A stretch of 64,000 nucleotides of DNA from Cephalotus follicularis. Taxonomy: Eukaryota; Streptophyta; Magnoliopsida; Oxalidales; Cephalotaceae. Where the stretch lies: assembly GCA_001972305.1 (NCBI GenBank), contig BDDD01000054.1, forward strand, positions 602,576 to 666,575, in the 5' to 3' direction. Below are positions 1 to 64,000 of the stretch, in pieces. The notes under the pieces were generated by a model. The model was not told the DNA's origin. It searched no databases and worked only from the letters and a program-made list of their open reading frames with translations. Every line of letters starts with the position of its first letter. The first letter of the stretch is position 1. A program made the position numbers and the translations under genes.

Positions 1-671
1 CCAGGAATCGTCAGAGAGCCGTTTGAATCAAGAATGGAAAGGATCACACCATTTCAACACCTTCATTCTTTGTAAATTTCATGTCTGGCTGTCATTGGCG
101 TTGACGTGTACTAATGGCGTTGACGCTTATCTTCTTATGCGTTGACTCTTTTAGCTTTCTGTGTTGATAGTCCAAGCTCTTATTCATCTTTAGTTCTGTT
201 CATGTTGACGTGCATCCATGGTGTTGACGTATAAGATCAAGATGTTGACGCCATAATGCCCTCGCGTTAACGTCCAAACCTACTGTCCGAAATGTGCACC
301 ATTTGCGATGACGTCTTCATATGGCGTTGACGTCTATAGACAAGTTGTTGACGCCACTTGTTTTCTGCGCTGACGTCCAAGCCATTTACATTAACTTCTT
401 CATATGGGCGTTGACGTAGATCATAATTTCCCAGCACGTTGACGCCGTTAGTGAATGACGTTGACAAGAATCATCTTTTCAAGCCCAGAACGCGTATCCA
501 TTCCCAGCACGTTGACGCGTATAACATAATCGTTGACGCCAAAAGTACTGATATGCTTTTCTATGCTTTCTTGCAACACAAGTTAACTTAGATAATGATT
601 CCTGCACATCAAGCAAACACATTAGGTGTTTTGTTATCATCAAAACAAGGATTGTAACATATAATGTCAAC
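1..671 (-). mobile_element. Sirevirus-like LTR, partial (5' end of the LTR at 671)
   Basis: The stretch reads on the minus strand as the start of an LTR: TGTTGACATT at 671, then about 30 bases later a block containing TTTTGATGATAACA. The same block lies at the matching place in the LTRs of the element at 42873-45888. Most of the rest is an array of GTTGACG motifs (see 98-545). The far end lies outside the window. No purine tract follows 671, so this is either a solo LTR or the outer edge of a 5' LTR. Assignment to a Sirevirus-like family rests on the shared LTR start only. Confidence 0.55.
98..545. repeat. Phased GTTGACG motif array (TTGA variant of the TCGA palindrome)
   Basis: About 18 copies of GCGTTGACG-like sites. 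Cores (TTGA or a variant) start near 101, 120, 142, 164, 204, 224, 244, 267, 327, 348, 370, 391, 411, 439, 461, 512 and 533. Steps are 19-23 bp or about twice that. TTGA here could be a decayed TCGA (C to T at a CpG), since the same arrays elsewhere keep TCGA. Confidence 0.8.
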
Positions 672-911
672 ATTTATCACTGTCATTGGTTTATGTGTCA
701 TGTATCCCTCGTCATACTTTGCTCAGACCGCAGACCAGGGTTTGGATTAATGTCTACCCCAGGTAAAACTGAGATAAATATAATTCTATGAATGCACTAA
801 GACTATCGGGAGACATCTTAGGAAACCACTTGTTTCAAATCTCCCAAGTACTTGGCCAAGACTTTAAGTCTACAATGGTCATAAGCCTGTCACCCTCAAC
901 GCGACTGTGAC
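672..911. other. Unassigned flank
   Basis: No coding signal or repeat boundary recognised. It continues after the solo LTR at 3561, because the flanks share GTGAC/GTGAT. It is AT-rich single-copy-looking sequence or an old repeat. Confidence 0.4.
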
Positions 912-1408
912 TGTCATGCCCCGAACCCCAAGAAAAACCCCAAGGCTTGACACGTGGTAGGTCCATCCCTACCATCCATGAAAAAAAAACCATAAATTTA
1001 AAAATTCAAACACCATATGCATGTGGAAGACAAAATCAATATTTAATGATAAGCCTAACCATATCCATACACTTAATACACATATCTTAAGCACTGCCAT
1101 AAGCCGGCAGGTCAAAACTGAATTACAACATGTCTCTTATACATTTTGCACTCATATACATAAGGTGGAGATCAGGAACTGAGCTACTGTTAGAATCCCG
1201 CGCTGTCATTCATCCCATCCATTAACTGCTATGCCTCAGCTGGGCCTGACCCATTCCATTACAATGAAATGGGTCAGCGATATATGGTCATATAGGTGTA
1301 CTATATGCCATGTAATGCAACCGATATAATGAAATGGCATTCGATGCAACAGATATAACAATATGTACGGCATGACATATGTATGAATTCCAAGTATGGA
1401 CAACTTCG

Positions 1409-1440
1409 ATATACCAACTGTCCCTAAGCAGTGGTATACT
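1409..1440. repeat. Conserved hairpin inside family D LTR
   Basis: The arms ATATACCA-CTG and CAG-TGGTATAC flank a short loop (TCCCTAAG). The same hairpin is at 37157-37188 in the second family D LTR, so it is conserved although the surroundings have diverged. Confidence 0.65.
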
Positions 1441-1635
1441 TTGCTAGTCCTAGAATCACATCAAAGGCCATAGGCCTACAGACACTCCATAAAACCATCT
1501 ATAGCCATACCATTGGAACAATCAATCCATAGGGTCAAGTAATTCTCTGTCTCTCCGTCCTAAGATAGTACCTCCACCGTTCATGCACTCTCCATGCCAT
1601 ATCCAGTGGAGCATAGGATAACACCGACCACATAT

Positions 1636-1980
1636 CCATAATGCTAGTCCCGAAGGTACTAGCCCCCTGAGGGGAACTGTCCAACTCTATCCCGAAGGAG
1701 CTCAGCACGATCTACCCTAAATCCATAATGCTAGTCCCAAAGGTACTAGCCTCTGAGGGGACCTGTGCGACTGTATCCTGAAGGAGCTCAGCACGATCTA
1801 CCCTAAATCCATAATGCTAGTCCCGAAGGTACTAGCCCATGAGGGGACCTTTGCGACTCTATCCTGAAGGAGCTCATCACGATCTATCCTAAATCCATAA
1901 TGCTAGTCCCAAAGGTACTAGCCCCTGAGGGGACTTGTACGACTCTATCTTGAAGGAGCTTAGCACGATCTACCATAATC
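1636..1980. repeat. Tandem repeat, 86-87 bp unit, four copies
   Basis: Units begin CCATAATGCTAGTCCC at 1636, 1723, 1809 and 1895, and a partial fifth ends near 1980. Each holds a GCTAGTCCC...GGTACTAGC inverted pair and a GAAGGAGCTCA block. The related LTR at 36271-39809 has a different tandem repeat at the matching place (37381-37490). Confidence 0.85.
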
Positions 1981-2519
1981 CCTAAAATGTGGCCTCCATC
2001 CATAATTCTTCATGACGTAAATGAAGATTATGAATGGGTTATTTCGTAAAGTCTCAACCATAACAATCAACAGCCATAGCTGTACCATATCCATAATCCA
2101 TATAAAAGATAGGGACCTACCATAAAGGATCTCATAGGATCCACATCCGTCAAAACCATTTAAAAACCAGTTCCATAGCCATAAGCCTTTCCATAACCCT
2201 TTTCCATAACCATAAACCATTTACATTTTTCGGTCCCTATCGAAGTTTTTAAAACCATGGAGAGGAAGTCTAACTAGGATATCCGCGTCCAGATGTCTCA
2301 ATTGAGCTATCCTAACCATTCTTGAAAACCATTTGTATAAAACCCCTTTTTACAAAAATTTCTTTAAAATTGATTTTTGAAGTTTAACCTTTAGTTTAAA
2401 AGGGTTAAAATAGGATTTCCATAGGCTTCAAGACCTTAAGGAGGCTTCCTATGGAATCCATTTGGCGAGAAAATCATTTGGGTTTAAAACCAGAAAATTT
2501 GGCTAAACAAGACAGGGGC

Positions 2520-2835
2520 TTTAGGCGTCGACGTATAAGGTCTAAGCGTTGACACTTTACGCTAGGCGTCAACGCTTAAAGCATTATGCCTTAAGAATCG
2601 ACACATGCGCTAAGCGTCAACAGCTAGCAACACATAAGGCATCAATGCTTACTGAAAGCATCGACGCTTATTGAAAGCGTCGACGCTTATGTCCCCTTCC
2701 CTTATAGCGTTAACGTGCTGCACAGAATAGCGCACAAATGCAAAGACACCTAGGCGTCGATGATTAAGTTGAAAACATAGACACTCTGGGCAATCAAGAA
2801 CAAGTTGACGCGCACGAAGAACACGTTGACGCCCT
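2520..2835. repeat. Phased TCGA palindrome array (GCGTCGACGC flavour) in solo LTR
   Basis: Cores start at 2528, 2549, 2569, 2598, 2617, 2642, 2661, 2680, 2710, 2757, 2778, 2805 and 2826. Most steps are 19-21 bp. The best copies read AAGCGTCGACGCTT, and variants have TTGA, TCAA or a CATCGA arm. Confidence 0.8.
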
Positions 2836-3560
2836 GGGCTGCTGAAACCACTGTAATACACCCAAAAATCCATCGAAATCCATATAAATTATTTTTAATT
2901 CAAATCAAAGGAAGCTACAAGCTCCAAACATCAGTTAAAACTCAAAAACAACTTTAAAACCATTTAAAACCATATCCATAACCCTTAGATTGCGAGGAAA
3001 AAAACTGAGATTGGGCAAAAAATCCAAACTCTCCGATTTCCCTCAAATCTCCCTTATAATCCGTTTTTGACCATATCAATTACCCTAGTCCATACATCTA
3101 GCATATATGCAACTGTCCATAAACATAAAACCATGCAAATCTATCCATATAAGGAGATCGGAGCATAAGTACAACATACCTTAATTAGTTGAGAACGGAG
3201 AATAGGCTGCTTGAATCCATATTCTGCTTCTCCCTTCAGGTTCTATATGCTACTACGATTCCAACGACTCCTTGTTTACTTGATTTCACCTATTCTCTCT
3301 CTAACTCACTCTCTCTTTCTCTCTCTAGAATAGGAAATGAGAAGTGAATTGAGAATGGAACTGAACCTCCTATATATAGGAATAGGCTCCCTTAGGCAAA
3401 AATCTCACAAACAGCAAACAGGTTCCACCGAACGTCCACTACCCATAAACAGGCATAAAAGTGAAAACCCTGCCATCCATCAGTACAATATTATACAATA
3501 CCATATAAATACAAGAAAAATACATGCCAAACCGTACACATAATATATCCGGGGTTTACA

Positions 3561-4852
3561 GTGATGATCCCATATCGCGCACTCGCCCATACATCTCAAT
3601 GCAGCTCCCACAAGGCCCAAAGACAACCCTTTTTCCAGCACGTGGCTAGTGCTGGGGAAGGTGGTGTTAGAGAGAGTGTGACCCATCATACCATGGGGTG
3701 GCTAGTTGTACTTGTACTCTGCTCATTTTATATACAATCTTATTCCTTTCATGTTACTTTGTGCAATTACATTTTTATTGGCACACTGTACATGTTTTAT
3801 CACATAATTTAAGCACATTACTTGCTTACGTATATGGTGCCCAGTCACATTTAGGGTTGGATGTCGAGCCGAGGGCTATGAGAATGACTCCCTTATTCCT
3901 TGTGACTAAACCATTCCAAGTAAGAGGTTCTCTTCGATAGGGCATTAGTGAACCGGTTACACTTTCCATGTTATGCTTGCTTTCGTGAATGGGAAAGTGG
4001 AGTATCTCATTGCCACTTGGGTGGGACCCTAAATCTAATACGGGGTACGTGTTGGGAGCATGTACACTGAACTAGACCCACAATGAGAATTCTATTTGGA
4101 TGGTCACATATCTTGTATCAGTAGATTTTCCCATCTAAGACTGTAGTATATAGGCTGTACGTGTCTAGCATGTCCTTGATGGACTTGTCTGATCCTTAGA
4201 CCTGAGCGGTTGCTCTTCATTATGTAAATATTGTGTGACTTTGATTTCCTCCTTACCTAGTTCTTTCGTGGGGCTGGTAAACATGTGGCTTTTGGGTATT
4301 GTAGGATTTATGTGAATGTAAGCGAGTTCGCAACAAGGAATTGTTATACTTGATGTGAAGGTGATTGGTTCTATTGTATTTGTATTCATTATGGACTTTG
4401 AAATACCTAGCCAGGTTCTGGCAAGCTGGAACCTAGGGTTTCTGGAAAGGCTTGTCGATAGTCATAATGGTAACTACGGATTTATAGATACCGAAAAATC
4501 TAGGGTTGATACATATCCTTAGCCTAGGCTGCGATCAGAGCTGAGCATGATGAGGGATTATAGTACATGGTAACTATCGTCAGGATAAAGTACCAGAGGT
4601 ATCAGAAACAGACTTAAAATGTGTGAAATTAATCTGGAATATGTTGGTCATAATTTCAGGGTCTTAAAATAGTTGGGGACTATTTTCGGTGACTTTACCA
4701 AAGTACGGAGGCGCTACGGTAATTTACCTACATTACCGATTTTATTCCGGAATTTCAGGTCTCACCTCACAATGACATATATGGATAAATGTCGTTGTGT
4801 GATGACGTGTGATGACATGTGATGACACATATCATCATGTTGTGTATTAGTC
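3561..4852. other. Unassigned stretch between solo LTR and copia LTR
   Basis: No conserved protein is readable on either strand and the open frames are short. A three-copy 10-bp repeat (GTGATGACRT) lies at about 4799-4828. The sequence may be an old transposon or intergenic DNA, and I could not place it in a family. Confidence 0.35.
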
Positions 4853-5775
4853 TGTTAAGAGACATATTAGTTAATATATGTTAATTAACACACTAAAAGG
4901 ATTATGGTAATTTATTAGATCGGGAATCTTATCTCTCTTTCTCCTATTATGCCGACTCTCTATCTCTCTCCTTATTGGCAGGAACACGTTTTTCTTCAAA
5001 CAGTATGTCAGGGAGCCAAAATGGAAATGAAAAGATTGATATCTGCAAATTCAATCTTAAGATCCATTTGTTGATTTGCCTCACATTGTCTTATCCAAAA
5101 ACGTCGCGTAATATGATGCCATGTATGGAAAGCTTACTGTCATGGCACCAAGAAAAGAAACAATGGGATTTGAATTCATGGAATTCAAATTCAAACGCGT
5201 TGTTAGTTGGCTGGCTTGATCTCAATCCCGTTTTTTGTGGGATTATTCACTGGGTGATGAGATTAATAAAAGACATGACATTTTGGTTTTGAATGTGGGT
5301 GAGAGCCTGGTTGTTTTATGAGAAAAATGACAGAGAGGAAAAGAAACAGAGGAGAGCAAAAGAATACCATCTTCCTTAACACCACACCTTGATCTTGATA
5401 GGTGGAGTGTTGCTTTCTTTGAAGCCTTATTCTTCCTACCTTGATCCTAGATTAGGATTAGTCACATAGGATTAAGGGATCTTGAAGAACATAGTCTGTT
5501 GGCTTGTTGTTCCATTGCGGTTTTGGAACTTGAAGATTCAGATTGTAATCTAGAAGGAAGCAGTTTGGTTGCTTGGTATACTTCGTAAACCTTCTTAGGT
5601 TTAAATATTGTTTTGTTCGATTGGGCTTCGATTAGAGATCCTAGGACGGTATGATCATTTATGGAATTAGATTATAGGATTTTCATAGGCTTAGATTCGA
5701 CTCTGATGAAATTAAAGTTGAAGACCCTATACACCTAAGACCTAAAATGGCCATAAACCCATTATTTTTCTTACA
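4853..5775 (+). mobile_element. Ty1/copia element, probable 5' LTR
   Basis: The right end is well supported: CTTACA ends at 5775 and is followed two bases later by an initiator-Met tRNA primer site. The left end is a guess at TGTTAAGAGACAT (4853), typical in form for a copia LTR start. The partner LTR is outside the window, so no target duplication can be checked. The element body resumes after an 11.7-kb insertion at 18605. Confidence 0.55.
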
Positions 5776-5777
5776 AT

Positions 5778-5789
5778 TGGTATTAGAGC
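5778..5789 (+). other. Primer binding site of the copia element
   Basis: TGGTATTAGAGC differs by one base from TGGTATCAGAGC, the complement of the plant initiator-Met tRNA 3' end. It lies 2 bases after the LTR end at 5775. Confidence 0.85.
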
Positions 5790-6862
5790 GTACTAATCAA
5801 ACCCCAACTGAACATTATAGTTTTATTTTTGGTGGCTGTTTTGAATGATTTTTGTGGCTGTTTTGACATGGTGTCGTCTGTTGCTGTTTAACTGTCGACT
5901 ATTTTGTGTAACCTGCTGACGTTAAGTACTGGTGGAAACATTAAACGCTGACGGTTAGAAAAAACTGTCGACACTTAAGGGTTTAAACTTTGACGATTTG
6001 TTTAAAGCACAGAAGGTTACACGAAGCATTGACGTAAACGTTGACGCTTAGCGTGTAACCGCCGACGCTTAAGGCAAACCGATGCCGCTTTTAACATACT
6101 ATTTGAAAGTTTGGAACTAAAAGATTTAATCCCAGTGAATGCTAAATTTTAATTAATTTAGTGGGAGTCATGATACTTTTTGGCACATCTGTCAAAATTA
6201 ATTCGATTAGCCATCGAAAATTAAAACTGTTTGCGTTTATTCAAAGTTTATATTAGTTATAATTTTTGGATATCTTATGCATGATGGTAGGCTATGGGAC
6301 TTGACCTAGTGTACGATTTTTTTTTTGTGGATGTTTAATTTGCTTTATTAATTTTATTTGGTTTGTAATAAGGTTGCCTGCATGCACCATAATTCCTTAT
6401 CTTTTTATTCCTGTCTAGGATAGGATTCTCTTCTCCCTGTAATTTGTATTCTCTTCTTTAAATGTATTTTATTCAAAGTTTTGTAACCAAATGGAGGAGA
6501 ATCAACTGGAGATTGAAGAGGAAGATCAAGGAAGCTGCAAGACCAAATGAAGACCATGAATGCATGGTGTATTATGTAATAAAGTAGAATTAAATAGTTC
6601 ACCTAGGAGACCAAGTGATCTCATTGGCTCGTGTGGATGACTTATAGTTTTGTCCCTAGCCTAGCCATTTTATTTTATGTTGAACATAGGGTGCATAAGA
6701 TGGATGGTCTAAACACGTCAATGCATGCAAAGCCGTAATTAATTGTAGTTGGCTAGTGAAACCAATGGATTAATTAAATGTTTGGCTAATTAAACTGTGA
6801 GACCTAAATTCCTATAAAAAATTAATAATAAGACACAACGAAGTGACCCGACGTGGCCTTCC
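5790..6862 (+). other. Copia 5' untranslated leader, first part
   Basis: Sequence between the primer site and the point where element A is inserted. It carries a TCGA motif array near its start. No open frame of note. The leader continues at 18605 and reaches the gag start at 19145, so the original leader was about 1.6 kb, long for a copia element. Confidence 0.6.
5890..6075. repeat. TCGA motif array in a copia leader
   Basis: Cores near 5895, 5916, 5948, 5968, 5990, 6029, 6041 and 6062, in steps of 20-22 bp or larger. Motifs include ACTGTCGACTA, GCTGACG and GTTGACGCTTA, a mix of flavours. This array is downstream of the primer site, outside the LTR. Confidence 0.7.
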
Positions 6863-8146
6863 TGTCACACCTCGCCTTCCAGTTATAAACAACATATATG
6901 GTGATATCAGTTATAAATATAATCCAGCATTCAACATTTAACAAATTTCATTAACATAAGCGGAAGCATTCCATTGCCGGATTATAAAAATATCTGAACG
7001 CAACCCATACTACGTGCTTATACAACACTAACAATTATCCTATTGCATATTGGAAATGTAAAACAACAACGGAGTATGATCGTTCATTCAATACAAAACA
7101 TAGTGAATAACGACCTTAACAAAATAGAATCTCTCCAATAAAACTTCAGCAGCACTTCCCCAAACGCCTTCACTTAATCTAAAATTGTAGGGGGTTAGCC
7201 GTTGTCCTCACTTCGCTAAGTAGGAATAAAGCATGATAAAGAATATATAAATGTAACATGCAAGTCAGTTATTTTGAAATAACATATATATAAGTATTCA
7301 AATATATATAAGTAATCATGCCAAGTGGCCATAGACAATACAATTCAGGAATACCGCACAAGGGTAAATCACTCAATACAGTGGTTTGGGTGTCACATGT
7401 CGCTAACTCCTAACACCAACTGCGCACCACCTAACTATCACCCTACACTCCGAAGATGATAGATCAGGTCAATTCTGCCAGCAATTAGCGGGCAGGTAAC
7501 TATTAGGATCTGCATTGCAGATAAGTGTGGTGGAAGCTCTAGCCAACTCCTGGCACATAGGACCACCTCGTAGCCAGTGATGTCTCCTATCACTCGACTA
7601 ACGGCAATAACATAGACAAACAATTCAATCAATTCAGTAGCAATTTTACATATCTATAATATGCAAGATAAAATTGTTTTCTTTTGAAACATTTAACAGT
7701 TCAATAACTGTACCTCTCATTGGAGGAAACGGTATTCAGTACAGTAGTTGTGCTTCTCAAATGAGGAAAATTCGATAATCATTAGACAATAGGTTTTCGT
7801 TTTGAAAACAATAAAGAAAACCCATCATTGTGCTTATAGCACTAGTTGGTTCAATCATTAATATTAAGTGTAACATTAGTACTTATGAACACTTAACAAC
7901 TATATAGTATGTATAACAACATCAATAAACAGCAGCAGAACAATCAATTGAAGGGTTCAACAAGATGTTAGCATACCCTAGTCGTTCTTGCACCACTTCT
8001 CACAATGAGTGCAAGCATTGTTTACCTTCTATAATATAACTACCTAAGGCCAGGATTGACTGTTTCAATCATCCCATGTGGAGGCCAGGGTAATTACACA
8101 CAATTATAAGCCTAACATCAGCTAATTTTTGTATTTTGGCACCTAA

Positions 8147-8264
8147 TAGTCGGTTGTTCATAAGAATAGCTGGCTGTTTTCATTAGGTAGTCGACTGTTT
8201 ATCCTTAACAGTCGACTGTTTACTTTGAGTAGTCGACTGTTGGGATTAAACAATCGACTATTTT
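8147..8264. repeat. 21-bp phased CAGTCGACTG array, promoter-distal cluster, left LTR of A
   Basis: Cores start at 8150, 8170, 8191, 8212, 8233 and 8254, giving steps of 20, 21, 21, 21 and 21 bp. The palindromic arms (AGTCGACTGTT) are kept while the bases between differ (for example TATCCTTA against TACTTTGA against GGGATTAA). Confidence 0.92.
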
Positions 8265-9175
8265 TATCCAGAATTGCCAGGCAGCAGTTTCATAAAACAG
8301 GGTATGCATGCTCACAATCAAATTCCAACCAATCAATAACATGCAATCATACAAAAATCGTCCAGTCATGATATACATATAATATCTTCTAAAACATGTC
8401 AATACCCCTACCTCAATTGCTATCCCAGAATCAAATTCGATTGATTCTTCTCTTTGTGTTCAAAACTCTTTACACCAACTCCAATCCCAATTTCCAGTGA
8501 TTTAATCTACTTGCATGTAAACAGTAGGTGTAAACATTAAAATCAGTAAGTTGTTTTGTTTATCTAATCATGATAACAACTACAATCCAACCAGTAGCTT
8601 AGTGAAATCTCTTTACTCTAGTTCCATATTTAACCAACTTTCATTCCCATTCTAATTCAAGGATTATAGTTCCAAAGTTATGTTTAACAGTGGATACATA
8701 TAGCCAACATCAGTGTTTGATTCACTAACAACCTTAATAATAGTAATAACTCGAAAGGGTGACTTACCAGGAAGATTTAAAACTTCACTCTCCCTTTGCA
8801 ACTCCAATCATCAACATGAAAGCTCCAACAATTCTCTCATTCAATGTTCTCTCCTCAGGGTTTGCTAACACTCAATCAAGCTCTTCACAGCTGATATATA
8901 GAAGGTTTAAAGCTTAAGAATTCGGCAGATTCCATAACTACAAACCAGTATTTACTTCCTCTCTCTCTCATATGCATGTTCCTTACTTTTTCTTCTTTCA
9001 ATTTCTGTCTTGCAGGTTGCAGTCCTGCAGGTGGAATAGAGCACATTCAAGGCACCACCCTTGCATGTTAAGGCAGCTAGTGGCACGCATCTCTCATGCA
9101 TGATACGGTTAGAACACCTGTCGTCATCTGCCCTGCCCTGTTTCATGCCATGCACAGACACCTGTCTGAGCCAGA

Positions 9176-9258
9176 CCAGTCGACTGTTGCCCTGTGACAG
9201 TCGACTGTCACTCCCTGAATCAAAACAGTCGGCTGTTACCCTGTGACAGTCGGCTGTT
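9176..9258. repeat. Phased CAGTCGACTG / CAGTCGGCTG array, U3 cluster, left LTR of A
   Basis: Cores at 9180, 9201, 9229 and 9250, with steps 21, 28 and 21. On the element's sense strand the second pair reads CAGCCGACTG. Confidence 0.92.
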
Positions 9259-9408
9259 TGAGGCTGGTTTTTGGTTTGTTGAGCTTATTCCTTGAATTAA
9301 AAACATAGTCACAAATCGTATAACAAATGGACATTGAAATTCAATGTAAGTGCATATTTTATTCATCAAGAGTACAATATACACGAATTGCAAATTGCGG
9401 TTATTACA

Positions 9409-9421
9409 TTCCCCCATCCTT
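9409..9421 (-). other. Polypurine tract of element A
   Basis: On the minus strand GGATGGGGGAATG directly precedes the 3' LTR start TGTAATAACC. This is the usual second-strand primer position. Confidence 0.85.
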
Positions 9422-9449
9422 AAAGGAAATTCGTCCCCGAATTCAGCCT

Positions 9450-11955
9450 TTACATTCCGAACAAGTGAGGGAACGTTTCCATCATATCAGCTTCACGTTC
9501 CCAGGTAGCCTCTTCGACCCCGTGAAATCGCCACAAAACCTTTACCATAGGAATAGTCTTATTCCTCAGTACTTTCTCCATCCGATCCACAATCCTCATC
9601 GGCCTCTCTTCATAAGATAAGTTATCACTGATGAATCCAGGGCAATAGCTCAATATGTGAGATGGGTCATGTACGTATTTCCGTAACATGGAAACATGAA
9701 ATACGTTATGAACATTTGACAAATTGGGCGGTAATGCAATCCGATATGCTACTTCTCCCACTCTCTCCAGTATCTCAAAAGGTCCAATATACCTTTGAGC
9801 CAACTTCTCGATCGAATACGTCATGTTCATTGGAAGAAAGTGAGCAGACTTAGTGAGTCTGTCCACTACAATCCACACTGCTTCATGCTAATTCTGTGAC
9901 CTAGGTAACCTCGACACGAAGTCCATGGTCACATGCTCCCATTTCCACTCAACTACTGGTAACGATTGTAGCAACCCCGCAGGTTTCTGATGTTCAGCCT
10001 TCACTCTCTGACAGGTCAAACATCTTGCTACGTATTCAGCGATCTCTCTTTTCATACCACTCCACCAGTAGTTCTTTTTCAGGTCATGCCACATCTTGGA
10101 ACTTCCAGGGTGAACACTATATTTTGACTTGTGGGCTTGCTGCAGTAGCTCATCCTTGATGCTCTCGTCATCCGGAACACATATCCTTCCTCGGAACCTC
10201 AATATGCCATCATTATGGATGGAGAATTTAGAATCAGTGTCTAGGTTTTCACGAATACTCCATAATTGAGTGTCACTGTACTGAGCAGTCAGAATACGCT
10301 CCAGAAGTTCCGGTTGCGCTTTAAGATTTGCCACAATAACTCCTCGGGAAACCATGAACGGATTCCATCTCTGAAATTCCTCCAATAGCTTCCACTGTGA
10401 AACCATTGCTCCAGTAGTCATTGCCTTGCGACTCAGTGCATCCGCTACTACATTCGCCTTTCCTGGGTGGTATTGAATGTTGCAGTTGTAATCATTAAAG
10501 AACTCCACCCATCGTCTCTGTCTCATGTTGAGCTCTTTCTGGGAAAACAAACACTTTAAACTTTTGTGGTCAGTGAAGATCTCAAATTGAGCACCATAGA
10601 GGTACTGTCTCCATTTCTGCAAGGCGAATACTATGGCTGCCAACTCAATATCATGTACGGGATAATTTTCTTTGTACGGTTTTAACTTCCTCGATGCGTA
10701 TGCAATCACCCTACCATGTTGCATGAGGACGCCTCCCAATCCTTTCCCAAAAGCATCAGTATAGACAGTAAAACCCTCATTACCTTCTGGTAATGCCAAC
10801 ACTGGAGCCGAAATCAACCGACTCTTTAACTCTTGGAAGCTTGCCTCAGAAAATTCATCCCACACAAAACTTGACTTTTTCTGAGTCAACCGTGTCAATG
10901 GTGTAGCAAGCTTCGAAAACCCCTTGATGAATCTTCGGTAGTAGCCAGCCAATCCCAAGAAGCTACGAACCTCAGTAACGCTCCTCGGTTGGGGCCAATC
11001 AACAATACTCTCTATCTTCGAAGGATCCACCAACAATCCTTCACTCGACACAATGTGACCTAGGAAAGTTCCATGATCCAGCCAAAACTCGCACTTGCTG
11101 AATTTGGCGAATAATTGTTTCTTCCGCAATGTCTGCAAAATGATCCTTAAATGCTGCATGTGTTCCTCAATGCTCCTCGAATAAATCAGGATGTCGTCTA
11201 AGAATACAATGACAAACTGGTCAAGATAGGGCTGGAACAATTTGTTCATCAAACACATAAAGGCTGTAGGAGCATTGGTCAAACCAAATGGCAGTATCGG
11301 AAATTCGTAATGCCCATATCTGGTTCGAAATGCGCTCTTCTCCACATCACCTTCCAGAATCCTTAACTGATGATAACCTGTTCTCAGGTCAAGTTTGGAG
11401 AACACAGTCGAACCTTGCAATTGGTTGAACAACTCCTCGATATGTGGCAGAAGATACTTGTTCTTCACAGTTACCTGATTTAGCAGCCTGTAATCGATGC
11501 ATAGTCGCATCGATCCATCCTTCTTTTTCACAAACAGAACCGGTGCTCCCCACGGTGACACACTCGGTCTGATGAAGCCCTTATCAAGTTAATCCTGCAA
11601 TTGAGTCTTCAACTCCTTCAGTTCAGCAGGAGCCAGTCCCAGGAAATAGTTCAATGCTGAACTCTACATCTCTCTCCGGTGGCAACAAAGTGAGATCATC
11701 TGGATATACATCAGGAAAATCAGATACAACAGGAACTTGTTCAATACAAGGTGTACCTTTTGTATGATCAATCACATACGGCAAATAGCCTTCACATCCT
11801 TGCTTGAGATACTTCTGTGCTCTGGTATACGAAATGATCGGAGCAGAAACATTCTTTTCTTTGACGAACTTGCACTCAGTCCCATCTTGAAGGTAAAAGG
11901 TCATCACCTTGTTATAGCAATCAACACAAGCATGATGAGCATACAGCCAGTCCAT
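9450..11955 (-). pseudogene. Element A pol: RT, RNase H, integrase with core deletion, chromodomain
   Basis: Broken polyprotein. The main open piece (9888-11561, 557 codons) begins with the RT fingers ([14 protein letters not shown]), holds the catalytic FLDDILIYS, then RNase H (YTDAF, TDHKSL, ADALSR) and the integrase HHCC zinc finger (H-H near [10 protein letters not shown], then CLTC). An in-frame TAG at 9888-9890 interrupts it. The frame goes on to 9450. There VDRLTKSAHF is followed after about 15 residues by RYIGPFEILERVG, so roughly 200 residues of the integrase core are missing, including the second Asp and the Glu of the DDE triad. The end carries a chromodomain-like block (VLWRFHGVEEATWERE). 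11623-11955 is the protease-RT linker in another frame. Not functional. Confidence 0.93.
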
Positions 11956-12029
11956 CCCTAAGATTACATCAAATCCCGGATAGGCAATACTATCAAGTCA
12001 GCAGATAACTGAACCTAGCTACCGTGATT

Positions 12030-13440
12030 TCACAATTCTTAATTATAGTATCAGATAGAAGACAAGTACCCGCTGGAGTACTCACCTCCAATACATAAGG
12101 TAAACTAGAAGACACACCATGCAAGTTTTAAGCAAATTTAGATGCAATGAATGAATGTGTCGCACCAGGATCAATCAATACATTAGCTAATATGCCATAT
12201 ATAAAAATGGTACCTCCCACAATAGTAATAGATTCTGGCACATCATCTCTAGATAAGGTGTAGACCCTACCTTTCACAATCCCTTTTCCGGTGTCCTTCC
12301 GCGGTTGAGCAGCCGCAACACTACCACTCGCACCAGCACTTCCCTGTTGGTCGCGTGCTTGATCCCTCATCATTGGACAACCATTCAGCATATGTTCTTC
12401 TGAACCACACCTCAAGCATTTCCCATATTTTTCCAACACTCAGTCTCTTCATGGTTCTGGCGACCACAAAAAGTACATCCACCCGAATTCTGTTGACCGA
12501 TTCGGTTAGGAGTTCTTGATCGTGAATTTCTGCGTCGAGAACCTCCTTGACCCTTGTTGTCGGACCTTGTCAACTTAGCAGGATTATTACTCCCCTGCCC
12601 CTGTGACTGTGCAGACCTTGATTGATTAGTACGAGACCATTCCGCCCTCTTCTCATTCGTATCGGCTTCTAGAATCATCGCCCTTTCAGCAATATCTACA
12701 AAAGAAGTTAGCTGTAGCAATAACAGTTTAGATCTGATGTCAGGTCGAAGGCCTTTCAGGAACCTTCTAATCTTCCTCGATTCACCCTCCACAAGATAAG
12801 GTGTATGTCTTTCCAGCTCCACAAATCTAGTCTGGTACTGAGCTACCGTCATATCCGCTTGACGTAACTCCATTAGCTCGGTCTCCCTCCGGTCACGTTC
12901 CATCTGTGGAACATAAGCTGCAGAGAACTCAGACTGAAATCTGTCCCAAGTCCTGTCAAGTCCTCAAGATTCCCATTTTGCTTCAGTCATCTCCCACCAA
13001 TATGTAGCCTCGCCCCATAAGTGGTATACAACAAATTTGAGTTTCTCTTCATCAGTACACTCCAAGGCAGCAAATATTTTCTCCAGGTCTCTCATCCACT
13101 GCTCAGCCACAGTAGCATTAAGCTCACCATTGAATGTCGGAGGATTCTGTCTCATGAACCGCTCCAAATCTCTGCCAAATCCACCAGTATGACAAGCTTC
13201 AGGAGCATGCTGATAGGCTCGGTTAACCTCGTACATCTGCTAAATCTACTCCATGTTCGCCGCATTGGCTTGCATCTGCTGCTGGAAGAGGTCAGCCATG
13301 CGGTCAAAATTATTCCTCTCATCTTGCACTGGAGGAATATTTACTCCTTCATTCACTGGCGGATCATTTCCATGCACTGGCAGAGCATTGACTCCTCCGT
13401 CGGCTCTACGCCTTCCCCTTCTAGCTCTTCGTAGATCCAT
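12030..13440 (-). pseudogene. Element A gag and protease
   Basis: The likely start is the ATG at 13440 (MDLRRARRGRRR), about 90 bp from the primer site once the solo LTR is removed. The pieces are 13246-13440, 12964-13236, 12412-12903 and 12128-12439, separated by stops and a frameshift. The gag core shows RFMRQNPPTFNGE and EATYWWEM; then MTVAQYQTRF and a basic Arg/Ser-rich stretch. Two CCHC zinc knuckles follow: CTFCGRQNHEETEC and CLRCGSEEHMLNGC. The protease site reads IDPGATHSF, the form common in plant gypsy elements, and is followed by a premature stop at 12128. It shares gag organisation with element C (55164-56291). Confidence 0.92.
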
Positions 13441-14599
13441 TCGATTTCGTATATGGAATGTGTCACACCCCGCCTTTCGATTCCATATAGACAAGCATAT
13501 ATGGTGATATTAGAAATAAAAATAAAATCAGCATTCCATTCAACATTCCCAAAAAAAAAAAATAAGCGGAAGCATTTATAACGGGATCATAAAATAGAAG
13601 TCATCCGGACGCAGCCCATACTACGTGCTTATACAATCCAGCAATTATCCTTGTACATAAGGAAGTAAAACAGCAACACGGAGTGTGAACGTTCATTACA
13701 ATTACAAACGACATAAAGTAACAACCTTAAGCAGAATAAAAGCTCTCCAAAAGCTTCAGCAACACTCTCCGAACGCCCTTTCTTTATGTGAAATTGTAGG
13801 GGGTTAGCCGTTGTCCTCACTTGGCTAAGTAGGGAATAATGCATGATAATTGAATATATAATTGTAAATATGCAGGACAGTTATTTAAAATAACACACAT
13901 ATAAGTATTTCAATATATACGCAAACATGCCAAGTGGCCATATACAGCACAATGCAAGATTACCGCACAAGGGTACAATCAATTAGTACAGTGGTTTGGG
14001 TGTCACATGTCGCTAACTCCTAGCAGCAACTGTGCACCACCTATCTATCACCCCTCACTCCGAGGATGATAAATCAGGTCAGTTACTACTGGCATTAGCG
14101 GGCAGTTTAACAATCAAGCTCTGCATTGCAGACAGTTTGGGTGGGTACTCTAGCCAACTCCTGGCACATAGGACCACCTCCGTAGCAGTGATGTCTCCAA
14201 TCACTCGACTAACGGCAATAGCATAGACAATCAATTCAAGAAATTCAGTAACAATATTACATATATCTCTAATATACAATATGACAGCAGTTTTCATTTT
14301 TAGAAAACATAACATTTCAGTCAATGGTTCTCTTGGAGAACTAAACAGTAACAGTGCCTATATGAAGAGGAAAATAGCAGTTTGTGTAACAATAAGATTT
14401 TCTATTAGAAATCCGTTGTTAAAAATCATTAATTATGCTTTAAGCATTGAGTCGATAAAATCCTTGAATATATATATATATATAACAGTAGTAATTTCAT
14501 TAATAAACAGTAATGACAGCTACAATATAGCAGTTCAAGGATAATTGCGATCACAATCCATTCAATCAATTCCATTTAACATTTCTACACTCACTGTTC

Positions 14600-14755
14600 T
14601 AAAGCGTCGATAGTTTCTGTGTAAGCGTCGACGGTTGTTGACTAAGCGTTGACACTGGACGCACGATCAAAGCGTAAGCATCGACATTCTAAGCCTTAAT
14701 ATGCCATTTTCGCACCAAAGCATCGACTGTCTAATCTTAAGCGTCGGCGCTTCTG
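14600..14755. repeat. Phased GCGTCGACGG array, promoter-distal cluster of the solo LTR
   Basis: Cores at 14607, 14628, 14649, 14681, 14723 and 14744. Steps are 21, 21, 32, 42 and 21. Motifs read AAGCGTCGAC, AAGCGTTGAC, AAGCATCGAC and AAGCGTCGGC. Confidence 0.92.
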
Positions 14756-15689
14756 GCGTTCTTACGAATTCCAGGAGCAATATCACAACAGGGCATGCAA
14801 AATTTTCATTCAATCTCAGTCCAAATCATACATGCAATTGAATATTGACCATCACAACACATTATACAGGTTATATGTTCAAAAACATGTCAAAACCCCT
14901 ACCTTTAAAGCAATCCCGAAATCAATCTGAATTGATTTCTCTCTTTGAGTCCAAGTTCTTCAACCTCCAACTTAATCTTCCAATTTCAGCAGAAATTAGC
15001 CTAAACAATTGCATGTTTACAGGTCTATAATTAATACCAGTAAGTTAAACTAGTTATCTAACCATGATAACATCAAGGAATTGAATCAGAAGCTTATAAT
15101 TAACTTCTAAGTTCAACTTTCTAATTCCTAACTAATACAACATTCAATCTCCACTTCCATGCTTTATCCTTCCTAATCATGTTAATAGTGGATGTGTGGT
15201 ACTAACATCAGGGTGTTACATTACTAACAACCTTAACAACATCAAGAAATTTTGGATTACTTACCAATTCCAGGTGATGCTCCAAGTTTCCCCTTTTGAA
15301 CTTTAGGCTCCTCAACCTCTAGCAATCCTCCAGCAATTGTCCAAATTGTCTCTCTATTTCTCAGTGTTTTCTAACACTCAAACAACTCACGTATCAGCTG
15401 ATATAAAGGCCAACTTGTGTCCTTAATTTCATCAGTTTCCTCCAACCTTCATTGCACATTTCTCTCTCCCTCATGCATGCATTCTTTCTTTTGTTCTTTC
15501 TCTATATTTTCTGGCAGGTTGCAGGTTGCAGGCTTTTAGGTCACATGCAAGGCTCTATCCTTGCATGTTACCCAGCTGGTGAAGGCTTCTAGTGTGCATT
15601 GACACATTTACAGGACACATAGCTTGCAAGGAACCCATTTGGCGCCACTGCTCTATTCTAACAGGCGTGTATCACATTCCTGACACCGC

Positions 15690-15820
15690 ACAAAGCGTCG
15701 ACGGTTTTATCTCTGGCATCGACGGTTTGTGCGTCATATCCCAGCCGTCATCTGCGCGTTTTGTACACGTGTCTATGTTCAAAGCGTCGACGGTGTGGAG
15801 TTAAGCATCGGCTGTTTAGA
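15690..15820. repeat. Phased GCGTCGACGG array, U3 cluster of the solo LTR
   Basis: Cores at 15698, 15719, 15787 and 15808. Steps are 21, 68 and 21. The flavour matches the other cluster of the same LTR, not the CAGTCGACTG flavour of element A. Confidence 0.9.
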
Positions 15821-16039
15821 ACCAGAATTTATTTTTTTAATCTTCATTTAAGAATTTATCCCAAATTCCATTCTATTCAAAAGATAACCAACATAAGATC
15901 TCAAAAGTATATTTTGTTCATCATTGGGTACAAAATACATGAATTGAAATTGCGGTTATTACAGAATGACATAATCATTAGGAAACAATTCACTTAATTA
16001 ACGAGAAACTTATCCCAGCGATAGCTTATTTAAAAATAA

Positions 16040-16051
16040 GCTCTGATACCA
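16040..16051 (-). other. Primer binding site of element A
   Basis: GCTCTGATACCA on the plus strand is TGGTATCAGAGC on the element strand, an exact initiator-Met tRNA complement. It is separated by 3 bases from the LTR edge at 16055. Confidence 0.95.
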
Positions 16052-17338
16052 TGCTGTCACACCACGCCTTCCAGTTATAGACAACATATATGGTGATATC
16101 AGTTATAAATATAATCCAGCATTCAACATTTAAAAAATTTCATTAACATAAGCGGAAGCATTCCATTGCGGATTATAAAAATATCCGCACGCAGCCCATA
16201 CTACGTGCTTATTCAACACTAACAATTATCCTATTACATATTGGAAATGTAAAACAACAACGGAGTATGATCATTCATTCAATCAAAACATAGTGAATAA
16301 CAACCTTAACAAAATAGAAGCTCTCCAATAAAACTTCAGTAGCACTTCCCTGAACACCTTCACTTAATCTGAAATTGAAAGGGGGTTGGCCGTTGTCCTC
16401 ACATGGCTAAGTAGGAATAAAGCATGATAAAGAATATATAAATGTAACATGTATGTCAGTTATTTTGAAATAACATATATATAAGTATTCCAATATATAT
16501 AAGCAAAGATGCCAAGTGGCCACAGACAATACAATTCAGGAATACCGCACAAGGGTAAAATTAATCAATACAGTGGTTTGGGTGTCACATGTCACTAACT
16601 CCTAGCACCAACTGCACACCACCTAACTATCATCCTACACTTCGAACATGATAGATAAGGTCAATTCTGCCGACAATTAGTGGGCAGGTAACTATTAGGA
16701 TCTGCATTGCAGATAAGTGTGGTGGAAGCTCTAGCCAACTCCTGGCACATAGGACCACCCCGTAGCCAGTGATGTCTCCTATCACTCGACTAACGACAAT
16801 AACATAGACAAACAATTCAATCAATTCAGTAGCAATTTTACATATCTATAATATGCAAGATAAAATTGTTTTCTTTTGAAACATTTAACAGTTCAATAAC
16901 CGTACCTCTCGTTGGAGGAAATGGTATTCAGTACAGTAGTTGTGCCTCTACAATGAGGAAAATTCGATAATCATTAGACAATAAGTTATCGTTTTGAATA
17001 ACAATAAAGAAAACCAATCATTGTGCTTATAGCACTAGTTGGTTCAATCATTAATATTAAGTGTAACATTAGTACTTATGAACACTTAACAGCTATACAG
17101 TATGTATAACAACATCAATAAACAGCAGTGGAACAATCAATTCAAGGGTTCAACAAGATGTTAGCATACCCTAGTCATTCTCGTAGAACTTCTCACAATG
17201 AGTGCATGAGTTGTTAACCTTTTGTAATATAACTACCTAAGGCCAGGATTGACTGTTGCAATCATCCCATGTGGAGGCCAGGGTAATTACACACAATTAT
17301 AAGCCTAACAGCAGCTAATTTTTGTATTTTGTCACCTA

Positions 17339-17458
17339 ACAGTCGGCTGTTCATAAAAATAGCTGGCTGTTTTCATTAGGTAATTGAATGTTTGTCCGTA
17401 ACAGTAGACTGTTTACATTGAGTAGTCGACTGTTGGGATTAAACAGTCGCCTGTTTTT
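17339..17458. repeat. 21-bp phased array, promoter-distal cluster, right LTR of A
   Basis: Cores at 17343, 17363, 17384, 17405, 17426 and 17447, with steps 20, 21, 21, 21 and 21. Two sites that are intact in the left LTR have decayed here (TTGA and TAGA in place of TCGA) without changing the spacing. Confidence 0.92.
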
Positions 17459-18372
17459 ATCTAGAATCGCCAGGCAGTAGTTTCATAAAATAGGGTATGC
17501 ATGCTCACAATCAAATTCCAACCAATCAATAACATGCAATCGTAAAGAAATCGTCCAGTCATGATATACATATAATATCTTCTAAAAAATGTCAATACCC
17601 CTACCTCAATTGCTATCCCAGAATCAAATTGGATTGATTCTTCTCTTTGTGTTCAAAACTCTTTACACCAACTCCAATCCCAATTTCCAGCGATTTAATC
17701 TACTTGCATGTAAATAGTAGGTGTAAACATTAAAATTAGTAAGTTGTTTTGTTTATCTAATCATGATAACAACTTTAATCCAACCAGTAGCTTAGTGAAA
17801 TCTCTTTACACTAGTTCCACATTTAACCAACTTTCATTCCCATTCTAATTCCAGGATTATAGTTCCAAAGTTATGTTTAACAGTGGATACATATAGCCAA
17901 CATCAGTGTTTGATTCACTAACAACCTTAATAATAGTAATAACTCAAAAGGGTGACTTAACAGGAAGATTTAAAGCTTCACTCTCCCTTTGCAACTCCAA
18001 CTATCAACATGCGAGCTCCAACAATTGTCTCATTCGATTTTCTCTCCTCAGTGTTTACTAACACTCAATTAAGCTCTTCATAGCTGATATATAGAAGGTT
18101 TAAAGCTTAAGAATTCGGTAGATTGCATAACTGCAAACCAACATTTACTTCCTCTCTCTCTCTCTCTCATATGCATGTTCCTCACTTTTTCTTCTTTCAA
18201 TTTCTATCTTGCAGGTTGCAGGCCTGCAGGTGGAATATAGCACATGCAAGGCACCACCCTTGCATGTTAAGGTAGCTAGTGACACGCATCTCTCATGCAT
18301 GATATGGTTAGAACACCTGTCGTCATCTGCCCTGCCCTATTTCACGCCATGCACGGACACCTGTCTAAGCCA

Positions 18373-18452
18373 TAGTTGACTGTCACCCTGTGATAGTCGA
18401 CTGTCACTCCCTGAATCAAAACAGTCGGCTGTTACCCTGTGACAGTCGGCTG
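18373..18452. repeat. Phased array, U3 cluster, right LTR of A
   Basis: Cores at 18376, 18397, 18425 and 18446, with steps 21, 28 and 21, identical to the left LTR. Confidence 0.92.
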
Positions 18453-18604
18453 TTTGAGGCTGGTTTTTGGTTTGTTGAGCTTATTCCTTTAATTAAAACC
18501 ATAGTCACAAATCATATAACAAATGGACATTGAAATTCAATGTAAGTGCATATTTTATTCATCAAGAGTAGAATATACACGAATTGCAAATTGCGGTTAT
18601 TACA

Positions 18605-19144
18605 CTTCCACAGTTCTCGTTGAGTGGCATGGGCAGATTATGGGCGGTCAAGCTATAGCTGAGGTCTAAGATTTGTCAGATGCCATGTCAACGTCAGTGT
18701 TGGGCACTTCAAGAAAATCACAATGTTTTGCACTTGGACATGTACATGTGTGGGTGTCAGAACTTGTGTATTTCCTTGAGGATTATGGGTATTGACTTAT
18801 ACTGGCACTAATGGTTTGTTGTGCTATAGCCGAGACCATATTGAGATGGTAGGGCGAATCTATGATTGGATCTTACACAACGAGCATTGTAAATTGGCCA
18901 GCGAGCCTACCTATCTTAGGTATTTTGGTTTGTCAAGCTATAGCCGAGGGCATAATATGCTGGGATAGATTCCAATTCCCACTAGGAGTTGGATCTCTCG
19001 AATTCCACATGGAGGTGTGGGATATGATTAGAATAGTTGGAGGAACCATAAGCACTAAAGATCAAGTGTTATGGTAATAACATAAATTGGAATATTTTCT
19101 AATACCTTATATTGTCTCCTTTAGGTTGTTTATACTTTGCAAAC
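18605..19144 (+). other. Copia leader, second part
   Basis: Continues the leader interrupted at 6862. A GCTATAGCCGAG-like phrase recurs near 18645, 18825 and 18940. No gene is seen. Confidence 0.5.
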
Positions 19145-20030
19145 ATGTTAGTCAGCACCGCAATTGCTAGAGTTCTTGAGACTAATAAGCTGGATGGACC
19201 AAATTTCCTTGATTGGCAGTGCAATCTGCGTTGAGTTCTGACATCAATGAAAATATCTTATGTGATGATAGAAAAACCGCCGACACTAAGTGACGATCCA
19301 TCTCTAGAAACTCAAGCTGGTGTTGCAAAGTGGTTTGATGATGATGAGCAGGCTAGGTGCCTCACTATAGCTGGCATGGTGCCTGAGCTATAGCGACAAC
19401 ACGAGCATATGAAGACCCTGGGTGCTATACTTCTCCATCTCAAGGAGTTGTATGGTGCGCGGTCTAGGGCTGCTAGGTTTAACCTCTCTCGTCGGCTTTT
19501 CTGGAAAAAGAAGGTTGAGGGAACTTCGGCCCATGAATATAGACTGAAGAAGATAGATCTCATTCAGCAGCTGGCTCAATTAGATTTGACTATGGATAAC
19601 GATTTCTATACAAATCTTGTTTTATTGTCTCTCCGTCGGACATTCTCGCAGTTTGTATCGAACTTCCACAAGAATAAAGTGGATTGTTCATTGCCCGAGC
19701 TAGTGGCTATGCTCACAACTGCGGAGGCAGATCTAGACATAGGTAAGTCAAAATCTGTTGTGACGTTTCTTCCTTCGTCTTCATGGACAGCCCAGAAAAA
19801 GGGTGGATCCAAGTTGAAAGGCAAGGCCAAGAAGAAGAAGAATATCAAGAAAAAGAAACCAATTGGAGTGATTGGGGGGGGTTGCCAAGGAAAAGCTCAA
19901 ACAACTGACAGAGGAAAAGGCTTGCTTCTTCTGTGGGAAGCCAGGCCATTGGAAAAAGGAATGCAAGGAGTTCCTAGCTTCCACTGCTGCTGCCTCTGGT
20001 TCAGGTACCTTTATGATTGAACTTCATCTA
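19145..20030 (+). pseudogene. Copia gag, broken
   Basis: Probable start ATG at 19145. The frame gives a gag N-terminus (LDGPNFLDWQ, WFDDDEQARCLTI), two in-frame stops (near 19233 and 19392), then an open piece 19409-20020 with EYRLKKIDLIQQL and a Lys-rich tail. A run of eight G at about 19875-19882 marks a frameshift. The next frame carries a CCHC knuckle, CFFCGKPGHWKKEC, near 19920. Ty1/copia by gag form and by the order PR-IN-RT downstream. Not functional. Confidence 0.88.
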
Positions 20031-20039
20031 TCATACAAT

Positions 20040-21290
20040 GTTAGTTCTACTTGGGTGTTGGACACTGGTTATGGTACTAATATATGTAATTCTTTGCAGG
20101 GTCTAAAATATGCTAGACAGCTGAGAGCTGAAGAAGTAATGGACCTGCGATTGGGTGATGGATTGAGGATCATCATTGGAATTGTAGGCGTTTATGATTT
20201 GAAATTGTCAAGTGGTTATGTAATAAGTTTGAATCCCTCTTATTATGTTGAGAACTTAATTCGAAACATTGTTAGTGTTTTGTACATTTATAAATTGGGC
20301 TTCGAGCTTCATTTTGATGTTAATGGTTGTTCTCTTTTGTCTAGTGCAAAGAATCTATATGTGCTAGGCGCATTTATAATGGGATTTAAATTTTAAATAT
20401 TGATCACCATATGGCATTGTCAATTGAGCAAGGAACTAATAATAAAAGACAAAGAGAAAAAAATGAGATAAATCAATCTCATACTTGGCATTGTAGATTA
20501 GGTCATCCTAGTGAGGCAAGGATGTTAAAATTGGTTAAGGATGGTCTTTTAGATATCCAAGACTTAGAGTCTCTTCCAACATGTGAATCTTGCATACTTG
20601 GAAAATTGACCAAATCTCCCTTTTCCGGTCAAGGAGAAAGGGCGGTGGATATATTGGGTATAGTCCACACCGACATCAGCGGACCAATGTCGGCCAGTGA
20701 GCTAGGGGGATATCTTTACTTCATTTCTTTCATCGATGATTTATCTCGGTATGGGTATGTGTATCTGATAAAACACAAGTCATATTCTTTTCAAAGGTTC
20801 AAGGAATTTAGACATGAGGTAGAGAAGAAAACATGTATGCCCATTAAAACAGTTTGGTCGGACCGAAGGGGGGAGTACCTGTCGGTAGAATTCTAGGATT
20901 ATCTTAGAGATAATAGGATTATTTCTCAGTGTACACCTCCAGGAACATCACAGCATAATGGTGTGTCCAAACAGAGGAATCAGACCTTAATGAATATGGT
21001 CTGGTCCATGATGTCTTTTACATATCTCCCTTTCTCCTTCTGGGGTAACGCACTTGAAACAACGGCATATATCCTTAACCGAATTCATTTGAAATCCGTT
21101 CCCTCCACTCCTTATCAGGTGTTTAAAGGGAGGAAACCTAGCCTAAACCATTTAAGGGTTTGGGGCTGTCCGGCTTACGTTAGAAGGTTGGAACCTAGTA
21201 AGCTGGAGGCACGATTGGTTCGGTACCGATTTGTGGGGTATCCCAAAGAATCAATGGGATACTATTTCCACCATCCCAGTGAATAAAAGG
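20040..21290 (+). pseudogene. Copia protease and integrase, broken
   Basis: The protease site is WVLDTGYGTNIC near 20055. After a stop at 20396 and a frame change, the integrase begins at about 20480 with a zinc finger (HCRLGHPS ... CESCILGK). The core follows with HTDISGP (first Asp) and SDRRGEYLS (second Asp). A stop at 20894-20896 interrupts it. The same frame resumes with GTSQHNGVSK, where family members usually have Glu at the last position, so the catalytic Glu is replaced by Lys. The C-terminal part shows FWGNALETTAYILNR and HLRVWGCPAYV. Integrase before RT identifies Ty1/copia. Confidence 0.9.
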
Positions 21291-21639
21291 TTTTTGTTTC
21301 GCGTAATGCTGTTTTCCTGGAGAAGGAATTCCTACTCGCAGGAAGCAGTGGAAGCAAAGTGGAACTCGAGGAGTTGCCATCGGGAGAAATACCACAGAAA
21401 GGAAAGGAATTAGAGGTTGGTACCTCTAGAGACACGGCTGGGATTAAATCTTAGCATGAGATTGGATCTCATTCAGGTACTCCTTCATCGAGGAGATCTA
21501 GTAGAGTTTCAACAACGCCCTAGAGATATGGTTTTCTCGTTGAAGGCTCTGATGAACCCAACATCATTGAGGATGATGAACCTGCTAGTAATTAGGAACC
21601 AGTGCAGAGCAGTGAATCTGATGCATGGCTAGGAGCCAT

Positions 21640-22617
21640 GAAGTCCGAGATGGATTCCATGTATGCCAACCAAGTTTGGAATTTGGTCAAAGCTCCCGAA
21701 AGCATGATACCTATCGGTTGCAAATGCATCTTCAAGAAGAAGATCGGCGTAGATGAAAAAATTAAGACATAAAAAAGCGCTATTGGTAGCTAAAGGGTAT
21801 AGACAATGACATGGCGTCGATTATACTAAAAATTTCTCACCATTTGCGATGCTCAAATCTATTCAGATATTGCTTGCAATTGCTGCTCATTATGATTATG
21901 AGATATGGCAAATGGATGTCAAGACCGCGTTCTTAAATGGACATCTTGAAGAGAACATTTATATGTCCCAACCCGAGGGGTTTACATCCAAGGAGTCTTC
22001 GCACACAATGTGCAAGCTTCAAAGGTCGATTTTTTGCCTAAAGCAAGCATCTAGAAGCTAGAACATACGTTTTGATAAGGCTATCAAGTATTTTGGCTTC
22101 ATTAAAAATGTAGACGAGCCTTGTGTCTACCGGAAACAAGATCACTCCTGTATTACTTTCTTGGTACTATATGTGGATGACATCCTACTCATTGGGAATG
22201 ATGTAGGGATGTTGCAATATGTGAAAGTATGGCTTGCCAATAGCTTATTCATGAAGGATTTGGGAGAAGCCTCCTACATACTGGGTATAAAGATCTACAG
22301 AGACAGATCTAGTAGGTTGCTTGGGCTTTCCAAAAACTAGTATATCAGCAAAGTGCTGAAACGATTCAGTATGGAGAATTCCAAACGGGGGTTATTGCCA
22401 ATAGGCCATGGAATTCAACTTTCCAAGAAGATGTCTCCACAGACATCTGAGGAAAGAACACACATGAGTCGGATACCTTATGCTTTGGCTGTAGGATCAT
22501 GTCATGCTGTGTACTAGGCCTGATGTCGCACATGCCTTGGGAATGGCAAGTCAATTTCAGTCAAATCCCGGTGAGTAACATAGGGAAGTAGTCAAGGGGA
22601 TCCTGTTTAGAATAAAA
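21640..22617 (+). pseudogene. Copia reverse transcriptase and start of RNase H, truncated
   Basis: RT fingers near 21640-21780 (SEMDSMYANQVWNLV), a frame change, then DVKTAFLNGHLEENIYM and the catalytic YVDDILLIG at 22170. Stops near 22060, 22338 and 22515 break the frame. Reading stops near 22617, at the edge of the next element, so the rest of RNase H and the 3' LTR should lie to the right of the window. Confidence 0.88.
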
Positions 22618-22756
22618 ATATGTTGTTTTTAATGAGTTAATTGTTATATTTTTATGCTTGGATTAGATTACTTGGGTTGTTTTTAATTGATTTGTAGGTA
22701 CAAGGGAAAGATATCAAAGTGCAGTGAAATTGGTACAATTTGTGCAAATTATAGAA

Positions 22757-22815
22757 CAAAGCGTCGACACTTTCATTATAAGCGTCGACGCCTATCTTTA
22801 AAGTGATGACGGTTC
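22757..22815. repeat. GCGTCGACGC array, first cluster of the Athila-like LTR
   Basis: Cores at 22764, 22785 and a weak site near 22806. Steps are 21 bp. Confidence 0.8.
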
Positions 22816-23307
22816 AATTCGATGCTTGGTTTCTCTGCATCACTACGTTCTCCATTCCTCTTAGCGCTTTCTCGTGGCCTTATTTGACTTTGTGCCATGG
22901 TTTGATTGCTCGACACTTTGTGGTTTGCACAGTTGAACACCTCATCTCTGGTTTGACAAACACCTCAAGTCTGCCTCGTACTTGTATCCCATGCTTTGCT
23001 ATGAAATATTCATCATGCTTGGCAAAGGGTAGTCTGGTGCTCTGGTATTTGCTAGTTGGCTTCTCTACTCGGCAATGTTGCTTGGCAGGTCTGGTCAGGT
23101 AGTTTGATGTTGTTATGCTCCTCAAGGTCTGCTCAGATGTTCTTCATGGTCTGTACTCCGCATGCAAGCTCTACCTTTGCACAAAACGCCAACATTTCAG
23201 GTTTGAAGCTCTGCTCGGGTACATTTCGCAATTTACAAGTCCGAGTTCACATTTTGAAGCGCCTATGCCTTGCACATTAGTGTTAACACTTTGCTCAGTT
23301 TCATATT

Positions 23308-23442
23308 GTAAGCGCCAACGCTTTACTTATACCATCGACGCTGAACCACTTAAGTGCCAAGTGTTATAAACAAATATCAGCCCTTTGATTCGTAATGAAT
23401 GTTAAAAGTGTTGACGCGATGATGAAAGAGTCGACGCTTTGT
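23308..23442. repeat. GCGTCGACGC array, second cluster of the Athila-like LTR
   Basis: Paired cores at 23315 and 23335, then 23411 and 23431, each pair 20 bp apart. Motifs include AAGCGCCAACGCTTT, CATCGACGC and GAGTCGACGCTTT. Confidence 0.78.
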
Positions 23443-24212
23443 GGTCTGCTTTGAATAATAAGTCGCGCACTTGAGCTTTGTTTGCTGGCAATTTTAAAAA
23501 GTTTTTTTGTAGCTGATTACTTTGTATTTTAGGAGAGTTTTGGGTTGTAATCTTTACCTTAATTAAGACTAATTATGTTAGATTTTATTTTTCCCGTTTT
23601 TTTATGCATCATTGTAAATATAAAAGTTTAAGGGAGGCTACAAAAACATTGTGTAAGCTTTGGCAGCCATCCTTTAGACGTTCTTCTCTTTTTCTTCAGC
23701 ATTTTACTTACAATGTTTTGTAGCTAACTTTTCAAGGTTTTTAGGGTTAGAAGAAAGCTTTGATTGTATTGATTCAACTCCGTCAATAAAAATCCTTGAA
23801 GTTTTGATTTGTTCTTCAATTTTCTGCCTTCACACACACTTTGTCTGTCTGATTAAAATCCACAAACACTTTGTTGGTGAATAAGAAACTTGCTGAATGA
23901 ATGGTTTTTAATGCAATCAATGGAGTCTACTCATACGGTTTGTCACGCACAACACACTCCGTATAGACCTAGCATGACTACTCATATGATTTGTCATCAT
24001 AGTCGCACTCCGTATCGACCTAGCTACCATTGGTTACCAAGGTCTGATGAATCAAGTAAATGAGTTATTCAATATAATCTATTGTGAGTTTCTATATCCT
24101 AAAACCGACTTAAAATTGCATATTTCATTCAGTTTTATTTACTGCTTTGATAATTCATAATTATGCATGTGTTATTTCTGTTAGTTCAATATTCCTCCAA
24201 GATTGAATAGTT

Positions 24213-26886
24213 TAACAGGACCCGTTCCCGTTCCACTAGGGAGATGAGCTCTGCTGGGGAAGGCACACCTGCCAACAACCCTCCAAAACCCAAACACCCG
24301 ACGAAAAACACCGAGAAATTTCTCCAGACGTCTAAAACGCAAAAGCCCGAAGAGAATGCCAAGGCTGAGCACACCCAACACCACATGGGATAAAAGAAAG
24401 GAGGACCTAAAGAGACTAGTGGGAAACCAAAACGCTCAGTTTCACTTAAGCCCAAGGAAACCCCACACGCGTTCCGCACGTGGACACAATAAAACCTCAA
24501 GGTCTGCTAAAAAGCCTGAGGAACCAAATGACTACGTTCGTCACCTCGACAAAAATAACACCTTACGCGCTCAGGCCTCAACGCGAGCTATATGCCCGAG
24601 GAACCTAAGTGCGTCAAAAATCCCAAGGACCCGCAAAAAGCCCGGGGATCCTCCAACATCCAAGGATGCATGAATGTTCGAGGACTCACAAACGTACAAA
24701 GACAGACATGGCAACAAAGATCCATGCACTCCTCACATCCGAGGACTGCCAACTAACCTAGTGGTCTGACATATACTTTACTAGGACCAAGAACATGCCC
24801 GGGCAACGACCGAGATGGTCTGACTTCCTGCCGAGGAAGCCTGCCGTGCACCAAGATCTATCCTAAGGTCGATCCGACGCCCGACAACATCCTCAGCATA
24901 AACACTCGTCCTTACCTCGTCTCAAAAGCTTAGAATTAAGGCCAACACCACCTAAACCTCAAGCATCACTAAGGGAACAAAAGCCGAGAAGAAAATACCA
25001 TTTCCATAAATCATAAAAATGATTATACATCAATATCCATCAGGGGTTTATACATACCTTTTTAGAAAATAATTACAAAACTACCCAAAAGAATGTCCCA
25101 ATGCTTGAAGGGAAACTTACCCAGCAAGCCAGAGGAGGTGCCTGTTCCGCAGTCTACCTCAGAAAAATCCTCAGGTGTGGTCCGACGGGAGGGAAATGTC
25201 ACCTGTTTCCTCAACTGCAAAAGAACCTCGGAGGGGGTTAGTTCAAGACCAGTGAAAGGGGAAAGAAAGCATTCCTTAGGCGCCAAACGAACGCTAGAGG
25301 CCGAGAACAAAAGGCTATGCCCCAACGGGCCAACAAACTCACCCCGGCTCACCATCCGAGGGTACTTAACCAGAATCAAAAGAATATTTGGAGCATAAAA
25401 ACATAGCGAGAGATATAGGAAATCAACAATGCTTAGAAAAAATAAAAAGAGAGACATAAGTAAGGCAAGGTGTCCCAAAACCGATTTCCCGAGGACCCAA
25501 CAAAAACGATCTTAGACTCCAGGGAACAATTGATCAGAGGAATACTGGTACCTGCCTTATTACAAAATCACACCGGCCTTTCACCTCGGCCATATCCAAT
25601 ACATCTGCTAGCTCCGCGTTTCACGGCGGTAATCTCAACAGTTCCCAGAATCGGAGATGAAGATCATAGGCTTGCAGGGAGTGCACCACCTGCCATGTAT
25701 CGATACAGAGAGCCACAAGTCTTGGTCTTCCACCAGAGGTGCCGACTGATCAGTGTCGAACCCAGCCCCTAGGAGACGAGCATATCATAAACATCAACTG
25801 AGGGGCCAGCGAATCACCGCTAAGGCACCACCCTCGTCGGCAATCGTGTATGAGAACTTTGACTGGGAGGTCGGTGAATCACCACCCTAGACCATCCTTT
25901 GTCGGAATCCCCATAGAAGAGCATTACAACGGTCCTCATAATTCCCAGTAACCAGTATCTAGAACCAACAACATATGGTATCAATAGAATCATGACATAT
26001 ATATGATAAAGAGGGGACAATACATATCAACCCAAGAACCTCAAGCATACCACAACTCGGAAATCAACATCAACGAAATATGTCAGGATCACGGAAGAAC
26101 AACTCCCCGAATAAGACACCATGGAAAGAAAGGACATATTATCAAGGACACACAATAAGCTTAACACTCTCAACTATTTCAAGATAAAAGAAATGAATGT
26201 CCCACTCACCACTTACCGCACGCCTCCATACACGCCTCTTATAGCTTAGGATCCACGCTCGGCTCCTTCGCTACAAGAACAAGAACAAGAACAACACAGA
26301 CTTAGCAAAGTCTACACAAAAACAGAGGAAAACATGCATGTGGCCTACAATGCATGATAGTTTCCTCGGATACTCATCCCGACCATCCCCAACGCTCAAC
26401 ACCTCACCACTGATCACCTCCCCCATCTCTGACTCCACTGTAAATGGGAGGTTTAGCATGTACATTGCCAAGCTAACAGAGGAAAGAAGACAGAGAAAGG
26501 AAGAGCTCACCTCAACGAACTCGAGGTTCAAGATCTTCAAATCAACTCGCCTTCACCAAAGGAAACTTCAGAAGAAAGAAGAAGAGAAAGCACAAAGAAC
26601 TTACGCTTCTCCCAACTAACACACTTATGGTACCAACAACCGATACAACAATGGCTCCTTATTGATTATACTGCTTGACGTGAGAGTTGTGTGCTTGACA
26701 AGATGGAACACTGAAATTCCTTACACAACCTGCCACACCTACGTGCACACTTCCTCTACACCAGCGTCAACGCTCCAAAACCAACCAAAACCCAAATGAC
26801 AAGGCCCAACATGTTGGCAAGAAAAGAAAATTTTTAGGGCCCAAAACCAAAGAGTCCATTGCCCAAATTGGACCTGGGTCATCACA
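24213..26886 (-). repeat. Element E 3' LTR
   Basis: 2674 bp, starting TAACAGGACCCG and ending GGGTCATCACA on the plus strand. Short open frames inside it match nothing. Only one isolated GCGTCAACGC motif is seen (near 26763), so this LTR lacks the phased palindrome array. Confidence 0.9.
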
Positions 26887-28910
26887 TCCTCCCCACCATA
26901 GGAAATTGCGTCCTCGGAATTTCCCGTTGAAACACCAAAAAGGCTGGGGTAATGACTCCTCATCTCCTCCTCCCGTTCCCAGGTAGCTTCCTCAGCTACT
27001 TGGTTTTTCCATAGGACCTTCACCAAAGGGATGGTCTTACGCCTTAATACCTGATCCCAACGATCCAAAATCATCACTGGCGTTTCTTCATATGCTAAGG
27101 TCGGCAACTCTTCCTCAGAAAACTCCACCAAGGATTCCAAAACATGAGAATGGTCAGCCACATACTTCCTTGGCATAGAAACGTTAAAGACATTGTGAAC
27201 ATGAGCCAACTCCGGAGGTAAGGAGAGACAATAGGCCACTGGCCCAACCCTCTTCAAAACCTCAAAAGTACCTATATACCTCGAACTAATCATGCCACAC
27301 TTACCAAAACAAATCACTCTAGTGTATGGCAATACATGGAGGAATACCTTATCTCCCACAGAGAACTCCAAATCCTTGCGGCGTCGGTCATCATAACTCT
27401 TTTGCCTGCTCTGCACTGCTAGCAATCATTCTCGGATAAGCTTCACCTTCTCTACTATATCTTGAACCATCTCGGGACCTAACAACCTATGATCCTCGAC
27501 CTCATCCCAACACAAATGAGTCCTACAACGCCTTCCATACAAAGCTTCATACGGTGCCATACAAAGGCTGGTCTGGTAGCTATTGTAGTAGGCGAATTCA
27601 ATCAAGGTCAACCTAGAATCCCAACTCTCCTTGAAATCCATCACACAGGATCTCAACATATCTTCAAGAATATGGATCATCCGCTCGGACTGCCCATTAG
27701 TCTAAGGATGATACGCTGTACTGAGTCGCAACTCTGTACCCAGCGCTGCTTGCAAGCCGTACCCATATGGCATCGTGTTTCCTCTACGTCAGGGGAAAAC
27801 CTGAGATGAAATCCATAGAAATATGATCCCACTTCCATTCAGGGATAGGAAGAGACTATAGAAGACTTGACGGCTTCTGTCTTTCCGGCTTCACCTATTG
27901 ACAAGTCAGGCATGTTGCCACGAACATGGCAATTTCCCTCTTTATTCCATGCCACCAATAGTGGGACTTAAGATCACAATACATCTTGGTACTTCCAGGA
28001 TGCATCGACCAAGCAGAATAATGAGCTTAATCCAAAATCTCTTTCTTAAGCGCTACCACATGCGGCACGCATATCCTTGGCCCAAACATCAGAGCACCAT
28101 CCTCTCTGATGTGGAAGTCAGTCTGTGCTCCTTCTCGGACTTGCTTCATGAGCTTAACCAATCTCCAATCCTTCTATTGGGCCCCAAGAATCTGATCAAC
28201 CAGAACTAACCTCACATGAAGAGAAGCTACCACTGCACCGTTATCCTCGACAGACAACACTACACCCAAAGATCTAAATTGCTCCAACAACAACAAATAG
28301 ATCCTCCGAACAAGCGCAAGGGGAATGAAAGACTTCCTGCTCAGCGTATCGGCTACCACGTTAGCCTTGCCTGGGTGATACTCAATGGTGCAATCATAAT
28401 CCTTGATCAATTCGATCCATCTTCTCTGCCTCATGTTGAGATGCTGCTGGGAAAACAGATACTTCAAACTTTGATGATCGGTAAAGATTTGACAGATCTC
28501 TCCATACAGGTAATGGTGCCAAATCTTCAATGCGAAGACCACTGCTACTAACTCTAGATCATGGGTAGGATAGTTATGCTCGTGGGCCTTCAACTTTCGA
28601 GAAGCATAAGCTATCACCTTGCCGTCTTGCATCATCACGCAACCTAGTCTCTTCTTGGAAGCATCACTGTAAACCACAAAACCAAAACCTGGAGAAGGAA
28701 GAACCAACACTAGAGTTGGCGTTAACCTATGCTTCAACTCCATGAAACTATTCTCACAAGCGTCCGACCAAACGAACTTCATCACCTTCTTCGTCAAAGT
28801 TGACAGAGGAGCGGCTATCGAGGAGAACCCTCCGATGAACCTCTTGTAATAGCCAGCCAAACCAAGAAAACTACGAACCTCGGACATGATCCTCGGTGCC
28901 TCTTAAGCTA
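26739..28910 (-). pseudogene. Element E RNase H, integrase and chromodomain, broken
   Basis: 28174-28887 reads the RT connection ([11 protein letters not shown]) and RNase H ([32 protein letters not shown]). 27810-28173 holds a degenerate integrase zinc finger (HPGSTKM, CLTC) with several stops. 27426-27680 has the region after the catalytic Glu (GQSERMIHILEDML, APYEALYGRRCRT). 26739-27425 has SRYIGTFEVLKRVGPVAY and a chromodomain-like VLWKNQVAEEATWERE. Between the first Asp region and STAYHP the core is shortened, so the second Asp of the DDE triad is missing. The last frame runs through the purine tract into the LTR. Confidence 0.9.
26887..26900 (-). other. Polypurine tract of element E
   Basis: TATGGTGGGGAGGA on the minus strand directly before the LTR start TGTGATGACCC. 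Confidence 0.85.
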
Positions 28911-29859
28911 AAACATACTCCACTTGTAATACCCGTTTTTCCGTATAAAATTTATTTTATTTTATTTGGACCCCTTTTAACTTTATTTTTTTAGTGGGCT
29001 ACCTACTTGTTTTACATATGAATTACCAAAAAGTTGGTTTATTTTATTCTGATTAGGCTAATTTAATTCTTATTTTGACCAATGAACACTTTTAGTAAAT
29101 AGATAAAGAAAACATTTTTTTTTATTTATTTAAAGTCATTTATCACTTTTATTTTAGAAAAGCCAAATTATGCAAAATCAATTTGAAAAGGAAATGGTTT
29201 ATTCCTTTGTTATTTTGCCCTTTATGCCGCCACCCTCTCTCCCTTAATCTCCCCCTTCCCAAATTGGTTTCTCTCCCAATATCTCACTCACTCTCTCCCA
29301 CGTCAACACTCTCTCTTTACCTCTCTCTCCCACATTTTGCCCTCTCACTTATGCACTCTGCCGAAAATCTCTCCCATGCATTACTCTCATTTACTTTTTT
29401 TTCGCTCCTTTCACGCGTTTTTGCCTTATATTTTGGCCACCTTCTTTATTTTTTTCATCTCCTTCATTCGTCTCTCTCTCACCCGCTGGATAGCTCTCCC
29501 CCTCTCTCTCTCTTGGAAGCGCCACTGTTGCAGCTCAGAGGAAAGCTTCTTGCTCTGCTCCCCATAGTCCTACATCACTTCAGGTTCAATCTATTACTTC
29601 ATTGTGGTGATCCGATTCGTTTGATTTATATTGTAAAAATATGCATGTGTTAATCTCTCTTTGTCTCCTCTGTTTCGTCTCTCCCTCTCTCTCTCTCTGT
29701 AACGCCCGGAAATTCAATTCTATGTATTATTGTAATCCTCGATGTAACCTTTACCTTGAATTAATAAAAGGCAAATTTCTTGGTTGATATCTTGAATTCA
29801 AGTTAACTTAGAGCATTTAGAAGTGTGATTCTAAGTATAATTGTGGGATTTTTGGCTTG

Positions 29860-30012
29860 GACAGCCGACTGGTGCGATATACCAGCCGACTGTTGGACTA
29901 AAGGGAGAGGCAGTCGACTGGCATGAGGAACCAGCCGACTGGCCAACTATCGTGACACTTGGCAACAGACTGTCAGGCAAACAACCGACTGCCAGGGAAA
30001 GGCAGCCGACTG
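29860..30012. repeat. Phased CAGCCGACTGG array, U3 cluster
   Basis: Cores at 29865, 29886, 29914 and 29935 (steps 21, 28, 21, the same as in element A), then 29985 and 30005 (20 apart). Confidence 0.92.
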
Positions 30013-30847
30013 GATCATGCCCTGTTTTATTTGTATGTGACGAGATCACATGCAGCCATTGATAAGATATCTTGCAGGCGCCATCTGATGAGAAGTAAAA
30101 CGTGTTGAACATGCACCACCATGCCAGGACCTGCAAGAACAGAAAGGAAGAGAAAGAATGACAAGTGTGTGTGCATGCAAGTGTTAGAAGAAAGGATGGC
30201 ATTTAGTGCCATGTGAGGGAGCTAGGGGGAAAAGAAAGAGAAAAAGTCTCAGCATAAAACGTCTCCCCTCACTGCTCTCGTGCAGATACCAAAAGACCAA
30301 AGAACCAGAGAATTTGAGAGTCAAAATAGTGAGAAATCAAGAGAGGAAATAGTGAGAAATTGAGAGGATTCCACTGTTAAGCTTGGAGCTCGGATTGGAG
30401 CAGTTGGACTGTCCTTGGAGCTACTGGGAGGCTCAAAGACACTGGATAGGAGACACAAAGAGGTGGACTTTCGATTTCTAACTTGAATCAAAGGTAGGGG
30501 AAAATAGTAGAGAATGCTATGCATGCAATTTGAGTTTAAAGTAATGATGTTATAAATGAATGGTGTAGTTGTTTAGCCATGTGTTCCTGTATTGTTGTTG
30601 TGGTTATTGTTAATAAATAATCCTGACATGCACACTGAATTTTGGATGGAGTTTTGGTTGGCTTTCATGCAATGCCATGTTTGGATGTCATTTGAATTAT
30701 GATGAAAACGGAGAATAATGCATGAACTGAGTTATGTTTTAGACCATGATATGGTTACTGGTGATATTCTGAGGTTTGAATGTGTGAATAAGTTTAAATT
30801 GCTTGATTGAATGGATTAGTAGTGAGTTATTGTACTGTCCAAACCAG

Positions 30848-31062
30848 AACAGCCGACTGTTTAAGTAAAACAGTCGCCTACTCAAACATCCAGTCGACTG
30901 TCATGTAAGAACAGTCGACTGTGCATGCGTTTTTACCCAGAACAGTCGACTGTCGAAGGAAGACAGCCGACTATCGAATACTCGTGATGAACAAATCGAC
31001 TGTTGGGGAAGAACAATAGACTAAATCAAGGATCCAGCCAACTGTTATGGAAAAACAGTCGA
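30848..31062. repeat. Phased CAGTCGACTGT array, promoter-distal cluster
   Basis: Cores at 30852, 30873, 30893, 30914, 30945, 30966, 30995, 31016, 31037 and 31058. Steps are 21, 20, 21, 31, 21, 29, 21, 21 and 21. Confidence 0.93.
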
Positions 31063-32574
31063 CTGTTACTACAGAAACTAAACCTTTAGAGAAGGTGATA
31101 GGCATAGGTTAATTTCCAACAACCCTAGGTGCATTCTGAGCATATGTTTGCCCTGCATTTGAACTGCTAATGTACTGTGGACTGCATTATGGTTGATTTC
31201 AAAATGTATTAACCATCTTGGGAAACTTGCATGATTACTAAAATCATTATCTTGCGAAAATATACATTTGTCAACTTATGATTTTATATATTTTAGAAAT
31301 AACTGGGGAAGTAATTCCAAAGACGGAAAAATATTTAAAAGGATTGATTACACAATCAAATGTATTGTTTTAAGTCTTATAACTTATTAAAACTTGTGAA
31401 AGGAGAAATAAATTTTAAACAAATATATTTGATCAAGTAATTATATTTATTGCTTGACTTGTACTGTGCAATGCTTGTACCTGTTGATTACTCTGCCGCT
31501 GTGCTAAGTAACTTGCTGTTGGTTTAGCCGCCGTGCTAAGCAACATACGGAGGACTTGCTCCAACACCATTCGCAAACAGGAATGGGGTAAGAGTACATG
31601 ACGATGGGGCCAGGAGGTGGAGACGGTTATGACGACTGGTTTGTCTGATTCCTTTTTAGGACATATTACTGCTTGTGTTGATATAACTTATGAGGTTATA
31701 CTTGTATTGTGAACATGCATATATTTTCATATGTATATACGGAGATATAAAGATTGTGAAAGTTATACGTCATACTGCATCACTATGCATTCATTCATGA
31801 TACGCATTACCTTGACCTTGAACTGTATACATAAACTTTTCTACATAGCCGAGTGAGGACAAAGGCTAACCCCCAACTGTAACAGATTGACGAAGTGGAT
31901 ATGATATGGAGCATGCTTGGAGACTTAAGGAGAAGACTTAGTTGTTTCTCTTATGTTATGTTTTGAGTTAATGAACAATGACTATGTAACCGGGTTTTTG
32001 TAACATGGGTTATTTTGTTATCTTGCACTGTATTATTATCACGCTCCATTTATGGGCAATCGACAATGATGTTGGGTTATTTATATAAACCTTGTTGGGC
32101 ATCACGTAGTATGGGATGCGTGATGCGTGTTTAAATTCGGCTCATTTATGTCATTTCTTCCGCTATTGAAGGTTTTTGTTTATTCGTATTATCGCATGAG
32201 CTGAATTATATTATGTTGATTGCCTTACCACTTTATATGTTGTCTTGATTTGGAAAAACGGGGTGTGACACACACTCTCTCTGTTTCTCTCTTTCGCTTG
32301 GAGCCGACCAGTCACTGCAAGTCTCGGAATCCTCTGAGTTTCTCCTACAGTTTGGCTTCATTCAGGTTCGTTCCTTGTCTTGTTTTGATATGGAACATAG
32401 AACCATCACCTTCCTTAAGCTTAGCCTGCATATTTTCTTCCCCTGTTTTTTTTTCTTCTGTATTCCATGTTGTTTCCATCGGCGTCATGTAAGGGATTAG
32501 TTTAACTGGTTGTGTTGACACCACTGTTGCCCATAAATCTATCACCTGGGTTCATGCTCAGCACTAGGATTGTC

Positions 32575-33050
32575 CTGCATGTGCGTGTGTGTTGGTTTTG
32601 TGTATGTGCTGTGAACACAGAGTATATGTAATGCATGTGTTGTGTACGTGTTGGGTGTGATTTGCATGTTGTATGTGCTGTGTATGTGAGCAATGTGTGT
32701 TGAGGACAGTGTCGGGTATGAGTGTGAGAAGTTTTGCATGTGGTGTGTGTGCAGTGAATGTGCCGTGTGTAGTCAGTGTGTGTGCGGTGCGTGCTATGTG
32801 TGTTTTGCATGTAGTATGTGTATGTGTGTTGTGTGTGTTGTGTAGGCGTGTGTGTATGTGTTGTAGGCAGTGTGTGCAGGTGTTGTGTGTTGTGTGTGTT
32901 TTGCATACAGTAAGTGTGTGTGTGTACAGGGTGCAGAGTTATATGAGTATGTGTGATTGGTAGTGTGTAGGCAGAGTATGTGTTATGCATGTGGTATGTG
33001 TGTGTTGTGCATGCCGTGGGTACTGGGTTAGAGTTGTGCGTATAGCATTA
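32575..33050. repeat. GT-rich degenerate microsatellite
   Basis: Nearly 480 bp of TGTGTGY/GTATGTG with TGCATG interruptions. It gives a spurious 162-residue His/Thr-rich frame on the minus strand. Confidence 0.9.
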
Positions 33051-33089
33051 TGTTATGGGCTGTTAAACCAGACTTCTTCTTCAAAATAC

Positions 33090-33345
33090 ATGTAAAGCAC
33101 CGACGCTCTTCCCCTTTGTTTCATCAAAGCGTCGACGCCTTCCCTCAATTGTGCATAATCCTGTTTTGTTTATGTAAAGCGTCACGCCATCCTGCTTTGT
33201 TTCTGTAAAGCGTCGACGCTCTGTCCTCAAAGTTTGAGTTTTTTTTAAATGTTTAAACTTTGCCTGTGTCCTGATAAACGTTGACGCTTGTGCTAGAAAG
33301 AGTCGACGCTTTCGGCTTTGTTCTAGATAAAGCGCTAACGCTTTT
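33090..33345. repeat. GCGTCGACGC array in the 28925-35603 insertion
   Basis: Cores near 33100, 33132 and 33214, with further GTTGACGC and GAGTCGACGC sites near 33280 and 33302. Spacing is looser than in other arrays (about 32 or 82 bp). Confidence 0.7.
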
Positions 33346-33467
33346 GCAAGGATTTTTAATTTCTTATTTTGAATTGTTGTTTTTATATCTTTTAGATAAC
33401 TGTACCAACGGAAGTGCTGCGTAGGGTTGTTTGATTTTCTCTTGAGGATAATTTTGGTGTTTACATA

Positions 33468-34210
33468 TGGTACGGATTCTATCGTTCTTTGGCTATCTGA
33501 TTTTATTGAAACAATCCAGTTTCACTTTTATGATTAATGTACGGATTCTATCGTTCTTTGGCTATCTGATTTTATTGAAACAATCCAGTTTCACTTTTAT
33601 GATTAATGTACGGATTATTCTTCATTCTTGGATATCTCGTTCGGTTTTATCTAAATAAATTCAGTTTTAAACTTTTGTGAACAACGTACGGATACATCGT
33701 TCTTTGGTATACTCCTTTTATTTATTAAGTAAATCATTTTATGTTTCTATGATTTTTTCTCCTGATTTTATTCGGAATGAATTTTAGATTTTTAATCTAG
33801 GTACGGCTAATTCTCATTTTGATACCCTCTTATTGATTTTTGTTGGAGAATAAAATTTAGTCTTACTTTTAATGAAAAATGTACAGATTTTCGATGTTCC
33901 TTTACTTTTACGAATTTTGAAAATAATGCCAGCTCTAATATTTTTTGAAATTAAATATTCCTGACTTTATAAAAATTGAGTTATGACCCGTTTACAAAAA
34001 TTTTGTACGAATATCTTTTTTTTGTGAAAATTAAATGAGTTGGTTCATGAATGTGAAAATGTACGAGTTTCTCGTTTTTGGTCTATTCTGTCGATATTTA
34101 TGAAAATGATCCCAATTTGTTACGGATTTTCTTTCCTTGAATTTTAATTGCGAAAATGTCCGGATTTCTTCATCTTTGGGTCTTATCCTATGCTTTTATT
34201 GAAATGAATT
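33468..34210. repeat. Tandem repeat, 69-bp unit, decaying to the right
   Basis: Two near-identical 69-bp units start at about 33469 and 33538 (GTACGGATTCTATCGTTC). A third at 33607 is already degenerate. GTACGGAT-like starts go on at about 33687, 33801, 33880, 34009, 34061 and 34158 with drifting lengths, so an old array seems to have had a recent duplication at its left edge. Confidence 0.8.
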
Positions 34211-34878
34211 CAGATATGTTTTTTGCAAGGATTTTTCGTTTTGGCGGATATATTTCGACATGATAAAATCTGTTTTAGTACTTTTTGGTGTTAAATTAAA
34301 TATTACTGATTTTATAAATTGAGCATGATTTTCACCTGTGAAAGTATGCTAAATTTTTATGATACATATTTTGTTATGAGCATGATTTTCAATTACAAAA
34401 TTATGCAAATTTTTAAGATATGATTTGGTTTTGTGAGTAAACCAATATTTGGAAATGATTTTGATAAATCATTATTTTTGAAATACTAAGAATATATTGT
34501 TTCCTACCTATGGAGGTGCCATAAGCATGTCGTAGGTCTGGCACGGGGACATGACACTTCTGTAGCGGTGTGATTAGACTACGGTGTCTCTCTATGTTAT
34601 GAATAAATCCCATGAGGTGGATTTATGGATCCGTTATGTATGATAGAGGCGTACAATTTGAGTTATATCTTATGTGATATGTTATGGATTGTGGGAATTG
34701 ATTGTGTAGTATCGTACACGTCATTTCGTTTGGCAAGTGGATTCTGTAGGATCCCTTGCATATATGTATGTATTTAATTCGATATTTCATCGCTCAATAT
34801 AAGACATGGATTTAAGAAAAGTTTTGAAAACTGATATGCTTTGATATTTATCTTTCACTTTATGCTGAATTGTGAATC

Positions 34879-34902
34879 TATATATATATATATATATATA
34901 TG
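34879..34902. repeat. (TA)n microsatellite
   Basis: About 12 TA units inside the LTR-like insertion. Confidence 0.9.
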
Positions 34903-35608
34903 ATTTGACATGAGCACCTTTTGAATTGCATAAACTGGTTTAGTTATGAATTGTTCTGTTTTTGAAAAGATTTGTATTGTTCCATTTCATAAACTGTTTC
35001 ATAATTTGTTTTGTTTCGTAAAATGATTTATTTCGTGTTATGAAGTTTTGAATATTGCTTTGTATCGGACACTGTTCTGTTTCGTATTTGTTTTGATTCG
35101 CAACATTTTTATTTGGATTCGTCTCGTAACTGTTATGATGTTGGGAATTGATCTATTTCGTAATCTGTTTTGTTTCGTACTGTTTTATGTTTCTATATCA
35201 GTACTGAGGTTTGCTTAGCAGCGCTTTTTTTGTTTCAATGCGGCAGGTTATCTAGAGCTTTGGGAGTAAGTGTGATAAGAGAGAAACCTTTGATTTGAGG
35301 ATTTTATTGAGTTAATTTTCTTTTGGTAATGCTATGTTTTTCAGGACTATGATTTTCAGCTTTAGTTATGTTATCAGATTATGTTTAGACCATCTCGTGT
35401 TAAATTGGAGACAAATTTGATTATGAGCAGAATTTAAGTTTTGAATATGAGATTTTCTTTTATCAGTTTAACTGGAGACTTATTACTGTTTTTAATGACA
35501 TAGATTTAGGATATGCTGATATGTTTCGATTAGTTCGGTTTAGCGTGACATTTCCGGTTCTGAATCGGGGGTGACATCTTGATCCCGAACTGGGGGTGTT
35601 ACCCCACT

Positions 35609-36270
35609 TTCCTCGGATCCACTTCTATTCCTTGGCCCGAGATCATATGGCCCAAAAAGACTACCTTGTCGAACCAGAACTCACACTTATTGAGTTTAGC
35701 ATACAACCTATGGTCAATTAACATCTCCAGAACGATCTTCAAGTGTTTGCCATGCTCGGTCACATCCCGAGAATAGACCATAACATCATATATGAACACC
35801 ACCACAAAGGTGTCAAGATAAGGCTGGAACACTCGGTTCATCAATTCCATGAAAGCTGCTGGCGGGTTGGTTTGACCAAACGACATAACTGAAAACTCAA
35901 AGTGGCCATATCGGGGTCTAAAGGCCATCTTGGGAATATCCTGCTCCCTTACCCTCAGCTGGTAATAACCCGAGCGAAGATCAATCTTTGAAAACACACT
36001 GGCATCCTTCAACTGGTCAAACAAGTCATCAATCCGAGGCAACGGATAATTGTTTCTCACTGTGACTTTGTAGAGCTACCTATAATCGATGCACAACCGT
36101 AAAGCACCGTCCTTCTTCTTCACGAACAAAACTGGAGCACCCCAATGAGAACTGCTGGGTCTGACGATACCCTTCTCCAACAGATCCTCTAACTGCGCCT
36201 TCAACTCCTTTAGCTCTATCAGTGCCATCCGATACGGAGCAAGGGATAGTGGCAACGTACTAGGGATAAA
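35609..36270 (-). pseudogene. Element E reverse transcriptase, catalytic Asp lost
   Basis: Two in-frame-like pieces (36076-36270 and 35609-36060) separated by a stop. Motifs: [61 protein letters not shown]. The active site reads FIYDVMVYS where the family has two adjacent Asp, so the first of the pair is Tyr. Upstream it is cut by the solo LTR at 36271, downstream by 28925-35603. Certainly inactive. Confidence 0.92.
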
Positions 36271-37380
36271 TGTCGCGCCCCGAACTGCGAGAGTAAACTC
36301 CCACGATCCGACGCGTGATATACCTTCCATTCAGTCATTCAATCCATTTATGTCATATATAATCATGCTCCAAAAAGTGCTACAAATTTAAAACTTTAAA
36401 CCAAAGTCATATAAGCGGAAGAATCATTATATAACATCAGCGGAATAATCAAATCAAAAACTAACTCTTAAAATCTCCCGAAATTTCGGCATGAAGTATT
36501 CGTTTATCGGACTAAACCCCCTGTAAAGAAAAACACATTTTATATCTTGGGCTCAGCCCTCAACAACCACACTCTCGAAGGAGGAAACAACAGTTTATCA
36601 CAATTGGGGGTTCCGTCTATATCTTTTACATCAACACACATATTAAACAAGCACTGCCATATGCCGGCAGGTCGATAGCTGAATAAAACATAACTATAAC
36701 ATCTTTATATTTGTCTCAAATATATAGGGTTCCTTTTCACAATCCTTATACATAACAAGCCTTTTATTTCAATACATTTCAAATCATAAACATGAGACCC
36801 CTTTTATACAACTCTTATAAACAACTCATATAAGCAAATCCAAATACAAGCAACTCCATATAAAATTGGCTAACAAAACTTGTTATAGAAAACCTGTCCT
36901 TCTCAGCTTACCTCGTTGCAATCCATCACCTGGGCCTAAGCCTGACCCATTCTGCATACAGGGGAAATGGGTCAGCGACATAATGTCGTGTAGGCATACT
37001 ATGCTATGCATGCAATAGTATAATAATGATATGCGTGTAACAGTATATCAATGTATGTCATGTAGTGCATCAGCATAATGGTGATATGTGTGCAACAGTA
37101 TAATATATATATGTAAGGCATGTCGTGTGCATAAATGACAATTGCGGACAGTGTTAGTATACCAACTGTCCCTAAGCAGTGGTATACTGGGCTGGTCCTA
37201 ATCACACAAAAGGCCATAGGCCTGCAAACACTCCATAAACAATCAGTCATCATACGTAGGGACAAACAATCCATAGGTCTGAGTACTACTCTACCCCTCC
37301 GGCCCGAGATAGTACTACCACCGACTACCTACCCTTTTGAGGTCGTAGCCGAGTGGGGAAGAGATAACGCTGATCACATC

Positions 37381-37490
37381 ATGGCTAAGCCGTACAAACG
37401 GTCAGAGCCCGTAAGTATAGTGGTAAAGCCGTAAAAACAGTCAGAACCCATAGTATGTGGTAAAGCCGTAAAAACGGTCAGAACCCATAG
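37381..37490. repeat. Tandem repeat, about 36-40 bp unit, three copies
   Basis: Unit GTAAAGCCGTAAAAACGGTC followed by AGAACCCATA, at about 37381, 37421 and 37459. Each contains the small inverted repeat CCGTAAAAACGG. It occupies the place of the 86-bp repeat in the other family D LTR. Confidence 0.8.
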
Positions 37491-38179
37491 GCGCCGGTAA
37501 CCTCCAGTGATGATGTGATCGAACACCCATAATCCTCACGACAGAAACGTAGATTATGAATGGGTTATCTCATAGGTCTCAAACAATAGTATATATCATA
37601 GTTGTACCTTGTAATACTCGTAACCCATAACATATATTCATTTAAAGGATTGGGACCATTTCATAAAGGATCTCATAGGATCCACATCCGTCAAATCATA
37701 TAAAGATCATTTCATAATCATAAGTCATTTTTCATATCCAATGGCCATTTTGTGTTCATAATCCATTTTGTAATCAATTTTTCATATATCATTTGGTTGG
37801 TCCCTATCGAAGTTATAATGAATGGAAAGGAAGTCCAAATGGGAGTATCCGCGCCCAGATGTCCCAATGGAAGTACCTAACCATTCTAAAATCCATAAAA
37901 CAATGGAGAGGAAGTCCAAATAAGATATTCCCATCTCGATATCTCAATGGAACTATCCTTACCATTTTGAAAACCATTTAGAAACCATTTGCGTAAAATT
38001 ATTTTACTGAGTACTTTCCTTAAAACTTCACTTTGAACATCGATTTAGAAATCCAATGTGATACAAAAGGATTTCCATAGGTTACAAAGCCTTAGCGAGG
38101 CTTTCTATGGAATCCAGTTGAAGATAAAACCATTTTGGATGGAAAACCATGTAAAACGGTGTGTTTGGGCTGAAAAGGG

Positions 38180-38425
38180 CACTAAGCGTCGATGCTTAGC
38201 CCCGGACATCATCAGTTTTAAAAAGCACAAGTATAAAGAGTCAACGGTCTGTTTTAAAGCATAAGGCATCGACTGTTTGGTTTAACTCATAAAAGCATCG
38301 ATTGTAAGTTTAACACATAAAAGCGTCAACAATTTTAGAAAGCATAAGTATAAAACATCGAATACTCAGTTTAAGACATGAAAGCGTCGACGGATTTGGT
38401 TTTGAAAGCATTAAGCGTCGACGGT
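38180..38425. repeat. GCGTCGACGG array with three-turn spacing
   Basis: Cores at 38189, 38241, 38270, 38298, 38326, 38358, 38387 and 38418. After the first, steps are 29, 28, 28, 32, 29 and 31. This family uses about 30 bp, near three helical turns, instead of 21. Confidence 0.85.
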
Positions 38426-38935
38426 TTTGATAGAAAATGTAATTTGTGACAGAATTCGTAAACCAATGGAACTATGTCAAAAAAGTTCAAAGCCCTTTAA
38501 GATTCATCCCATAGCCCGTGAATTAAGAGAAGGCAAGAATTCATCTCCTCTTAATTCAATATCGAACCCTTATATCATGTGCCATATGAAATTATATATA
38601 AATATACAATCATGCATCCATACAAGCACAATTCGTACACATATCAATCCATATAATCATTTAGAATGCATGAATGTAATGCAAGCAAGAGTATAACCTA
38701 CCTCTTAGAAACTGAGCTTGTAAAGCTCAGAAATCCTCTATCCTTGATCGTTTCATTTATCCTTGATCATTTCCGTTATCCTGCATTTACAACACATTTC
38801 CGTTACACTCTATGCATGGAAACCAAGAACAGTCGCCATCAGAGCTTCGACCAGTTTCCGGCCAACTCATTTAGCTCAGGCGAAACCCAAAAACAGGTTC
38901 CACATTGGACGATATGTTGAAAACCATCGGAGGCT

Positions 38936-39160
38936 CACCGTGACTCGCCGTGAAACGCGCTGTCAAGGCCGGCCAGTGAGCTTAACTCACTGAGTTGACT
39001 CGCCGGTCGTCCACAACTCTGGCTACCACCATAAAACGCATCACAATCATCATATCAACACATCCATGCCCTTAACTTTCCGAGACTCGGCGCTAAACGC
39101 GCAGTCAAAGGCGGCAGCGTGTTGGCTCCACTGAGTCAACTTGTCAGTTCGAATCCAGCC
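38936..39160. repeat. Duplicated block with GAGTYGACTC sites
   Basis: Two diverged copies, about 140 bp apart, of a block with GACTCGSCG, AACGCGC-GTCAA and CACTGAGTYRACT. The same double block is in the LTRs of C (about 50080-50300 and 58800-59015). Confidence 0.65.
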
Positions 39161-39814
39161 ATTTCCGGCCAAATGGCTCCTCAACAGTGGTCAAAGCAGG
39201 AAGCGCTAGCCTTCTAGGCGAAGACCAACACCATCCGAGACGCTAACCGGCGATGAAAGGCACGGCAGAGGCGAAAACGTCGGGGAAAGAGAAGGGAAAA
39301 AGAAGGAAAAAGAGAAGAGGAAAGGAGAAGTTACCGCAGGCTAGAGGTCCTGGGCTGATCACCGTGCTCTCCCGGTCAGGTGGCTGGCTCCATCGCCCTC
39401 TCTCCCTTTCTCTCCCACTGTCTCTCCCGCTGTCTCTCCCTCTGTCAAACGCGTCTCTGGCTTCTTCTAACGCACGGGTGCCTTATGCACCCGTGTGTTC
39501 CCTTTTTCTTCTCTTCAATTTTTTCCACTTCTTTAGTATTTACCAGCAAAAATACTAAGGCATGGGTCCTGTTTAATCCAAAATTTGCGATATTAATTAT
39601 CCGAACGGGTACCAAAATAATCGCAATAAAAATGCGGACATAGCGCCTTATTGTCGCGCATCAAAAATGGGCTTTATTAGTCATTTTGGGCCTTATGATT
39701 TGCGGTTCCAATACGTGATGCTTTTTATCGATTTGGGCTCCATCGGCTCAATACGGCCATACACTGTGCAAATATTAAAATATCCATTTATAAAATTTTG
39801 GGCGTTACAATAAA

Positions 39815-40500
39815 CTCAATGGTAAAATCTGTTGCTCGGACAGGCGGCAACCCCGGTAACTCATCTGGAAAAACATCCAAGAAATCGCGGACCACTGGAA
39901 TACCTTCGGCCTCTTGCTCGGACACCCTCGTGTCTACCACATGAGCCAAGAAACTTTGTCCTCCCTTACGCAAGATCTTCCTTACGGAAATAGCCGAGAT
40001 CATCTTGATCAGCACCAAACGCTGTTCACAAGCGAACTCCAAAATGAATCCATCCGTCAAAAGGAAAGAAACAACTCTCCGTGAACAATCCACCACTGCT
40101 TTGTGATTCGTACAATCCATACCCAGGATGACATCAAAATCTTCGATGGGGAAAGGAATAAGGTCGGTTGGGAAGCTCTGCTCACCAACCAAAACATCAC
40201 AAGCCTTGAGCACCTGACCTACTCTATAGGTCTGCCCTATTGGGACTGAAAACACTACCTCCGCTTCCAACGGACACAACTCCTTATCCGTATGAATGCA
40301 TGAGCAATAAAAGACAAAGAGGCTCCAGTATCAAACAAAACCGTGGCATCTCTTCCAAGGATAACAGCCATACCTATAGCCATTTCTGGAGCTGCAAGGG
40401 CATCATCCCTGTTCATAGCATAAACTCTGGCAGTTGCGGCAGGTCTACCCGATGGCCTGCTGCTACCTACCCTGGAGGTAACTGCTTCCGAAGCTATTGA
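39815..40500 (-). pseudogene. Element E protease and protease-RT linker
   Basis: The protease site LFDTGASLSFIAHAF reads on the minus strand near 40310-40350. A frameshift near 40270-40300 separates it from 39815-40279, which shows FDVILGMDC (conserved second protease block), SRRVVSF and FPDELPGLPP. The frame ends where the solo LTR enters. Fits a gypsy protease with no in-frame link to gag. Confidence 0.88.
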
Positions 40501-40559
40501 TCCTGTCCTCGGCCCTACTGATTACTGCCGTTGTTGTCCTGATCCTCTGCCTGCATGTT

Positions 40560-41738
40560 ACCTAGGGGAAGCAACTGGTCCAGGCACTTCTGACAACTGC
40601 TGAGCTTGGGGACAATTTCTCACAAAGTGTCCTGGTTGTCCACAAAGAAAACATATCCGAGAATCAGACTTGCGATTCCAAAAATGGAACTTCCCACACC
40701 ATTGGCATCTCAGTGGTTGCGAGGAAGCTGCTGCACCCTGAGACGTACCACCGGTTGCTGAGAAAAGGTAGGCTGCGGGGAAAACATTCCCTGACCATCC
40801 AACCTGTTTTGCGAACGGTATCCTCTGCCACCAGACCTTCCAGAGGATCTATTCCTCCGCCTTCCATGACCCTTGGAAGCACTCTCACCTTGCTCGGCCT
40901 GAGAAGCAGCACGCTTCTGACCTCTGTCTTGCCTAGCCCTCTGGTCTGCAAGACTCTGCTCGACACGCTTGGCAGCCACCACCAAGTCACCGAAAGCTGT
41001 CCACATGATGAGAGCAGCTGAATGCCTAACCTCAGGTCTCAAACCTTCAAGGAACTTCTGACACCGCTCTTCCTGGTTTGCAACAAGCACTGGAGCAAAA
41101 TGGGATAGTTCCATGAAGTGATACTCATACTCCGCCACTGACATGATGCCTTGCCGTCGATGGAGGAACTCCTTCCTCTTCTCCTGTACATACGTTGGAG
41201 GATAAAAATACTGCCGGAACTCTTGTCGAAAGATATCCCAAGATATTTCTGCCACCTCGGCATGTGTCGCCTTGAGAGCATCCCACCAACGACGAGCATT
41301 CCTCTGCATCAAGGAAGACGTAAACAGAACGCACAAATCATCCGCGATCCCAATATGTTCAAAGATCTCTTCAATGCGGCTCAACCATACCTCCGCATCT
41401 GCTGGATCGGCCGTTCCTTCAAAAGTCGTAGCGCCCGAACGATGCATACGTTCTATAGGTAAAGCCTGAAGCCTAGTAACTCCCAATGCTTGAGCCATCA
41501 TCATAAAAGTCTGCATCATATCCGACTAACTGTCCGTACCAGCTGGAGGAGGAACATGCGCTGTAGACTGTGCTGCCGGAACGTTGGCTGCCACCGTCTG
41601 CTGAGCTTCTTGCCCTTCCACTCCTGGTTTGGCATGAACTTCAGGATCCACACGTGGTGGAGAGGCCACTATACCCCTACCACGACCACAACTTCCAATA
41701 AGACCATGTCCACTTGGTTGACCACGAGGCACTACCAT
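40560..41738 (-). pseudogene. Element E gag
   Basis: Probable start at 41738 (MVVPRGQPSGHG). An in-frame stop at 41526-41528 breaks it, and the same frame continues to 40710 with the gag core: EVWLSRIEEIFEHIG, NARRWWDAL, FRQEFRQYFYPPTY, then an Arg/Gly-rich tail. A frameshift follows, and a single CCHC knuckle, CFLCGQPGHFVRNC, reads near 40605-40650. The leader to the primer site is about 135 bp. Confidence 0.9.
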
Positions 41739-41872
41739 CCTTCACAAGCAAGGTTAGGGGATTACTAAGCAAATATTCTATATGAGATGCATGCAATGCA
41801 CAACCCATAAAACACAAGAAAACTATCAACTAAGCCTGGGCTTCATCCCACTGCTTACACCAAACCAACCAT

Positions 41873-41886
41873 GTTCTCTGATACCA
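41873..41886 (-). other. Primer binding site of element E
   Basis: TGGTATCAGAGAAC on the minus strand; the first 11 bases match the initiator-Met tRNA complement. It lies 3 bases from the LTR edge at 41890. Confidence 0.88.
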
Positions 41887-42872
41887 GGCTAACAGGACCC
41901 GTTCTTGTTCCACTAGGGAGACGAGCTTTGCCAGGTAAGGCACACCTGCCAACAACACTCCAAAACCCAAACACCCGATGAAAAACACCGAGCAATTTCT
42001 CCAGGAGTCTAAAATGTAAAAGCCCGACGAGAATGCCAAGGCTGAGCACACCCAACACCACATGGGATAAAAGAAAGGAGGACCTAAAGAAACTACTAGG
42101 AAAGCAAAACGCTCTATTTCACTTAAGCCCAAGGAAACCCAACACGCGCTCCGCACGTGGACACAACAAAACCTCAATGTCTGCTAAAAAGCCCGAGGAA
42201 CCAAATGACTACGTTCCTCACCTCAACAAAAATAACACCTTACGCACTTAGGCCTCAATGCGAGCTATATACCTGAGGAACCTAAGTGCATCAAAAAGCC
42301 AGAGGACCCACAAAACGCCCGGGGATCCTCCAACATCCAAGGACGCATGAATGTCTGAGGACTCACAAACGTCCAAAGACACACATGGCAACAAAGATCC
42401 ATGCACCCCTCACATCCGAGGATGACCAACTAACCTAGTGGTCTGACATCTACTTCCTAGGACAAGGAACATGCCCGGACAATGACCTAGATAGTCTGAC
42501 TTCCTGCTAAGGAAGCCTGTTGCGCACCAAGATCTATCGTAAGGTCGATCCAATGCCCGACCATATCCTCAGCATAAACACTCGTCCTTACCTCTGCTCA
42601 AAAGCTCAGAATTAAGGCCAACACCACCTAAACCTCAAGCATCACTAAGGGAACAAATGTCGAGAAGAAAATACCATTTCCATAAATCATAAAAATTATT
42701 ATACATCAATATGCATCAGTGGTTTATACATAACTGTTTACAAAAAAATTACAAAACTACCCAAAAGAATGTCCCAATGCATGAAGGGAAACTAGCCCAG
42801 TAGGTTAGAGGAGGTGCCTGTTCCGCGGTCTACCTCGCAAAAATCCTTAGGTGTGGTCCGACGAGAAGGAAA

Positions 42873-43927
42873 GGAAAAAGCACTCTTGCAATATACAAGA
42901 GGGGCGTCCTTGACCTCAAGACCTTAGAGGATTCACCTCTTTTTCAAGTGTTTGTGAATGTGTTTACAAAGTAACCTCTCAATAGGTTTGATCTAGCTTA
43001 TAATATAAAACACAATTTGAATCACAAGGAAGAACTCAAAGGATAGAGCTATGAAGCTTTTTTAGAACTTTAGAGCACTTGAGCCTTTTGGAACTAGAAT
43101 GCTTGAATTGATGTCTCTCTTGTTGTTGTTTTGTTATTATGTATTTCTCTGTATTCCTGAAGGTTTGAATCTTCCTTTATATAGACAAAAAAGTCTTTGT
43201 AGCCGTTGCATAAATCTTGGGCATTTTAGATATAAAAATGTGTTGATGCAACTTTGTTTTTGTGTCTGCTGAGATAAAGACGTCGATGTCTTTAGAAAGG
43301 AGTCGATGTCTTTGACTGTTACTAGCCATTGCTTAATTCCCGGGTCAAACAATTTGAAAAGACGTCGATGTCTTTTATAGGCGTCGATGTCTTTTCTGGG
43401 AATGTATCCAGGCATTTGAAGTTGTGAGCATCACATCGACTTCTTCTTCAAGGATCGATGTATTTTCTGGATTTTGCAGTTGAGTCTAGAAAGACGTCAA
43501 TGTCTGAGGAAAGGGATCGATGTCTTTTGTTGGATGTCGATGTCTTCACATCCAAGGATCGATGTCTTCACTCAAAATCGACCTGTAATTCTGGTAGCTC
43601 AAGACGTCGATGTCTTCTTGAAAGGGATCGATGTCTTTTGTTTGGACGTCGATGTCTTTGCCTATAAGGATCAATGTCTTTGCTCAAATTCGACCTGTAA
43701 CTTTGGTGCATGTCTTTCATGAAAGGGATCGATGTCTTTCTCCAAAAGTGGCCTGTAACTTTGTTAGCTTTAAGACGTCGATGTCTTTTGCAATAGGGAT
43801 CGATGTCTTTTGGTATGCAACTGTCTTTTGCCTTTTGTGATTCTTTCCAACATCTTGCACATTAAGTATACTTGTTAAATGCAAATATGTTATCATCAAA
43901 ACTAGGATTGAGACTAAATCATCAACA
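42873..43927 (-). repeat. 3' LTR of the Sirevirus-like element
   Basis: Complete LTR, beginning GGAAAAAGCACTC on the plus strand and ending ATCATCAACA. Roughly half of it is occupied by GACGTCGATGTC motifs. Confidence 0.82.
43278..43812. repeat. AAGACGTCGATGTCTT array
   Basis: Around 18 sites. Core steps that I counted: 43283 to 43303 (20), 43365 to 43384 (19), 43517 to 43537 to 43559 (20, 22). Sites alternate between GACGTCGATGTCTT and GGATCGATGTCTT. Confidence 0.85.
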
Positions 43928-44294
43928 ATCTCCCCCTTTTTGATGATGACAAAAATTTGCTCAAAAAAGGCATAAACATAAGTGATATCAATAAGCATAA
44001 ATAAGCAATGTTCATAAAAAGAAAGTTCCATTTGAATGTGCTATTGAGCTCTATCGCAATGCAGCTTCATCTCCAATGCTTTTGAGATATTGAGCTCTAT
44101 CACAATGTTTTTGAGTATCTCCCCCATAATTATAGAATCTAAGCAATATTAATTGAGCTATGCTTTTGAGCTCTATCTCCCCCTTTTTTGGGTAGCATCA
44201 AAAAGAGATGTAATTAGCTCCCCCTTAATAAATGAAAGGATAAAGAAAAGCATTTCAATAACATCAATAGAACATAAACAAATAATGCTCCCCC
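43928..44294 (-). repeat. Multiple polypurine-tract-like motifs
   Basis: GGGGGAG occurs at 43930-43936, 44119-44125, 44177-44183, 44218-44224 and 44288-44294 on the minus strand, all upstream of the 3' LTR. Repeated tract-like motifs at this place are a described feature of Sireviruses. Confidence 0.8.
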
Positions 44295-44499
44295 TTACGA
44301 AATCAAGATTTGAATACCATAACAAGATATTAGCAATAACATTCAAACAATATTTAAACAACCATAATATCAACACCATATATACCAAACACATTTCATT
44401 AATAAACACTATGTCTTATAACACAAAAATAAAAATTCAAAATTACATAAACAACAATTTTGATTACAACCAAAAACAGCAACACATAGCAATCAAGAA

Positions 44500-45484
44500 T
44501 CATGCAGGAGGAGGATCGGAATCGTGAGAGGATTCATCACCCGAAGTGTCTTCGCATGTGTCGATAGTCTTGGATGCAGCAAGCTTTCGTTCCAAGAGTT
44601 TGAGACATCTCTTGGTGACATGTAGATCGTAGTAGATAGTATCTTCGATAGTCTCAAAGTCGGATCGAATAGTCATGTGATCCTTTTCCAAGTTATCGAG
44701 GTGCGAGTTCACTTGCTCGAATTTGCCTTCAATTGATGCTTCCATCGAATCGAACCTAGTGTTCAAAGCATCAAATAGAGCACTCATAAATTCCATCATC
44801 CTATCATAATCACTAGTGGAAGATGATCCTTGAACTTGAAAAGGTGGAGCTTCTTGGGCTTCCCATGGAGGGATTTCTTCATGTTCTTCTCTCTCAATCT
44901 TCTGCCCTTGATCACTTTTTGGACAGTAAGTCCAATTTCCATCTTGCTTCTTCCATCCCATGCGGTTTAGGGTGCTCTTATTGTAAGTATCCTCCTTCTT
45001 TAACTTGGTTCCAATCTCTCCTTCAAGAAGGAGTTGATGAACGATAAGGTGATGGAGAAGACGATGATCCACAGAGAGTTTGTTTGTACAAAGTGCCATG
45101 TTTGGATGTATATTTGGATCATTGGGGTAGAGAATTGACAAGATGTGATTAGGGTGAAAACCCTCGACTTTTGGCCATTTTTTGTACTCAAAGATTTAAA
45201 TGCTGGTATGAGGAATATGTAGAATAGAAGCAAGAACCCTAGCATCTAAGAATATACGTTGTCCTTTAACAGTTGAGGAGAGGGCAAATTCCTCATGAGG
45301 ACTAGAAACAATTCTCAAATTCATATAGAATTCCTTGATGAGTTTGACATAGAAAATGTCTTGAATTTGAACAAGTGGAATGAGGTGCAACTCTTCTAGC
45401 CAGGAAACAAAGGAGAATTCATTGGAACAGAAAGCTAAGTCTATTCCTACCTCCCATAACTCTTTTATCAACAAAAGCTACATT
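44500..45484 (-). pseudogene. Gag-like ORF with putative plant transposon domain
   Basis: One reading frame with a single in-frame stop at 45196-45198. The first part (MLIKELWEVGID ... IKEFYMNLRIVSS ... TVKGQRIFLD) resembles the domain of unknown function found in many plant transposon-derived proteins (putative plant transposon protein). The second part (213 codons from the ATG at 45141) is acidic, with a likely coiled coil (SHLDNLEKDHMTIRSDFETIE) and an acidic Ser/Asp tail. The true start is lost at the LTR junction near 45484. Function unknown; it may supply a capsid-like role for a non-autonomous element (inference). Confidence 0.6.
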
Positions 45485-45888
45485 TCGATGTCTTCACATC
45501 CAAGGATCGATGTCTTCACTCAAAATCGACCTGTAATTCTGGTAGCTCAAGACGTCGATGTCTTCTTGAAAGGGATCGATGTCTTTTGTTTGGACGTCGA
45601 TGTCTTTGCCTATAAGGATCGATGTCTTTGCTCAAATTCGACCTGTAACTTTGGTGTACTAAAGACGTCGATGTCTTTCTTGAAAGGGATCGATGTCTTT
45701 CTCCAAAAGCGGCCTGTAACTTTGGTAGCTTTAAGACGTTGATGTCTTTTGCAATAGGGATCGATGTCTTTTGGTATGCAACTGTCTTTTGCCTTTTGTG
45801 ATTCTTCCTAACATCTTGCACATTAAGTAAACTTGTTAAATGCAAATATGTTATCATCAAAACTGGGATGGAGGCTAAATCGTCAACA
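45485..45888 (-). repeat. Truncated 5' LTR of the Sirevirus-like element, with motif array
   Basis: Matches 43537-43927 of the intact LTR. It keeps one motif (near 45660-45675) that the other LTR has lost by a short deletion. The R-U5 part and primer site are missing. Confidence 0.85.
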
Positions 45889-47621
45889 GGAAACATCACA
45901 TGTTTCCTCAACTGCAAAACAACCTGGGAGGGGGTTAGTCCAAGACCAGTGAGAGGGGAAAGAAAGCATTGCTTAGGCGCCAGACGAACGCTAGACGCCG
46001 AGAACAAAAGGATATGCCCCAACGGGCCAACAAACTCACCCCGGCTCACCATCCGAGGGTACGCAACAAGAATCAAAAGACTACTTGGAGCATAAAAACA
46101 TAGCAAGAGATATAGGAAATCAACAATGCTGAGAAACAATAGAAAGTGAGACATAAGTAAGGCAAGGTGTCCCAAACAAATTTCCCGAGGACCCAACAAA
46201 AAGGATCTTAGACTCCAGGATCAATTGATCAGAGGAATACTAGTACCTGCCATATTACCAAATCACCTCAGCCTTTCACCTCGACCATATCCAATACATC
46301 TCCTAGCGCTTAGTTTCACGGTGACAATCTCAACAGTTCCCGAAACTGGAGATGAAGATCATAGGCTTGCAGGGAGTGCACCACCTGCCATGTATCGATA
46401 CAGAGAGCGATAAGTCTTGGTCTTCCACCAGAGGTACCGAGTGATCAGTGTCGAACCAAGCCACTGGGAGATGAGAATATCACGAACATCAACTGAGGGG
46501 TCAACGAATCACCGCTAAGGTACCACCCTCGTCGGCAATCGTGTATGAGAACTTTGACTGGGAGGTTGACGAATCACCGCCCTAGACCATCCTTCATAAA
46601 AAATCCCATAGAAGAGCATTACAACGGTCCTCATAGTTCCCAGTAACCAGTATCCAGAACCAACAACACATGGTATCAATAGAATCATGACATATATATG
46701 ATAAAGAGGGGACAATGCATATCAACCCAAGAACCTCAAGCATACCACAGCTCAGAAATCAACATCAACGAAATATTTCTGGATCAAGCAAGAACAACTC
46801 CCCGAATAAGACACCATGGAAAGAAACGACATATTATTAAGGACACACAATAAGCTTAAGTCTCTCAATGGTTTCAAGATAAAAGAAAGGAATGTCCCAC
46901 TCACCACTTACCGAACGCCTCCACACACGCCTCCTATAGCTTAGGATCCACGCTAGGCTCCTCAACTACAAGAACAAGAACAAGAACAACACAGACTTAG
47001 CAAAGTCTGCACAAAAATAGAGGAAAACATGCATATGGCCTACAATGCATGATAGTCTCCTCGGATAGTCAACACGACCATCCCTAATGCTCAACACCTC
47101 ACCACTGATCACCACGATCACCACCGCCATCTCTGACTTCACCGTAAATGGGAGGTTTAACACGTACATTGTAAAGCTAACAGAGGAAAGAAAATAAAGA
47201 AATGAAGAGCTCACCTCGACGAACTCAAGGTTCAAGATCTTCAAACCAACTAGCATTCACCAAAGGAAACTTCAAAAGAAAGAAGAGGAGAAAGCACAGA
47301 GAACTTACGCTTCACCTAACTAACACACTTCTGGCATCAACAACCGATACAACAACGGCTCCTTACTGATTATACTTCTTGACGTGAGAGTTGTGTGCTT
47401 GACAAGATGGAACACTAAAATACCTTACACAACCTGCCACACCCATGTGCACACTTCCTCTACACCAGCGTCAACGCGCCAAAACCAGCCAAGGCAAAAG
47501 AAATCAGCAAAACCAAACAACCAAAGCCCAAACCCAAGGCCCAACATGTCCAAAAGAAAAGAAAATTTCCAGGGCCCAAAACCAAAGAGTCCATTGCCAA
47601 AATTGGACCTGGGTCGTCACA

Positions 47622-47698
47622 TACTTCACCTAGGTTGGATAGATTAAAATTAATTTAGCTTGTTTCCTAGCGTTCGACCCATTACTACACAACATGCA
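47622..47698 (+). mobile_element. Athila-like LTR, second segment
   Basis: Lies between elements E and C. It holds TAGCGTTCGACCC, a phrase typical near the end of Athila-type LTRs (recalled family feature). It joins 24212 on the left and 59735 on the right once the insertions are removed. Confidence 0.65.
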
Positions 47699-48394
47699 TG
47701 TCACACCCCGTTTCACAAACAACGTATATAGTGGTGGCAATCAACATATAAATCCGGCTTATGCAATTTACCATAAATTTAAAACTTTCAAATGCCATTA
47801 ACAACTTGCGAAAGCATTTAAATATAAACCGAATTAAAACATAACATGCATCCCATACTACATGCTACAACAATAAAAATCATCAAAGTTAACTGCCCTC
47901 AAACGGAGCGTGAACAATATTCATCAATGCATCGATTCATTTATTACAATGATCCATTAACATTTCTCAAAAGGAAAACAACATAAAACTCCATTCGCTC
48001 CACAGAACTCAACGGTAACAATCCACTACATCAACCTGAAATCAATCTGAAATAGTAGGGAGTTAGCCTTTGTCCTCACTCGGCTAATTATATATACAGT
48101 TTGGTTTCAACGATAAAACATGTCATGTATGAATGCATAGTGATGTAGTACGGTATATATAACGGTATATACATATATGTATCTATATATGCATATTCAT
48201 AGTATAGGTGCAACCCGTAGGGATACATCAACACAACCACAATCAGGTCCTCAGCGGACCAGTCACAATCATGTCCTCAAAGGACTGGACAAACCATTAG
48301 TTATGCCTGAACGGGCCAACAATCTAGTAAAACATGTCACAACGGACAAACAATCCATTACAGTCAATCAATCATGTCATCACGGACAACACTC

Positions 48395-48780
48395 TATGCG
48401 GGGATGCTTCCACTCTATGTTTACCACCCGGTCACTTCCACTCTATGTTTAGCAACCCGGTTACTTCCGCTCTGCATTTAGTAACCGCCATAACAATCAA
48501 TCAGTCAAACAGTCATTCCAGGGATGCTTCCACTCTGTGTTTAGCACCCGGTTACCTCCACTATATGTTTAGCAACCCAGTTACTTCCGCTCTGCGTTTA
48601 TCAACTGCTGAAGGTGGGAGTCCCTGGCTACTTCCACTCCGTGTTTAGTAGCCCAGTTACTTCCGCTCTGCGTTTAGTAACCACAATATGGGAAACCCTA
48701 GCTACTTCAACTCCGTGTTTAGTAGCTAACACATATGAACTCCTAGTTACTTACACTCCGGGTTTAGTAACTAATATGGA
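48395..48780. repeat. Tandem repeat around CTTCCRCTCTGYGTTTAG
   Basis: About ten units of 27-60 bp, each with TTACTTCCRCTCTGCGTTTAG and variants, followed by YAACCCGG. The same array is at 57105-57480 in the partner LTR. Confidence 0.85.
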
Positions 48781-49244
48781 ATTCCCATCACATTGAATCA
48801 ATCGGTGATGCTAACCGGCCCCGAGCTAGGAAAGCACATGGCTAATCGTCCCGTGGTGCTAGGAAAGCTCAACAATCAAACAATCCAGTCAATTATGTTT
48901 CAAGTAGTCTATATTTTCATAAATTCTTGAAATCATATCCATACATATAGATGTATACAAAACAGTCCTTTCCAAAACAGTCATCAAGTAGTTTATATAA
49001 AATAAAGTACTTGCCCAAAACACATTTACTCAAAATATGTATCAATCCTTTGAAATCTCGTTTCAATCTTTGAAATATAGCATTTCATAAAAAATATTTG
49101 TTATAACAAAACCATAATCTCATTGTCTAAAATTAAAAACACTTTAGCAATTATATACATTTCAATCCATAACAGTATGCAATGCAAACGAGCTTTATTC
49201 GCGTCAACATGTACCATATAGTCGTTAATGTTCAACCCAGTCAC

Positions 49245-49495
49245 TTAAGCGTCGCCGCTTAACTCTTAGCGTAAACACTTTCAACCAAAAACTTTACGCG
49301 TCAACGCCTCATCCCTTTGGCGTCGATGCTCTGAGGTAGGAACCTCAGGCGTCAACGACACACGTGTCCATTCTCACATACAACGAATCATGGCATCGAC
49401 GTTTTCTGTAAGCGTCGACGTTTATCACGAATCATGACTCATTCTCCGTATAACAATCCATAGCATCGACGCTTCTTTCCTAAGCGTCGATGGTT
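49245..49495. repeat. GCGTCGACGC array, left LTR of C
   Basis: Cores near 49252, 49272, 49301, 49323 and onward to 49487. Steps of 20-22 and 29 bp. Motifs include TTAAGCGTCGCCGCTTAA, TAAGCGTCGACG and AGCATCGACGCTT. Confidence 0.82.
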
Positions 49496-51033
49496 AAGTG
49501 AACCAAAACACGGTTCCTTCAACACGTCTCAAAACCAATAGAGTTCAAGCATACAACACATGCAATCTGATCTACAATCATTGTAAAACACAATATGCAT
49601 GATGGGTTAACTATTCATAGCAACCCTAACACAGTCACACAATCCATAATCCACAGTCCACAATCATTCTAAGACACGATATGCATAACAGGTTAACTAC
49701 TCATAGCAACACTAGCACAGTTACACAATTCACAATCCGCAAACCATGCATTTCATCAATGGAATTACATTATTATTGAACTGAAACTTGCGTGTAAAGA
49801 TTCCCCTACCTCTTACAAACCGGGCTGCAGGTTCAATTGCCGAACACTTCCGATTACCGTTGAACCGATTTTGGTTCTTACCAATTGATCCATTCCTCAC
49901 TGCCAAACCAAAATACCAGCTCGCTCACTGCACATATAACACATTTTAATTATGTTCATCACACAGAAACTGACATCGTTGTCGCCGAAGCGCCGACCAG
50001 AATCCGACCGACTCACCCAGATTGTGCAACACCCATAAACGGGTTCCACCTTGAATGTTCTACTCAAAATCGGTCAAGACTCACCGTGAATAGGCACCGA
50101 ACGCTGTGTCACCGGCGGCAGCGAGTTGCGACTCACTGAGTCGACTCGCCCGACTTCATCAGATTCAGCCACCACCCAAAAACGCCACAAATTCGACAGT
50201 CCTCGCGTCACTGCCTGAGACTCACCAAGACTCAGTGCCAAACACCGTGTCTCAGGCGGCAGTGACTCAACTCGCTAAGTCGACTCAGCCAAGTGATTCT
50301 GGCCGATTCTGGCCGAAATACGCCTCAACGGCGGTCAAAAAGGGAAGAGCGGGCCTTCTAGACCAAAACCCAACCCATTCGCGATGCTAACGGTACTGGG
50401 AAACGCATGGCAGAGGCGCGAACAGTGACGAGAAGAGAAGAAGAAAAAGAGAAAAAAGAGGAGAATGGGGAAGAGCTTACTAGCGGGTTGAGGGCCTGGG
50501 TTGCTCGCCGTCGTCTCCTGGTCCGGTGGCTGGCTCCGACGCGCTCTCTCTCCCTCCACTCTGAGCTCTCTCCCACTCTCTCTCGCTATCTCTCGCTGTG
50601 TCTCTTTCTTTGCACGGGCGCGCTATGCGCTCGTGTCTCTCTTTTGTTAAATGTCTCTCCCCCATTTCTTTATTAGTTTTTTGTCTTTCATTTTGGTATT
50701 TCAGCAGCAAAATACTAAGATTTGAGTCCCGATTATTCCACGAATTGGGACATTAATTAATCCAACCACTGCTAAAATAATCGCAATAAAAAAGCGAACA
50801 TTGGGCTTCACTGTCGCGCATTAAAAACATGCTTTATTAGCAGTTTTGGGCAACATAATTGCGACTTTAATGCTAAATGCCTTAAACATTTCCTTATCAT
50901 TCCTCTTTCAAAACTCGACGTTATAAAAGGGAAAATGTCATCAAAGTCGGGAATTTCACTTTCCTCATTAATTCCATAATAAGATTACATTAAAATTTTA
51001 ATCTTACATTTTGTGAAAGACCCAGGCGTTACA

Positions 51034-51047
51034 TCCACCCCTCCTTC
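51034..51047 (-). other. Polypurine tract of element C
   Basis: GAAGGAGGGGTGGA on the minus strand, adjacent to the LTR start TGTAACGCC. Confidence 0.88.
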
Positions 51048-51084
51048 AAGAAATTTCATCCTCGAAATTTACAACGTGTCAAAA

Positions 51085-51215
51085 CAAGTGAGGGTGACGC
51101 TCTCTCATCTCATCTTAGCGTTCCCATGTCGCTTTGTCTGGTCGGTGGAAGTGCCTTAACTTCTTCCTCACGTTCTATGTGGCTTTCTCAAGCCCATAAC
51201 ATCACCACAACACTT
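51085..51215 (-). pseudogene. Chromodomain remnant of element C pol
   Basis: The minus strand reads DKATWER, a stop, DEMRERHPHLF, matching the C-terminal chromodomain block of A (ATWEREADMMETFPHLF). It is all that is left of pol here. Confidence 0.75.
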
Positions 51216-51224
51216 CCATCAAAA

Positions 51225-51934
51225 AAATACTCTTAGGATTAGTATCCGTTTATCGGACTCCATGCCACCTGATAAACCACAATTTATATCTTCAGGGATC
51301 AACCCTCATATCTCATCACAATCTATATGTTGGGAGGGTTCAGCTGAAATAAAACTAATTCTTAAAATTTCCCAAAAATTGGGCATGTTGTATTCGTTTA
51401 TCGGACTATGCCCCCTGTAAAGAAAACACAGTTTTATATCTTGGGCTCAGCCCTCAGCAACCATAACACAAATCAAAACCACATCGCTCTAATCTCAGTG
51501 ATGAGCTCATGCATATCCAATACATCAACACACATATCTCATAAGCACTGCCACATGTCGGCAGGTCGATAACTAAATAAAACATGTCTCTTAATATCAG
51601 TTCCCTTACTTCATTCATATAATACAAGATAGGCTGGAAAAATGTAATTTCTTACCCTGCGCTGTCCTAACTAATCATTGTAGCTGTCATCCGAACCTGA
51701 ACCTGACCCACTCCATTTCATTGAACAGGTCAGCAACCAAAGGCTATGTACAATATACATAATCAATGAAATAAGGGTGCAATAGATTTATGTGATAACA
51801 ATCAACTAAGGTGCATGTCATACCATTTCATAATGATACAAGTCCATATCGTAATCCGATATCCACAACCATTCCCTCCATATCTATTTACAATACATAT
51901 CCGTTCACGGTCCATAACCATTTACGGTCCATAC
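51225..51934 (-). mobile_element. Fragment of a family D-like LTR inside C (left part)
   Basis: Shares AGTATTCGTTTATCGGACT, the GGGCTCAGCCCTCA block and the CACTGCCACATGTCGGCAGG block with 36271-39809. The TTTATCGGACT segment occurs twice (about 51251 and 51399). It continues at 54905 after the inverted solo LTR. Confidence 0.75.
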
Positions 51935-53302
51935 TGTAACACCCGAGTTTTTTGTAAAATGAAATCTTATTACGGAATTAGTGAGAATAGTGAAATTCTC
52001 GAATTTAATGATGTTTTCCCTTTATACGGTCGAGTTTTGAAAGAGGAATGATAAGGAAATGTTCTAAGGCATTTCGTATTTGAAGCCGCAATTATGATGC
52101 TCAAAACAGCTAATAAAGTCTATTTTAATGCGCGAAAGTAAGGTCCTATGTTCGCATTATTTTGACGATTATTTTGGTTACCGTTTGGATAATTTATGTC
52201 ACAATTTGCGGAATAATCGGGACCCAGGCTTTAGTATTTTGCCCGTAAATACTAAAGTAGAAGCAAAACTTATAAAGGGGAGAGAGAGGAACCACAGGCG
52301 CTCCACGCGCCCGTGTTAAGAATGAATAGCGGGCGCTAAGCCCCCTCAACAGAGAGAAATGAGAAAGGTCGGGAGAGACAGTGGGAGAGAGAGGGCGACG
52401 GGGACGACACCGGAGGCAGCCACGTGACCGGGAGAGGACGGCGGACAACCCAGGCACACCGGCCGAAGGTAACTCCTCCTTTCCTTTTCTCCTTTTCTTC
52501 TTCTTCCCCGCCACTGTCTCCACCTCTCCGTGCATTTTTCGACGCCGTTAACGTCACGGATGGGGTGGGTTTTTGTCTAGAAGGCCCGCTCTATCCATTT
52601 CGACCACCGTTGAGGCGTTTCTCGGCCGGAATCGGCAGGGATGTGTTGACTGAGTCGACCCAGCGAGTCAACTCACGGGCGGCTAAGACCGTGCGTTTGG
52701 CACCAAGTATTGGCGAGTCAAGGGAAGGGATGTGTTGATTTGGTGGTAGTGTGGCATTTTTGGGTGGTGATCGGACTTGTTGAGGTCCGGCGAGTTGACT
52801 CAGTGAGTCATAACTCGCTGCCGCCGGTGACACAGCGTTCGGCACCGATTAACGGTGAGTCTTGATTGGTTTTGAGTGGGCCGTTAAATGTGGAACCTAT
52901 TTATGGGTGTTTCACAAGCTGGGTGAGTTGGCCGGAATCCGGTCGACGCTCCGATGACGGCAATGTTGGTTTACGTGCGTTGATCGTAATAGAAATGTAT
53001 TGTGTGCAGTGAGCGAGTTGGTAATTTGGTTCGACTATGAAGGGAAGTGATGATCAATATTTGGCAATAACTTGAAAATGTTTAGAAGTGAAATTGCGGC
53101 TAAACTGTACAGTTGCTATGGTTAATAGGTGAGTTGTATGGCATGTTTAGGAACATTTAGCATGCATTTTGTAGTTGATAAATGCTATGCATGTGTATTT
53201 TGGACTGAATCGTATATATTGTTGTGTTGGTTTTTACTGTTGGGGTTAGTTCTGTTGAGTATTGGCTAGGACGAATCATGGGAGAGAAGGAGATCAAAAC
53301 AA

Positions 53303-53505
53303 GGTAAGGACTCCTATTCTTTTTCTAAAAGTATTTTACGTTGTAAAGACTCCTATTCTTTTTCTAAAAGTATTTTACGTTGTAAGGATTCCTAATCTTT
53401 TTCTAAAAGTAATTTATGTTGTAAGGATCGTAAATCACTTTCCTAAAGTATTTTATGTTAGTAAGGGATTCTATTCACTTTTCCAAAGTATTTTATTCTA
53501 TATTT
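53303..53505. repeat. Tandem repeat, 39-bp unit, about five copies
   Basis: Unit GACTCCTATTCTTTTTCTAA followed by AAGTATTTTACGTTGTAA. The first two copies are nearly identical and later ones decay. The unit is divisible by 3, which creates a spurious repetitive open frame. Confidence 0.85.
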
Positions 53506-53857
53506 TTATACTAAAGTAATTCATATTATTTTTGGAAATTATATAGCAATTGTTATGTTTTTCGTATTTCGAAATTCTGTCAAGTTATGGACGAAAAACT
53601 ATATTCAAGTTTACTTTTAAGTTCTCTTTGGAAATAAATGTTTTTCATGTGAAATATTGATTTTTGAAATGTCGTACAATGATGTTTTATGGATGCTTTT
53701 AGCTGATCACTCGAAGTATCAAGAAATGATTATTTTTGCAAATGAGAAAATGTAACAAACTGAGATGAACAACGACTGGATTGCGATCCAGGGTGGATTA
53801 ATCTAGTAAACGATTAATATGAGCGGAGAGTGCTCTTGGACATGCATGGGCCGTAAT

Positions 53858-53938
53858 GTTATTCATCGGGTAAGTGTATAATGCACCGGTGAACAGTGGT
53901 TCATCGGGTAAGTGTATAATGCACCGGTGAATGAAATG
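53858..53938. repeat. Two-copy repeat, about 38 bp
   Basis: TTCATCGGGTAAGTGTATAA followed by TGCACCGGTGAA occurs twice in tandem. Confidence 0.85.
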
Positions 53939-54904
53939 GTTCAATTGGGTTTTTTATTTTACAACCCCTCAGTTATTTATGAAATATTCTGAGTCATGAG
54001 ATATGGTCAGAAAAAGAAATAAGATGTTTTGTTTCATGAGATATGAACAAAAAAGGAAACGAATGTGAAATGTGCTGGTTTTTATACCAGAAAATGATTT
54101 TTATGATGTTTGTTTTCAAAGTATGGCTATATTATATGCCAAAAGAATGTATGGTTTGGAAAGTGTTTTTAATCGTTTTCAAGTCTGGTGGTGTTGTACA
54201 CCATAAAAAGTAAGGTTTTGAAAATGTTTTGTTTTTGTAAAATTAGAAAATGATTTTCAATGATATTTTCGAAATGTATGATTTGGAAACGTTTTGATAA
54301 AGATTATAAAAAACAATGGATTTCAATGACGTGTTACAACTATGATTCTTACTGGGCTATTTGAGCTCACTCCTTTCAATGTTTTGTTTTCAACTAAAAT
54401 TTTCCAGGAAATGATCGAAGGTGGAATTGCGAGCTTTAGAGGAAGTTTGTAAAAGAAGTGTTGAAAAGGAAGTATGTTATGCTATGATGTTTTGTACGTT
54501 GCTTTCAAATCTATAAGTTATATTTCCGCTGTGTAATATGTTAAGTTATGATCAAATGTAAGGTATCAGAAGGGATTGTCATTATGAAAGTATTATGAGT
54601 ATGATGTTAAAAGATGTAACTGTATCCCGTGAAGTTACTGAACATGCTAGATCATAATTGATTAAATGATTATGGGGTATCATGAATCAGATCTTGTGAA
54701 GTTTAGTGTTTGAAGTTGTAAATATATTTTGATGTTTTGAGGTTATAGAATATGATAAATCATAGTGATGGTTTAAATGGTTGAAGGTTAATAGATCGTT
54801 AAATGGCAAAATGATTTGATGATTAATGGTTCACCCCCACGTAACGCACCCGACCCCCGTAGCTCGCTTTGAGTATAAAGTGAGCTTGGATTAGGGGCGT
54901 TACA

Positions 54905-55163
54905 CATACAACCATTATCCGTTCAATGATGGTCCTTACGATCACTAACCGCTCAATAACGGTTCATTCGATCACTATCCATTTCATAATTCCCCATAAA
55001 GATATGATACGATCAATAACAATACACTAGCCATCCATAACCATCTAATCAATATGGCTACAATCAATAACATGATGTACTTTGGACAATATAAGTAAGC
55101 TGTAAAAGTAAGAGCAAAGGCCTTGGCCTTACCTCTCATGATGCTTTTACCGGTATCCCTTCG
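54905..55163 (-). mobile_element. Family D-like LTR fragment (right part) and decayed gag-protease junction
   Basis: CCATTATCCGTTCAATGATGG and related short repeats continue the fragment left at 51934. From about 55100 to 55163 the minus strand shows a decayed gag tail (MRGKAKAFAL). No protease active site is present. Confidence 0.6.
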
Positions 55164-56291
55164 CTATGAAGGTCTAGCTGTAGCGTTACTACCACTTGTA
55201 GGCCCAGTCAGCACTGTCACTTGCCTCTTCAGACAAACCCTCGCAAAATGGTCGGATGCACCACACTTCACGCATAACCCATTTTTCAACCAACAATCTT
55301 CCAGCTGATGGCTTTTAAGTCCACAATGAGAACAAGCTTCCGATCTAGAATTATTCCCCTGACTAGGAGTACCCTGAGTACCGGTCTGTTGAAGTCTGTT
55401 CTTTGATGATTTTGTCGGAGAACCACTACCCTCCCCTTTCGATGGAGCTTGTCTAGACTGTGTGGGGGCCTGTCTGTACTGCTCCACGTGAGCCCTCTCA
55501 GTGTGGTCTTCATTTTGGACACTTTCTAGCAATCTCACCTTTTGAGCGACTTGTACAAAAGTCCCCAATTCCATCACTATAATCCTTGACCGAAGATCCG
55601 GTCGCAAGCCTCTTAATAACCTCCAAATCTTCTTTTCTTCGTCGGCTACACGATAGGCTGAGTGTATGGCTAGCTCCATAAACCTGACCTGGTATTCGGC
55701 CACAGTCATCTCTCCTTGTCGCAACTCCAGGAGTTTCGACTCTCTCCGTTCTTGTTCAATTCTAGGTACATAAGTGTCAAGGAACTCCCTTTGGAACCCT
55801 TCCCATGTACCGTCGAGTCCAGCTAACTCCCACTTTGCCTTGACCATCTCCCACCAGTGGATGGCCTCACCCCATAACCGATACACTACAAACTTCAATT
55901 TTCGGCCGTCGGTGCAGTCCATCACTTCGAAGATCTTTTCCAGATCCTGTAACCACCTCTCAGCAATGGTAGCATCCAACTCTGCTCTGAAACTAGGTGG
56001 ATTCTGTCTCATAAACCTTTCAAGGTTCCTTCCAAACTGACTTCCCTCGTGATATACACCCTAGTCGGGAGCCATACCTCGCGGCTGAGCTTGGGCGTAC
56101 AATCGCCGCGTCTCCTCAATGTTAGCTGTATTAGCAGCCATCTGCTGCTGAAAGTAATCGGCCATCCGATCCATCGGATCCCTCCTTTCATTTTCATTTT
56201 GGAGAACATTCACCCCTTGTAGAACACTCACTTCCCGGGGAGCATCTGCCTCAGTGGCTCTAGCTCTCGCATGTGTTCTCCTTCTGTCCAT
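55164..56291 (-). pseudogene. Element C gag, nearly intact
   Basis: Start ATG at 56291 (MDRRRTHARARATEAD). One in-frame TAG (about 56061-56063) is the only break in 375 codons. Gag core: NLERFMRQNPPSFRAELDAT, EAIHWWEMVKAKWELAG, MTVAEYQVRFMELA. Two CCHC knuckles near the end: CSHCGLKSHQLEDC and CVKCGASDHFARVC. The frame stops at 55164 just past the second knuckle, before any protease. A close relative of the gag of A. Confidence 0.92.
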
Positions 56292-56391
56292 TTGTTCCTA
56301 TATGAAAAAGTTGTCATTAGTAATCATCTCAACGAAACAATTCATTAATTGCCAAGGAACTTATCCAAGCTAAGCATATAAATGGATATAT

Positions 56392-56403
56392 GCTCTGATA
56401 CCA
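56392..56403 (-). other. Primer binding site of element C
   Basis: TGGTATCAGAGC on the minus strand, an exact initiator-Met tRNA complement, 4 bases from the LTR edge at 56408. Confidence 0.95.
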
Positions 56404-56407
56404 CTGT

Positions 56408-59400
56408 TGTCACACCCCGTTTCACAAACAACATATATAGTGGTGGCAATCAACATATAAATCAGGCTTATGCAATTTACCATAAATTTAAAACTTTCCA
56501 ATGCCATTAACAACTTGCAGAAGGATTTAAATATAAACCGAATTAAAACATAACATGCATCCCATACTACATGCTACAACAATAAACATCATCAAAGTTA
56601 ACTTCCCTCAAACGGAGCGTGAACAATATTCATCAATACATTGATTCATTTATTACAATGACCCATTAACGTTTCTCAAAAGTAAAACAACATAAAACTC
56701 CATTCGCTCCACAGAGCTCAACGGTAACAATCCGCTGCATCAACCTGAAATCAATATGAAATTGTAGGGGGTTAGTATTTGTCCTCACTCGGCTAGGTAT
56801 AAATACAGTTCGGTTTCAACGATAAAGCATGTAATGTATGAATGCACAGTGATGCAGTACGGAAAATATAATGATATATACATATATGTATCTATAAATG
56901 CATATTCACAGTACATGTGCAACCCGAAGGGCTACATACACATAATCACGGTCAGGTCCTCAGCGGACCAGTCACAATCATGTCCTCAAAGGACCGGACA
57001 AACCATCAATTATGCCTTAACGGGCCAACAATCCAGTAAAACATGTCACAACGGACAAACAATCCATTACAGTCAATCAATCATGTCACCACGGACAAAC
57101 TCTATGCGGGGTCGCTTCCACTCTGTGTATAGCACCCGATCACTTCCACTTTGTGTTTAGCATCTCGATTACTTCCGCTATGCGTTTAGTAACCGCCACA
57201 ACAATCAATCAGTCAAACAGTCACTCCAGGGATGCTTCCACTCTGTGTTTAGCACCCGGTTACTTCCACTGTGTGTTTAGCAACCCAGTTACTTCCATTC
57301 TGCGTTTAGCAACTGCCAAAGGTGGGAGTCCCTGGCTACTCCCACTCTGTGTTTAGTAGCCCGGTTACTTCCGCTCTGCGTTTAGTAACCACAATACGGG
57401 AAACCCTAGCTACTTCCACTCCGTGTTTATTAGCTAACACATATGAACTCCTAGTTACTTACACTCCGTGTTTAGTAACTAATATGGAATTCCCATCACA
57501 ATCAATCAATCGGTGATGCTAACCGTCCCCGAGCTAGGAAAGCACATGGCTAACAGTCCCGTGGTGCTAGGAAAGCTCAACAATCAAACAATCCTGTCAA
57601 TTATGTTTCAAGTAGTCTATATTTTCATAAACGCTTGAAATCATATCCATACATATAGATGTATACAAAACTGTCCTTTCCAAAATAGCCATCAAGTAGT
57701 TTATATAAAATAAAGTACTTGCCCAAAACGTATTTACTCAAAATATGTATCAATCCTTTGAAATCTCGTTTCAACCTTTGAAAGATAACATTTCATACAA
57801 AATATTGGTTATAACAAAACCATAATCTCATTGTCTAAAATGACAAACACTTTAGCAATTATATACATTTCAATCCATAACAGTATGCAATGCAAACATA
57901 TGTTCAAAATGCAAACGAGCTCTATTCGCGTCAACATGTACCATATATGCGTTAATGTTTAACCCAGTCACTTAAGCGTCGCTGCTTAACTCTTAGCGTC
58001 AATGATTTCAACCAGAAACTTTATGCGCCAATGTCTCATCCCTTTGGTGTTGATGCTCTGAGGTAGGAACCTCAGGCCTCAACGGCACATGTGTCCATTG
58101 TCACATACAACAAATCATGGCGTCGACGTTTCTATAAGCGTCTACGTTTATCACGAATCAGGACTCATTCTCCGTATAACAATCCATAACATCGACACTT
58201 ATTTCCTAAGCGTCGACAGTTAAGCGAACCCAAACACGGTTCCTTCAACACATCTCAAAACCAATAGAGTTCCAGCATACAACACATGCAATCCGATCTA
58301 CAATCATTGTAAAACACAATATGCATGACGGGTTAACTATTCATAGCAACCTTAACACAGTCACACAATCCAGAATCCATAGTCCACAATCATTCTAAGA
58401 CACGATATGCATGGAAAGTTAACTACTCATAGCAACCCTAACACAGTCACAAAATTCACAATCCGCAAACCATGCATTTCATCAATGGCATTACAATATT
58501 ATTGAACTCAAACTTGCGTGTATAGCTTCCCCTACCTCTTACAAACCGGGCTGCAGGTTCAATTACCGAACACTTCCGATTACCATTGAACCGATTTCGG
58601 TTCTTGCCAATTGATCCGTTCCTCGCTTCCAAACCAAAATACCAGCATGCTCACTGCAAATACAACACATTTTCATTACGTTCAACACACAAAAACCGAC
58701 ATCGTTGTTGCCGGAGCGCCGGTCGGAATCCAACCGACTCACCCAGCTTGTGCACCACCCATAAGCAGGTTCCACATTGAAAGGTCTACTCAAAACCGGT
58801 CAAGACTTGCCGTGAATCAGCGCCGAACGCCGTGTCACCGGTGGTAGCGAGTTGCAACTGACTGAGTCGACTCGCCCGACTTCATGAGCTTCGGCCACCA
58901 TCCAAAAACTCCACAAAATTGACAGTCCTACGCGTCATTGCCTGAGACTCACCGAGACTCGGCGCCAAATGTCGTGTCTCAGGCGGCAGTGAGTTTACTC
59001 GCTAAGTCGACTCAATCAAGTGATTCTGGCCGAAATACGCCTCAACGACGGTCAAAAAGGGAAGAGCGGGCCTTCTAGACCAAAACCCAACCCATCCGTG
59101 ACGCTAACAGTGTCGGGAAACGTACGACAGAGGCGCGCACAGTGAAGGGAAGAGGAGAAGAAAAAGAGAAAAGAGAGGAGAAGGGGGAAGAGCTTACCGG
59201 CGGGTTGACGGCCTGGGTTGCTCGCCGTCGTCTCCTGGTCCGGTGGCTCTCTCCCTCTGCTCCGAGCTCTCTCCCACTCTCTCTCGCTATCTCTCCCTGT
59301 GTCTCTTTCTTCGCACGGGCGAGCTATGCGCCCATGTCTCTCTTTTGTTAAATGTCTCTCCCCCATTTCTTTATTAGTTTTTTGTCTTTCATTTTGGTAT

Positions 59401-59734
59401 TTTACCAGCAAAATACTAAGGTTTGGGTCCCGATTATTCCACGAATTGTGACACTAATTAATCCAACCGCTGCTAAAATAATCGCAATAAAAAAGCGAAC
59501 ATTGGGCTTTACTGTCGCGCATTAAAAACATGCTTTATTAGCCGTTTCAGGCAACATAATTGCGACTTCAATGCAAAACGCCTTAAACATTTCCTTATCA
59601 TTCCTCTTTCAAAACTCGACGTTATAAAAGGGAAAATGTCATCAAAGTCGAGAATTTCACTATCCTCATTAATTCCATAATAAGATTACATTAAAATTGT
59701 AATCTTACATTTTGTGAAAGACCCGAGCGTTACA
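56408..59734 (-). repeat. Element C 5' LTR
   Basis: TGTCACACCCCG to CCGAGCGTTACA, the partner of 47699-51033. Carries the same tandem repeat (57105-57480), TCGA array (57970-58220) and duplicated block. Confidence 0.95.
57970..58220. repeat. GCGTCGACGC array, right LTR of C
   Basis: Cores at 57979, 57999, 58028, 58050, 58079, 58123, 58141, 58192 and 58213. Steps of 18-22, 29 and larger. Several sites have decayed relative to the left LTR (TCAA for TAAA, TTGA for TCGA, TCTA for TCGA). Confidence 0.82.
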
Positions 59735-59778
59735 ATGCACTTGCGGTATAAGTTTAAAACATTCAAAATTCGTGAACA
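59735..59778 (+). mobile_element. Athila-like LTR, third segment
   Basis: From the insertion point of C to a CA at 59778, just before the primer site. Together with 22621-24212 and 47622-47698 it completes one LTR. Confidence 0.6.
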
Positions 59779-59784
59779 AGTTTT

Positions 59785-59802
59785 TTGCGCCTTTGTCGAG
59801 AA
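59785..59802 (+). other. Primer binding site of the Athila-like element, decayed
   Basis: TTGCGCCTTTGTCGAGAA resembles the Asp tRNA-type site TGGCGCCGTTGTCGGGGA used by Athila elements, including the T-run before it. Several positions have changed. Confidence 0.65.
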
Positions 59803-60068
59803 AATAAGTTTTAATTTATTCAACTAATTCGTAGTATTTTTTTTTTCCCGTTTTCGTGTTTTGTCTAACAATTTCTAACTTGGTTTAATTAGGGTTCATC
59901 ATAAGCTTTAACAAAACTCTAACATCATTGCATAATCTTTAACAATCTTTCACTTGGTTAATTTAGCTTCTTTGCTTTATTTTGTTTCGGTGTTCGCTAG
60001 TAATTTAATTTCCCTTAGCTAACCTTAGGTTTTCTGCTTTGCGTTAGTAACTTATCTGAGTCAGTTAG
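59803..60068 (+). other. Athila-like leader
   Basis: AT-rich sequence with no gene, between the primer site and the solo LTR. It continues at 62532 and reaches the gag start. Confidence 0.55.
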
Positions 60069-61257
60069 TGTCACGCCCCGGTTTCAGGTAGACACACATA
60101 ACGTGGTAAAGGAAATTAACATTAAGATTTAGCTTATGCAAATACCATAAAATATAAACTTTTCAAATAAAACATCAGTTGCGGAAGCATTAAACGTCAT
60201 AAGCTAAAAACATGTAACGTGCATCCCATACTGCACGCTACTCAATACAAGTCTGTCGTTGTCAAAAGCCCACAAAACGGAGCATGATCCATAATACATT
60301 AATCAGTAACATCCAAAAGTCTAGTAAACCAGAAAATACGATACACAACACACAAAGGGACATAACGCCTAGTAAAACATTAATAAAAACTTGTACTTCA
60401 TCCATGCTGGTTCCCTAGCCGATCCACTGCATCAATCTGTAAAGTAGGGAGTTAGCCGTATATATATATAAAATTTAACAGTATGGTAAAATATCAGTAG
60501 GAACATATAAGAAAATATATGTATGCAACAACAGTACAGTGGTAGCCCGGCCAGGGTTACATCAAACAGGCACAGTAGTGTCCGAACAGGACCAGTAAAT
60601 AGTACAGTAAGTCCACAAAGGGACCCCAAACAGGCATGCAGTATGTGTAACACCGCCAACTCCTGGCCCCATGTTACACTCCCACTTTGGTCCCTACTCC
60701 AGGCAACCAAGCAAGACAACAGTACAGTACAGTGAGTTACCTAGCCAACTCCTGGCTCCTAGGTTAACCTTGCCACTAGCTAGTGCTGGCAGTCTCAGCC
60801 ATGCAACTAGTGGCTCAAGCATAACCACATAAAATTCACAGAGCAAACAGTGAATAGTCACAGTAAACAGTGCAGTGAACAGTACAGTAATGATCGTTAG
60901 ATCAACAACAGGCAGTTCATTTCAAACCATTTTCAAAAGTCGTAAACATTTGAAATAAGTATTTTAAGTAGTGGAAAATACTTTTAAACAGTTCAGTGGG
61001 TGGAGATCACTTTCCCAGTTGTTCAAAAATAGGTTATTATCAAATATCTATTTCGTATTCGAAATAGTGATTTTCAGTTTCACATATGCTTTTCTAAATT
61101 AACATAGTAATCTAGAAATCATAAACAGTTTATAATCAGTCAATAAACAGGTAGTAAGCAGTACATATGCAATGCATACAGATGCCCTAATGCATTCTAA
61201 ACAGAGTCGGGATTGTCGTGCATCGTTTTAAGCAAGAGAGAACCAAACAGCAGCTTG

Positions 61258-61425
61258 GCAGCCGGCTGGATTCTTCACCAGTTGGCTGTTATGAGTAATT
61301 AGTACATGAGTAGTCGGTTGGTTCCTTCTACCATTCGACTTGTTCATCAAGCAATCAACTGTTATCCTTCAACAGTCGACTGTTTCGGTTGAGCAGTCGG
61401 TTGTCTTCCTTCGACAGTCGACTGT
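61258..61425. repeat. Phased CAGTCGACTGT array, promoter-distal cluster
   Basis: Cores at 61262, 61282, 61314, 61335, 61355, 61376, 61397 and 61418. Steps are 20, 32, 21, 20, 21, 21 and 21. Confidence 0.92.
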
Positions 61426-62251
61426 TCTGGGAAACCAGTTACATGCAGTCCAATATATATCACTCAAACGGATCATTGCAAGCATCCACATATATTCTCA
61501 AGACAAAATATCATCAATCAGTCCTCAAAAGGTTCATAGAACACAACAGTAAACATGCATTTTATCCAGCAATTCAATACCAAGATAAAACTCAACATGC
61601 ATGTACATGAACTCAAATGATTCTCAACAATAAACATGGTATGCGAAAAACCAGTAGTAACCATGGCATATCAACTGAACATCATAGCTCATACAAGCAG
61701 GAAACCAATCGCATAACATTCAGTAATCTTGAGCTCAAAATACAAACATAGCTTCCCCTACCTTTTGATTCCAAGTTAGGAATCTGTAAGTCCACCTCTT
61801 TTTGTTCCAACATTGACGTTTTGAGCTCCCCAGACGCTTCAACTCCAAATCCAGTAGCTCCAACCCGTCCCGTCCAAACTCCTCTTGGTTCAACAATTTG
61901 AGAATCTCTCTCTCTTTCTCTCACGATTCCTCACTGTTTTTCTCTGTAATTCTCACTGGTTTCCTTTCCTTGTATGCACTGGGCGAGAGAGGTGAAGAGG
62001 GGAGAGGTTTATGCAGGTGGTTCTCTCCCTCTTTTCTCCAACCCGTTTTCCATGGCACTAAATGCCATACTCCTCTCATATCTGCATGCACACACACATA
62101 AGACTAATTCTCCCTATCCCATGACCTGCATGGCGCACAGGTGTTCACTCTTCCCTCTGCATTGACCGCATGACGCACATATGGCACACCCTTCCTCCTT
62201 GTCAGTCGTTGCATGTGATTTCGTCACATGCAAAAAAAAACAGAGCATAAG

Positions 62252-62402
62252 CCAGTCGGGTGTTCTTCCCCGACAGTCGGCTGTCCTATTGGTTGTGGTT
62301 TCCATGTGGCTCGACAATGCTCCAGTCGGCTGGTTCGTCCCACCAGTCGATTGTTCCATTAAACGGTCCACCAGTCGGCTGGTCTATTACACCAGTCGAC
62401 TG
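62252..62402. repeat. Phased CCAGTCGGCTGG array, U3 cluster
   Basis: Cores at 62256 and 62277 (21 apart), then 62326, 62347, 62375 and 62396 (steps 21, 28, 21). Confidence 0.92.
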
Positions 62403-62551
62403 CCCCCGTCAATATTTCAACAATCATACATCTAAGTGTTTTGATTTGATTTGCGAATCAAAATATTAGCTGGGAAATTTATCTTTCTCATTCATTTAAT
62501 AACAAGATTACATTTGGAATTCAAATATACAGTTAGTGTCTTCTTTAGTTT

Positions 62552-63976
62552 ATGACCGATTGGGTGCGTGGTCCAAATCATCGCTTAGAAAGAATTAATA
62601 CACCAGCACAAACGGTGGATGAATGACCCATCCAAACTCTGCATGATAGATTCTATCATTTGAGGATGAAGCAACCATCTTGTATCCTGTTGCCTACCCC
62701 TCAAGGGAATAATTTTGAGTTGAAATCCCAATTTATTAGCACGCTCCCGCGCTTTCATGGATTACCCAACGAGGATGCATACCTCTTCCTTCGCGAGTTC
62801 GATGAGGTGTGTGCCCTCATTAAACTTCAGCAACTCTGAAAAAAATTGAGATTTATCAATTTTTCGCTCAAAGATGGAGTTAAGAAGTGGCTCTACAGTC
62901 TTCCCAATGGCTCCATCTCTACATGGGACCATTTCACTCTTTCGTTTCTAAAGAAATTCTTTCCGCTTCACAAAACCAATAAACTTAGGAATGACATTCT
63001 CCGGTTTCACCAGTGACCCAATGAATCATTCTCTCGATGTATGGAACATTTCAAAGACCTTCGCTTAGAGTGTCCTCATCATGGTTTAAACACTTGGCAT
63101 TTATGGAAAATCATCTATGAAGGAATTGATTACTAGACACGGCAATTGGTCGAGTCGATATGTCCTAATAGGTTCACCTTATACACTGATGAAAATGAGG
63201 CTTGGAATTTCCTTTTATATTTGGGGGAGAGAACTAGGGAGTGGGAGTCCACTCAAGTTTCAGAGAGAGCTCTGCTGAATAAAGGGTACGTTATAGAAGG
63301 GGCAGTTGCCAAGGAGGCACAGTTAGATTGCCTTCTCACGATATTGGAATCGATAGTTAGGGGCTCCGCGCAAGTAAATCATATTGATCAAAGCACCCTT
63401 ATGTGTTCTTGGTGTCAGTCTCAGAATCATGTTGTTGAAGAATGCCAAATTTACATCGAAAATCAATAACCTCATGAGAATGTAGCCGCTATGAATCAAT
63501 ACAACCCGTAAAGTAACACTTACAATCCGGGTTGGCGAAATCATCCAAACTTCTCATGGAGTCAAGGGCATAACAAAATAGGACAATCAAATTTTTCTAG
63601 TCAAACATCAATTTTTTCTGGTCAACTGTCAAATTTTTCTAGGTAACCTTCGAGCTTCTCTGGCCAGTCTACACCACAACAGACATATCAAAGGTTCTCG
63701 CAAACTTCAAATGACATTCATCCGTCCTTCCCACAAAACCAATTTCAAACTCAACAATCACCAGGATTGTTGAACCAAAGGGAAGTCACATCTAGTATTT
63801 CCTCGCTAGAAAAGAACATAGAGCTTCTCATGAGCACTGTTATGACTAGTCATCACAACATGGAGAAGCAAATCTCTCAGCTAGCATTTGCGTTGCATGC
63901 GAGAGACAAAGGAAAAGTGCCTCCACAGCCTGACCCAAATCCGAGGACTGCCATGAACCATTCCGCTCATACCTAA
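62552..63976 (+). pseudogene. Athila-like gag with in-frame stops
   Basis: One frame runs from the ATG at 62552 without any frameshift. Motifs: FHGLPNEDAYLFLREFDEV, KKWLYSLPNGSISTWD, a Cys/His segment MCSWCQSQNHVVEECQ (a CCHC knuckle), then NTYNPGWRNHPNFSW, a phrase characteristic of Athila/Tat-type gag, and a coiled-coil tail (EKNIELLMSTV). About seven stops precede the last one; at least two fall where CGA to TGA change would explain them, a mark of methyl-C decay. Pol would lie to the right of the window. Confidence 0.9.
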
Positions 63977-64000
63977 TCAATATCTAATCCTCAATGCTCC

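Follow-up and report, generated by a model that had tools for sequence, protein, structure and literature searches.

Helically phased palindrome arrays with a CG-centred core in LTRs of gypsy and copia retrotransposons of Cephalotus follicularis

Do unrelated retrotransposons carry the same kind of palindrome array, and what would such arrays be for? This question is raised by a 64,000-nucleotide stretch of the Cephalotus follicularis genome (the window, Table 1). A first-pass annotation reported at least 21 clusters of short palindromes with a TCGA core there. The count depends on the definition: 18 clusters have at least two arm-class sites within 80 bp, and 12 have at least three. The palindrome arrays themselves are confirmed, and they are far larger in extent than the window.

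Table 1. Positions of LTRs, palindrome arrays and an associated ORF in the window.
Feature	Position	Strand	Details
GCG-arm sites	2661..2760	none	steps 19, 77
Gypsy element E1 LTR, 3' copy, with CAG-arm arrays	6862..9412	-	94% pair with 16054-18609
E1 distal array, six sites	8150..8257	-	steps 21, 21, 21, 21, 20; four TCGA cores, two variant (CCAG, CCGA)
E1 proximal array	9180..9232	-	steps 28 and 21; cores CCGA, TCGA, TCGA
Solo LTR E1b within E1, arrays with GCG half-arms	13461..15962	-	GAATG flanks both sides
E1b distal array	14607..14747	-	four TCGA sites, GCG/GCA one side, plus one CCGA site
E1b proximal array	15698..15790	-	GCG/GCA one side, CCG other side
E1 LTR, 5' copy	16054..18609	-	same arrays partly decayed, ~17343-17429 and 18397-18428
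GCG-arm array	22764..22822	none	steps 21, 34; downstream of copia ORFs 19394-22340
CAG-arm array	30894..31062	none	steps 21, 31, 50, 63
Mixed-arm array	38189..38421	none	steps 80, 29, 60, 29, 31
Insertion inside older gypsy LTR	42873..45888	-	has GACG-arm arrays and ORF
GACG-arm arrays	43283..43803	none	clusters 43283-43387 and 43517-43803
ORF	44500..45195	-	related to 438-aa PF20167 protein of L005
GACG-arm array	45485..45764	none	steps 22, 48, 21, 21, 22, 49, 22, 71
Gypsy element E5 LTR, 3' copy	47699..51033	-	91% pair; gag between LTRs; GCG-arm array 49323-49490; GAG-arm sites 50141 and 50280
E5 LTR, 5' copy	56408..59734	-	array 58123-58216, sites 58867, 59007
CAG-arm pair	61376..61421	none	42 bp apart
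CAG-arm pair	62347..62399	none	49 bp apart

TCGA occurs 228 times in the window against 166.6 (sd 13.1) across 200 dinucleotide shuffles, and GTCGAC 39 times against 5.9. There are 16 TCGA pairs 21 bp apart, where the shuffles have a mean of 0.55 and a maximum of 3. For none of eight control tetramers (ACGT, CCGG, GCGC, GATC, AGCT, CATG, TGCA, TTAA) is 21 among the 12 commonest distances in the window. The whole 1.58-Gb genome has 25,896 CAGTCGACTG pairs exactly 21 bp apart and 89 for the reversed pattern. The same pairs are found 5 times at 16 bp and 47 times at 25 bp, so 21 bp is preferred ~290-fold over the reversed control and more than 500-fold over 16 or 25 bp. For a second arm class the genome has 1,915 GCGTCGACGC pairs at 21 bp against 3. 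The first 24 genome loci hold 46 TCGA pairs at this distance, where the mean over distances is 5.8; ACGT gives 4 against 1.7 and GCGC 2 against 0.4. Across 29 loci, each of 10 kb with N removed, 104 TCGA pairs fall at 19-22 bp, and shuffled sequence gives 7.0 (at most 15 in 100 shuffles). The proposed excess of 21-bp spacing over shuffles is thus present in the window and, for 19-22 bp, in the 29 loci, and genome-wide against the reversed control. Viral contigs scanned for both 21-bp patterns gave 0 matches. Steps of 28-32 bp had also been claimed. They exist but are weak, since unfiltered TCGA pairs in the 29 loci reach 2.2 times the shuffled number there and 2.4 times at 25-27 bp. Arm-class sites give 12 pairs at 28-32 bp and 2 at 23-27 bp. 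Whole-genome TCGA pairs 31 bp apart number 41,066, and the reversed AGCT control gives 29,461; we do not take this difference as evidence of phase.

Is 21 bp the only unit? We argue that it is not. An array was defined as a chain of three or more sites whose steps do not exceed 75 bp, or 80 bp in the phase tests on 21 groups and 84 steps, from which singles and pairs were dropped. The groups were made from BLAST matches of at least 50 bp (E 1e-6) and are over-merged, one of them joining copia and gypsy arrays, which lowers n. Site distances in the 21 groups (354 kb) follow a 10.2-bp period, with the best period at 10.22 bp (bootstrap 10.0-10.4). Pair distances of 25-135 bp fall on even turns 66 times, on odd turns 60 times and on half turns 41 times, where 1:1:2 is expected. 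Odd turns are as common as even turns and half turns are depleted, so the phasing is helical and more than a 21-bp repeat. Vector strength is 0.40. Jittering the steps outside 19-22 bp gives a mean of 0.13, and 0.40 was reached in 3 of 5000 such cases. Adjacent steps are in phase in 72 of 84 cases and off phase in 12; the test period of 10.3 bp was picked post hoc, after a peak at 10.25 had been seen. Leaving aside steps of 19-22 bp, 30 of 42 are in phase (p 0.008). The copia element L016 is phased less well, as its steps of 46 bp and 45 bp do not fit the phase. The idea that the sites are set on one face of the DNA holds up. The statement that spacing is most often exactly 21 bp needs amending: the phase stands, but its unit is one turn of ~10.2 bp, and odd turns count as well.

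The sites are palindromic or nearly so. Their main arm classes, which were defined post hoc, are CAG, GCG and GACG around TCGA. Among 45 non-redundant pairs, neighbouring units agree at 60-76% in the five bases that adjoin the core on either side. Agreement falls to 38-53% at the next two bases and to 27-31% farther out, so the spacers are at background identity and have drifted while the palindromes were kept, as the annotation had it. It is equally right that arms are array-specific around a shared core: arm class is identical in 0.69 of comparisons within an array and 0.35 between arrays. The core is common to the arrays but not strictly TCGA. Among 165 CAG-NNNN-CTG sites TCGA occurs 54 times, CCGA (or TCGG) 55 times and CCGG 3 times. 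With GCG arms CCGA is found in 3 of 63, and with GAC arms it is missing from the 8 commonest cores. Asymmetric cores keep both arms (left CAG in 41 of 60 and right CTG in 44 of 60, copies not thinned).

Several Ty3/gypsy families and one Ty1/copia element, L016, have the arrays in their LTRs, and 17 of 30 sequences bear them. Gypsy RT or gag is found between array-bearing LTRs. E1 has gypsy gag, RT, RNase H and integrase ORFs between its LTR pair, with a PBS at 16051 on the minus strand. The claim that both superfamilies carry arrays is borne out, with gypsy in the window, but the clean copia case is elsewhere in the genome. The labels Sirevirus-like and Athila-like could not be confirmed. In L016 it is AAGTGGGAGA that adjoins the 3' LTR, and not the Sirevirus PPT octamer AGGGGGAG. 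Its LTR has no match to any of the ten gypsy LTRs compared. LTR stretches of L005, L006 and L013 match each other in only 28 short hits of 20-78 bp, and all 28 contain at least one TCGA. Array offsets are 181-1260 of ~2,550 in the E1 LTR, 751-1616 of 3,335 in E5 and 1293-1456 of 2,230 in L016. In E1 and E5, TATA-like strings lie downstream of arrays; E1 has such a string upstream of its distal array too (position 513). E1 and E1b have related LTRs (80% and 66% in two blocks), and the same place holds one arm class in E1 and another in E1b. This switch is partly one of half-sites. Each E1b distal TCGA site has GCG or GCA on one side only; the degenerate other sides are CTA, CCG, ATG and CAG, so one retains CAG.

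We think it somewhat probable, judging from the sequence, that the phased palindromes are cis-regulatory (enhancer) platforms of the LTR for a sequence-specific host factor. Each site would be bound by a factor that reads the CG-centred core by way of one half-site or of both. Phasing would set neighbouring molecules on one DNA face, and together they would raise LTR transcription and help to switch the elements on. Several related host factors or dimers may read the different arms. The platform is not required, since E3, another gypsy LTR in the window, has no array. A broader scenario, which we put forward tentatively, is convergence of the unrelated superfamilies on one shared helical lattice. 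Its dyad sites would have a CG core, and a host family of DNA-binding proteins would read their exchangeable arm dialects. The dialect would switch while the lattice stays, making a regulatory code that is shared and fought over genome-wide. If a host factor does bind the arrays, one protein family would touch tens of thousands of retrotransposon sites in two superfamilies, and the dialects would record the factor exploited by each family. The helical phase makes the function directly testable.

Other routes to such arrays must be weighed. One can imagine that a 21-bp unit was duplicated in tandem neutrally, or that a segment was copied between elements, and that the palindromes were kept by chance or recent origin. 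Compared with E1, L008 is short by about one unit of 21 bp, arms are similar within an array, and a tandem-repeat finder picks up some arrays. Yet the arms are kept while spacers sit at background identity, the GCG-arm places listed have spacers of many kinds, odd-turn distances contradict duplication of a 21-bp unit, and the copia and gypsy LTRs have no other detected similarity. We consider this scenario very improbable, and a plain tandem repeat or a single copied segment with conserved spacers is ruled out by spacer identity, spacer variety and the lack of other LTR similarity. Rotational positioning of nucleosomes, with the sites as a bending signal, is the least credible scenario. Nucleosomal DNA has a repeat close to 10.2 bp, and the best period agrees with it. 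However, bending needs no fixed dyads of 10-16 bp with array-specific arms, and sites preferentially stand two turns apart, not one. It is also quite unlikely that array transcripts form hairpins from which siRNAs are made. This was proposed for maize Sirevirus palindromes (PMC10760457, in the text available), and of the seven arrays folded out of 44, four do better than almost every shuffle (z -7.1, -4.2, -4.1, -4.6). The other three do not (z -1.1, +1.0, -1.4), hairpins do not need a helical phase, and odd-turn distances rule out 21-nt small-RNA phasing.

An anti-silencing role is unlikely too, although more can be said for it. A host or element-encoded factor would bind the array and keep the LTR unmethylated, as VANC does for VANDAL, and arms would evolve to escape or follow it. 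Related LTRs do differ in arms, and VANC targets likewise evolve as repeats (PMC5735166, in the text available). Across 14 LTR-like pairs CpG decay is lower in the palindromes than elsewhere, at 18/105 against 193/540, counting only CpG to TG or CA and leaving out other CpG changes (67 here). Stratified over the 9 informative pairs the odds ratio is 0.42 (p 0.0045), while non-CpG substitution is alike (38/978 and 818/18,888). Stricter array sites give 11/60 against 136/396 (p 0.083), and against other TCGA CpGs 11/60 compared with 11/40 (p 0.65). CpG protection in the arrays is suggestive, not established. Three of 30 sequences have relatives of the ORF at 44500-45195, and in all three, arrays with GACG or GCG arms lie no more than ~3 kb away. 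Of 369 PF20167 relatives at E 0.001 or better, the best 120 are all from Cephalotus. However, arrays are in 17 of 30 sequences and the ORF in 3. An element-encoded binder of the PF20167 type was rejected; its structure model was useless (mean pLDDT 36, 28-member alignment). A Pfam scan of 20 ORFs in the window, which has 92 of at least 90 aa, gave no VANC-like match.

If the arrays are indeed enhancer platforms, what could the host factor be? We know of no AP2 domain that binds as a dyad, nor of DRE elements in dyad arrays with two-turn phasing. DREB/CBF-type AP2 proteins are nonetheless a weak candidate because the CAG-arm half-site G(T/C)CGAC is close to the HvCBF1 motif (G/a)(C/t)CGAC, as given in the title of Xue 2002. 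The reading is weak because the T/C tolerance is confined to CAG arms and is absent with GCG and GAC arms, in which an A adjoining the core may stem from CpG decay.

How do these arrays compare with known systems? The Drosophila gypsy Su(Hw) insulator is a retrotransposon-borne site array for a host DNA-binding protein, but it differs in sequence, position and host. VANC targets are dense, fast-evolving short motifs in transposon non-coding DNA, but as described in the available part of PMC5735166 they are non-palindromic and in a single orientation, and VANC is element-encoded. A maize Sirevirus palindrome, CACCGGACNNNGTCCGGTG, is common to Helitrons and was treated as RNA secondary structure. 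Like ours it spans unrelated transposon superfamilies, but its sequence is different and the available text of PMC10760457 mentions no helical phasing. In the Sirevirus repeated motifs (RMs; Bousios et al. 2010, PMC2829016), many short palindromes, varying in sequence by element, also cluster in the LTR. The text available calls them Sirevirus-specific, with a CGG-CCG signature in all except Tnd-1. Our main arms lack that signature, our hosts are gypsy elements and a copia element without the Sirevirus octamer, and the same text mentions no spacing phase. The annotation knew of no core shared across superfamilies with 21-bp phasing. TCGA-centred RMs had already been printed for the Sireviruses Tnd-1 (ACAATCGATTGT) and Vitis (CGGTCGACCG), but the spread and the phase were not found in the literature searched. 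Palindromic arrays in Sirevirus LTRs, two of them TCGA-cored, are already known, and the question of their function gains a large set of natural variants. As far as the searched literature goes, what is new is that such arrays reach beyond Sireviruses, that they are helically phased and that their arms are exchangeable.

The preferred spacing is real. In the window 16 TCGA pairs lie 21 bp apart, where shuffled sequence has a mean of 0.55, and there are 39 GTCGAC sites compared with 5.9 in shuffles. Twenty-nine further 10-kb loci from the same genome hold 104 TCGA pairs at 19-22 bp against 7.0, 61 at 40-43 bp against 7.2, and 52 at 61-64 bp against 6.7. Patterns were also counted across the assembly (1,577,397,061 bp, 9,746 contigs), in which the window lies at C54:602576-666575. 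There are 25,896 matches to CAGTCGACTG-N11-CAGTCGACTG, a 21 bp spacing, compared with 89 for the reversed control; CAGTCGACTG pairs number 5 at 16 bp and 47 at 25 bp. For GCGTCGACGC the 21-bp count is 1,915 against 3. The first-pass annotation's 21-bp spacing exceeds its controls both in the window and genome-wide. The 28-32 bp steps it also described exist but are weak. Unfiltered TCGA pairs in the 29 loci number 21 against 9.4 at that distance, but 13 against 5.4 at 25-27 bp, so three-turn steps are nothing special in this count. CpG tetramers other than TCGA have little 21-bp signal. In the first 24 loci TCGA has 46 pairs at 21 bp against a mean of 5.8 per distance, ACGT has 4 against 1.7, GCGC has 2 against 0.4, and 21 bp is absent from the listed distances of CCGG.

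The spacing of the arrays is helical. The phase test used TCGA sites from the window and the 29 loci with a recognised arm, meaning the bases flanking the core, on at least one side. There were 44 arrays of at least three chained sites, which BLAST matches of at least 50 bp merged into 21 groups. One representative was kept per group and its distances of 25-135 bp were classed by turn. The 21 groups gave 66 even-turn, 60 odd-turn and 41 half-turn distances where 1:1:2 is expected. When steps other than 19-22 bp were jittered by up to 5 bp, 3 of 5000 trials attained the observed vector strength. The distances fit a period of 10.22 bp best (bootstrap 10.0-10.4). Adjacent steps are in phase in 72 of 84 cases, and among steps outside 19-22 bp the figure is 30 of 42. 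The off-phase steps in the copia element of locus L016 are 46 and 45 bp, and the two in locus L012 are both 44 bp.

What is kept is the site and its distance, and the spacers drift as the first-pass annotation had it. For neighbouring units 19-22 bp apart (45 non-redundant pairs), identity is 0.60-0.76 across the five bases flanking the core on each side, 0.38-0.53 for the two bases past these, and 0.27-0.31 farther out. The main arm classes are CAG|TCGA|CTG, GCG|TCGA|CGC and GACG|TCGA|CGTC. That arms are specific to an array was also borne out: two half-sites share a class with probability 0.69 within one array and 0.35 between arrays, with at least one half unclassified in 45 of the 113 sites of the group representatives. 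The core-adjacent G of GCG and GACG arms is often replaced by A, which is the pattern CpG decay would give. GCG-arm cores are rarely CCGA (3 of 63), and TCAA, a decay form, is common (17). CAG-arm cores are TCGA in 54 cases, CCGA or TCGG in 55 and CCGG in 3. At 60 CCGA sites phased with a TCGA site both arms are retained: CAG on the left in 41 and CTG on the right in 44. The asymmetric variant CAGCCGACTG/CAGTCGGCTG is as frequent as CAGTCGACTG in 354 kb and has the same phase (for example at window positions 9229-9232 and 17343-17346); the doubly changed CAGCCGGCTG is rare there, with 3 cases.

CpG protection in the arrays is only a hint. Across 14 LTR-like pairs 18 of 105 CpGs in palindromes have decayed versus 193 of 540 elsewhere, and non-CpG substitution is 3.9% and 4.3% respectively. 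A stratified analysis of the 9 pairs containing both sorts of CpG gives an odds ratio of 0.42 (p 0.0045). Stricter sites have 11/60 decayed versus 136/396 (p 0.083), and versus other TCGA sites it is 11/60 to 11/40 (p 0.65).

Elements and open reading frames at or near the arrays. Plain coordinates are window positions; L004, L005 and L016 are further 10-kb loci.
Feature	Position	Strand	Details
Gypsy LTR pair, E1	6862-9412/16054-18609		Encloses Ty3/gypsy genes; primer-binding site adjoins 5' LTR
Gypsy LTR pair, E5	47699-51033/56408-59734		Encloses Ty3/gypsy genes; primer-binding site adjoins 5' LTR
Solo LTR, E1b	13461-15962		GAATG on each flank; two blocks 80% and 66% identical to E1 LTR
Gypsy LTR pair without TCGA array	24213-26890 and 41890-47625		Copies 89-91%; one copy split by 3-kb insertion
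Copia LTR	L016: 3' LTR start 448, polypurine tract 459, primer-binding site 5515		2,230 bp, TGTTAG to CA
PF20167 "putative plant transposon protein" ORF	L005:8323-9639	-	Pfam hit, L005 copy; coiled-coil-like tail
PF20167-type ORF relative	44500-45195	-	
PF20167-type ORF relative	L004:1-1040	+	

Arrays had been assigned to both gypsy and copia elements. This holds for gypsy LTRs in the window and for the copia LTR in L016, which contains six sites; the window's own copia array lies only downstream of ORFs, by about 430 bp, and LTR borders were not found there. These ORFs match PF14223 and PF07727, and the gag-to-RT hits of L016 are 53-70% identical to them. L016 has a second array of four sites (5092-5193) in the 5' untranslated region, outside the LTR and 322-420 bp past the primer-binding site. 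One could imagine that all arrays are a single copied segment with conserved spacers. However, the L016 copia LTR has no blastn match to ten gypsy LTR stretches (word size 7, E 0.001), and the spacers drift. Similarity among the gypsy stretches of L005, L006 and L013 is confined to 28 hits 20-78 bp long; every one holds at least one TCGA, and 27 hold at least two sites counting decayed cores. The gypsy LTR at 24213-26890 has no TCGA array, and the insertion splitting one copy of that pair brings GACG-arm arrays. The window also has ordinary tandem repeats that are not TCGA arrays, at 1634-1985 (86 bp), 33470-33637 (69), 48407-48605 (29) and 53304-53495 (39).

We argue that the arrays are most likely a protein-binding platform in the LTRs. 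A dyad-like site repeated on one helix face, with freely drifting spacers in non-coding LTR DNA, is what such a platform predicts. The predicted factor would dock at each site, all of them facing one side of the helix. The solo LTR E1b, inserted between the gag and primer-binding site of a related gypsy element, shares with E1 the flank that precedes the distal array. In place of the CAG arms of E1, the E1b sites carry GCG or GCA on one side and are degenerate on the other. In L008, a gypsy LTR homologous to E1 has CAG arms and about one unit fewer. That the arms differ at one and the same position suggests that an element can switch to another factor, or to another member of a factor family. 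DREB/CBF proteins are the sole named candidate, and a weak one, put forward since the CAG-arm half-site resembles (G/a)(C/t)CGAC, reportedly the motif in the title of a 2002 paper by Xue.

Arrays lie within about 3 kb of a PF20167-type ORF in L005, the window and L004. This ORF has 369 relatives at E 0.001, and the best 120 of the 369 are all from Cephalotus follicularis with identity up to 95%, so the DNA probably comes from this species, the Australian pitcher plant.

Palindromic LTR arrays are already known. The portion of Bousios et al. 2010 (PMC2829016) consulted describes palindromic repeated motifs in 13 Sireviruses, two with TCGA centres, and its classic copia set is without them. Targets of VANC, the VANDAL-encoded anti-silencing protein, are described in the consulted parts of Hosaka et al. 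2017 (PMC5735166) and of PMC10398659. Neither such arrays in gypsy elements nor helical phasing of LTR palindromes appeared in a survey of titles and abstract openings that included few subscription papers. The Sirevirus motifs resemble ours in being palindromic and in two cases TCGA-centred, whereas the arrays described here are also in gypsy LTRs. As far as the surveyed literature goes, the gypsy occurrence and the helical phasing are new.
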